Source: Aporrectodea caliginosa (Eukaryota; Annelida; Clitellata; Crassiclitellata; Lumbricidae). From it: a stretch of 64,000 nucleotides of DNA. The stretch lies in the NCBI GenBank assembly GCA_020284085.1, contig JACEVL010000339.1, positions 259,501 to 323,500 on the forward strand. The letters run 5' to 3'. The position numbers and the translations under genes were made by a program. Position 1 is the first letter of the stretch, and each line of letters opens with the position of its first letter. Shown piece after piece: positions 1-64,000 of the stretch. The notes beneath the pieces are model-generated. The model was not told the DNA's origin. It ran no database searches and saw nothing but the letters and a program-made list of their open reading frames with translations.

Positions 1-504
1 ACACTGTCGTTAATTACAATTCGATGTTCTTCTATCTTTAAGACATAAATAAGTCTTCGCTGAATTGAGGACTTAAGTAAAATCGGACGGTAGTGTGAGG
101 TAGTTAATTTTCTGTCAATACGAAATCCAGGTGCAGGATTTTAGGTCGGTCTAGCGTTTATCGGGTTAGTAGCGACAGTAGTTACTGGTAAATACTGCTA
201 TTTACGTAATTAGGTTGATATTGCTTTTTACTAATACGTCCTACACTATACGTCTTATTTTGCACTTCGGTTTAATTGACTTTTCCTTGGTCAAATTAGG
301 CCTATTATGTGTGCATTGGTTGTCAAACTTTCGTATCTAAAGAATAGAGAACGTATGGGTCACTGCTTAAGATCTTGAGCACTTACCTATAGAACTTTTT
401 AAAGGCACAGAGTTTGCTGACGTGGCGTTCAGACTGTGAATCTGTATTAACAATGCGAAAAAAACTCAGTCTCTGTGCGTCAATAATGAAATTGTTGTCG
501 ATGG
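1..504. other. intergenic, no feature seen
   Basis: AT-rich DNA with no open frame of note, no repeat and no match to the receptor exons found downstream. It ends at the target-site duplication of the next element. Confidence 0.5.
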
Positions 505-512
505 GTTGATAG

Positions 513-1451
<939 letters not shown>

Positions 1452-1459
1452 GTTGATAG

Positions 1460-2347
1460 TGCACATGAAATTCTGAATGCATAACTTTACCTTCTGTATA
1501 CATGTATTTGTAACGTCGGATATTCGGGGTTGTCGACCAACAGAAGAATGCGGGAACACTCGGTTGACGTTGAGTCGTTTATTTGTCACGAGCACATCTT
1601 CCAGCAGCAATTCCGACCGACTGAGCTGAGGTTCCTTTACAGTTCAACTCTACACTTAGAATACTCTTTCGGTCGGCGTCGCTCGGTCTACATATTTTCA
1701 CGTGGAGGCCTGTGTGGCTTAACCACAGGCATGATTCCCCTACCTGTGCAATGCACGATAGTGCGTTTATGCAACGCCTACGCATAGCACAGGTCTCGGC
1801 CTTTCCTCATTATTTATTCTCTGCCTCTGTCTGTCTGACTGTCCGTCTGTCTGTCTGACCGTTTGTCTGACCGTCTCCCTCCCTCTCTCTCTCCCTGTAT
1901 CTCTGTCTATCCTTCTCTCTGCCTCTGTCTCTGTATATCAACGTGTGTCTCTGGCTGTCTCTGTGTATATATTAAGGTGTCTGTCTGGCTGTCTCTGTCT
2001 GTCTTCCATCTATTCCTCTCTCAAATTCCTGTGTGCTTTATGCACACCCCTATTATACAATTTATTGGTAGTATTATTATAGTTGCTAATAATAGAACTT
2101 CGATAAAATATGTTATATGACAAGGAATCAACCGCTGGTGCATCAGAACCAAATCATAATCATGTTAAAACTCAGATGATCAGCTCACAGAGACAGAGAG
2201 ACAAAAGTTACGGTCATTAAGGCAACTGGAAGAGGTAACAGAGGTAAGAATAGAGACCGAAATGACACAAGATACTGAGCAGAAGTAATATATGCGGGAA
2301 GAAAACAGATAGCAGCTAATAATAATAACAATAATAATAATAATAAT

Positions 2348-2386
<39 letters not shown>

Positions 2387-3270
2387 CTTTTTTTTCAAAC
2401 TGACACACCGCATAGCATGAACGGATGGTGAAAAGTTATTATAAGAGTCAAACTTTAACTGTATTGCAGCCATGCAAGGCGCCCATCTGTCCTACTGCTT
2501 ATTTTACCAACGCCATCTGGCGAATGAAATTGCTGAGTTCACATACTGAAGTCGAAAATTTATGACGACCGTTTGTAGCTCCGACATTGCCCGTACTCTG
2601 GCAGTGCCAGTCTTAACCTAGACAAAGGAGGAGGGTGACGCTGTTATGGCACAATGTCGTTACACTGAATCTGAATTAACCTATGTGTTGAAGTTTACTG
2701 TAAGTAGCGTATTCGTATGCAGTTTGCAATCAGATATGGGCTCCATATGTCTATTGCAGCAAAATACACAAACAAACTTAGATGGACTTCTGAAATAATA
2801 AACAAACAAACAAAATACACAGCCGTAATACAGATATAGACATAAAACGCGGTAGTCGATTGGTTTGGTCGGTCGTCTTGTAAGACGGATTGTGCAGGTC
2901 CGAGGGTCCTCTTAGACTGTTACTATGTAAGGACCTTCAACAAGTCCGTTACCCACAATAATTTTGTTGCTCAGCGCCATGTATAATTAGTTCAAGCGTT
3001 GTCGTTATAATACTTATTATAGTGGTAAATTACATAAATGATAAGAATTATATTACTTGTGTAGGCCTACTTTTATTATGAAGAACATATTATGACATTA
3101 TTATGACAAAATATTCAAAGAAGCACAATCACCCAAACTCATACAACTAAATAAGCACCCAAACACATCTTAACTTACAAGTGCAAACACTCAAACAAGA
3201 ACATAATCGATTAATTACATTATCTTCGACGAAGAAGGAAGGACCAGCAAATTTCAAACGCATTCATGTT
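1460..3270. repeat. intergenic with simple repeats and a SINE-like segment
   Basis: No convincing gene. About 1818-2012 is a pyrimidine-rich CTGTCT-type simple repeat, and 2316-2387 is an (AAT)n run. About 2850-2990 looks like the head of a tRNA-derived SINE: a GGTTTGGTC..CGTCTTG segment followed by a B-box-like GCAGGTCCGAGGGTCC. The open frame at 1530-1787 has no recognisable homology. Confidence 0.5.
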
Positions 3271-3275
3271 GGCCA

Positions 3276-3648
3276 ATCATTTTCAATTTATTTTAAACAC
3301 TGGCTGACGTGAACATTGGTTCACTATTACAGGGACGTCATTGGAAAACCCAATTCGCCATTATTAAACTGCTCTGCAATTAGGCTACTACCAAGCATGG
3401 ATGCAAACGCGACGTATCTATGTTAGAGCAACTCAACTGCCTAGTTGATTTAAATCCGGGTGTCACGTATTTGTATTAGGAGGCAAAACGTCAGCTCTGA
3501 AATCCGGATGTATCATAGACACGCAGTTACTCTGTTCGTATGAAAAATACAAACTGAATACAAACAGTAATGGTTAAAAGGGGTAGATCCGCATAATTTA
3601 AACTTCACTGTTTCCGCTTATCGTTGCGAACATTTGGAGATAAGCGCA
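3276..3648 (+). promoter_or_regulatory. conserved upstream block of receptor gene 1
   Basis: Short motifs here recur in the same order upstream of relic 6 (about 51296-51640): AAACACTGGC, GATGCAAACG and ACAGTAATG. An ACAGTAATNG/AGTAACNGTTA-type core also lies upstream of genes 2 (about 17254), 3 (about 26029) and 4 (about 35936). I infer a shared proximal promoter for this subfamily. No TATA box or transcription start can be fixed from sequence alone. Confidence 0.5.
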
Positions 3649-6600
3649 ATGTCTTCAGACGGACGACGTAAATCTAATGGATTGGATCTTGTTCTGCTTG
3701 TAATCTTCGGTGAGTAATTAGTGTTCCTCAATAAATAAGTCACATTCTTATAAAATCTGAGCCAAAGTTATACTGTCACAATCATAACGGGACGTAATGT
3801 GTCTTGAATAATGAACACGGTTACACGGTTAGGCTCAACGACGGTTTAAGGTTTCAGTTATTATCGGTTACTACTTCCGCATTCAGTTAGCGCCCAACAC
3901 AGTCACCATAATGGTAAAAAACAAGATGTCAGGTTTTTGTACAAGGACGTAAAACGTTAGCTTCAAATGATTATTATCTCGCCTTGTATCGTCACATAGA
4001 TATAGGACTACTCACAATTTTATTTTGAAGGTTGTTTAAGTTTATCTCTGCAAAATAATCTCTTAAAATTCATTTGAAATGTGTGAAGAAAGTTATTCAA
4101 AATGAAACTGATATTTGTGCTAAGTTAAAAGTTCACTGGCTAGTTATGTGATGTCCGCCATCTCCTCCCCGACTGTGCGCTACTACAGGCGGTTTATGTA
4201 AAGGAGTGGTAACGTTTTGAAGTGAGATTTGAGTTCTGCTGATGTTCGATAATGTAGAGTAGTCCTTAGGTCTGGCACAGAATTGTTTTGTAAGTAAATA
4301 GGTATATTTTTTTATTACTCCACGGTTTCCGTCCTTAGGTTAGTTTCCTTTCTAAATCCAGGTTTCACAGGGAAACGGTAATCAGGTTGTGGCCGATCCT
4401 TTAATCTAGTGCTCCTGCGTGGGCCTAGGGTTTCGGGTTCAAATCCATCCGATTCTGCTATTAGGGGTTTCTTGACGAAGGTTTCCAAGGGTAAGGCTGC
4501 GGCGGAAGGGAGTTCGGCAACTTCCGGTTGAGGTTCCGAAAAGTCAGGGTTCGTAGTGGTACTCACTTCCTTACTTACTTTTCTATCTGCTTCTAGGAAT
4601 TCTATTCTATCCAACAGACTTCTCTGGTCTCCAGCCAATTCAGATTGAGCTTTAGACATTTCAGATTGGATTCTAGACAATTCAAAGTGGGATCTAGACA
4701 ATTCAGACTGGTTTCTGGACAATTCAGACTGTCCTTCGAACAGGTCCGTAAGTCTCCTGTCCATCTTGCCTTGTCTTGTCCATCAGTGACGTCAGTTAGT
4801 CGGTCAGTTAAATTATTTTGTCCAGCAGCTAAATCATTTTGTCCAGCAGTGACGTCAGTTAATCGTTTGTCCAATTTATTTTGTCCTTCAGTCACCTTTT
4901 CTATACCTTGCAACAAACGTTCAAGAATAGAGGCTCGAATCAACTCTGGTGAAAGAGGCCTGACTTCACCTTGCTCACTTACTTCCAAAGAATGCAATGA
5001 TTCACGAGACATAGTTAGAAATTATTATTAAAGATTATGCAACAAACAGTCTCAATTATATACAAAAATTCAAGTAAAACATTTAACTTAATCCTATGCA
5101 GTTTCTACTGGCAGTGACTTGCAATTACAATCAATTCAAAGTAAAGAAAGATGATTATTTACCCATCTTTTGAAGGACATGATTAATAATCCACGGCAAT
5201 TATAGGTTACGAAGACGGAATATAATCCAGCGAATAGGCGGAGACGACGACAGAGAGATAATCCAACGGGTAAGCGGAGACGACGACAGAGAGAATAATC
5301 CAGACAATCGACAATATTATTCCAAACGTACTCGTTTCTACTTTAAACTTCTATAGCGCACTATTTAACTCTTAGGAAGAGACTAACGCAAGTGTTTCTC
5401 AATTCCTTATCTAATCTACTTCGAAAACGGGGACTCAAAAAGAAATGATATCTCGGACGACTTGGCTCGACTCCTAGGTAATCCTTCGATACAGGTCTAA
5501 CCTCTAAGACGTCTCGGCAGCAAGTGACAAATTTTACTAGTGGCAGGGTCTCTAATCAGACACTTCAACCAATCAGCAGTCCAGCTCAAATGCTAGCCTT
5601 ATATGGACACGAAATAAGACAGAAAACCGATGACGTAGGGGATGAGTCAGTGGTTCTGCTGCTGTATCAGACGTGACTAGCGCGTGATCAGAGGCTGACG
5701 GAAAATCCCAATAATAATGCTATCAACGGCGAAAAATACCGAGGCCAAGCACGACACCATCGTTTCATCGGCTCGCCGCTTTTCTACCGCTAGAGGTCTC
5801 AGGGGACAGACACAAGCAATTCTAAAAATAGCCTCTAGTAAGGATTTTATAGATCATTACAGTTATGTTATTGAACATTTTCGGGATTTAAGTTTCTTCG
5901 ATTTTTTAATTGGCCAAATCCGAAAACTTGCATTTAACTAATGAAATTTGGAAATAGGTTATTTCGATACAGAATTTTTGCAGAACTAACGATGCTGTGT
6001 TTTGCAGCATTTTATTTTACTGCACCTGTTTAAAGCAGTTTATTTTTGCTCTTATGTACTTTAAGATTTCGTATTCATGAACCGTATCTCAGCATCCGAA
6101 GAGACATGCGGAGAAATCAACGGTCAAATCCTCTGCTATTTTAAAGCCTGGGACTTTGGGGTGGATTGGAATGCGGCATGGCAACTGTGCAATTCAAGAA
6201 ATGCGACACTGCCTGCTATTCGTAACGGAAACGAACAAGATGTTTTTGAAAAGTTTCTGAATATGCATATGTCTGACTCTACCGTTTGGACATCCGGCAG
6301 AAACTATACTTACGACAATTGGACATGGGTGGATGGACGACCATGCTCTAATCGAGGTAAAACTATGTTCTTTAGGTAGATGGACAACATTGTTTGCAAC
6401 CTTTTTCAGAGGTCAAACCATTTCCTGAAGTCTTCTTCTTCCATGTGTACAAATTCTAAGTCTACACAATATTATCATATTTTTATTAATTTTTATTGTG
6501 AGACTGTTCAACACGCTAAGAATGGATAAAGGTATAAGGCACGGAGAAGAAATGCAATGCGACGACTTTAATGTGGAGTTTCAAACAGAATTGCTTTGTA

Positions 6601-9600
6601 AGTAAATAGGTATATCTTTTATTACTCCACTTGCAAACGCACAATGGGACATACAACTGAAGACATTGTTATACATCGAAGTAATAATTAGCAATTAAAG
6701 ATGTAAATTGAATTAAACGTTTAGTGAAATGACTGAAATATATTAGTGTAAAATGAGTCATCTATACAGCATCCTAGTGATAAGTCCCTTTCCAGTAAAA
6801 AAATCAGAGCGCGGTATATCAAGATTATGTGAGCGAGTCCTAAGGGAGTATCCAGTTATCCGTTTCGGCAGGAGTAAATGATGGAGGACATGTCCGGGTT
6901 CGTAGAGGATAGCAGCAAAGAGGACTTCATCTGCCTTTGAACAAAACATGTCAAAAGTAGGGGTATTGGCTGGCAAAACCCTGTTGTATGAGCTTTCTAA
7001 TAATACTCCTCTCACCCTCATTTGCAAATCCCCACCATGCTGGAGATGAATACAGCATTCGTGCTACTGTGGTAAAACGTACAACATCATGGATTCGTTT
7101 GCCTGTCAAGCCACATGCACCAAAAGGACGCGAAGTGCGTATAAGGATTGCTTTGCCTTGCATTGCACCTGATTGTGTTATTAATTAGCATAGAGAACCC
7201 CAATCTACTTTAGCGCTGGTGAATAAGCTGGTGACCTGCGCTTGGCTTTCCAGTGGCGCTTTAGACGTTTGGAGATTACGATTACGATTAGGGATTTTAA
7301 TCGCTGCTTTTAAGAAATTCCTGTGATGTAAATAACTGAAATGCATTAATTGATAAATAAAAGTGAGAATAGTAGTAACTGTTATCGAAATTAATTAGTA
7401 AAGTGAAGCGCGCTGGTGTTTAATACCCAAGACATCGACCGATGGCGCACCAAAATCAGGCTGTAATAACGTTGATATTCTGGTGATCAGTACACTAAGA
7501 CAGAGAGACTCGCCTGTAGTGAATAAGATGCAGATGCTTGTGCCGTTTATGTGTTTATTTGATATTCTGTACTGAGTCTTTTAGGAAAAGCTCTTTGAAT
7601 TGGACTCTGCAATATATTTCATCTGTAGCGTCTTGACTTAGCAGGAGACGTAAACTGAGCTGCGTTAGAAGGTACAGTACGTATGGTCGTTACTCAGAAA
7701 TATATTCAAGGCACAGAGAGTCCGATTTTTAGTGTTGATGCTTGAGGGACAGAAGATTACCATGCAACGAAGTGATTGACGCTACACTAGAGTTGTTTTA
7801 CGCATGCATGCAGGGGCGAAGAATACCACTGATGCACGGGCTAGACCGATTACCTTGATCTAACAAAAGATAACAAGCAATTATACAATGTATAATACGT
7901 CTAATTAATGTGTTACCAAAGGCTGACTCTCTGTCTTAGTGTACTGATCACCAGAATTTCAACGTAAGTACAGCTTGGTTTTGATGTACCATAGGTCGAG
8001 GTCTTGGGTATTAGACAACAGCGCGATTTACTTTACTAATCAATTGTTATTTAGTGCTAATTAACATACAAGAAGTTAAATACAGTTCCCTTTTGTTCCA
8101 GTTGTCTACGTGTAGGTTTATGCAATGAATGCTTATTCACCTTATGTTTCAGATTGTAGATACATATTGAATGCTCATCCAAGGCATCACCCAGTTGTTG
8201 ATTACAGTTCCCGTATTCTAAACGCTGGAAATCCGCTTTATTCTGTCAACTATATTTGTCAATATTCAGGTGAGTTTAGTCATCCTCTTCCCCACTCTTA
8301 AAAAACGCATCAGTCAGACAAATGAATGTATAAGCATCAGCAATGGAATAAAATAAATAAATCAGCAATTAATTTCTTAGTGGGTTTAGCATATGTTACA
8401 TAGAATAAACAGTTTCGGATAAGAATTCGATAAAAGCAAAGACATTTTCATATTACAGTCAATGAGCTGAAATGTTACGAGGAAGTCGTTGCTGAGCTAA
8501 CAACTGTTGTTGAAGGTATTTTGAACTAATTAGCATTTAGGCCTACTAAACACTTACGATCATAGGAAAGCCTATCTCACACAGAATAAACCACGACCTG
8601 GAATAGATCTTTATTTCGGTAAATGCTGAAAAAGAAAGATAATTTTTAGAAGAACATTCCATTGCTGATTTAACTGCATCATATCGGAAGGGTGACAATA
8701 ATAGATTCCACAGTGTCAAAATGAACCATGCTAATATAAGTAAGTAAGTAGCCTTTATTTCATGTGACAAGCACACATGGAATAGAGTGTAAACCACTAT
8801 TATTACATATATTGTATATAATTATTTGAAATAAACTATTACAGTGTCAGAGTATAAAATAAAACATGCACAACTAAATATAACTAAAGTTGCATTGATT
8901 ACACTTTTAATCAGTTTAGATTTAACAAAGGCGGCATGAATGTATGTCCTCTCTGGCGAGGTAAGTAGACCAACTTGTCCTCACGAACAGATGACAAGTG
9001 CTGATGAACAGGTGGGCGAGGAACTGCGATATACCATGAAGTGCTTCCTGTCTGCTCGAGCAATTATCTCTTCTATTTTATGGTTTTCCCACATATCTGC
9101 TATGCGAGCCTTTTGGAGAGTTGCATTAATGCGCGCATTATCATGTGAGGTGAGATATTCAGCATATGCAGGTGGTTATATGATTCTAGTGAGAACGATC
9201 GATTGAAAATAACGTCCAGCTTCCAGATTTGTAGGACCTGCTCTGCGGCAAAGATGTACGTTGAAGGTTTTTGCAAAATCATACCGATCACTTTGATATT
9301 TAGTCTTAGATATTTTGACTCTGAAGGAATCTTGTTATCGAATGAAACAAATTACTTTTATTTCCATGCATTTTGACATTATATTTCTAATGGTTTAGGA
9401 GACGTGTGCAGTTACTTCAACGACACATTAAACGTAACGAACGGATGCATCATAATCAGTGACGACGAACGATCGTGGTATGACGCGAGAAATCAATGTC
9501 TTTTCACCGGTGGGGATTTGGCAGTACTAGATGATGCTGACCGATACCGTTTTCAAGACAACTTTGAACGCTTTGAACGCTACACTATATTATTATGGAT

Positions 9601-12600
9601 TGGATTAAGAAAAACATGCTGGCGCTGGAATTTGAATAAAAATGGTTTGCACATTTTTTTATTAACAACCATCTCAGATGAACTGCATCTGATTACGCCT
9701 AATTTCACGATTACCAACTGCAGTTGAAACTGATAAACTGCAGAAAGAAATACTATCAATCCTCTCATGTGTGTGTGTGTGTGTGTGTGTGTTGTGTGTG
9801 TTTAGCAACTGCTTCTCCTAGAAGCACGTTCATTGCATTCGGGTATTGTAACTGATTTTGAGGTTATCATTGTCTGCAACCTAGGATAACAACATCGTGT
9901 ACAATGTTAGCTTTGTTCGTGTGGGGGTAACCTCTTATGTTTCATACTCAAACAGAAATTCGGTATAGATGAGGTAATGTTCGATTGCAAGTCCAAATCC
10001 AAGGGTGACAGCTGTGAACACTTTTAATAGTTTAGAATTTTAGATTACACAGTTATTAATCTTGACAGCCAGTGATGAAGACGAAATTAAATACACCAAC
10101 TGGTCTAAGAAGTGGAATCCACACAACGGAGAGTGTATTTCTATCGACTCACTGAATGGCACATGGGGGACAACTGAATGCTCAAATAAACTAAAAGTCG
10201 TTTGTCAAGCAGGTTAGCATTACAACTTTTGCGCTGCGATTGGTAAAATTGTGGACCGGATACAAATAGAAAGAAGTTAGTTTATGTCGCGAAAAACGAT
10301 TTTTATTGCCTGAGCAATTTTAGCTATTCAATCTAAAACATATTCTGACTTTCATTTTCATTTTCGTCTTCCGCAAACTCACGTAAAGACGTAATTGACG
10401 AAAGAATAATAGGCCTAGTCACATTATTATTCTGAATTATTATTGTTTGCTTAAGTTTGGTCTGTTTTTTTTACAGCAGTTCAATCAGCAAAAGTTCTAT
10501 AGCTTCAAATGCTATAATTCTAAAAAAATCAACGTTTTCCTTTATTGTAAATAAAATGGGTAGCCTATAGTGATGGTGAAACAATCGTGACTACTTAAAT
10601 TCAATAGTGATTACCTTGTAATAGGTTAGCCTAAAATAAGATTTAAACTTTTGCAAATGCATTATTGACTGTCAAAATAAACCAGTGCTTATATGTAACA
10701 TAGCCTATTTACTTGTTTCTTTTCTTCGAGGTTTCGCCAACAAGACTTCATCAAAATCCGATAACTGTAAGTTAATCCGGTGAAATACTATTGGACTTAT
10801 ATCCGTTTTAAAAGTTCCAGTGCGTTGTTATCACGACTCAAATGACTGGTATAATATTATTATAAGTAACTTCACGGGGCTGCACCTGAGTATTTACGCG
10901 ATTACTGTATCGGGATGCATTCCTCCGCTTCCGGGTTGAGACTCCGATCGCTCGAGAAAAAGATCTTCTCGTACGACTATTCATATACTGTTATCATTAT
11001 GGGCTTCTTCCATCACTGTTTGATAAATATTTCCTTAAGGGTGTAGCTATCCATGGACATGATACTAGAGCATCCTGTAAATATCGAACCCCAGGGGCAC
11101 GAACCAGGACTAAGCAGTTCTCAATTAAATGCTCAGGTCCACCACTTTTGGATTCTCTTCCTCCCAATTTAATAAATACATAACACGTGGCTCCATTTAA
11201 AGCTCAACTGAAAAATTATCTTTTGAACACATAAAAAGAATATGACTCGATAGATTGTACCAGTAGTTAAGATTGTTTATGATACAACTGTGAACATTAT
11301 AATCTGTTTTGTTTTGATTTTGTTGTTGTTTGTTTGTTTTAAAGCTTGTACTGCAATGTTTTATTATTTAGTTGTTTGGCTATGATTTAGCCCTAACATT
11401 GTTATTTAAGTTGCATTTTCTATAATCATATGATCATAAAAATCGTCTTGCCATCTGTAAATGTAACTTGGAAAAGGGGCAGCCCTGCAATAGCGGATTA
11501 TTTTATCCTTTAGGGCTGTCCTGTTGACGGCATCAGCAGATTAACTTTTGAAAATGACTGATTGTTAATTATTATTTGTGCTGTTGTTGAATCAATTAAC
11601 CGCTGATTGATTGATTTGACGGATTAAGGCAGCGGATGCTGAAGGAAGGAAAGCAAATTAGCAATATGAAACAAATACAGGCTTACATTAGGAATATTGT
11701 TTGTGTTCTAACTTAATAAGAACAATAACAATAATGTATGCGTTCTAAAATCTACTAGCCTTCTTTTATAAACAATAATCTGATATCCTTGGTACAAACT
11801 GTGTTTATCTACGATAGCCTTTGTTTGGTAACTATCGAAAAACAGTATAGATCCATTTACCTATTTCATGTATTTACGAGAGATAAGCTGGAGATTATAA
11901 TTTATAGCCTTGTCAGTACCGGAACATGGATATCCAAAAGTATCAAAACGAGTCTTACTTTGGATTTTGTAAAAAAAATACTCATAATGAATAAATCTTA
12001 AAACAGAATGATAGACATTATAACCAACAAGGAGGTCTAATAACTTGAATGAAGATTTATTTAAATGCACATGAATCGTACTAATAAGCAGATACTTATA
12101 ATTTTATGTTACCTATCTGATGCACCATTAATATCTTTTGAATATTGGATTACTTGTTTTTTCTTGAAGCTCTTTCGTTGTCGGATGTTGAGCGGGAATC
12201 TCCATCAGTTAGCTATCCTACATGTGAGCAATTTGACTTTCACTCAATCATAATTAATGGAATAATAATAAGGGGTAATTCTGTTAATGACATCGTGAAA
12301 CTTGATTTGCCTTTTTTTATTAAGTTCATCTTTCCGAGTCAGTAATCATTCAAATTGTGATATCATTTCTTCGCTCTTTGAGTTTAATGATTTCTTTTCA
12401 TTTTAATTAACATAATTATATCAGGGAAGCTTTTTTACAATTCACCTATGCAAGTGAAACTGGTTGGTGGTTATCGTAAGATTCTTCGACTTCGCTGCTT
12501 AATTAGTGCTTTGTTATTTTCAGTCATCTCTGTAGTGATTGTGGGTATATGTACAATTGTCATCTCGAATATCATCGTTGCATTCGTTGTCCGAAAGTTT

Positions 12601-12678
12601 GTTCACCAGTAAGTTCATGTTACTAATTTACACCATTATTACTGTGATTTAAATAATGGGCATACAGTTTAGATCGTC

Positions 12679-12752
<74 letters not shown>

Positions 12753-13046
12753 ACTGTTTTGGTAGACTTGAATCTAGGAAACTTATTTTATGCTGATACA
12801 GATCTAAAAAATTCTGACCAATTTTAAATGCAAAGCTTGCTGTCAATAAAACGATTTAATATTTTTAAACGTCGTGGCGATCAAGATTGTATACCTTTGT
12901 TTTACAGTAGGACTGCACATGTCACATCGAACAGTGAGACAACTGCAAATATGCGTTATGAGGATATAGAGACAACTCGAAGGCAGGCGAATCCAGACGA
13001 TACCTACACTGAACTCCAACTGCAACCAGTTTATGAAGTCTGTTGA
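3649..13046 (+). CDS. receptor gene 1: type I double-CTLD receptor with ITAM-like tail
   Basis: Predicted cell-surface receptor of 390 aa. Exons: 3649-3709 signal peptide; 6066-6356 and 8153-8269 CTLD-A; 9399-9644 and 10069-10212 CTLD-B; 10731-10766 and 12170-12223 stalk; 12524-12608 transmembrane; 12908-13046 tail. All junctions are GT-AG and stay in frame (phase 1, last intron phase 2). CTLD-A shows ETC, LCYF, WQLC, WTWVDG and ends in YICQY. CTLD-B shows [18 protein letters not shown] and VVCQ. The TM exon reads ISVVIVGICTIVISN.. with a central Asn, then basic RK. The tail has YEDI (Tyr at 12957) and YTEL (Tyr at 13005) exactly 12 residues apart, which fits the ITAM consensus, plus a third Tyr in QPVYEV. 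Several N-glycosylation sites (NAT, NYT, NWT) sit in CTLD-A. The ligand is unknown. An additional 57-nt exon at 8459-8515 is possible. Confidence 0.87.
4275..5700 (-). pseudogene. decayed transposon-like coiled-coil ORF in gene 1 intron 1
   Basis: Two overlapping antisense frames (5012-4602, then 4764-4315) read as one protein broken by a frameshift near 4760. The N-terminal half repeats GQNxL/RLTDVT units and the next part repeats QSELSR units, a coiled-coil-like pattern. The C-terminus is basic and Pro-rich with RRSTRLKDRPQPDY, a type seen near the ends of retroelement proteins. The family is not identified. Downstream of its stop (4275-4322) lies a motif of about 46 bp that recurs at 6588-6633, which supports a mobile origin. 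About 5210-5300 holds a short tandem GGCGGAGACGACGACAGAGAG duplication upstream of the frame. Confidence 0.45.
6588..6633. repeat. second copy of the 4275-4322 element end
   Basis: CAGAATTG.TTTGTAAGTA and the following AATAGGTATAT..TTTATTACTCCAC match 4275-4322 almost exactly. It lies in gene 1 intron 2. Confidence 0.7.
6758..7165 (-). pseudogene. LINE 3' end fragment, antisense in gene 1 intron 2
   Basis: Two antisense frames joined by a frameshift. The first reads ..MLYSSPAWWGFANEGER.., the second ..EVLFAAIL..HVLHHLLLPK..YSLRTRSHNLDIPR... These are typical of the region after the reverse-transcriptase domain in animal non-LTR elements (SPAWWGF, N-L-R-x-R-x-H). The same family recurs on the + strand at about 46660-47240. 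It is 5' truncated and inactive. Confidence 0.7.
7195..7290. repeat. dispersed repeat family C copy
   Basis: A segment of about 95 bp (GCGCTGGTGAATAAGCTGGT ... CGCTTTAGACGTTTGG ... GATTACGATTACG). Related copies lie at about 19900-19980, 24541-24630, 27785-27900, 33995-34075 and 44165-44235, in both orientations. Several end in ATTACG/ATTACA units. I read it as a SINE family; the class is unassigned. Confidence 0.6.
7395..8045. repeat. inverted pair of SINE-like repeats
   Basis: Two copies of one SINE-like family lie about 400 bp apart in opposite orientation: 7395-7512 (minus) and 7922-8040 (plus). They match over roughly 120 bp, including CTGGTGATCAGTACACTAAG on one side and its complement on the other. 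A transcript through intron 2 of gene 1 could fold here. A shorter dispersed repeat ending in GGCGCTTTAGACGTTTGGAG lies just upstream (about 7195-7290). Confidence 0.75.
8459..8515 (+). CDS. possible extra linker exon of gene 1 between CTLD-A and CTLD-B
   Basis: The segment follows a good acceptor (TATTACAG) and ends at AG|GTATTT. It is 57 nt, phase 1 on both sides and open, and would insert a 19-residue acidic linker starting VNELKCYEEV with one Cys. No counterpart was found in genes 2-7, so it may be an optional exon or chance. The gene stays in frame with or without it. Confidence 0.4.
9769..9803. repeat. (GT)n microsatellite in gene 1 intron
   Basis: A dinucleotide run with one interruption, between the two CTLD-B exons. 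Confidence 0.9.
10985..11240 (+). pseudogene. LINE reverse-transcriptase C-terminal fragment
   Basis: Broken frames resemble the end of CR1/Jockey-type LINEs, with a PRxxTK..S-I-K..GPPL.DSLPPN-like pattern, then a FKxQLKNYLL-like end before AT-rich DNA. It is interrupted by stops. It lies in the long intron between stalk exons of gene 1. Confidence 0.55.
12681..12749. repeat. (AT)n microsatellite in gene 1 last intron
   Basis: A pure AT dinucleotide run of nearly 70 bp between the TM exon and the tail exon. Confidence 0.95.
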
Positions 13047-13971
13047 AGCGGAAATTGATGACCACATTCAACTGAATTTAACTATAGTTCATGCCGTCAC
13101 ATAACATACTTTATTTTAGCAATGTTCACGTATTGGTAAACGTTTAGTCTTCGATGAACTTTGACATTTTAGACTATATGCCATAGGTAGCGCTTTAATA
13201 CGATCATTAGAGTACTGTATTAAATTTACAAATACTTAAATACCGGTAATTGTATACAGGGTTTAGGTTTTACTATAATCCAGCATCGTGATCATGTAGT
13301 TTATTTAACTGTAGCCTACACAGTATAGTAAACGGTTATCATTAATTTTGTGAGAAATAACTGTTATAACAGTCTTGGGTGTTGGAAGCTGCGCTTGGCA
13401 ATGGCGCGCTTGATGTTGATGGTATAGATTCATATAGCCTACGTGTGCGTGAGTTTTTGCCTGTGGTTGTGTTGGTTGTACGCGCTGTTTTAGTTATTCA
13501 TAAACTTAAATGCTGAACTGCCCATTCTATGAGACATCAAGGAGAGTTCGTCTTTATCGGTCGGGGAAAGTGTCTTCTCGACAGAATGCATAAGCGATTG
13601 TTCGAATTTCTCTCAATGAACGGAAAGCGATGCCTGTGTTTTTCTGGGCGGACAGAGATAGTTGACGAGTAGCTCAACACTGGACATGGAAAGGGAGAAT
13701 GGAGAGACCGATGGCCGCTGTTCGGCAGGACATGCGAATTTATGTGAAAGGAGTTTGGGTCAAGAAGATTGATGCAACGCAATACAGGCTGATCCTTTGC
13801 CTTGTCTCTTTGGCGGCAGTCGGTTGATGGCAGGCATTTCGCAAATGGCGAAGAGCTGAGCATCTGAGCATTCGGTTGACGAGTCATCCAAGTCCGAGAC
13901 CAGGGTGTTACTTCTTTACCTTTTCCCCCTGTGTGATGCCATGACTGCATTGGCAGCTTTTGCGATTTGGT
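13047..13971. other. intergenic region after gene 1
   Basis: Presumed 3' UTR and spacer. I see no clear AATAAA close to the stop. The antisense frame at 13537-14013 crosses the edge of the next transposon and shows no family features, so I do not call it a gene. The 8-bp duplication GATTTGGT closes this stretch at 13964-13971. Confidence 0.4.
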
Positions 13972-15425
13972 CAGTGGCGTAGCAATGGGTTGTGCAGGTT
14001 GTGCAATGCACAAGGGCCCATGGCGATCACGGGCCCCCCGGCGCTCAAGGGCCCCGGCGGTTAAGGGCCCCCGGTGGTCGTATACGGTCAGAGCGGCTTT
14101 CCTATCAGAATGTAATCAAATCAACTTGACCAAGTCTAAATCTATATGTACAGCGTACGCACTCAGGTTTTATTTGCATTAGCAGAGACTGAAGTCTGAA
14201 TGCCCAAATGCGTGATTTAGTAGGCTAAACAACCGGTATGCCATAGCAAAAATCTTTTAGTGTCCTATCTTTAATCTTTGGCCAGCAGTTTGATGTCATG
14301 TCCTAATAATTTACATATGGGTTTTTGTTCATTTGTTGATATTTTCCACTGCGGCACTACACAGTATGGACATTGGACAATTACAAAAATTCTGGAAGCA
14401 ACCCATGGCATCTCAAAACTATACAATCTCCGCAGTGCGACCTGAGTAAAGCAAGTGATCTGATCAAGGCATCGCATGAGAAATTTCAGAGCATGCGGAA
14501 TGAGTACGATTCTATCCGCGATAGGCCTACTGCTGTAAGTCTGGCAAAATCTTGAGGCATTAAAGATCATTTTAAAGACCAGCGTTTAAAGAAGGCAAAA
14601 CGACTATTATTTTGATTAAATGTGTCACGACGAATCGCCTTCGTCAACTGAGAAACGTTTAAGAGTGTTTTTGGCTACAGTGAATAGAGCATGAATGTGG
14701 ACAAATCAAACAGCGATTTTGTCAGCCTTAGTTCCTTGGCTGCAAAGTTCAGCGCGCTCTTGCCTTCGACATTCTTAGATGCCTCTGACGACGAATTGTA
14801 TGCAGCAGCCGAACTGTTAGCTAAAGGGTATGATACCGACATTTCGCTATCTTTTCCAGGCTCCAGCTCAGCTGTTGTAATTTAGCTCAAGCTTTCGTTC
14901 GAAGTTGACAACGAAGTCAACCATCTTCGAAATTGCACAACAGTTACTGTTACTCGAAGACTATTATGTTCTTTCGTCTACATTCAGTGATGTCTTCACT
15001 ACCTACATGTTGCTGCTGACTTTAACTGTGACTGTTGCAACATGTGAAAGATCATATTCAAAGCTGAAGCTCATCAAAAAATATTTACGAAGTACCATGT
15101 CAGAAGAGCGGCTGAGCGACCTGGCAATGTTGTCAATAGAAAATGAATATGCCAAAAAGCTTGATACTTCAAAAGTGGTGGATATTTTTGCGCAAGAGAA
15201 AGCGCGCAAACGACCGTTTTAACTTTTAGTAAGCTATTATTCCTCTTCTTAGATTACCGTAGAATTTAGACTTGTCCAATTTGATTATCTGACCTTTTAT
15301 GTTGTATGCAACATCGTTTTTTGCACAGCGTTTTTGTTTGAAATTGAATGGAGGAGGGGAGGGGTTCAAGGGGCCCACCACCAAAGCTCTGCACAAGGGC
15401 CCCCAAAATCCTTGCTACGCCACTG
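13972..15425 (+). mobile_element. decayed hAT DNA transposon (ZMYM1/TTF-type)
   Basis: An exact 8-bp duplication GATTTGGT (13964-13971 and 15426-15433) flanks inverted ends CAGTGGCGTAGCA..TGCTACGCCACTG type. The ends begin CAGTGGCGTAGCAATGGG and finish CCTTGCTACGCCACTG. Subterminal CAAGGGCCC units occur at both ends. Inside are pieces of a transposase on the + strand: about 14373-14555, 14691-14885 and 14905-15222. The last contains ATCERSYSKLKLIKKYLRST followed by SEERLSDLAMLSIE, the conserved hAT C-terminal dimerisation region. The reading frames are broken and most of the N-terminus is missing, so it is inactive. Confidence 0.88.
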
Positions 15426-15433
15426 GATTTGGT

Positions 15434-17250
15434 GTGGCCCTGATTTTAATGTTTGAGTCTTGAACTAACACAAGCCCGTAAAATCAGACATCCCAGGCAT
15501 GAGCCGGATATGGATTTTTGAAAGTAGAGTTGTGTAACACCTTTACCAATCTAAATTGCCTATCTAGTGACCTAGATAAAGATGATTTTTCAACATATTA
15601 TTACAAACACACGTATGGAACGAATCCGAGGTTATTGTTTTATTTCTGCCAATGTCACTTACTATCAGAGTTATTCGCCGATAGAGTTCACATGCTCAAA
15701 TCGTTAATGTACAAAAACATTTGCAAAATATAATTATTATTTTAAATAAACATGTGCATAGCAGTTCGCTGTCAGACACTGGCGCAATCTGACGATGGCT
15801 GCAAAATGAAAAGATACGACCAAGCACAAATGCACTCTAGAAACACTTTAACACTGTTTCATTGAGTTGTTTACATAGGTCGTCTTTAAAAATTTCAATG
15901 CATCATTTAGTTAAGAACATTATTGAGCTGCTGAACCTTGTTTACTTTTCATCTGAATAACCAGCCATAATTGAATTTAGTTAAAAAAGAGTGACCCCAA
16001 TTAAGCGGGGCTTGTGCACCTTTTGGGTCTTCCCTGTTCCCTAGCCTATGCACCGATATGTAATAGTCAAGTTATTATTTATTGTTAAATACATTGTGCT
16101 TCTGGGAAATAAAAGTTTGTCAGTTGTCAGTTAGAATAACTAAATAAACGTAAGTATGATCAAAATACAGACGTAATTTCGATTGTTTTCGTGGATTATG
16201 TGTAGCAAGAAAGTCTTCAATTTCACGCACAATTGCTATATATGTCTTGTCTGTAGATTGCGTTGCTTAATAATTCCACAAAACAATTATGTAACAGAAT
16301 CAATCAATCAATCAATCAATCAATTCTTTTATTTTGAACCAGCAATAGAATTCACAGTGTAATGCAGTAACATGAATAACTTGTTATGGTTTCAAAAAAG
16401 GAGTCCCTGAAGGGATCATCAGATCCCGCTAAATAGGGACACCTAATTACGAAGACATGTTGCATAAAAAGTGATGGTAGCAAATCATGTTCTTAAATAG
16501 CTGGATGAGTAGAATCCACAAAAGTACTGAGTTCCATATAATATTATACTAAATAAACCTTAACTAACTTAACTACTTCAAAAATCACATGAAAACAAAA
16601 GATCTAAGAGGAAACACCTTCATCAAATGACCGTTCGTTATGTCCTTCATCAATTATATTATTACAGCAGGATGCGTGATGTATTTAAGAGTAGGCCTAC
16701 TGCACTGCATGTAAGTTTATATCATTATAAACCTTAACTATATCATTATAAACCTTATCTAACAATCGCAAGAAAGGAAAAAAAGACAAGAAAAACACTT
16801 CATTTAGGAAAATACTATTAATTAACCTTCGTAACAAGATGGGTGCGCCAGGTTCACACAAACACCGAAAAGCAAAGTGAGCACATAAACATACAAAGGG
16901 GCTGACACACCCACACACCCACACAGACATACAAAAACAGAAACACATCGATGAATTATAAATTAACAGGAAGATGGGATCATGGGAGTGTCACGTAAAT
17001 TTGACAGCGTACAGGCTAATTTATGTAAGTTTGGCCAAGGTACCCTATTAACAGAATTAGTGGAAAACCCATATAACTATTTTTAAATGTTAGGCTAATG
17101 CTATGCCCCGTTGCAAACGAGCTGACCTGAGAACGTGAGAACAGCCTAATAACCGAATTACTTGGAAGCCGGATATTTGGGGTCTACGTTAAAGCTATTA
17201 TATCAGAACTATTGAAACATTTACTACATCGCTAGCAAAAAAAGACACCG
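15434..17250. other. intergenic region between genes 1 and 2
   Basis: No gene recognised. There is an (AATC)n run at 16299-16323 and a possible SINE or LINE tail around 15985-16130 (GAGTGACCCCAATTAAGCGG ... AATAAAAGTTTGTCAGTTG). Short frames here have no domain features. Confidence 0.4.
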
Positions 17251-17350
17251 AATCCAACAGTAATCGTCCTAGTAACTTGTATTTCGGGTTCTGATTTTCG
17301 CTTCTGTCTTTTGAGACAATTTCTTTAACGACGGTCAACAGATAAGAGCC

Positions 17351-20300
17351 ATGTCTTCAATCAAACGAAGTAGATCTAAGAGATTGGATTTTGTTGTGCT
17401 TATAGTGTTCGGTGAGTAGACCTATACATTGTTCCTCGACCAATGAACCGGGCTGAACGCCTTCCTGTCTTACATACAGAATACGGTAATTACCCATGCT
17501 ACCCATAAGGGGACGAAATGTGCGCTGAGTGATTAATGCCAACATTCTGTTAGCCTGAATATCGTAGGTCTACAGCTGCGAAGCCTACGGTTTAGGTATT
17601 CGAAAACACTGATTCCGCATCTATTAGCTCCCAATTTGTCATCCATTTGGCCATGTGAACATCCTTTTAGGTTCAGGTTTTATAAAGGGCACACATCTAA
17701 GACGAAAATAGTCTTGTCCTGTAACGATAAAATTGCTGAATGCATAGCCATATCTCGATGGTTGTAGGCTATGTTTTCAAGTTAATCTCTGATATGTGAG
17801 ACTGACTTTTAAATGAATTTAAAGTCCATTGGTTAGTTATGCTGTTCCAGATTTATTTAGGAATTTATATGAGTTTCTGTAGGATTTTTCAGTTTCCAAG
17901 TTAGCCAAGTCTCAACGCATTCGTTTAACTAAACTAAATACCAAAATTATTTTGTTTTAAAAATCACGGTCACTGATCTCTCAAGATATCTGTCGTTTCG
18001 TTCAATTAATGATATTTTGTGTTACTGTATATATCGTAAGATTTCGCCCTAATCAACATCACCTGGTCATACGAAAAGAAGTGCGTGAATGTGAAGAACC
18101 AGACGGTCTGTTACTTGATCGGCGATGAGGCAGAGATGGACTGGGACTCCGCCTGGCAATTGTGCAATTCCAGAAGCTCAACCCTGCCTGATATTCGCAA
18201 CAGAAATGAACAAGACGTTTTCGCCAAATTTCTTAATGAACATATGTCCGGCTCTATTGTATGGACATCCGGAAAAAACTATACGTACGACAATTGGACA
18301 TGGGTAGATGGGCGACGATATTCAGGTCGAGGTAGAACTGGTTCTTAGATTTAGTTTTCTGAATATCCAAACATGTTCTAACATCCTTTCTGTTCATCGG
18401 AGCAAAATTCTAAATTTGATCAATGTTATCGTATTTGCTATTTAATAAGGAAACTTCTATATGCGCTGCGAGTCGATAAAGGTATGAGATTATCACCGGA
18501 AATGTTTCTGCAATCACTGGCGTTATATAATATGTGGGTATATACATACATATATATAATTATATGCTCCCATCGAGCGTGTTTACTCTTATACCTACAC
18601 GTGGTTATATATACGTATGATAATGATTACCTTATGTTTCCATAATTGTCTATGATTATATAAGGAATGTTAATTCAACTTACTTTTAAGATGCTGATTA
18701 CCTATCGAGACTTAATGAAAGATATCAACCCGTTCTTGATTTCGATTTGCGCATTCGAGACATGGAAAATCCGGGATATCCTCTCCAATACGTCTGTCAA
18801 TATTCAAGTAAGAGATCATTCGCCAACAGTGTACTCTTTTAGCCAAACGTATCAATTCGTCTAATAACAGTTTGAGCATAAGCAGAAGAATGCATAAAGT
18901 CATAATCTCTGCCAAAACGTTCATGACCAGTGTGACATTCTTCGTTTGGCATCATCCTTTTCCGATATGACAGTTTCGGATGTGGGTAACACGAGGAGCA
19001 AGAATGTTGATTCATTCGTTCATTCATTCCGTGAATTTACATAGCGCCTCTTCAAGAGCCCTACTCAGACGCGCTCCCAGCCCAGCCACAGCTAAAACAA
19101 GTGTGATTTGAGGGACTTATAAAAGCAGGCTAGTTTAATGTTGCCATATAGGTCCTACGGATTATAAAAGGATTGAATTGGATGTCATGTACAAGTCACC
19201 GGGATAAGCAACTTCTGTCCGCTGATAATGATGTTGAAATTATAAACTTTAACTAAACATAATTATGCGAGAACAGAAAATGCATTTGACGCAGTGAATT
19301 AAATCTGACACGAAATTCGCTCCATTTATTCGTATCACCCACCGATCTGAAATCTGCTTTCTTGTGATGCAACGAAATGTGGATCTAACCACATCAAATT
19401 GGAAAGATGATCTGGTGAACTCTATTAAGTAAGGCTGAAACATTCTAAAGTCTAAGATGACATAAGTGCGTCTGAGGAATTCTATGACTTTTCGCACCGA
19501 TAACTTCGTTGTTAAATGTGTAAGATATTTCGTTTATAGAAAGACATTTTGTTTATTTTTTCAATGCCTCACTGAAGTCATTTACATTAAACAAATTTTG
19601 AATGGTTTAGGATCCTTGTTCAACAACTTCAAGGACGCACTAAACATAAGGAACGGATGTATCAAATTAACTGGCGACGAACGATCCTGGTATGATGGAA
19701 GGAATCAATGTCTTTTTAATGGTGGAGACTTGGTAGTAGTGCAGGATGATTCTTACCTAAAGATTCTCAAAGGTTATGCACTCTATTTCTGGACTGGATT
19801 GAGAAAAACGTCTTGGCGTTGGAATTTGAATAAAAATGGTTGGTTTTACATTTTAATTTAATTTTTTTATATTAAAAATCATCTTTTGAGAAAACTGTGA
19901 CCGTAATCGTAAACACAAAATTTCTAAGGCGCTACACTAAAGCTAAACGCAAGGAACCAACTTATTCACGAGCGCCACCTGTTGTCAGAATGGTCAAGAG
20001 GAGAACCGAGTCTAGTTGCCATAGAGACCAGAAAAAGGAGGCGTAGGAGCTGGAAAGGAGGTTTCAATGAGGACGAGAAAGCCTGGAAGGGATTGGACTG
20101 ACCATGATAGGAATTCCTGAGCTGGTGGGACTTTATTTTGAAGTGGAAAGCCCGTGCAGGGATAATGTGTATAAGCCTGAGACTGATAATGGTGCGTCAG
20201 CGGCGATTTTGGCGAAGGAGCTGAGAATTTACGGAGCTTAGAGGAAAGATTATTTATTTTTTTAAATTGACCAAACATTTTAGCTATCTGAAGTCGTTAT

Positions 20301-23300
20301 TGATAAAGAGATAAGATTGCCAATCACTCATACTTTCCTGTAGCAGAAACACCTTGAAGAATAGCGACTCATAGCCGTTGGATGCTGTATCTGAGTTTCC
20401 GCCTACATTTATCCACAAAAACATGACAAAGACATCCTATACAGTTAGATTTTCTATGCGTGAGGACAATTCAATTCACCGGAGCTCAATCAACAACAAA
20501 TATATCGGCAGGGGTATAGTAATCGACATCAATTCAAGTCGAGATCCAGAGGTCAAACTGGTAGACACCTGCGACCACGGTTGATGCTTTGTGCATTTGA
20601 TATTGGCGCGATAGAAGTTACAAAGTAATAATAAAACAGTCAGGCGGTTACGCTATTTGGTCTTTATTCCCGATGCGTCTAGACATCTTATGAAAAAAAC
20701 AATGTCTGTTGAGTCTATTCGGTTATTGATTTTGACAGCTGGTGAAGAAGATGAAATTAAATACACCAACTGGTCTGACGATTGGAATCCATTAACCGGA
20801 AACTGTATTTCGATCAATGCATCGAGTGGTAAATGGAAGGCAATCGGATGCTCGGAAAAACGAAAGGTCGTTTGTCAGAGAGGTCAGCATTACCAGTTTC
20901 TGTGCTACTATTGGTTAAAATGGAACTACATTAGAGCTACATATTCACTTCTAGGAACTCCTTTTGATTTTATAATTTATTGATTATAATGTGTTGATTG
21001 ACCTTTTGTCATATCAATGTAATGAGTGAGCGTAGCTTGTGAAAAATTGTCGAATCAATACACTGCTTTGAATTCACTAATACGATCAGTTTGATGCTGG
21101 CTTTGCAGCAGTTAATAGTTGAATCAGCAATGAAATGCCGTTGCTTCATGTGACAAACACGCCAATGTCTCAGAAAAATATTTATACTTTAAATCATGTG
21201 TCAAATAAATGGTAGGCCTAATGGTTATGAGAAAAAGTCTACTTATAATAAAAATAATAATAATAATGACAATCCTGTAATTAGTCGCCCTAAACAGACT
21301 TCATTGTTCATAAATTAATTAAATGCTTTAAAAATAATTTTGTGATCATGTGTCATATATTTAGACGTTTCTCTTCTTCAAGATTTCGTCAACAGAACCT
21401 CACCAGAATTCAGCAGTTGTAAGTAAACGATAACGTTCTGGAATTTGATCAATTTTATTGGTTGAAGTTGCTATTGCGTCGTAATAATATTGCAGACCAT
21501 CGTCGCTCAAATTCAGCTGTATCTTAGTCGCCTCTGAGTAGGTCATCTTGGAGGGGCGCTATATAATATTATGTCCTCTGAATGAATCAATGAATGAATC
21601 AATGAATGAGACCTTTCTTCCTAACCCTAACCCATAAGCAAGGTCCATCACCATCGACATTTGTACCTTAAGAGGGACAGTCAGGCCACGGTGAACAAGG
21701 TAGGGTAATATAAGAATTCTCTTACTACACGCCTTTTATATAGGCTTCAGTACCAGGAGGCGTGGTCCCCATGTGCTAACGGGTCTTTCGGCGAGAATGT
21801 GTCAACAACTAGCCAACAACCAAGAAAGTATTGAGTACGGTTTACAAGGCTTCACCGGGAAGAGGTCAACGGACACAGGAGGAAGGAAATCGTGTCATTA
21901 GCCCGAAGCCCAGCCAATACAACATCAGCAAACGAATATCTAGTTATAAAGCCTATTAAAATAGATTGTGATATCTTCTCGGGGACATTTGTCTACAAAA
22001 GTTAGGTTTTTTATTTTAAAAAACATATTCTAAATCATGCAGGCTCCATTTTATCTATTCATAATTATAAGTATGAAATTGAACATTCTGTTATGAGCAA
22101 CGGATCAGGAATAAATAAGAGATCCAAAACCGCGTCTTAATATAAGCTGTGAATGTCACTTAGGCTGTATCAGGACTAGTACACTGGATTCTAATATATG
22201 TTCCATTACTAATTACAAGTTTTTACCAAAACATTGTAACCAACTGAGCTGGTTGATCCGTAGAAGAAAAACTGATAGCTCGACGGAGACTTGTAGATAA
22301 AAACAATGATCGAATTTCAGTAGTACCAAGGCCCAGAGACCTAATTAAGTTATTCAATGAATCGCTGCCTGACATAAATTGTGTGTCTATTGATTGGCAG
22401 GTGAAGTTCTTTTGTCGGTTTCTGTTCAGCGAGAATCTCAATCAGTGAGCTATGCAACGTGTGAGTAATTATATATTCACCGATTTATATTGTACAATGT
22501 TAATAATTCTTCTTATCCTCTCAATGACATACTTATTCCATTAATTCTCTCAGTAATTCTGATAGCCCTCTTGTGGTATTATTATTAAAAATCCTATTAT
22601 TCCTCTAAATAATTCTGATAATTCTCTTATGACATTATTGTAAATAATTCTGCGATTCATATTACTGACGTGATGCATTTATGCCGACCTGCTGCATTTT
22701 TAATTTGCCTGTCCAAACATCTTTTAGTGCTGAGATAAACTTACTGGGAATCAATGCAATTGAAAAATCCTTGATCAAGTAATACCTTATAAGTTGGAAG
22801 CGAACTTTAGGCTTTCTACTCCTTTTTCATTTTCTCTATCTACATTTTTACATGCAATTTTACGCATTTAACCTATAATAAGTGAAACTGGTTTATAAAT
22901 AGCAAAAGTTTCTTCAACTGTTTTACTGTTCAATGCTTTGTTATTTGCAGTTATGTCTGTGGTGATGGTGGGCATATGTGTAATCATCATCTCGAATGTC
23001 ATCGTTGCATTAGTTGTCCGAAAGGTTGTCCATCGGTAGGTCAATTTTAACGTCAGTTACTGACAGTTAGCATTAGTATTTTTGGAAGAAAAAATCATAG
23101 AGTTTAGAGTTTTTAATTCACTATATATATATATATAATATTATATTGATATTATGTATTTTCGTAAATGGATTGCTTGCATTGATAAAAGAATTATTGC
23201 ACCAAGCAAAGATAGAGATCTAATAAAACTCTGGTTTTAATAAGAATTTTTTTACAATAAGATAATTGTAGGAATATAAATTGTGCAAATAAATACGTTT

Positions 23301-23473
23301 TAGTTCTCATTGTTTACAGTAGGACCACACATGTCGCAAGGCGGAGTGAGACAACAGTTGATAGGAGATATCAGGATTTGGAGACGACTCGAAGACAGGC
23401 GAATCCAGACAATACATACGCTGAACTCCAACTGCAACCTGTTTATGACGAAGTCTGTCGACGCGGAAATTGA
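17351..23473 (+). CDS. receptor gene 2: type I double-CTLD receptor with ITAM-like tail
   Basis: Predicted 389-aa receptor, paralogue of gene 1. Exons: 17351-17411 signal; 18041-18331 and 18691-18807 CTLD-A; 19611-19838 and 20739-20882 CTLD-B; 21383-21418 and 22407-22460 stalk; 22951-23035 TM; 23320-23473 tail. Exons 2, 3, 5, 6, 7 and 8 have the same lengths as in gene 1. A CAG acceptor at 22400 would lengthen exon 7 by two codons and is also in frame. CTLD-B exon 4 has Phe where other copies have the first Cys (GSLFNNF against GSLCSHF), so one disulfide partner is probably missing. The TM reads SVVMVGICVIIISNVIVALVV. The tail holds YQDL-x12-YAEL plus VYDEV. AATAAA at 23578-23583 is a likely polyadenylation signal. 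Confidence 0.87.
20000..20290. other. intron segment of gene 2, unclassified
   Basis: GC-richer DNA within the intron between the CTLD-B exons, with one antisense frame (20278-20012) that is Pro/Ser-rich and lacks known motifs. A family-C repeat copy lies just before it (about 19900-19980), and a copy of the SINE family with the TGCATTAGACACCGG core lies at about 20560-20625. Confidence 0.35.
21520..21606 (+). repeat. SINE/LINE 3' tail with (TGAA)n
   Basis: CGCCTCTGAGTAGGTCATCT, then GGAGGGGCGCTATATAA, then TGAATGAATCAATGAATG. The same 3' end terminates repeats at 51965-52042 and 60108-60182, and on the minus strand at about 19015-19090. Confidence 0.65.
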
Positions 23474-23577
23474 TGACCATAGTCATTGAGCTTAACTAAA
23501 GCTCATTCCAATACATAGCATATTTTCTGTATATCATTTTACGCAATTTTTACTTATTAGGTAACTTCTGGTTATTC

Positions 23578-23583
23578 AATAAA
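23578..23583 (+). terminator. polyadenylation signal of gene 2
   Basis: AATAAA about 105 bp after the stop codon. This is a canonical hexamer in an AT-rich 3' region. Confidence 0.5.
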
Positions 23584-24222
23584 CTTTATCATCATCTGAC
23601 AAGCGTGACAGCGCTTTATGAGCAACAATAAGATACTATTCTAATTGCAGAGATATCTTTATCACTAGACATTCTTAGGATATGCTGGCGCCATATTGAA
23701 TAATCCGATGCCCTGGGATTAGCTCTTAGATAGCGCTTTTGAAAATTCTGGATAAGATTACGATTCGACTAGTGCAGCACATGGCTTAGGTCCCACTTAC
23801 TTACTTACTTGTTTTCACGGATTGCTCAATGAATACGTGCATCACGGCTTAATTTAGCCGCTTGTCTTGTAAAGTTTATTGCTAGCTTGCGAACGCGGTC
23901 CTTCAATCAAGGCATCAAAACGAATCACTGGATACCTGTCGGTTATATAGCAATTTATCTGTCTAAACCGAATGCGAAGTCGACCAACTGTTAGGAGAGC
24001 GATTCCTCTATGTTTTCTGAACGGACATTTTACCTTTTTACGCAATAGCACGTAACCTTTTGTGAAACCAGTATGAACAGGAAGACGGATGTACATGTAG
24101 CGCAAGAGGGTCGACGACATGGTACGTATGTTTAATGGTAGACAATTAGGAGACGATGGAAATATGCACGAGAAAACACTTTAAGACCGCATCGTAGTAC
24201 AGAAGCGCGGGGCCAACCATCA

Positions 24223-24385
24223 TGGGCGTAGCCAGGAAAAAATTCGGAGGGGGTTTTAAGATTTCGGGGGTTTCCATTGGAGATGGTCTAAAAAACTAAG
24301 GTTTTGGTTATTTCCCATGTAAAAGCATATATAAAGCGCTTATTGGGGGGTTGAACCCGTAAAACCACCCCTAAATACGCCCATA
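24223..24385. mobile_element. small MITE
   Basis: The ends are inverted: ATGGGCGTAGCC on the left and AATACGCCCAT on the right (ATGGGCGTA shared). The inside is G-rich then C-rich (GGAGGGGG ... ACCACCCC), extending the pairing. The flanks carry a possible short ATC duplication. There is no coding capacity. Confidence 0.5.
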
Positions 24386-24540
24386 TCAACCATATAGTCC
24401 TACCCGACTCATCTGGTCTTCTACCTTCCAATTCTCGACCTAAACGACACCCAATGTAACATCTACTCTGCCCCTCTGACTCTCTGGAAACCGGACTCGG
24501 ACCTCCTTCGGATAACCATTTTAACAAACCCTCTGACTCG

Positions 24541-26020
24541 ACGCAGCGCTCGTGAATAAGCTTGTGCCCTGCGTTTGGTTTTCTAGTGGGGCTTTAGATG
24601 TTTGGGATTACAACTACGGTTACAATTTGGATGGGTTGTTCTACGCAACGAACTTGTATAATAATAGACTGAGAAGATAAATGGCACATGGTAGGTCTAC
24701 AGTGTGACAGAGCGATCGGGTTAGACCCACCCATTAGCACAAACTGCCGATGGGTGTAGCATGCAAGGAAAAAACTTACATACATATACATACACTCATA
24801 CAACCACAAAAATGCGATAAATCAGTCCTACACACAGATATGAGAAGCGTAGCAACATGAGACTTTAGGTTATTAGTTTGAGCGTTCGTTTGCCACGGGG
24901 ATTCCCTCTGAGACGCAAATTGTGTACAGGCCTTGAACAAATCCTTGACACATGATAAAAATTGCTCAGAGCTATCTATCAATGTTTAGTCATTTGATGG
25001 GAGCGCTTAAAAATACACAAAAATATGACATAAACAAACTGACAAGCAAACACAAAATACCAAAACACATAAAGAAACAAACCCACAAAAGACACAGATA
25101 GGCTATGTACAACAACATAGAACAAGCATAGTTCAAAATAAAAGGCAATAACATAGAGCTCCAGTACCTCTTAGGCCTATTATAGGGCCTAATACCGATT
25201 TTAATAGGCTATGTCTTAAAACTAGTGCCGACATGTGGAACTGATTCAGATCAAATTTTGCAATGCAAAGCAAATCCCACTAGTTAATAATTTTTCAATA
25301 GCAATAATTCAAAGTTTAGACAGTAGAAGAAATAAAAGACAACAGCGCACCGAGTATTTTAAAAATAATTTGTGTATATTTTTAAACAGGTGTAGAAATA
25401 TGGAACTGAAGCAGTTCAAATCATAAGTAGGGCTATATCATGTCTATGGTTTGCTACATTCCAAACCTCCTAATGTTTAGGCCTACGATAGTTAGCAACT
25501 CTGTTTTTGACATTCTTGGAAAGTGTATGGGAACTTTCCTTTTCTTAGCTTTATTCAGCAGTTCAACAACTGCCCTAGCATTCCCTCCACACGCAGAGTA
25601 GGCCAACGATTTCGTCGGCTTCCGTTTTTTCGACGGAGCGACACAAAATATTCTCCCAGCACATTTCAAAGTCCAATTTCATCCCATGAGATATTAAACT
25701 GAAGCATTAATGCAGTTGTTTAACCGTTGACTGAAAAAATCCAGACTTTTCTTCAGTTCGGCCCAGATAAACAAAAAATGTCTGCGTCAAAGGTTATGTA
25801 ACTATGTTAATGAGATACGTCACGTGGTAGGCTTCTTTAGCATTAGCTCACGCCCATGACTTCCCGACCCTTAGCTAGGATTTGGAAACATGCCACCAGG
25901 CCGTATAGCATAGGGCCTGAAAGGCCTTGAGCCACGCGGATATGTATTTATAGTACAATAATTATCATAATAATAATATTATTGAAGCCTGCACCATATA
26001 AAAATATCAACTTAGAAATG
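24541..26020. other. intergenic region between genes 2 and 3
   Basis: A family-C repeat copy lies at about 24541-24630. The rest has no recognised gene. An antisense frame at 25669-25454 encodes a basic peptide (KKRKPTK, KKRKVP) without known domain, and one at 24120-23854 is likewise unrecognised. Confidence 0.4.
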
Positions 26021-27289
26021 CAAACCAGTAACAGTTACGATTATCGGTGGAACTTAGAATTCTCTGTGTGTTCTGCATTGTGGTCATTATTTCAGACTTT
26101 GTTAAAGCAGCCAAAAGTATGATAAGAATGCCTTCGATCCGACGACGTGAATCTAAGGGATTGAATTTCATGCTGCTCGTAGTCTTCGGTAAGTAGGCCT
26201 AGGACTATACATCATTGTTCTGTGTGCGTAAGTGCGTCTTACTGCTGAGTAGCCTACCTTCATACACTACATACAAAATGAAGTTATTATGGCACTACAG
26301 TAACAGGATGAAATTTATATGAAATAATGAATGTTCAGTTTGCAGTTTGCCTGAATAAACTATTTATAATTCATAATGATTAATAATTTATGTGCAATGT
26401 ACATGTATGTTAGTTTTTTTAAGTTTATTTCTTTTTTAATATTTATGAAAGTCTGAGTTTAATTAATTAAGTTATCGGAATGTTTGAGCTAAAACAACTA
26501 CTAGCTGACCTAGCGTTGCTGTATTTCGTTACATATAGTATCAATCTGCTATAAGAATTGTTATGCACAGTCTGTATTTATTTAAAGAGTTCGCACTTCT
26601 GAACAATTCCTCGTCATTGGAAGAGACGTGCCGAGAAGTCAACGGTCAAAACCTCTGCTATTTTAAAGCCTGGGACGTTGGGGTGGATTGGGATACGGCC
26701 TGGGAACTGTGCAATTCAAGAAACGCGACACTGCCTGCTATTCGTAACCAAAATGAACAAGATTTTTTTGAAAAGTTTCTGAATATGCATTATGTCCGGC
26801 TCTGTCGTTTGGACATCCGGGAGAATCCATAAATACAAATACTGGACATGGTTGGATGGACGACAATTTTCCCGGGACGGTAAAACTGCATTCTTTGATT
26901 GGCATCACTTGACTTGCATTTATTGATTTGCATTCCTTGCTGTCATTTCTTAATCTGTCACCCTTGATTTAAATTTTCTCCATGTCAAATTAAACGACAA
27001 TTTCGATTTTGTCGTGTGTACTGGATTCAAATGTTGGCCTACTCAACGTCATCGTATTCATTATAAAGAAACTTTTCAAAGCATAGATGCTGAAGGTAAA
27101 GGCGTGAGCCATACATGAATGTTACAAATTTAGTTTTAGTTTGAATTAACTTTTGCTTGTATGCACAGCTTTTAAGCAGTTCGCGTTATTTTAGTAACCG
27201 ATAAGCTATTGGTAGGCCTTATATTAATCGTTTATTTTTTAAAATTATTATTGCTGTATTAATAATGATTGCTATAATTGGTAATAATA

Positions 27290-27560
27290 TTATTATTACA
27301 ATTTGGAAACAGAATGTTTGAATTTCTGGTCGAGCTGAATGGAACTCTTTACCAGAACCAATCCGAAGATCATCCTCAATTAATATTTTTAAATCTAAAC
27401 TTAAAACTTATCTCTTCTCTAAGTACTATGATTAGTAAGTACATTGTAACGCGTCCTTTGAGTAAGACTCTGTTTTATTAAGGCGCGTTATAAATATAAG
27501 TTGTATTGTATTGTATTGTATTGTTTTGTATTGTATTGTATTGTGTTGTATTGTAGCATC
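27290..27560 (+). pseudogene. LINE 3' end with (TTGTA)n tail in gene 3 intron
   Basis: The remnant protein resembles a LINE C-terminus (LVELNGTLYQNQSED, then FLNLNLKLISSLS), followed by a noncoding AGGCGCGTTATAAATATAAG block and a (TATTG)n tail at about 27501-27556. It is truncated at the 5' end. Confidence 0.55.
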
Positions 27561-27784
27561 TGTCGTTCCGCTATTTAATGCATGAGGTACTAGCCGAATC
27601 TCCAGCAAAAACAATTCGTAATCAGATCAATATCCAAAATTTAGAACAGAGACATAGTCTATGATGGATAGTTTATTTTGAGAAAGATAGGACACTCTGA
27701 TATAAATGAGGCTCCTGTGTGTGTTCATCATGCATTTGACGTGTTTTACAGAATCTCTTTTTGAATTTATTGCTATGCAAAAAT

Positions 27785-27900
27785 CATAATCGCAACCGTC
27801 ATCGTAATCTTAAACAGCAAATTTCTAACGCGTCACTCTAAAGCTTAGCGCAGGGCACCAGAATATTTACGAGCGCTGCGTCGAGTCAGACGGGTTGTCC
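27785..27900. repeat. family C repeat copy
   Basis: AAAGCTTAGCGCAGGGCACC ... ACGAGCGCTGCG is shared with 19900-19980, 33995-34075 and 44165-44235, in CTLD gene introns and spacers. Confidence 0.6.
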
Positions 27901-28269
27901 AAAGATCGATGTCCTTTGGAGGTCAAAGTCTGGTTACGAGACAGACCAGTGAGAGACAGATGCGCCTAACCGTTAGAAGAGAATGTGTGCTGAGTCGAGT
28001 TAGAAGGTAGAGTACGTTTATTTTCAGGCAGAGTGTTCGTGGCGCAGATTACACGACTTTGTCCGACTGGTGAATACAGGGGAGGTACAGAAAACCTCCA
28101 CAGAAGGAAAATATTGGCGCTACCACTGGGTTGAAGCCGACACGACCTGGCGAAGGATCACGCGGGTTTCGTGCCTTGGCAAAGCAGGTTAATAAGTCGG
28201 GCCCAACAAGCGATCCTGATTCCTGAACTGTAGCAAGAGTTCCGTTTATTTCATCTCACATAATCATGT

Positions 28270-28800
28270 GCATTTAGTTTTATATGTATGCATGCATGCA
28301 TGTATGTATGTATGCATGTATGTATGTATGCATGTATTGTAACGGAAATCGGCCTTCGTCTCAGGTGCCGAATGTAGGCAGCGTGTCGCTCAGATGAGAG
28401 CGTAAACTGTAAAGGCTTCCGTCGTCTATCGAAGGGCTGAACGTCTGCCACTCGATCAGCCCGTGCTCAGTCAACCACCCGAAAGGATTCAACACCGGAA
28501 AGTTTAAAGACAATCTTTTATTCTTTCGGAAATATTCAGCACAGCTCACATCGACTCGAGCACAACCACAAGAAGCTTCAACGGCATACCACCAACTCAA
28601 CAACCAACACCACACTTGTTGTATTTCGGCTTAACGACACTTTTTCATATCGAAGATGATTAGTGTCGGAGGCAGAAAGCAACCTCGTACTCCACGTTTA
28701 TATTGCGACCGAGCCACCCGCAGTAAAGATCCGAGAAATTAATCTCTGATAAACCGACCCGACCGGGAAGCGAACCCGGGGCGCCGGCGTGACAAGCAGG
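28270..28800. repeat. (ATGT/ATGC)n run and tRNA-like repeat segment
   Basis: 28278-28336 is a tetranucleotide run. About 28640-28800 on the minus strand ends with a tRNA-like stretch (GCCTGCTTGTCACGCCGGCG, then CCCGGGTTCGCTTCCCGG), which I read as the promoter-bearing head of a SINE rather than a real tRNA. Confidence 0.45.
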
Positions 28801-28859
28801 CTACACCCACTCAACAGGACCAACACCACACTTAACTACTCGCCGGTTTATATACACAC

Positions 28860-29235
28860 AGGCAGGGCAGGGAGGCCCGGAGGGCGAGAAGGAGGCCAAG
28901 GCAAGAGACCAGGAGGCCAAGGCAGGCGGCCAAGGCAAGAAACCAGGAGGCCAAGGCAGGAGACCAAGAGACCAAGGCAGGAGGCCAAGGCAGGAGACCA
29001 GAAGGCCAAGGCAGGAGGCCAAGGCAACAGACCAGGAGGCCAAGGCAGGAGGCCAGAAGGCCAAGGCAGGAGGCCAAGGCAACAGACCAGGAGGCAAAGG
29101 CAGGAGACCAGGAGGCCAAGGCAGGAGGCCAAGGCAAGAGACCAGGGGGCCAAGGCAGGAGGCCAAGGCAACCTAGAGAGCGCCGCCGGCGGGGGAGTAG
29201 GAGGCCAAGGCGAGAGGCTAGGGCAAGAGGCCAAG
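28860..29235. repeat. GC-rich minisatellite (AGGCCAAGGCAGG)n
   Basis: About 30 imperfect units built from GGCCAAGGCA and GGAGACCAGG. It is strikingly G/A-rich on the + strand. Long open frames on both strands are artefacts of the repeat. It lies between the two CTLD-A exons of gene 3. Confidence 0.9.
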
Positions 29236-29279
29236 GCAGCGAATCCAACCTGGGGAACCACCCGGGCACCAGTGTGCAT

Positions 29280-29460
29280 GAGCCCTTGTTATAGCGCCCC
29301 TTCAAGATTTCTACTCAGAGGCGCTCCCGACTACAGCGCGGACACTGAATTGGAGTTGCACGCCGAAGCGCATGAGCAATTGCGAGTGAGGACTTGCCTA
29401 GGGTCCCTACGCGGCGGCTTGAGGTGGATTCGAACCCGCAACCCTCCAGCTGCAAGGATG
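29280..29460 (-). repeat. tRNA-derived SINE, antisense
   Basis: The reverse complement matches 56915-57120 over most of its length, including GGTTCGAATCCACCTCAAG-type B box, TAGGGACCCTAGGCAAGTCC, TTGCTCATGCGCTTCGGCGT and the 3' end GAGCGCCTCTGAGTAG..GGGGCGCTATAACAAG. Confidence 0.8.
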
Positions 29461-30629
29461 CAAATTATAATGTTTATTCGCTTTGTCCATGTGATCATAA
29501 CAGTTACTGACGCTTATCTACTTCATTTTTAGACGATATATACCAAGCACATATACATGAACAAAACGATTCAACTATTATAGTTAGTATGCATCCTATT
29601 TTGATGGGAAACCTGCGTGATCCCTACCACTACATTTGTAAATATTCAGGTGAGAGATTACTTACCTAATTTACAGTCTTTTAACCAAGCGCACAAGTTC
29701 GAGTAAGAAATGTTTAAGCATTAGCACAATAAAACAGTTATGTAATTCTATAATTCTTCATGAGTAGGTTTAAAATGTGCAAAATAAGAATAAACAGTTT
29801 CAGACATTGTAGATATAAATGTCAAGACCTTTCATGTAAAATTTGCTGGCACACAACGACTTTCTCATAGACTGTCGTAGATTTTGTCATTTAACTCCGA
29901 TTAGGACCTGCTCTTATTTTTTAACTCCCAAAGTAAGCTTGTTGTCCAATAAAAGACATTAGTTTGCTTCATGTACATGCGCTGCAGACACCATTGAAGT
30001 ATAATAAATGTTGATCTGTTTAGGATCCTTGTGCGGCTACTTTAACCACACGATAAAAATCACGAGAGGATGTATAAGATTTAGTGACGACAAACGATCG
30101 TGGTATGATGCGAGAAATGAATGTATTAGAACTGGTGGAGATCTGGCAATCCTAGACTATCTTGATCTACGTGAATACTCACGACGTGACTTTGAGCACT
30201 TATGTCATTGGATTGGGTACAGACGGGTTTCTTGGCGTTGGAATTTGAATAAAAACGGTTTGTAACAAATAACTCTATTAACATCCATCTGAAAAGAGTT
30301 ACAGCAGAATGTGAACAATTTAATTTTATCGAACTAAAATCCAGGTTGAAAAAGTAAAGAAAGAGCAAAATAAAGAGAGATACACGTCTCTCTTTATTTG
30401 TACTTTTCAGCTAGGTGAATTTAAGCCCAAAATGTGTCCTTGTCAACAGACGCTCGTGGAAGTTCGGCTAATTGTCAACAGATAATAATTGTCTCTGAAT
30501 GTTCTCTTTACTTTCTCCATCATCCATCAGAATAGATTCATATACAATTGGACTAATTCCATGTGTTTGGGAACCACCTTATTTGCCGGAACTCATTGAA
30601 AAAATCTATGGCAGATAAATTGTAATTGT

Positions 30630-30960
30630 AATCGAACATTTATATAGCGCCGCTCAGAAATCAGCAGCGCTCTCGACCTGCTTCAGTGCCTGCGTCTGGG
30701 AACAACAAAGTCTTAAGGCGTCTACGGAACTGTTAAGGTGAGAATGATGGCTAGTAACTCAGAACGAAGAGACTGGGGAAGAAAGTTCCAATCTGATGGG
30801 CCAACACGGGCAAGGCACCTAGAGTGGGCCGTAGCAGAGCGCATGCGAGGGACAACGATAAGGCCACGGGTCGAAGTTCGCAAAGCGGCCCTCGCAGGTA
30901 AGGAGGAGACAAAGGTGCAAAAAGACCTCAGATAAGGAAGGGTTCAGTCCCATGTGTAAA
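30630..30960. repeat. composite SINE-like repeat in gene 3 intron
   Basis: It begins ATTTATATAGCGCCGCTCAG, a common SINE 3'-end motif read in reverse, and continues through GGGGAAGAAAGTTCCAATCTG and GCGAGGGACAACGATAAGGC. The open frame at 30738-30935 lies inside it and is not a credible gene. Confidence 0.45.
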
Positions 30961-31639
30961 TCCGTTGGCAAAGGTGGGTGATATTTAGAACTGGAGCGGT
31001 GAAACAGATAAGAACAACGTGAAACTTTGTAAATATACGTTTTTAGCTGTAATTAACTACTGTAGCTCCTGTGTCTGATGCTCTAAGCATCAACGAGGGC
31101 ACACCAAAATTCCACTAAGTCAGTCCGCTGTTGTCGATAACCTCATCAAACAATGAGTCTAAATAGTTTTAGGACTCTTCTGTTGTAGCAAGTGAAGAAG
31201 ATGATGCTAAATACACCAATTGGTCTATCGATTGGGATCCATTAAAAACTGGAGACTGTATTTCAATCAATGCCTCGGATGGAAAATGGAAGGCAATCGG
31301 ATGCTTGGAAAAACGAAAGGTCGTTTGTCAAAGAGGTCAGCATTACCAGTTTTCTTTGCTGCAATTGAAAACATGTAGACCAACTGCAACTAAAACTGAT
31401 ATGACGCTAATTTGTTTGAAAAGACATGCACCATTGATCACATCTGAGTTACCTTCGTTTTTAGTACATAGCATCTTAAAAATCATGGAATAATAGAATG
31501 CTGAGTATAAAGTTAGACTGAAAATAAAATTGTCTATTAGACATATTAGAACAAAGTTCATTAGAACCTCGGAGCTGTCACGCTGAGGAAATAAGAAAGT
31601 CTTCAATAGCCCAAACCTTGCAGACTATTATATAGACTA

Positions 31640-32224
31640 TACACCGTGATTCAATAAAAAGTAAGCCAAACTTAATAAAGAAATATTAAAGCTTGAACTA
31701 TATTTTATTGACAATATTTTCAAAATAAAAATATGCAAATACTTACTTTTCATTTTAATGCCCTCCGGTTTATGTTTCCTACTCAAACAATCAGACGATA
31801 ATACGATTGAAAACATAAATAGAAACTAGCCATTTCGGGGAAAAAGCCTTTTAGTAAAGCACATTTACACATTAGATAAGGTTTGCAGGAATCCAAGAAT
31901 TACAGCAGCCGTCAATTTCTACAAAAGTTTCCAGAAAAACACTGGACCAGAAGCAGATTAGATAAATTGCAAATTGCTTCGAAAAATTAGCGTAACACGG
32001 TCAGTCGACCGCGTCATTTGTAGCGGCAGACGAAGGTCACCGCGCACTGAAGAAAACGTTTCCCAATGGCATGGCCAGCGCCTCCAGGCCTACATCTTTG
32101 AAAATTAAATAATCAAACCATACTACTGAGAGTTCCTTCACAAAAATATGAAATTCTGCTTTCATGTTAGAAGTACTTATATGCAGTACAAAGTTTGGCT
32201 TACTTTTTATTGAATCACGGTGTA
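31640..32224. mobile_element. Tc1/mariner-like element with about 35-bp perfect inverted repeats
   Basis: The left end TACACCGTGATTCAATAAAA continues AAGTAAGCCAAACTT. The same sequence appears in reverse complement at 32190-32224. The ends are perfect over about 34 bp and flanked by TA on both sides. The inside (about 32010-32070) has a short stretch reminiscent of a mariner/Tc1 transposase N-terminus (VTRSVDR..GRRRSPRTEENV), otherwise degenerate. It sits in the intron between CTLD-B exon 5 and the stalk of gene 3. Confidence 0.8.
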
Positions 32225-32820
32225 TATTCATTTCTTTTATATAAAATTGAGTTATTTCAACGCAAATGCTATACACTTGAATTAAAAGCATAAACTCTTA
32301 GCTTCATATCTGAATTTTTCTGCCTTTTTCTATAAGTGTCTGTGATCTCAGCAAAGGCAGTGAATGAATCGTATAACAGCACAACGTCAAGTCCACAAGT
32401 TCAGATAGCTTCAAGCTGTAAGTATAAGAATAGGCCTAATAATAATTTAACGATCTCATGTTCATTGGAAACGCTTGTTTGTCTCAAATCCGAATGTTTT
32501 ATTCTAGGTTGTGAATGGTTATGCGCTTATCATCCTTTGCTTTTAGAGCCATTTTTTTACTTGAGAATTAAGTTGTAATGAGGCCCTTTAGGTGACTCGC
32601 TTACGTACATGAATTCGAGGTAATTGGACTTTCTCATGCATCAGATATCACTCTTGGAATAATGCTGCATGGAATACATGCACTCATCTGATGTGATCAA
32701 ACTCCAAATGCTATCTCTGCATTCTTTGGGATGCACCTGTTTTAATAAACTAGGCAGCCAGGTAAGTATTAGTACGTTATTGCTTACCCTCCATAACTTG
32801 ACTTAGTTTATCCTCTTCAT

Positions 32821-33010
32821 CGGGAACACGGTGTCCGATTGGTTAGAGCGCTTGGCCTGTAACGCGGGGAGTTCAGGTTCGAGCCTCGTCGAAGCAGCTA
32901 CTGTGTACGGAACACTCACAATTGGTGAGAGCCATCGATGTTCTGTCGTATGGTCGTGTGCATTTCTGAAGTTTGGAAAGAGGGCAGTATCAAAATAAGT
33001 TGCATTGTAT
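32821..33010 (+). repeat. tRNA-derived SINE
   Basis: A tRNA-like head: GGTTAGAGCGCTTGGCCTGT (A-box region), then AGTTCAGGTTCGAGCC (B box). A body follows, ending in GTATCAAAATAAGTTGCATT. A related body occurs at about 57470-57615. It lacks the structure of a complete tRNA gene. Confidence 0.65.
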
Positions 33011-33319
33011 TGTATGATAACGGATATTTGGACCGGGCTTCTCTGATTGGTTTTTACTATATGACTACGACCTCACTTGAAGCGACCTTCAATTGAAGCC
33101 ATATTCGTCTTGATAACTGCGATAGTAAATGGCTCTTTCTACAGGTCACTAAGAGATTCTACATGTATGTCACTGCTTTGATACGTACATTGATACAGCC
33201 ATAAGAGTTTGTTGCTATCATTTATGCGTCTCGGTCTTTTTCCTAAACATCGATAACCAAACTTTACACAGCAACACTGATTAGATAAGTCGTCCGGTAT
33301 CTGCTCCATTGCCAACTCA

Positions 33320-33480
33320 GTTATAATGAGTATACCGACAGCACACTGTCGGTGGGAAGATGAGACGGCGAGGCAGAGGACTGGGTATACCCACCCTCAT
33401 AGGCCGAGGCTAACAAAATGACGTTGCTAACACCTCATACCCGTGGCTGTCCCAGAGCTAGCTTAAGGTACTCCTCTTCC
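33320..33480 (+). repeat. SINE body related to 38085-38280
   Basis: GTCGGTGGGAAGATGAGACG GCGAGG matches the reverse complement of about 38088-38130. No gene is present here. Confidence 0.5.
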
Positions 33481-34289
33481 TCTTCCTCCTAGTAAATAAA
33501 AACCAGCACACTGTGCAACTTCATACCAACATTATTTTAAAATATTTTTTTCACCGAGGCTAAGATTAAAATATTAAGTCACTAACACTTAATGGCTTCC
33601 TCTCAGGGATAGATTAAAGGACCGCTTATCTTCATCTTACATATCGGCCTATGCGCTGAAATAGTTGTCATTTTGTGTATGAAGACTTACCTATTTACCA
33701 GTTGTGCATTGTGTCGAGACCTATATCAAATTCGTAGTGACCTTATAGGTCTAGCGACGTTCCCCGTTCCCTCTTTGCCTTTGCCGATTGATAGGCTCTT
33801 GGCAAGGGCAGAATCTCCACACGAGCCATTGCAATAATTTCTTCGTCGTCTGTTATTTTTAATTTTTTCAGACATCTCCACAATAATTATTGTTGTCGCG
33901 ATTTTTCTACTCCTTGTTTCAAACGCAATTGTTGCAGTTTCTGTTAGAAGCTATATGTAAGTATTTTTTTAATATTAATCGTTAGTAGGCCTAATCGTAA
34001 TTGTAATCTCAGAATGTCTAATGTGCTGCTTAAGGTTAGCGCAGAGCACCAGCTTATTCAAGAGCGCTGTATCGTGTCAGCGGGGCTGTTTAGAACCGTA
34101 GGCCTACCTTTATTAATATACTTGCATGGTAACTGCAACAAAATCACTGTGAGTGTTTTTACATAATAGACATTTGAGAAAAATTAAGTAAACATCAAGT
34201 AGCATAAGTAATCTTTGACTTCCATAGAGTACCATTCAGATTGTAAAGATCGGATGTTGAAACGTCGCTAATCATATCCAGATGTGATA

Positions 34290-34428
34290 TGGTTCATACG
34301 GACTGATCTTTTAGATGTTGACCTAATTACGGCTTGGTTTTGGTGTGCCACCTGTTGATGCCTTGTGCATTAGACACCGGCGAAATAGAAGTTGCTGATT
34401 ACAATTACAATTACAATTACAATGATTT
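34290..34428 (+). repeat. SINE family B copy with (ATTACA)n tail
   Basis: The core is GACTGATCTTTTAGATGTTG, then GGCTTGGTTTTGGTGTGCCA, then GATGCCTTGTGCATTAGACA, with a TACAATTACAAT tail. Other copies: 7395-7512 (-), 7922-8040 (+), 35105-35210 (+), 40335-40410 (-), 43895-43985 (+), 46125-46245 (-), 53935-54035 (+), 62590-62685 (-). Confidence 0.8.
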
Positions 34429-34609
34429 TATGCAGTTTCGATTACTGATGAATGTTGATGTTTTTGATGATGCTTTTAGGAATAGGAAAGCGATGTCCTC
34501 TTCGAATACTGGTACACAGTCGAATGTTGGTTATCAGATTTTCCGGACAACTCAGAGTCAATCGGATTCAAACCGTACAGAAATCCAACTGCTACCCGAA
34601 CATGACTAG

Positions 34610-35940
34610 ATTGGCCGAGATGGAGTTCACGCGGAACTATACTGAAGCCCATATAACATACTAGGCCTATAGAAATTGTTTATGTACTTATTGACATTGT
34701 TTTGAGAATAGTATGACGTTTTGTTTACTAGCTCTAAATACGTGTTCCAATATGTTACTTTTACTAAACTTCGCATGTCAACCGTTTTCATATCTGTATG
34801 AACGTTTTTGCGACATTTTGAAGTTGACTTGAACCCTTTGAAGTTAATATTTTGAGAGTTTAATTGTTTTTACTGTTTAATTTGTTACTAAAATCTGCCA
34901 AGAAACAGGTAAGTCTCTCAAACAAATGACCTTTGGTGGATGAGCGGGTGAGTGGGTGGATGGCTGGATGGATAGATGGACAGACAGAGGGATAGGCTGC
35001 TGACGTTGATGTTGCCTTTCCATTTGAAATTTATTGCTCAGCGAAGTCTGTCGATAATTAGTCATCTGGTGGCGGCGCTTAATAAATACAAGAAAATATG
35101 TCTCTGGGACTGATCTTCTAGATATTGACCTGATTGCGGCTTGGGCTTTGGCGCGCAATCGGTGGATGCCTTGTGCATTGGACATCGGCGCGATAGAAGT
35201 TGCTAACGGTGTGGTTGTGCGCGCGTTACAAATTTAATTACTAATAATAATAAGCAAGATAACAATATGTGAGAATGACAATGCTGAAGAAGAGCTGATT
35301 GCGCGTGCAGACAAAAAGCTCTTCTAGAGATCACAGTTCAGCAACTGGTCACTGTATTTATCGGCTCTTGTCACCTCTTCGTGACGACAAGTAGGCCTAC
35401 TTACCTCGCAAGAGATGACATCCTTTCATACTACCTATTGTTGAATCGTAACTGCTTAAAAGTATTCTTGCTAATCAATGCGTCTTTAGTCATATTTAAT
35501 TGTGCATCTGTTACCTTACAATCTTCTCTTGTTTATTTTTAAAGCAATTTATGTAATCGTTGTATACAATGTAATACATGTGCGCTTGTCATATCCAAAT
35601 AAAGGCTACTTACTTACTTACTTACTCACTAATAATACATATTATTAAGTAGGTGCGTAATGGCTTAGGATAGATAGTCTTTTTGCTGAGTGTTGCATCC
35701 GGACCGCGAGATGAGAAATCATTGCCAGTTCTTGTTGACCTGGTGAGGTCGTACAGCGAAGAAAAAACATGCAACAGATACATGTAACTTACAGGCCTCT
35801 GTGCAATCAGCTGACTTGAGCATGTGAGAACAATTGAGCCTCCAAGCTGATAGAAATCCTGATTTTTATGTTTCGACTATAATTATCACAATTATCTAAT
35901 CATTTGAGCTATAGTATGAAAACAAATGCTGAATAGCAAT
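34610..35940. other. intergenic region between genes 3 and 4
   Basis: It contains a family-B SINE (35105-35210) and a repeat ending CTTGTCATATCCAAATAAAG GCTACTTACTTACTTACTTA (about 35560-35635). The reverse complement of that repeat occurs at 8743-8785. No gene found. Confidence 0.5.
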
Positions 35941-36029
35941 AGTAACCGTTAGGCCTACATTTGGAACGTTCGTGTAATGTAAAATTCGATGGGTCTGCAT
36001 TTCGCTTCTCATGCAAAGAGATAAGCACA

Positions 36030-43020
<6,991 letters not shown>

Positions 43021-44150
43021 TGATGTAATTCAACTGACCTTGATTAAAGTTCATATTCTCATAAAGCATATTATGTATCGCTTTATTTGAGCTTTGTTTT
43101 CTTATTGGAGTACATTTTCCTTCTTGATAAACTTTGCCATTATTTACACATGCTTTGTGAGCTACTTAAGAAGTACTGTATTAAGTATCTACGTAGATAA
43201 GTTGCTATACGATTTGATAGTCTTGGACTGGAGCATGACGGGCTTTAAGTCTTATTAGATCTAGCACCGTGTTTGTGTGGCTTCTGTGCATTGCAATGCA
43301 TCGACTCCAATGACATCCATTTGGCTGTTAACTTTTTAGATAGGTGGGCCATTCAGTTTAAGCGGGTATTGCCCCTTTCTTGTATGGAGTTCAGGGCTTC
43401 TTTTGCAGTGACATTTTCAATTTGACACAACCTACATATTGCCCAGATACATAGCGTTTTACTTCCGCTTAATAATGACATCGGGCAAATATAACAAGAT
43501 TCAAAATCCACTCAGACGTTGCTATGCCGTCAGAGACTTCAGAGTCGTATTTTAGAGGCTAAGTTTTCAAGATTATTAGCCAAACAACATTCACTGGCTC
43601 ATTATATTTGGTCCATTTTTTTAATGTTTTGGTCACAGCTAATAGAGTAGAAGTAAGACATTGCTTAAACATATGTATTGTTGAGTTTCGTGGTGAGGTC
43701 TAAATTTAGCGACATCAATTATAAACAGTGCTTTGTTAATAAAGATCATGCTAGCTAGCATATTAATTGATGAACCTTGTATATCTCGATACAAGACTTT
43801 TACTTGCTGCAACTGGCCCTTAACGTTTTAAGCTGGCTTATCCACCATAGCCTGTCTTTATGTCTCGTCGGACTGACCCTGTGGGCATTGACAAGATTAG
43901 CCTACTTATTGGCGTAGGTGCGCCATTGGTTGATGCCTCAAATTATATGCACTGGCTTTATGGAAGTTTCTAATAAAGAATAATAAATTAGTCTTCGTGT
44001 ATATGTCGGAAACTTTATGAAAAATAAGAAAGTAAGTAAGTATATTATTTAATACAGTCAGCTACCAAACAGCACTCGACTAGTAGTCTCTCAGAAGCGT
44101 CGTGAGTATGGTAGACTGAAGTTTCTGAAAGGGTGTGACTCTCGAAAAGT
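43021..44150. other. 3' flank of gene 4 and spacer
   Basis: AT-rich DNA with a family-B SINE at about 43895-43985. No gene. A hexamer AATAAA occurs only well downstream (about 43738), so the 3' end is uncertain. Confidence 0.4.
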
Positions 44151-44239
44151 AGAGCATGTAATGGTAATCGTAACCATTCTAAAGTACCACCTTAAAGCTA
44201 AGCTTAGGGCACCAGCTTTGTGACTCGAGCGAAGTCAAA

Positions 44240-44648
44240 ATGGACAGAAACCTACATGTACGTATTTTCGGATAGAGACTGTTCGGGAAGGATGGAAGAG
44301 GGTGCACAGTGTGCTGTTATTGAACACGACTTTGGGAAAACCAGGGTTCGAGTTTATAACGGTCGAGCAGCGCTAATTGTTATGCATATTTGCACTCATG
44401 CTGAACAATAATTGTATAATAAACAGTTATAACGGCAGTAGGCTTATTGACTATCAGTCAAATGGCTGTCAATTGCAAACAAAGGATATTCATGAAAAAC
44501 TGATGTGTGGCATGAAAGCCTGCATGTTATAGGCTTCTTAATTGGTCAAATTATTGTAAAATTGCATATTCAAGATGAGACTTTGAAATGGAAATACTTG
44601 TCGCATTGTTGGCCTATTCTAGCTGAATATGTCTTGCCGACTGCCAGA
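44240..44648 (+). promoter_or_regulatory. conserved upstream block of gene 5
   Basis: It is similar to 54200-54594 upstream of gene 7. Shared pieces in order are CAAAGTGTGCT/CACAGTGTGCT, CGGTCGAGCAGCGCTAATTG against CGATCGGGAAGCTGTAATTA, and TATTTGCACTCAT. The block ends in TTCGCTGCCAGAATG or GACTGCCAGAATG at the start codon. It differs from the upstream block of genes 1-4. Confidence 0.5.
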
Positions 44649-47357
44649 ATGTTTTCGATTCCACACTGCAGGTCAATTAAGTTTATAGGAATATATGTTT
44701 TATTGGTATGCCTAATAGATTTGGGTGAGTATTGCGATTTCAACTAGCAGATGCTTTATGTATATCATTGCAGATAGGAGTGTCTTCTATGAACCTGCGA
44801 GTGGCGCTATACAAATGTTCAATTACAATTACAATTACAATTACAAATTCTGTTGCCATATTTAATTGTTATCGAGATTTGCATGACAGGCAAAAAAGTA
44901 ATGTCTTGACCTAAACTGCATGAATTTCGACACTATAACGTAATACCTCGTCCATCTTAAATTGATTTCCGTGTTTTACTCGCTACGGACGCTACATATA
45001 CGCTGGGAATTCATAATACTTTATTACCTAAAAGCAACGCTAAATTTGGTTTATTCCTGACGCAGGTCTTGCGTATGAAGGTCGCCAACTGTAAGCAACA
45101 TGGGGGAAGGTATCCACCAGTAGGTCTAGATCCACACCAGACAGCTGTCTGCGAGTGCCAAGCCAGATAAACTAGGTTTTGGACGGACTTAAAAGCAAGC
45201 TGTTTGAGGCCATCCTTCCGGAGAGGGTATCAATGCCATGGCACATCAGGTCAACAGAGGCCACCACGTCAACCGCGCGACTGTGGACGTATCATAGTTG
45301 TATGTCGTCAACATAAAGCTAGTGTACATGTAGAAGTCCACATGACCGCAGCAGGAATCTAGCACCACACGTGAAGATAATGTAGAGTAAAAGACCGAAG
45401 ACCGAACCCCGGGGTACACCAAAATGGGCAGGGACTTAACGGGACCCTAGTGCGACCCGTGAGAAAACAAGGAAGCTTTTCTAAGGGCTTACCTACTAAC
45501 TCTACACTTCTGTCATTCATAATAGAATTTATGCATAATTGGTGTATATTCAACGAGTTCGTTGAATATACAACTATATGAGACAAAGAGAATCGTTTGA
45601 AGCATGGTTTTTTTGTAATCTTTTGAGCGTTTAACAGTATGCCTAGGCTTAAATTCTTAAACAGTTTCTTGCTTTGTCGACTTTCTTTGAATGCAGGAAT
45701 AACAGAATTTGCTTTACCTGGAAACAGTGTACCCGCTAATGAAACGTGCGTGAGAATTAGCGGTGAAATAATTTGCTATTTCAAAGGCAGCGAGAAGCCT
45801 GTGGCATGGAATAAAGCAAGGCAACTTTGCAATTCCTTAAACTCAACGCTCCCTGTAATTCGTAACATGAACGATCAGGATGCTGTAGCAGACTATCTAG
45901 AATCACAAAGGAACAAATCTACCGCATGGACAGCGGGCAAAATTCTTACATTCAGTAACTGGACATGGATAAATGGACGACAGCTGAAAGGTTTCCTTCT
46001 TATTGTTTATTTCGCGCAAGGCATACAGGCACAAAATGTATGTACTATGTATGTATGTATGTTAACAGTAAGTTTATGTATGTGTGTATTTATATGTATG
46101 GTTGTATATAATATAATGTAATTAGCAACTTCTATTGCGCCGGTGTCTAATGCACAAGGCACCAACCGATGGCACACCAAAACCAAGCCGTAATCAGGTC
46201 AACATCCAGAAGATCAGTCCGTAAAAAGACAGAGAGACAGCCTATATATGTTGCCAGTATGTATGTTGCAAGTATGCAAGTGTCCTTGTATGTATGTATG
46301 CCTGTATTGTAATAAGACTCATTACATAACTCATCATTGCGATAACTTATTTAATTTCTCAATAATTTCTTATCGTTTTTGCTAGAAATTCACTTATCTT
46401 TCACATTTCATGATTGCTTAATTGTTGTTTGATGCTCATTAGAACCTGAAGAAATTGAAGAAAAACATAGCGACGAAGTCTACGCAGCTTTAGATACAGA
46501 TTTTACATACACTGCACTATTTTCTTATGACGAATCGTCCTACATCTGTCAATATGAAGGTTTGTTGTTACATAGTTTTCACATCGGAAGTAGAAATTGA
46601 TTTATTGTACAACGGCCGTTCTTGGCCTTAGGCCTACTCACTTACTTGGAATTCATTAAGCATATTTTGAAAAGTTAGCAGTTTGATTCTGGTTCATCCT
46701 TGCCAACATAAGACTAGACATCCGGGTGTTGGGCGTGACTATCAGTTCAGAACTCAGTATGACTGCGCATCTCACCGAGGTAATGTTGTCTTGCGCCTCG
46801 TCAATGTATGCTCTTCGCGTCCTGCGATCACATGGTCTCCCACCATCTGCCATTCAACAAGAATGACAACAGTTGCAACGTTGATGTATGCATCGCCGGC
46901 CTGTTGGGGGGTATACCCAAGCCTCTGACCGTGCTAGGATGGAACAGCTGCTGAATAAGCTAAAGCGATACGGGTATCTCCCCCCCCTGCCCCCATGATC
47001 CAACTGTGCAGCAAATGGCGGTCACGGCCGATGATTCTCTCTTCAGGCCCGTCATTACAAATGAAAGCCATATTCTTAGAAGCTGTCTACCAGAGTCCCG
47101 GAGTCACAGCTATAATCTACGAACTCGAGTCCACGGATACAAACTGCCTCCAAAGGATGATAGGAATTTTATTCCCAGAATGCTGTATAAGAACATATAC
47201 TGACAGTATTGTGAAGCCCACAATATTAGGCCACGCTGGCTAGCCGCCTCAGAATATGCCGCATAATGCACTATTGCCTGTTGAAGTTGCGGCTGTGTCA
47301 ACTTAATTTTTCTTGAAATAAACGAATATGTCATCATGATGATGATGATGATGATAT

Positions 47358-47436
<79 letters not shown>

Positions 47437-50400
47437 TATGTATTTGATTATAATGCGTTACCAAATAAATTGCCCTAAGGTGTGTCAAAACTCATTTAGT
47501 GTTACTGCATTGAATAATGTTTCAATTTAGTTACTAAGAAGATATGTACTAAATAATAACTAATAGCATTTCTTAATAGATATTTCAGGTGCTTATTGCA
47601 ACAACTCTAGCGACATGATCGTGACTGACAAATGTCTCAGATTTATTAACGACAGTCGAAGTTGGTATGATGCAAGAAATCAGTGTCTCATGAGTAACGG
47701 AGATCTGGCCGTCATAGGCCACGATGCCCATAGACGTCTGAAAAACTTTAAATTAGAACATCGATATTGGATTGGACTGAGGAAGACATCTTGGCGCTGG
47801 ATTCGGAATGATAATGGTTTGTTCAAACATAATAAGTTTTCTAAAGATCTTTTACAACGAATCGCAGGCAAAGATCAATCTTGTTACCGTGCAACCCATA
47901 ATGAGGTCCAGTTGTACATATTTAACCCAAACATGTTATGTGCTCTAATATTGCGAAACTGTATCCCGAGTAATTATTTATTTAAGATACGAAACAGCGC
48001 CTTGTAATAGTGGTCACAGACATAAACTGCATCAAAATCAACTCATTATAAATTTCGCCTGTAATGAAGTTTTTGTTGCATTTAAGTTTCTATTGACGGG
48101 ATTTCAGTGTATTTGCTCAATTATCGTCTCGGTATGGTGGACACCATGATAGTCAGCAGGATGAACATGGTTTTTACGAGTACTGATTGTATTCCTTTAC
48201 CCCTCATACCCTGCAATATGATAATCTTGTCTACGATTTTGCACTACAAAAATTGTTCTAAATTTTAATGTGCATAGAGGAATCGAATGATGAGATAAAA
48301 TACACCAATTGGGACGACAATGCATACTCAACGTTGGGTAAATGTATTTCCATTGATGTATCCGATGGCAAATGGAAGGCACTTGGATGCGCCGAACTAA
48401 AGGGAGTTGTGTGTCAAAGACGTAAGTGTCTAAACTTCCAATTTTCGATTGCATTGTAAGTTAAATAAATGCACATATCGACTGCTCGGTTTTAATACTA
48501 CATTTTGATTGCTTTTGTTAATTAAGCCTTTATAGTTGAGCGACTTTATACACTAAACAAAAGTATACAATGGATTGTATTGCATATTATAATGTGAAAG
48601 AACAGTTGCGAAATAGGAGAGAACAGATTTAATGTAACATTTGAGACACAACAGTGATCCTGTTAGTTGGTGTAAACTGTAAATTATTGTAAATTATTGT
48701 AAAACAGAACTTGACATAATTATCGAAGGTTGAGTTTAGGTCTCTGCGACGGTTTTCGTGGTAACTGAACTTCAGTGCGCAACACTACGCATCATTTGGA
48801 GTTAATAATATATTATATTCTGAACATTGATTTACTTTTTGTGAAGGTCTTTATTCATCGACTGTTGAATTGGAATCTCTTTCAGTTAGATATCCTATAT
48901 TATGTGAGTGATATCAACGTATCCATAGTGAAATAATAACTCTAGTCTTCTTCGTAATGACCTCGATCATTTAAATTACCTTATTAAAACGGGTAATTTA
49001 AATTACCTTATTAAAACGGGTTTCAGGGCTGGAAGAGGCACAATGGACCAACTATTTGTAGTCAGGCAGCTGTCAGAGAAATATTTTGAAAAAAACAGAA
49101 CCCTATATAACAACTTCATAGACTTCAAACAGGCGTTCGACAGCGTGTGGCAGCAGGGACTGTGGCAGGTGCTGAGAAACTACGGAGTTCCAGAGGAACT
49201 AGTGGCACTACTAGAGGATCTATACAGCAAGTCAGTGAGTGCAGTGAGAGTGGATGGAGAATTAACAGAGTGGTTCAAGATCATGGTTGGTGTAAGACAA
49301 GGATGCGGGCTGTCGCCGGACCTCTTCAACTTGCTTCTGGAAGCAGTGATGAGCCTTGCACTGAGATCTGTAGAGGCTGGAGTCACAATTAATGGTCAGT
49401 TGCTCAACAACCTGCGCTTTGCAGATGATATTGATTTGGTTGCGGAGACACCGGAGCAACTGCAGGAGCTGACGGACGGGTAGATGACAGTAGTAAAAGA
49501 TTGGGCCTTAAAATCAATGTGCAAAAAACCAAAACAATGACCATTGGAAAACAGCATGAAGATCTGGAGCTTATTATGGAGAATAAAGCACTGGAACAGG
49601 TAACAGAGTTTGTGTATTTGGGAGGTATGATAACGGAGGATGGCCGATGCACAAAGGACATCAAACGTAGAATTGGTTGGCGTGTGCCATGTTCGGCAAA
49701 CTGAACAAGATATGGAAAGGAAACAGCATATCGACAAGAACAAAGATGAAACTGTATGGAGCTTTTGTCATCCCAGTGCTGCTGTATGGATCCGAGTGCT
49801 GGTGCATGCGCAGAGAGGATGAGAGGAGATTGCTGGTGGCGGAAATGAGCTGGCTGCGAAGAATACTGGGCAGAAGTAGGAGAGACAAGATCCGAAATGA
49901 GGTTACCCGAGAAGAGCTGGGACAGAGGGAGACAGTGGTGGATAAGATCAGGAAAAGGAGGCTCACATGGTTCGGGCATGTGACGAGAATGAACGACAAA
50001 AGGCTCCCAGCCGCGGCTCTGTATGGACATGTGGAGGGAACACGAAGTCGAGGAAGACAAAGAAAGACCTGGATGGACAATATAATGGAGGATTTGAGGG
50101 CACAAAACATGGACATGAGGAAAGCCATGGGTAAAAGCAGAGACAGAAAGATTTGGAGATGTCATGTTAAGGACTCATCGTTGGCGCACGCCTGACGGAG
50201 GAGAGAGAAGAAGAAGAAGAAGAAGAAGAAGAAGAAGATTAAAACATTCATTATCCTGTTATACTTCGAATCGTTGCAATTTGAATTTTATGGATCTTTG
50301 AATTTCCTACTTGCCTTTAATTTTTTCATAATACATGTATATTACTCAACCATTTATTCCGTTATCCTCTGCAACTACAACTGATTAATGATTACCGAAT

Positions 50401-50955
50401 ATTTGTTCCGAGTTTGGTGCTAGATCGGTCTTTTATTTTTTTCAGTCATCTGTGCCGTAATCGCGGGTACCTGTGTAATTATCGTCTCGCTTATCATCGT
50501 TGCATTCATTGTCCGAAAATATGTTTACTAGTAAGAGCATTTAAAAAATTATATCAAATATTAAGTTGTCAATTAATGGACATAAAGCTTAGTTTGCAAG
50601 AACTGGATTAAATTTTATTATTCAAAAAATATAAATATACTGCAATGCTTGATTTTAGGAAACTTATTGCATCTTAATATTATTATCAAGACATTATATG
50701 GATCTAACAAAAACTTCAAAATTTTTATTAGAAAGCTAACTGTTGATAAGATAAATTTAAAACTTTGCAGAACGTGATAATGAATATGAATCTATACATC
50801 TTGTTTACAGTAGACGTTCACATGTCTCACCAGACAGTGAGACAACAGAAAATAGGAGATATCAGGATTTGAAGATGACTCGAAGGCAGGTGAATCCAGA
50901 CCGTACCTACATTGAACTACAACTGCAGCCACTCTATGAAAACGGAAATTCATGA
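44649..50955 (+). CDS. receptor gene 5: type I double-CTLD receptor with ITAM-like tail
   Basis: Predicted 381-aa receptor of the second subfamily. Exons: 44649-44724 signal (MFSIPHCRS..); 45697-45990 and 46443-46559 CTLD-A; 47589-47816 and 48278-48421 CTLD-B; 48847-48903 stalk; 50446-50530 TM; 50811-50955 tail. The equivalent of stalk exon 6 was not found, and the joined model stays in frame without it. CTLD-A has ETC, ICYF, RQLC, WTAGK, NWTWING and YICQYE. CTLD-B has [22 protein letters not shown] and GVVCQR. The TM lacks the Asn seen in genes 1-4 (VSLIIVAF). The tail has YQDL-x12-YIEL and a third tyrosine, YENG, which is a YxN-type site. A truncated LINE fills the intron before the TM exon. 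Confidence 0.85.
45060..45440 (-). pseudogene. degenerate LINE reverse-transcriptase fragment in gene 5 intron 1
   Basis: Antisense frames contain PCPFWCTPGFGLRSFTLHYL, which aligns to the GVPQGSVLGPLLFTLY-type block of LINE reverse transcriptase. A shifted frame follows where the YxDD block should lie. Stops and frameshifts are frequent. Confidence 0.5.
46125..46245 (-). repeat. SINE family B copy
   Basis: GCGCCGGTGTCTAATGCACA AGGCACCAACCGATGGC, then CCAAGCCGTAATCAGGTCAA: the reverse complement of the consensus seen at 34290-34428. Confidence 0.8.
46660..47300 (+). pseudogene. LINE 3' end fragment in gene 5 intron 3
   Basis: Pieces in different frames: YASPACWG, ARMEQLLNKLKRYGYLPP, VTADDSLFRPVITNESHILR and YNLRTRVHGYKLPPKDDRNF. 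This is the same LINE family as 6758-7165. It is followed directly by (GAT)n at 47330-47436. Confidence 0.75.
47330..47436. repeat. (GAT)n microsatellite
   Basis: A nearly pure GAT run after the LINE fragment, in the intron before CTLD-B exon 4 of gene 5. Confidence 0.95.
49020..50240 (+). mobile_element. 5'-truncated, frameshifted LINE in gene 5 intron before the TM exon
   Basis: A non-LTR retrotransposon remnant in sense orientation. The first frame (49043-49483) contains the reverse-transcriptase core: FIDFKQAFDSVWQ, then VRQGCGLSPDLFNLLLEAVM, then LRFADDIDLVAET with the FADD catalytic motif. The next frames (about 49501-49704 and 49677-50195) continue with LKINVQKTKTM, FVYLGGMIT, LLYGSECWCM and LTWFGHVTRM. 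Two frameshifts and a stop at about 49481 separate them. It ends in (GAA)n at 50205-50238. Just upstream, a 27-bp tandem duplication (TTTAAATTACCTTATTAAAA CGGG) occupies about 48970-49022. Inactive. Confidence 0.85.
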
Positions 50956-51290
50956 ACACATTCAAAACTTAACTAACTAATATACAATATTACATATAGC
51001 TATATAAAATGTTGTTTTTATTTTACCTTTTCATTCTTTGCGTATTTATGACCATTTACCCCGATGAACTCGGCAGCGAAGGCAGCGTGTAACGAAGCTA
51101 ATTATAAAATTATGGTAGGCTACTTGATTAAATTCATAGATATTTAATTACTATCATGCTAATGATATGACAATCTTACTAGATCAATCACTACTGCCAT
51201 CAATCGTGGGGACTAGACGTTAGGATAAAGTAAGTAAGTTTCAGATAATGTTTCAAAGAGGGATTATAGCTCAGACGAAAACAGACAGGC
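50956..51290. other. 3' flank of gene 5
   Basis: AT-rich DNA, presumed 3' UTR and spacer. No gene seen. Confidence 0.4.
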
Positions 51291-51644
51291 AAAGCGAATT
51301 TAATCTTTGATTATTTAAAACACTGGCCGCCGTGACTGAAAAACAGCCTAAGTGGAAAGCAATGCACTATCATTAAAGTGATCTGCAAATAGTAGCAAGG
51401 CCTTGATGCAAACGTCACATGAGCATGTATGAACAGCTAAACAATTCATTTAATTAAAATTCCGCTTGTTTGCCTAGATTATATAAATTATCATAATTGT
51501 TTGTGTGCGTTCTCAATTCGAGTGAAAAACACCGAATGAATGCAAACAGTAATGATTACATTTTGAATATCCGTATAATTTAGAATTTGCTGTAACTGCT
51601 TTGTGGTGCAGTTGTTTGGAGACTTCCTTAAAGGCAGTCAAGAG

Positions 51645-52042
51645 ATGTGAGGGATGTCCTGCACTGGCTCCCTATCTCACAGCGGATTGTTTTCTGCTTT
51701 GGTGTGGCTCTTAGGTTCCGCTTCTGTGTATTTACAAGAGCTCTCTCGCTATATACTCTGGGTGTGCACTGTGCAGGGACGTAGCGCTCTCCGTTCCTCC
51801 ACACATGGTGAACTTCTTGTTCCCCGTGCAGGAACTACCCTTAGACAACATCGTGCCTTCTCTGTTGATGGCCCATGGATTGGAATGGGGTCCCATTAGC
51901 ATTACGCCTTATGCCTAGGGTTCAATCAGATGCGTTTTACTGTAGCCTTAAGACCATCCTTTCCATCTGGGATGGGTCGTGAGCGCTCCTGAGTAGTAAC
52001 CTTGAAGGGGCCCTATATAAATCTTCGGAATGAATGAATGAA
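51645..52042 (+). mobile_element. LINE 3' fragment inserted just upstream of relic exon 6
   Basis: Protein remnants include LHWLPI-like, then LRSSTHGELLVPRAGTTLRQ, HRAFSVDGPWIGMG and, in another frame, VQSDAFYCSLKTIL. These are typical of the C-terminus of a LINE. The 3' end is CGCTCCTGAGTAG..GGGGCCCTATATAAATCTTC, then (GAAT)n. It ends about 10 bp before the relic signal exon, and on its left abuts DNA resembling the promoter of gene 1. Confidence 0.75.
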
Positions 52043-52051
52043 TGGAATGCA

Positions 52052-52112
52052 GTGTCTTCAATCCAACGTTTTAGATCTAAGGTCTTGCATTTTGTCCTGC
52101 TGATGGTCTTCG
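52052..52112 (+). pseudogene. relic 6: orphan signal-peptide exon with lost ATG
   Basis: The segment is 61 nt, exactly the length of exon 1 in genes 1-4, and similar to gene 2 (TGTCTTCAATC.AACG...AGATCTAAG...TTGGATTTTGT). The start codon is GTG instead of ATG, and the donor is TTCG|GTACGG instead of GTGAGT. The following DNA to about 52500 still resembles intron 1 of gene 1 (GGTTAGG.TCAACGACG, AAGCAAGATGT). I found no CTLD exons before gene 7. It is a dead gene of the first subfamily, truncated after its first exon. Confidence 0.8.
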
Positions 52113-52782
52113 GTACGGTAATTAATTCTTATTCTTCTTCAATAAAATATCTTCATTCATTATAAATATTGACCGAAGCTTATAATGTCATAATCCCTAA
52201 CAGGACCATGAATGTCTATTCTCGGTTAGGTTCAACGACGTTATTTATCTGTGTTTTGATTATTAACTCCAAACTTTTTGCGTCGAAGTAATCAGTTTGG
52301 TCAAATAAGCAAGATGTTACGATTCTTAAAGGGCACCTAACGTTGGCACTAAATCTCTGTTTGTTTGCACTGTTAAATAGTTTTACCCATAACTGTTTCT
52401 TGAAGGTTGCATATCAATGCAAAATAATTTTGTTAAACGTGAACGTTAATTGAATCAGTGTACTGTTTGGTCAGGTTTGATCTTTAGTTACGATAGTCTA
52501 CTGTTTAGCTGAACTGTCGGGCATCAGCCCTGGGTTGAAGGCTCTGCGAGCGAAGACATTTGCTTCCAGTTTCTGAAACCGCCTATGCCCTCTAGCGAAC
52601 TGAGATATAATCAAAACACTTGCCATGTATAGTCAGTGGGAGATAGCGTATGGAGGAGTGACCACCTGAATGATTAAGTTTCGAACATTGATAGAAATAG
52701 CTACCTGTCGACTTAGGGGATTATTTTTCCTCTTCTTAATAATTCCATCCGAAATTCCTAGCGTTGGCGTAGCTTTGGAAAT

Positions 52783-53655
52783 CATACCCCGCAACCGATC
52801 GAGTCGATCGAGTCGATCGTAAACTCAGCCAAGTCGAGTCGATCGTTTTTTTCTCGACTTGACTTGACTCTGAAATATTTTACTTACTATTTTTTCACAA
52901 AATGACAGACCTTATGATATAATGACGTAATTCTGTGTAAGCACACAACTACTGTATGAACTCAATATGAAGTTCAGTGCAAATAATGAACCTCTTAGCG
53001 CTTTCTTATTAGTGGAAGTTATAGAGATACTTTTCACCCAGTTTTACGGTGAAAATTGGAGCGATTAAGATGTGTTAAGAATGCCGTAGTTTCAGGAAAT
53101 TTTAGCTCTGTAGTCAGTAACGATGATCTCAAAACGTTCTAAACTCTGTACGTTAGAACAAGACTGAACGCGTCGACTTCTCACTCGGTTGTGTGGCAAC
53201 ATTTTGGTCCACTCTACAGTGAGTAGGTCTACTAGTGGGAGCCGCAGCTGCCGCCCACAATTAATATATTTGCCCTAGTCGCTCTATCTTTTTTAAAACC
53301 AAAAATGCCTACATGGTTGCCTTCCGGATTGGAAATGTCATAAAATGAAATTCAATTAGTGTCATGTCGATTCGTGGGAAAATACTTGCAATTTTAACAG
53401 GCGATTTGGAGCATAATGTATGTCTATAATCTGGAGCATATGCTGAACTGTGACGGAACCCTCCAAGAGGTTCCAAGTCTGCAATTTTGGCCAAGAGACT
53501 ATAGTCCAAGCCGACGAAGTCGATCGAGTCGATCGTCGTCCGAGCTAAGTCGATCGAGTCGTCGAAAGGTCGGCGAGTCGACGTAGTCGATTGAGTCGAT
53601 CGTCGGCCGAGCCAAGTCGATCGTATACACTCGACTCAATCGACTGCGGGGTATA
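52783..53655. mobile_element. non-autonomous hAT-like transposon with GTCGA subterminal repeats
   Basis: The ends CATACCCCGCAACCGATCGA and, on the other strand, TATACCCCGCAGTCGATTGA are inverted repeats. The flanks TTGGAAAT (52775-52782) and TTAGAAAT (53656-53663) form an 8-bp duplication with one mismatch. Both ends carry many GTCGATCGAGTCGATCG units (about 52800-52870 and 53515-53640). There is no coding frame. It has the same architecture as 513-1451. Confidence 0.75.
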
Positions 53656-53934
53656 TTAGAAATGTGTGTCACCGCCACATCTGATATCTCTAGGCCCTAT
53701 TTAAGAAGGTCAGCTCACATTCTTTACAGCTTCGCAAAAAAATAATTATGTGCTCGTTTTCTAATTATAGAAGAAATTTCCTATAGAATAGAATATTTTT
53801 CACGTAGCGTGAGAAATGTACAGTTCTGCACTGATATATCCGGATAAGTAGACTTTAACCTTTTCTAGCTCACTATCTATTCAGCTGACCTGACTTAAAC
53901 ACGTACGTAGCACCCGAGTCTCTGTCTCAGCGGA

Positions 53935-54035
53935 AACATCATCAGGGCGTTGACCTGATTAGGACTTAGCGTTGGCGTGTCATCCATTTCATGCCTCCAT
54001 CATTAGGCACTTTCGTTATGGAAATTTATAAAGAA
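53935..54035 (+). repeat. SINE family B copy, degraded
   Basis: GCGTTGACCTGATTAGGACT T.GCGTTGGCGTGTCATCCAT .. ATGCCTCCATCATTAGGCAC: consensus-like with many substitutions. Confidence 0.55.
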
Positions 54036-54199
54036 TTATGATAATGATAATGGTAATGGTAATACACAATACTATTACTGTTGCTGATGCGGCTGCTGAT
54101 GCTACTACTACCACCACTAATACTACTGCAGCACATCCAGTAGTCAATCAAACGCTTGACAGAATAAACAGTAGCCTACGGATGTTCGGAGAATTACTA

Positions 54200-54594
54200 T
54201 TCGAGAAGGATTGGCTAGGATGCAAAGTGTGCTCTTGTTGGAAATAATCCTGAAAAACCCAGCGTTGTAATTTTAAACGATCGGGAAGCTGTAATTATTG
54301 TTCGTATTTGCACTCATAATGAGTCAATAAAAACAGCGATAGCGGTAGTATTGGCTTTCGGTCGTGTTGATTCTCACTTCGCAATTAAATGCAAACCCGG
54401 ATATTCGTGCATATCCCATGTAGGCCTACCGTAACGGCAAGTAAGCCTACATGTCATAAGTCGCGTTACAGGACACTTGTAAGACTGTTTATACAAAATA
54501 AGGCCTTACAAATGAACATATCTCAGTAGGTTGTTAGTATTTACTTGTACTATTGGACTATTTTCTGGTTGAAAGTCGTCTATTCGCTGCCAGA
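54200..54594 (+). promoter_or_regulatory. conserved upstream block of gene 7
   Basis: It is homologous to 44240-44648 upstream of gene 5 (TAATTATTGTTCGTATTTGC, ACTCATAATGAGTCAATAA, and the CGCTGCCAGAATG start context). It contains two close GTAGGCCTAC-like palindromes at about 54420-54455. Confidence 0.5.
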
Positions 54595-57500
54595 ATGTTT
54601 TCGATTCCGTACGTGAAGTCATTAGCAATACATGTTCTCTTGGCAATAGCCTTCGGTAAGTATAGACCAGTTTTTATCAACATAATGGCTTGTGAACATC
54701 GATGTCGAAAGGAGTGCCTCCTGTATATTACGATTTAATTTTTAGATTGATTTATTATATTATGGCTGGCAAAAAATCCTAGGAGAACTTTCTTCCTTTT
54801 GTATGCAATTCGACAATGTTACGCCATTCACTATCAGTGGTTGGATCTACTACCTGAAATGATCTCCCGTTGTAGGCCTATCTGTGTCCTTCTCGCTAGG
54901 AACACTTGAAACACTGCAATTTGATGTATACTCATGTTTTAGGTCTTGACTTATATAGATAGATGGATGGATAGCTGGATGGGTGAATGGATGGTTGGAT
55001 GGATAGCTGGATGGGTGAATGGATGGTTGGATGGATAGATAGATGGATGGGTTGATGGATTGATGGATGGATGGATGGATGGATGGACTTTGGATGGACG
55101 GATTTATGGATTGCATGCATGCATGAATATGCATGGATGCATGGATGCATGGATGCATGGATGCTGATGCATTGCATATGATGCTTGGATTGATTTGATG
55201 GATGGATGGACGGACGGACGGATGGATGGATGGATGGATGGATGGACGGATTGGATGATTTGACGGATTGGATGGATGACGGATTTGATAGATTGGACGG
55301 ATTTGACGGATGGATTGACGGATTTGGACGGATGGATGGATGGATTTGATTTGAATGGATGGATGGATGATTTGATGGATGAATGGATTGGATGGATGGA
55401 TGGATGGATAGATGGATGGATGGATGGACGGATGGATGGATATGATGATGGATAGATGATGGATAGATAGATGGATGGATGGACGTGGGATGGATGGATG
55501 ATGATGATGGATGGATGGATGATGATGGATGGATGGATGGATGGAAGGATGGATGGATGGATGGATGGATGGATGGGTGAATTGATGGATAGATGGATGC
55601 ATGGATGCATGGATTGATACATGGATGGATGGCTTAATGGCTGGATGGATGGACGGACGCACGGACGGACGGACGGATGGATGGATGGATGGATGGTTTA
55701 ATGGCTGGATGGATGGATGGATGGACGGACGGACGGACGGACAGACGGACGGAAGGATGGATGGGTGGATGGATGGATGGATGGATGAGAGGGACCTTTG
55801 CCGTTCCTTCAGCTCTACACTTCCAGACAGAAGCAGCAAAGTCAGACAGACAGAGACACGGAGATAGAGAGACAGAGACAGCACGGGCATGCAGACAAAC
55901 CAGGAAGTTATTCAGACAGAGACTGGCAGCCAGTCGTTCAGACAGGCAGACAAATAGCCATCCAGCCAGACATACGAGTGCACAAATAACCAGTCATACA
56001 GAGCAGGAGATAGCCAGATACTCAGTCGTGCAGGCGTCTGGAGAGAAAGACAGGCAGAGAAGAAGACAGACAGAGTGGTAGACACAGACAGATGAGCAGC
56101 GAGACATTTCACTCTAACTGTGCCAAAGTGTCCGGCCATAATTATAGTCTACGAAAATTGAATATTTTATGAAAACTTTTGACCAGTATGAGAATATCAT
56201 TATTTTGTACAGCCTATGCTCGTTGAGCACATACTAGAGGCAAAAGCGTTTCATACTTATGCTCTATAAAATACTTTTAAACATTTAATTATAGGTCTAA
56301 ATGCTATAATTCTTAAGCTGCTTCTTGATTCGTCGACGTTTTGATTGCAGGAATCACAGAATTTCCTTTACCCGGAAACAGTATCCCGGCTAAAGAAACG
56401 TGTGTGAATGTCAGCGGTGAAATCATTTGCTATTTCAAAGGCAGTGAGAAGCCTGCGGCATGGAATGATGCGAGGGACCTTTGCCTTTCCTTCAGCTCTA
56501 CACTTCCTGTCATTAGTAACAGAAACGATCAAGATGCTTTAGCAGGCTATCTAAAATCACATATGAACAATTCTGTCGCATGGACAGCAGGAAAAAACTT
56601 TACATACAGTAACTGGACATGGATAAATGGAGAACCACTGAAAGATTCTGCTCAAGGTGCGGCCTTGTTACATTTTGATTTCGTACAAAGAACAAATACA
56701 GAAACACGACATGTATAATTTATGCATGTATCTATGCATCAAAACACTTAATATAACGCCTTTATACATCTCACAAAACGCAAGAATACGACAACGTATT
56801 TTATGTCTGAACTATTTCTTCTCGTTTATGTGAGAAATTTACTTAATATTGCGGGTGGCTCGGTCGCATTATAAACGTGGAGTACAATACAACACACAAC
56901 ACAACACAATATACTGGGGCGCGGTGGTATAGGGGTATGTTTGGTGCCTTGCAGCCGTATGGTTGCGGGTTCGAATCCACCTCAAAGCCGCCGCGTAGGG
57001 ACCCTGGGCAAGTCCTTCACTTGCAATTGCTCATGCGCTTCGGCGTGAAACTCCGATTCAGCGTTCGCGCAGTAGTCGGGAGCGCCTCTGAATGGGAAAT
57101 CTGGTAGGGGCGCTATAACAAGTGTTCAAATACAATACAATACAATAATATTATATTTCATGTGTGTAGTGTGTATTGCTACGGATTTTCAATCCACTTG
57201 AATCGAAACATTTCCTAGGTTTCTGGACATTAATTCCAGATGATTTATTTAAGGATAAAATTGTCAAAAAGTACCACACTCATTTAGGCGCCTTTGTTGA
57301 AGTTCATGAAGAGCGTGGTCTCGAGGTCAAAAGGTCATTCGGATGAGAAATAGGCCTATACACGATCCAAATCATATGATATTGTGAATGCAACTAAGAC
57401 TCAATAAGCACTAATTCTGTTAACACGATGCAGGCTAAAACAATTGTTCAATGTGGGCTAATGGTTCTCCATATGACTCTGAACCTGGTGGTCCTGCCAA

Positions 57501-60500
57501 ACCATCACGTACAACTGCTCAACGCCGTCGATGTACTGCTGCGTAGATGTGTATATATAGGCCTACTTCTGAGCTTTGGAAGGGGGTAATATCAAATTCA
57601 GCTGTTTTGTATTCTGAAGATTAATTGCCAGTTTGATCAAAATTTGTATAACATAAAAAGTTCATAAATAATCAAGATAGAACATGTCGGATAACTAGAA
57701 ATTTTATCAGTGGTCAGTGGCGGATTAACTTCAGAATCATAGAGTATCACATTTTTTCGTTTTGTCTATAAACGCGGAAGGTATAATCTATCTATGAAAT
57801 TTCTAATGCGCAGTATTCGTCTGTATGTTGGTGATACATTAATGTAATTCATTAGTATATCTGATGTGTTGAATTCATTTATCTGATACGACAAACATTA
57901 ACCGCGTTTTGTTCGTTCACACTGAGACTTTTCTGTAATTAGGCCTACACACATGCATTTATACGACTTAGGCTAATCATGTGCTAATGTGTTTAAAGCG
58001 ATAGCTTGTGACTACATTATTTTTAATGCTGTTTTATTCAACCATGTGCCTTATATATATTCTGTTTTTACTATTGTTTACGCAGTACAACTTCACGAAG
58101 AAGGAATACTAGAAAAAGTCAATGCAGCGTTAGAATCAGATTTTAAATTCACTGCACTAGCTGCATCAGACGAATTGCCCTACATCTGCCAATACCAGGG
58201 TTTGTTGTTACTTATTCATTTGCATTCTAAGTAGAAAACAATTAATTTTATTGAACAACATTGGCTTTCAGTTTTAACTTAATAGTTTAAAAGTTTAGAC
58301 TAGAAACTTGGAAAATGTATTTCATTTTACTACGCTTTCTATCACATGCATTGCTTTAAAGTGTACACACTGATTAAGTCTCATTGCGCTGGACTGTGTT
58401 TGGGTTTAATTTCTTAGGATAGTTGTAGGCCTACTACATAATCACCATAGCATTTCCGAATGGTTATTTTAGGTGCTTACTGCAGCTCCTCTAGCGACAT
58501 AAACGTGACTGACACATGTCTGAGATTGAGTAACGACAATCGAACGTGGTATGATGCAAGAAATCAGTGCCTCATGATTAACGGAGATTTGGCTGTAATA
58601 AGCAACAAAGTACATGAACATCTTATAGAGAAGTTGACATTAAACCAGAGCTATTGGATTGGATTGAGGAAGAAGTCTTGGCGTTGGACTCTGAATGATA
58701 ATGGTTTGTTCAAGATAATACTTTTTTTCTAAAGATGACTTATAACGAATCGGCATAGGTTTAAGACTAAACTTTTGCACCAGTGTAGTGGTTTAAGGAA
58801 AACTAGTAGGAATTTAAATGAAACTTGTTTATTCACTTTAGTAGTATGAAATAATACTAAATAATTATTTAATTATGCATCAACCCCATGATACATTGAT
58901 CACGTGTGTGAACTCAAATAATGTCACCACATTGGAAGTTTCGTCTGTGAACACTGCTTCCAACCAATGCCAAGTTTAAGTTTTTGTTGTGGTCTGATTT
59001 AAATTTATTCTTGCTCAATTGCCGTTTCAATCAATATGCTGATTGATGACTCAAATACAAAGGTAGGCCTATCCTGGTCCCCTGTATTCCGTTACCTTTT
59101 CGCCTCAACCATGCAAAATATATCTTCCTTGTCCTTTCTAAGATTTATATTACATAATTTGTCCTTAATTTTTCATGTGCCTAGCGGAATCTAATGACGA
59201 GATTAAATACACCAATTGGGAGGGAAATATATTTTCAAGAAGCGGTGAATGTATTTCCATTGATGCATCCTATGGCGAATGGAAGGCAATTGCATGCACA
59301 GAAAAACATGGAGTTGTATGCCAAAGAGGTCAGTGCTCGAAATCCTAATTCCCAATTGCCTGTTAAGTTAAATACTTACATAATAACAGCTGCTTGGTTT
59401 AACACCACATTTTTATTGCTTATGTTTACTTTTTTAATATAAAATGATGCACTCATATCAACTATGAGAGACGATAAGGAAGCCGCTCTTTTCCTTTTGT
59501 TTGTTTGTGTCTTGAGTAGGCAATTCAGCCGAACATCTTATGGTCCTGATCACGGTACATGAAAAATGCAGGACTTTCTCTTTACATTTGACCTATTTAG
59601 ATGTAAACCAGATTTAAGCAAACAACGAATATTTATTTCAGGTCAGGGCGTGACATCACCTGCGACGACGACGGAGACGTCTGTTGCAATCCAGACAAAA
59701 ATAGATTCAATTACTTGTAAGTCAAAGTAACATTTTAATGACCTTTTAAAATTTATCATAGGCCGGGTTAATAAAAGCCCGGTAGTGAAGTGTTATCTAA
59801 TGGTAAAAATAAGTCATTTCCTTCTTCGTATGTGTATCAAACTTCTCTTATTGCAGCTGTTTTGGCAGAAAGTACATCTGGCGGATCACAAGGTTCTACG
59901 CCGATGGGTCTATGTAAGCATCTAGATTTGAAGTATTTCTGAAACTTTCTGGATACTTTCGCCCGGTATTTTGACTTCTGGATCAAAATATTACTTGCCG
60001 TAATAGGTCAAAGTTTAATCTGGAAGCTGCATTCAAAGAATGTTTTCAAATCCAAATCCTATCTACTATTTCGGTTTTTTAGTCATTTTGTTATTTAGTT
60101 ATCGCCGGGGTTGGGTTGGGAGCGCCTCTGAGCAGATATCTTGGAGGGGAGATATATAAGTCTTCTGAATGAACAAATGAATTCATAAGCAAATGTTCTA
60201 ATAATGTTCCCTGAAGTTTACGAGGAATTTTAGGATGAAACTAGCATAAAACACATAGACTAAAGCTAGTGATACGCGGCGTATCTGTTTAGCACTCGTC
60301 TTGCAACGTAGAATCTGCAGTCTCAGAGCTGCTCTGAGATATTCATTGTGATGCCATCTTGAGCAACTCCTCAAACTGGAATAAATATCGCATTTGTCTA
60401 GCTCCGTCGTTGAGGGCTGTTGCTTGATATAGTTCGCATCTAAGAAATATTGCAAAAATAAATGTTTGCGTGTACATAAATCAAATAACCTGTGCATTCC

Positions 60501-62022
60501 AATTTCGGCGCTAAATTATCTAATCCTATACTTGATTGATTCACGGACTTTTGAACAGGGCCCTAAACAGGCGAGAAACAAGCATCCTTGGTTTAATTGT
60601 ATTACAAATTTTTGAAGCCATTTTAGAGATAATTTTCAACAGCAGCGCTTACGATCTAGACAAATTGGTAGGTTTAGGTGCTAAAGTGAGTATTCAGAGG
60701 AAACCAGTGTTTCGCTCGATTACTGCATAAGATTACACTAAGATATTAGTACTTATAATAGAGATCAGATATAGATTTTGAGACAAGCCAATGTTGTAAT
60801 GGAATAGTTGCAAAGTCTTTGTCATGTTGTTAGTGTTTGCAGTTGTTGGTGCTGGAATAGTAATCATCATCTGCATCATCGTCATCATCGTCTTTGTTCT
60901 GACAACCAAAAAAGGGTCTGTAAAGAAAGCTCACTAACTACAAACAAGTCATTGTGATAAAAAAAAATGTACAGAGCGTAAGACCTACGAAATAACACCG
61001 GCATTTTACTATGTATGTAGGCCTATTGCAATTAGACACGGCCTTCTAAGTCCCTCTCGAAGTCGGCCAGACTAAGTGGTGTTCGAATGCATTATCAGCT
61101 GCAGGTCTATAAAAAGACGAATGATGCCTGATCTGCAGTAACAGTCTCCAATGGCAGACTCCTGCAAACACTTATTATTATTGCTATTTATTTATTATCA
61201 AGTCTAACGACAAAGCAGCAATCGATGACGCGTAGCAATTGCGCTTACGGACTTTCTCAACGTCCACAATCCGTACCAGTTCCAAAGAAGGTTTAACCAG
61301 CACACTCCACAGTACAAGGTGGGCGCTCATCCAATTACAAATCAAACAGGGTTACATTTTACGAATATGTCTGGAAACATTTAGCAAGTAGCTGAAACTA
61401 CGTCATAAAATTGTAATTTTAGTTTTGTGAAGTTTGGTAAAATAATAGACTCGGCTTCTCGAACTTGAAGTCCTAAGTTAAAAATTGCCTAGTTCTGCTT
61501 GTCACCGTTATTGTTTACAATTTCAGAGGAAATCGTCAAACAATGCTCAGTGACAGTTCCCCACAGAATAAGCGTGAGGAATTAGATAGCAGGATAACCA
61601 ACACACCGGTCTATACATCCGTCAACGAATCTGCCAACGCTCCAGTTACGACATCAGATGATATGCGAGGTGTTTACGCGGAGATTCCAATGTCAACAGC
61701 CAATCAATCGGAAGATGGAGCGACAGACCAACAGCCTGGACTCGTCTACGCCTCTTTGGAATTCAAAGAAGATCCCACCAACCTGGAATCCAATAAGACA
61801 AGCCCCAATACAGCAGCTCCAGTTAAAGTCGGTCCATTGGGAGACATATATGCCATGCCAGATGCTAAGGGTCATGTAGTTAATTCTCCATGTCATGATT
61901 CAGCTTCTCAGCCGGTCAAAGTCGCCCCACAAGGTGAAGTAGTTTATGCAAATCTGCAAACAGAAATGTTGGGCAAAGAACATCAGAGGAACAGGATCAT
62001 ACATAGTGAGGTTCACGACTGA
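54595..62022 (+). CDS. receptor gene 7: type I double-CTLD receptor with ITIM tail
   Basis: Predicted 518-aa inhibitory-type receptor. Exons: 54595-54655 signal (MFSIPYVKS..); 56351-56656 and 58086-58199 CTLD-A; 58473-58703 and 59185-59328 CTLD-B; 59642-59716 and 59857-59913 Thr/Ser-rich stalk; 60843-60915 TM; 61527-62022 tail. The donor after the TM exon is a weak GG|GTCTGT, but its phase 2 matches the homologous junctions. The TM is a pure aliphatic run ([16 protein letters not shown]) followed by TTKK. The tail is about 165 aa, four times longer than in the other copies, with PVYTSV, GVYAEI, LVYASL, DIYAMP and VVYANL. LVYASL and VVYANL meet the ITIM consensus (I/V/L/S)xYxx(L/V/I), which in known receptors recruits SHP phosphatases. 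The likely polyadenylation signal is at 62497. Confidence 0.87.
54957..55790. repeat. (GGAT)n/(GGAC)n tetranucleotide satellite in gene 7 intron 1
   Basis: More than 800 bp of ATGG/ACGG-type tetranucleotides with interspersed TTGATGGAT variants. Long open frames on both strands (HPSIHPSIH and MDGWMDGW) are artefacts. Confidence 0.97.
55786..55835 (+). pseudogene. fragment of CTLD-A exon 2 at the edge of the satellite
   Basis: GATGAGAGGGACCTTTGCCG then TTCCTTCAGCTCTACACTTC matches gene 7 exon 2 at about 56467-56510 (GATGCGAGGGACCTTTGCCT, TTCCTTCAGCTCTACACTTC) with only a few differences over about 45 bp. It encodes a piece of the helix and strand RDLC..SFSSTLP. It has no splice sites and is followed by CAGACA-rich simple DNA (55835-56100). 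Confidence 0.85.
56880..57150 (+). repeat. tRNA-derived SINE in gene 7 intron 2
   Basis: The A box TGGTATAGGGG fits TRGYNNARNNG and the B box GGTTCGAATCC is canonical. The body is AAGCCGCCGCGTAGGGACCC, then TTGCTCATGCGCTTCGGCGT, and the 3' end is GAGCGCCTCTGAATGGG..GGGGCGCTATAACAAG with an (ATACA)n tail. It is flanked on the left by (ACAAC)n. An antisense copy is at 29280-29460. Confidence 0.85.
57470..57615 (+). repeat. SINE body related to 32821-33010
   Basis: It shares the 3' part TTCTGA.GTTTGGAA..GGG..GTATCAAA and TTGTATT with the SINE at 32821. No intact promoter boxes. Confidence 0.4.
60108..60182 (+). repeat. LINE/SINE 3' tail
   Basis: GGGAGCGCCTCTGAGCAGAT, then CTTGGAGGGGAGATATATAA, then GTCTTCTGAATGAACAAATG: the same 3' end as 21520-21606 and 51965-52042. 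Confidence 0.65.
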
Positions 62023-62496
62023 CAGCAAAGAAGTTCATCATCTTTAACAAGAGAGAGAATTTGTTTACATGCTTTATGTTACATGACTAAGCAAGTAAAG
62101 CAGTTTTAGGACAACTTGTCTTTAAACTATTAATAAGCACATTTATAAGGAGATGTTGTACGATTAACAAAGCAATTTAGTGTTCATAATTATAACAGAA
62201 AAAGCAAAGAGCTTAAAGTCATCAAATTAACAACTTCAACATCGTTTGAAAGTACATACCTCAGCAGTCGTACATTTCAAAGTATTTTTAACTTTATTAT
62301 TCAACAGCCATTTGCTTAGATGTAGCCTCTAAAGATGTGTATAATATAATCGGATTATAATAATTATATGCTAAAGACTTACATTTATTATACTTTCTTC
62401 AGTTCGAAAACCGAGGCATAGGCCTACATGATTTTAATTTTATTCAAGTTATGTTATTCATTGTAGGCTACTCTTTGACATTATTGAAGTTAGTGC

Positions 62497-62502
62497 AATA
62501 AA
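62497..62502 (+). terminator. polyadenylation signal of gene 7
   Basis: AATAAA about 475 bp after the stop, in AT-rich 3' sequence with no nearer candidate that I can see. Confidence 0.5.
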
Positions 62503-62589
62503 CGGTATTCTATATATTGTTCAATATCAAATTAACTCTGTTTCCCATTCGTTTACATTAATTGATGTCACCCGACTCTTTCTCTGAAG

Positions 62590-62685
62590 CTGGGCCTCGC
62601 AATAGCAACCATCGACCGATGGCACTCCAAATCCCAGCCGTTATCAGGTCAAAATCCAGAAGATCAGTCTGTGACTAACCCACTG
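62590..62685 (-). repeat. SINE family B copy
   Basis: CAACCATCGACCGATGGCAC TCCAAATCCCAGCCGTTATC AGGTCAAAATCCAGAAGATCAGTC: the reverse complement of the family-B head. Confidence 0.75.
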
Positions 62686-62899
62686 TGTGGTGCAGCGTAA
62701 GCCAAACAAGACAGTCTCTCATTTTCAAGACATTGCTGAAAATAAGTGAATTAGACTTCTATCCAGTGATATGACTTCAAAGTCGTTTAAAATTCATGAA
62801 CATGCACTCGAAACTCGAATCTAACAAACACTGTTAGGTCACATTCAGTGACCTTATCACATATCTACTCCATTACCTACAGGCACCGATTATTGTCAA

Positions 62900-63490
62900 C
62901 GTCATCGTGAGTGCGCATGTAACAGCGGACAACAGCTGCAATAGAGAAATAAAGATACATATAGGAAAGGCAACTGCTGCATTTGAGAAGCTTACTAAGA
63001 TCTGGAAGAAAAAGGGATTCAGTATGAAGACTAAGATTCCATAGTCTTGAGCACGCTGCTGTATGGATCTGAGACATGGCCAATTACGGTGACAAACAGG
63101 AGAAGATTGGAAAGCAGTAGTACATCATAAGTGGCTGAGAATAATCCTACATGTATCATGGCACCACAAGATACCAAACGAAACTGTCAGAGATGGAACG
63201 GGACAAGAAGATATAGAAACCATCGTTAGAAAGAGAAGATTGCAGTGGATGGGGCATGTGTGTCGTATGGATGAAGATAGACGAGTCAAACAAGCGATGT
63301 CCTGGAATTCTGGAGGTAGAAGGAAGAGAGGAAGACCACGTAAGAACTGACCGGAAACCATCAGAGACGACTTGAGATGCCTGGAGATGTCGTGGGACGA
63401 CGCCGTTGAGCTGGATATGGACAGAGACGAGGAGATGCGCTGCCTGATGTGCAGACCTGTACAGGAAGGACTGAGTACTAAATACGTCTA
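62900..63490 (+). pseudogene. LINE 3' end fragment
   Basis: Broken frames read LLYGSETWP-like, KWLRIILH, DIETIVRKRRLQWMGHVCRM and GGRRKRGRPRKN, followed by an acidic C-terminus. The order and motifs match the 3' part of the LINE at 49677-50195 (LLYGSECWCM, RRLTWFGHVTRM, RGRQRKTW), so it is a related but distinct element with stops. Confidence 0.75.
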
Positions 63491-64000
63491 ATTATTATAA
63501 TGGTACTGTAATACATTTCACTGCAAAGATATAACTAGGTTGAGATAAGAGTAGGCCCTATCCGCCCTACAGAATACCACCTCAACAAAATGTAGGCCTA
63601 ATTAGAATTCGACTATTTTATTACAATACTGCTAGAGTCTCTGATCCTTATATAGAACCAGACCTCATGTTGCCTACTTCTATATTTTCTGTTATGACTG
63701 CGCTTGCTGGTGCCGCCTAATTAGCTCTTTAGGCGTTGTAGAATCTGAAAATAGCAATTACGATTAGGATAATTGTATCCTATCATAATATTATTGCTAA
63801 ACAAACCATAGAGCTCAATCTAGTACGTTAATTAAGGGTCTGTTTTCTCAGGACAACTCCAGTGTACTATTTTTAAAATCGCGCTTGAAACTAATAATAA
63901 TTATGTCTGTTTCTGAATGATAAAATTGAACAGTGCGAAGTGAAGGGTATATTAGTAATAGCTCCGTGTCTACGACTGCTAATACTTCCTCCTATAATGA
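63491..64000. other. window end, no feature seen
   Basis: AT-rich DNA without recognised exons or repeats apart from one TAGGCCTA palindrome at about 63593. Confidence 0.4.

Follow-up and report, generated by a model that had tools for sequence, protein, structure and literature searches.

Do the receptor genes of this locus work as a paired activating and inhibitory set? Paired receptors of this sort play a central part in the NK and myeloid cells of vertebrates; the age of the design and the number of its origins are a wider question. The window analysed here is a stretch of 64 kb of DNA from Aporrectodea caliginosa, in which gene structures, CTLDs, transmembrane (TM) segments, tail motifs and one mosaic pattern can be read directly. 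We consider it fairly probable that these represent a tandem complex of type I double-CTLD receptors acting as a paired activating/inhibitory set.

Gene cluster and exon plan

Five full genes were rebuilt independently from the raw window, all on the + strand, with products of 390, 389, 397, 381 and 518 aa (genes 1, 2, 4, 5 and 7). The joined reading frame is uninterrupted in every one. All 39 introns are of the GT..AG type, and exon boundaries are in phase 1 except the one between TM and tail, which is in phase 2 in all five genes; splice sites were picked by hand from several candidates per exon, with the repeats as guide. The preliminary description had proposed a single exon plan with exons joining in frame, and this is borne out, its five protein lengths being reproduced exactly. 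Chance open frames were rejected in view of the five colinear genes and an outside protein, P0001 (see below). The products of genes 2, 4, 5 and 7 are 36–58% identical to that of gene 1. No Rfam family reached the gathering score within the 64-kb window.

Gene 1 (3649–13046) has nine exons (3649–3709, 6066–6356, 8153–8269, 9399–9644, 10069–10212, 10731–10766, 12170–12223, 12524–12608 and 12908–13046), as do gene 2 (17351–23473; exons 17351–17411, 18041–18331, 18691–18807, 19611–19838, 20739–20882, 21383–21418, 22407–22460, 22951–23035 and 23320–23473), gene 4 (36030–43020; 36030–36090, 36744–37028, 37778–37912, 38575–38805, 39865–40008, 40662–40697, 41642–41695, 42112–42196 and 42858–43020) and gene 7 (54595–62022; 54595–54655, 56351–56656, 58086–58199, 58473–58703, 59185–59328, 59642–59716, 59857–59913, 60843–60915 and 61527–62022). 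Gene 5 (44649–50955), a probable mosaic, has eight (44649–44724, 45697–45990, 46443–46559, 47589–47816, 48278–48421, 48847–48903, 50446–50530 and 50811–50955).

The cluster is completed by a damaged gene 3 and an orphan first exon, gene 6. Eight exons of gene 3 were recognised on the + strand (26119–34609; exons 26119–26188, 26588–26879, 29533–29649, 30024–30257, 31189–31335, 32352–32417, 33872–33956 and 34480–34609). Its first CTLD-A exon (26588–26879) is 292 nt long, one base too many, which causes a frameshift; the other seven fit the common phase plan. Its tail, read from the translation, is YQIF...RTEI, without an ITAM-like motif. The count of six genes given previously is thus reduced to five intact ones, gene 3 being frameshifted and lacking that motif. 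The relic reported alongside them is present, consisting of a signal-peptide exon only (52052–52114, + strand; tblastn to the gene 2 signal peptide, E=4e-4).

C-type lectin-like ectodomains

Pfam Lectin_C was found in all five whole proteins, with two stretches each (75.4–89.8 bits, cut-off 22.6). CTLD-A pieces searched alone also exceeded the cut-off in all five (27.6–36.2 bits). The domain search that had been suggested as a check therefore calls CTLDs in both units of every protein. CTLD-A, encoded by two exons, lies at 6066–8269 in gene 1 (34.7 bits), 18041–18807 in gene 2 (30.7 bits), 36744–37912 in gene 4 (27.6 bits), 45697–46559 in gene 5 (36.2 bits) and 56351–58199 in gene 7 (33.7 bits). 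CTLD-B lies at 9399–10212 in gene 1 (two exons; best Lectin_C stretch at protein residues 181–285), 19611–20882 in gene 2, 38575–40008 in gene 4, 47589–48421 in gene 5 and 58473–59328 in gene 7. Besides Lectin_C, no Pfam domain passed the cut-off in the five proteins (5/5), ricin-type and FN2 domains included.

The calcium/sugar motifs EPN, QPD, EPD and QPN are absent from both CTLDs of all five genes. The letters WND occur once, in CTLD-A of gene 7 (residue 37 of 140), an early placement that does not correspond to the late position of the motif. Cysteines number 6, 4, 6, 4 and 4 in CTLD-A and 7, 5, 6, 6 and 6 in CTLD-B (genes 1, 2, 4, 5 and 7). CTLD-A of genes 2, 5 and 7 seems to lack the long-loop cysteine pair, the pairing being presumed. 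We also rejected the idea that A arose recently from B by duplication within the gene (A–B blastp E 2e-5 in gene 7, 0.013 in gene 5 and at least 0.35 in the other three).

The best-scoring solved relative by sequence, LY75/DEC-205, aligns with both CTLDs (E 1.9e-38); next in the table come a yolk sac IgY receptor, PLA2R and C-type mannose receptor 2. For CTLD-A of gene 1 alone, the best PDB match is KLRG1 (E 4e-4).

Membrane topology and cytoplasmic tails

Each of the five proteins has one strongly hydrophobic TM segment (19-residue mean 2.84–3.53), with no charged residue inside the 19-residue window. There is thus nothing to suggest that adaptors pair with these receptors within the membrane. 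An N-terminal hydrophobic leader exceeds the hydropathy threshold in four proteins; that of gene 4 has a short hydrophobic run and no N-terminal segment above the threshold. Type II topology was rejected, as the two CTLDs precede a C-terminal TM segment and a tyrosine-bearing tail. The type I topology, the two CTLDs and the receptors' own tyrosine motifs, all claimed in the preliminary description, are supported by the rebuilt genes, Lectin_C matches, TM segments and tail motifs.

A motif scan found YxxL/I-x12-YxxL in all four short tails: YEDI-x12-YTEL in gene 1 (12908–13046), YQDL-x12-YAEL in gene 2 (23320–23473), YIEL-x12-YTEL in gene 4 (42858–43020) and YQDL-x12-YIEL in gene 5 (50811–50955). 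The broad ITAM form YxxL/I-x6-12-YxxL/I accordingly fits these four (spacer 12) and not the tail of gene 7, and the stricter form, with 6–8 residues between motifs, fits none of the five. An ITAM peptide of Fc-gamma-RIIA has the same x12 spacing (PMC5589908). Between 0.14 and 2.1% of shuffles per tail matched the tyrosine pairs. The short tails are paralogues, so the four matches are not independent. TM segments of these four proteins are 46–71% identical.

In the long tail of gene 7 (61527–62022), the ITIM form (I/V/L/S)xYxx(L/V/I) has two sites, LVYASL and VVYANL, and 1.5% of shuffles matched it. This full form fits only two of the five tail tyrosines, the others lying in VYTSV, VYAEI and IYAMP. 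No ITIM form was found in the four short tails. YxxPhi occurs at two to four sites in each of the five tails, and YxxL/I can also serve as an endocytic signal.

Gene 5, a probable mosaic of two receptor classes

Gene 5 is probably a gene 7-like ectodomain joined to a gene 1-like TM segment and tail. Its ectodomain dS is 0.41 [0.29–0.55] to gene 7 and 1.74 [1.16–3.07] to gene 1, upper bounds near 3 reflecting saturation and a cap, and its TM+tail dS to gene 1 is 0.32 [0.15–0.56]. Identity between genes 5 and 7 is 73% in A1, 50% in A2, 64% in B1 and 67% in B2, and 29% in TM and 23% in the tail, and the two tails are of opposite motif class (ITAM-like versus ITIM-form). In DNA alignments, the switch from gene 7-like to gene 1-like sequence falls at 48519–48811 (+ strand), in the intron after CTLD-B: the last alignment between genes 5 and 7 ends at 48519, and the first of two back-half alignments between genes 1 and 5 starts at 48811. 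The region upstream of gene 5 (44259–44411, + strand) is 71% alike to 54177–54330 upstream of gene 7.

Other comparisons temper this. CTLD-A of gene 5 aligns weakly with gene 1 too (67% over 243 bases), which counts against a mosaic. Between genes 1 and 2, TM+tail dS (0.34) is likewise lower than ectodomain dS (0.82), with non-overlapping intervals, so homogenisation or constraint may account for part of a low TM+tail dS. For genes 5 and 4, the two intervals overlap. The mosaic pattern itself is visible in the alignments, and from it we infer a history of recombination. That gene 5 looks like a recombinant of both classes, which the preliminary description does not mention, is in our view the strongest sign of paired signalling.

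Substitution rates

dN/dS was below 0.6 in CTLD-A and CTLD-B (10/10 pairs each) and 0.27–0.74 in TM+tail (6/6 pairs); whole-domain values are rough, many pairs having dS above 1. The second CTLD-A exon gave 0.50–1.45 (seven pairs) against 0.16–0.41 (four pairs) in the preceding exon, the ratio for genes 1 and 2 being partly due to low dS. This exon lies downstream of the WTW motif, at the expected site of the long loop. The second CTLD-B exon is raised as well (0.40–0.80, seven pairs). In a comparison that left out this latter exon, the nonsynonymous excess in the second CTLD-A exon had p<0.05 for genes 1–2 and 2–4 and not for genes 1–4 and 5–7. Considering that only two of the four pairs are significant and that the second CTLD-B exon is also raised, we make no claim of positive selection for the latter half of CTLD-A.

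Homologues outside the window

A profile of the five sequences retrieved a single protein, P0001, among 5208 candidates (E 1.1e-63). P0001 has an uninterrupted reading frame, is colinear over signal peptide, A, B and TM, contains two Lectin_C stretches above the gathering score and is 30–32% identical to each of the five window proteins. The same domain order in one open frame supports the splice joins of the window genes. The tail of P0001 has 23 residues, may be truncated and contains no full tyrosine motif. A structure model of P0001, built from its alignment with the five CTLD-A exons, was poor (mean pLDDT 41.1). A six-sequence profile retrieved P0001 again and P0002, a weak partial fish match covering 14% of the query. 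Gene 7 alone retrieved nothing at E<=0.001 among 8000 candidates scored. We suspect that the searched database holds mostly unspliced gene calls, in which case few matches would say little about rarity.

Proposed paired signalling and alternative readings

The genes are clustered, genes 5 and 7 have similar ectodomains, and their tails are of opposite motif class. Judged from sequence, they share the layout of the paired activating and inhibitory receptors of vertebrates, here built on a double-CTLD frame of type I. What we infer beyond this concerns phosphorylation, partners, ligand, cell type and immune role; the earlier label 'immune-type' and the idea of a job shared with NK receptors are interpretation of the same kind. 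The two CTLDs would bind an extracellular ligand, most likely protein or other, rather than calcium-bound sugar. In genes 1, 2, 4 and 5, a Src-type kinase would phosphorylate the YxxL/I-x12-YxxL pair, which would recruit a tandem-SH2 kinase of the Syk/ZAP-70 type and activate the cell. The ITIM-form tyrosines in the long tail of gene 7 would hold the cell in check by recruiting SH2 phosphatases. A gene 7-like ectodomain and upstream region were probably placed onto an activating-type tail by recombination within the intron that follows CTLD-B, and through gene 5 ligands seen by the inhibitory receptor would then activate the cell as well.

Alternatively, the proteins could be lectin receptors with an endocytic or scavenging role, like the mannose-receptor family, their tail tyrosines serving as YxxPhi sorting signals with no ITAM/ITIM signalling. 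The match to LY75/DEC-205 over both CTLDs (E 1.9e-38), then to the other receptors listed above, and the YxxPhi sites in every tail agree with this. Sorting, however, would need no fixed 12-residue spacing, which all four short tails have, and the presence of contrasting tails, of two classes, on a single class of ectodomain is better explained by opposite signalling. Moreover, Lectin_C is the only domain to pass the cut-off in all five proteins, which contain two CTLDs and neither ricin-type nor FN2 domains. We regard this reading as unlikely. Allorecognition or self-recognition in a polymorphic histocompatibility-type complex, as suggested for Botryllus fuhc and Hydractinia alr, in place of pathogen sensing, is rather improbable. 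A tandem family with ITAM/ITIM-like tails does resemble those loci (PMC12065747), and the ratios in the second CTLD-A exon exceed those of the exon before (0.50–1.45 versus 0.16–0.41), but the excess reaches p<0.05 in only two of four pairs, the second CTLD-B exon is raised too and low dS accounts for some of the ratio between genes 1 and 2.

That the tails do not signal, and that the genes encode decoy or soluble lectins or are for the most part pseudogenes of a decaying array, is very improbable. Gene 3 is frameshifted and gene 6 is a relic, as decay would predict; yet five genes are fully open across 381–518 codons, dN/dS stays below 0.6 in both CTLDs and at 0.27–0.74 in TM+tail (rough, with many dS above 1), and TM identity among genes 1, 2, 4 and 5 is 46–71%. 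The paired set is thus the reading that we retain. We advance only tentatively, and with some doubt, a wider version of it: an invertebrate counterpart of the NK complex built from double-CTLD receptors of type I that carry ITAM and ITIM of their own, activating forms arising from inhibitory ones through an intron swap of the membrane-and-tail cassette, and the CTLD-A long loop diversifying under selection.

If the paired reading is true, a CTLD complex that unites the two tail classes on a shared frame would be a separate case of the paired design, and gene 5 would show the step by which an inhibitory receptor gives rise to an activating partner. Type I receptors could then also combine a lectin head with a self-contained ITAM, which vertebrate NK lectins are not known to do.

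Comparison with known receptor systems

The contrast previously drawn with known lectin receptors, as type II proteins with one CTLD, is incomplete, since type I multi-CTLD receptors exist, such as LY75/DEC-205. A general statement in one review ascribes multiple domains to C-type lectin receptors of type I and notes that an ITAM or ITIM can occur in the cytoplasmic part (PMC9505182). Invertebrate ITIM/ITAM families on other ectodomains have already been published (PMC12065747), and work on an amphioxus LRR receptor shows that signalling by such receptors can be assayed in Jurkat cells (PMC8211107). Among the literature matches listed, with most subscription journals outside their scope, no type I double-CTLD receptor with ITAM or ITIM was seen; the family may be undescribed, as the preliminary description suggested.

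The mannose-receptor family (MR, LY75/DEC-205, PLA2R and Endo180; CTLD group VI) is type I and has several tandem CTLDs together with ricin-type and FN2 domains. It provides the best sequence match to both window CTLDs; its tails are endocytic, and we know of no ITAM/ITIM set in it. Group VI has at least eight CTLDs, whereas the window proteins have two; soluble double-CTLD proteins (Fugu F1, immulectins and C. elegans D1) have two CTLDs and no transmembrane domain (PMC514892). Membership of the mannose-receptor family, which calls for 8–10 CTLDs plus ricin-type and FN2 domains at the N terminus, was rejected for the window proteins, since in all five the only matches to exceed the cut-off are two stretches of Lectin_C.

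Lectin-like receptors of the NK gene complex (Ly49, NKG2, CD94 and KLRG1) are clustered, many are without the calcium/sugar motif, and they include activating and inhibitory members. They are type II with one CTLD, and their activating forms signal via partner adaptors. The window receptors, in contrast, are type I, have two CTLDs and carry the ITAM-like motif in the receptor itself.

Fc-gamma-RIIA is a type I receptor with an Ig ectodomain. Like the short window tails, it has its own ITAM with x12 spacing (PMC5589908). Botryllus FcoR, which is type I, and Hydractinia Alr are invertebrate examples in which clustered genes encode ITIM and (hem)ITAM-type motifs; FcoR ectodomains are described as consisting of Ig and sushi domains, with no CTLD named (PMC12065747), whereas those of the window are CTLDs. 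Vertebrate paired receptors (KIR, LILR, PILR and others) combine closely similar ectodomains with opposite tails, and their activating forms have been proposed to derive from inhibitory ones (PMC3533184). KIR and LILR ectodomains are Ig, while the window genes have CTLDs, with the likely exchange point in one intron.

Gene structure of the receptor complex

Open-frame and self-similarity scans of the window revealed one exon set repeated six times on the forward strand. Splice sites were enumerated, candidates were picked by hand and the exons were then joined, giving five complete genes that encode 390 (gene 1), 389 (gene 2), 397 (gene 4), 381 (gene 5) and 518 (gene 7) residues, exactly the lengths in the preliminary description. 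All 39 introns of these genes are of the GT..AG type, and in each gene the boundary between the transmembrane (TM) and tail exons is in phase 2 and every other boundary in phase 1. The common exon order is leader, two exons for the first C-type lectin-like domain (CTLD-A; A1 and A2), two for the second (CTLD-B; B1 and B2), stalk, TM and cytoplasmic tail, with one stalk exon in gene 5 and two in genes 1, 2, 4 and 7. The same description counted six genes and a relic; five genes are complete, but the first CTLD-A exon of gene 3 is frameshifted (292 nt, not a multiple of three) and the relic consists of an orphan leader exon alone (52052-52114, forward strand). The search of gene 3 covered one stalk exon and recognised eight exons in all, seven of which hold to the phase plan. 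Just 5' of the true exon, a long GGAT-type microsatellite ends in a short copy of a gene 7 CTLD-A stretch (55775-55849).

A profile of the five proteins matched one outside homologue, P0001 (E 1.1e-63; 355 aa, on a 1389-base contig, source code 'lgn'). It is a single open frame with leader, CTLD-A, CTLD-B, stalk and TM ordered as in the window genes. Since this frame runs across the positions of their introns, P0001 is probably a transcript, which supports the joins from leader through CTLD-A and CTLD-B to TM. The P0001 tail, 23 residues long unless truncated, lacks the full tyrosine motif, so P0001 backs the architecture, not the signalling.

The window also contains a decayed hAT-type element (13972-15425) with inverted ends CAGTGGCGTAGCAA, flanked on both sides by the identical 8 bases GATTTGGT and including a hAT dimerisation region (14944-15222; Pfam E 2.8e-9). 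There are 30 copies of the palindrome TAGGCCTA in the window, where 0.57 would be expected from dinucleotides; it is perhaps a lineage-specific repeat or signal.

Lectin-like domains and tails

Two CTLDs per protein had been proposed, with domain searches named as one test; Pfam called Lectin_C in all five proteins (75.4-89.8 bits; cut-off 22.6) and in all five CTLD-A pieces tested singly (27.6-36.2 bits). At E<=0.01 the five-protein profile matched 144 different sequences in the PDB, and among the best 60 of these the top match was LY75/DEC-205 (E 1.9e-38), in an alignment spanning both CTLDs. CTLD-A of gene 1 by itself had KLRG1 as a weak top match (E 4e-4). EPN, QPD and close variants were found in none of the ten CTLDs and WND occurs once, out of place, which makes the usual calcium-dependent sugar binding appear unlikely. 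A structure model was too poor in quality for use.

The short tails carry ITAM-like (activating-type) motifs: YEDI-x12-YTEL in gene 1, YQDL-x12-YAEL in gene 2, YIEL-x12-YTEL in gene 4 and YQDL-x12-YIEL in gene 5. In 20,000 shuffles per tail, the ITAM form with x6-12 spacing arose by chance in 0.27, 0.14, 2.1 and 0.56%, respectively; none of the tails fits the stricter x6-8 form. The x12 spacing is that of an Fc-gamma-RIIA ITAM peptide (PMC5589908), and a peptide with the same Fc-gamma-RIIA stretch serves as a control peptide in PMC3114867. Because the four tails are related by descent, they count as one observation of conservation, not four. The tail of gene 3 reads YQIF...RTEI and thus lacks the two-tyrosine motif; the absence of the motif from this frameshifted gene is in line with its upkeep in genes 1, 2, 4 and 5. 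In the gene 7 tail (164 residues, five tyrosines), LVYASL and VVYANL fit the ITIM (inhibitory-type) form; shuffled tails have at least two such sites in 1.5% of cases.

Affinities of gene 5

Gene 5 looks like a mosaic of a gene 7-type front and a gene 1-type back. Exon by exon, its protein is nearest to gene 7 in A1 (73% identity), A2 (50%), B1 (64%) and B2 (67%), and its TM and tail are nearer to genes 1 and 2 (57/50% and 62/67%) than to gene 7 (29% and 23%). The DNA alignment with gene 7 comprises six pieces; it begins in an upstream region (44259-44411), takes in exons and some intron sequence and stops at 48519. The back half aligns with gene 1 in two pieces (48811-50975), the second covering the TM exon, last intron and tail. 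The front half aligns more weakly with gene 1 (CTLD-A, 67% over 243 bases) than with gene 7 (82% over 342 bases). Ectodomain dS is 0.41 (0.29-0.55) between genes 5 and 7, against 1.74 (1.16-3.07) and 1.69 (1.12-3.00) between gene 5 and genes 1 and 2, for which TM and tail dS falls to 0.32 (0.15-0.56) and 0.48 (0.27-0.82); with gene 4 the two values (1.26 and 0.69) have overlapping intervals.

The simplest history would be a single exchange in the intron after CTLD-B, placing an activating-type tail on a gene 7-type front. The reverse, in which gene 7 gained a foreign inhibitory tail, would still require a later exchange or homogenisation between genes 5 and 1. In the control pair, genes 1 and 2, dS for TM and tail (0.34, 0.18-0.59) is also below that for the ectodomain (0.82, 0.61-1.19), which makes some homogenisation of, or constraint on, the back half likely; genes 2 and 4 exhibit no such fall (0.68 and 0.92).

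The stretch 5' of the gene 5 leader exon (44259-44411) resembles that 5' of the gene 7 leader exon (54177-54330; 71% over 154 bases), and the two possibly represent a common promoter. A broken LINE-type reverse transcriptase copy was spotted by eye in the long gene 5 intron between stalk and TM (49000-50200); a domain search of 49671-50189 found DUF6451 below the cut-off.

Selection and probable gene conversion

The receptor proteins seem to be maintained, judging from dN/dS. Over 10 pairs each, the ratio is 0.31-0.59 for CTLD-A and 0.25-0.53 for CTLD-B; for TM and tail it is 0.27-0.74 over six pairs. These ratios are rough because dS exceeds 1 in many pairs. Exon A2 stands out (0.50-1.45, seven pairs) against A1 (0.16-0.41, four pairs) and B1 (0.19-0.49, seven pairs), and B2 is likewise elevated (0.40-0.80, seven pairs). 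The contrast of A2 with A1 and B1 combined reached significance in two of four pairs (p 0.002 and 0.014) but not in the remaining two (p 0.15 and 0.68). This gives a lead, though no proof, that binding diversifies in the long-loop region of CTLD-A. B2 of gene 2 (20739-20882) and of gene 4 (39865-40008) share 92% protein identity. Between these genes dS is 0.08 in B2, far under the 1.18 of B1, suggesting that local gene conversion is likely.

Comparison with known systems

Membership of the NK lectin-like receptors was rejected, as that group is type II with one CTLD. Also rejected was membership of the mannose-receptor family, which has eight or more CTLDs, and of the soluble double-CTLD groups (both as in PMC514892). 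A review notes, speaking generally, that type I C-type lectin receptors are multi-domain and may have ITAM or ITIM in the cytoplasmic part (PMC9505182). Among the matches listed from one open-licence literature library, mostly titles and the beginnings of abstracts, none was a type I double-CTLD receptor with an ITAM- or ITIM-type tail. Type I receptors with ITIM and hemITAM motifs are described in Botryllus and candidate genes with ITIM/ITAM motifs in Hydractinia (PMC12065747), and amphioxus has an ITIM-type LRR receptor that is phosphorylation-dependent (PMC8211107). Closest in layout to the window complex are the paired receptors of vertebrates, whose activating forms are proposed to derive from inhibitory ones (PMC3533184).
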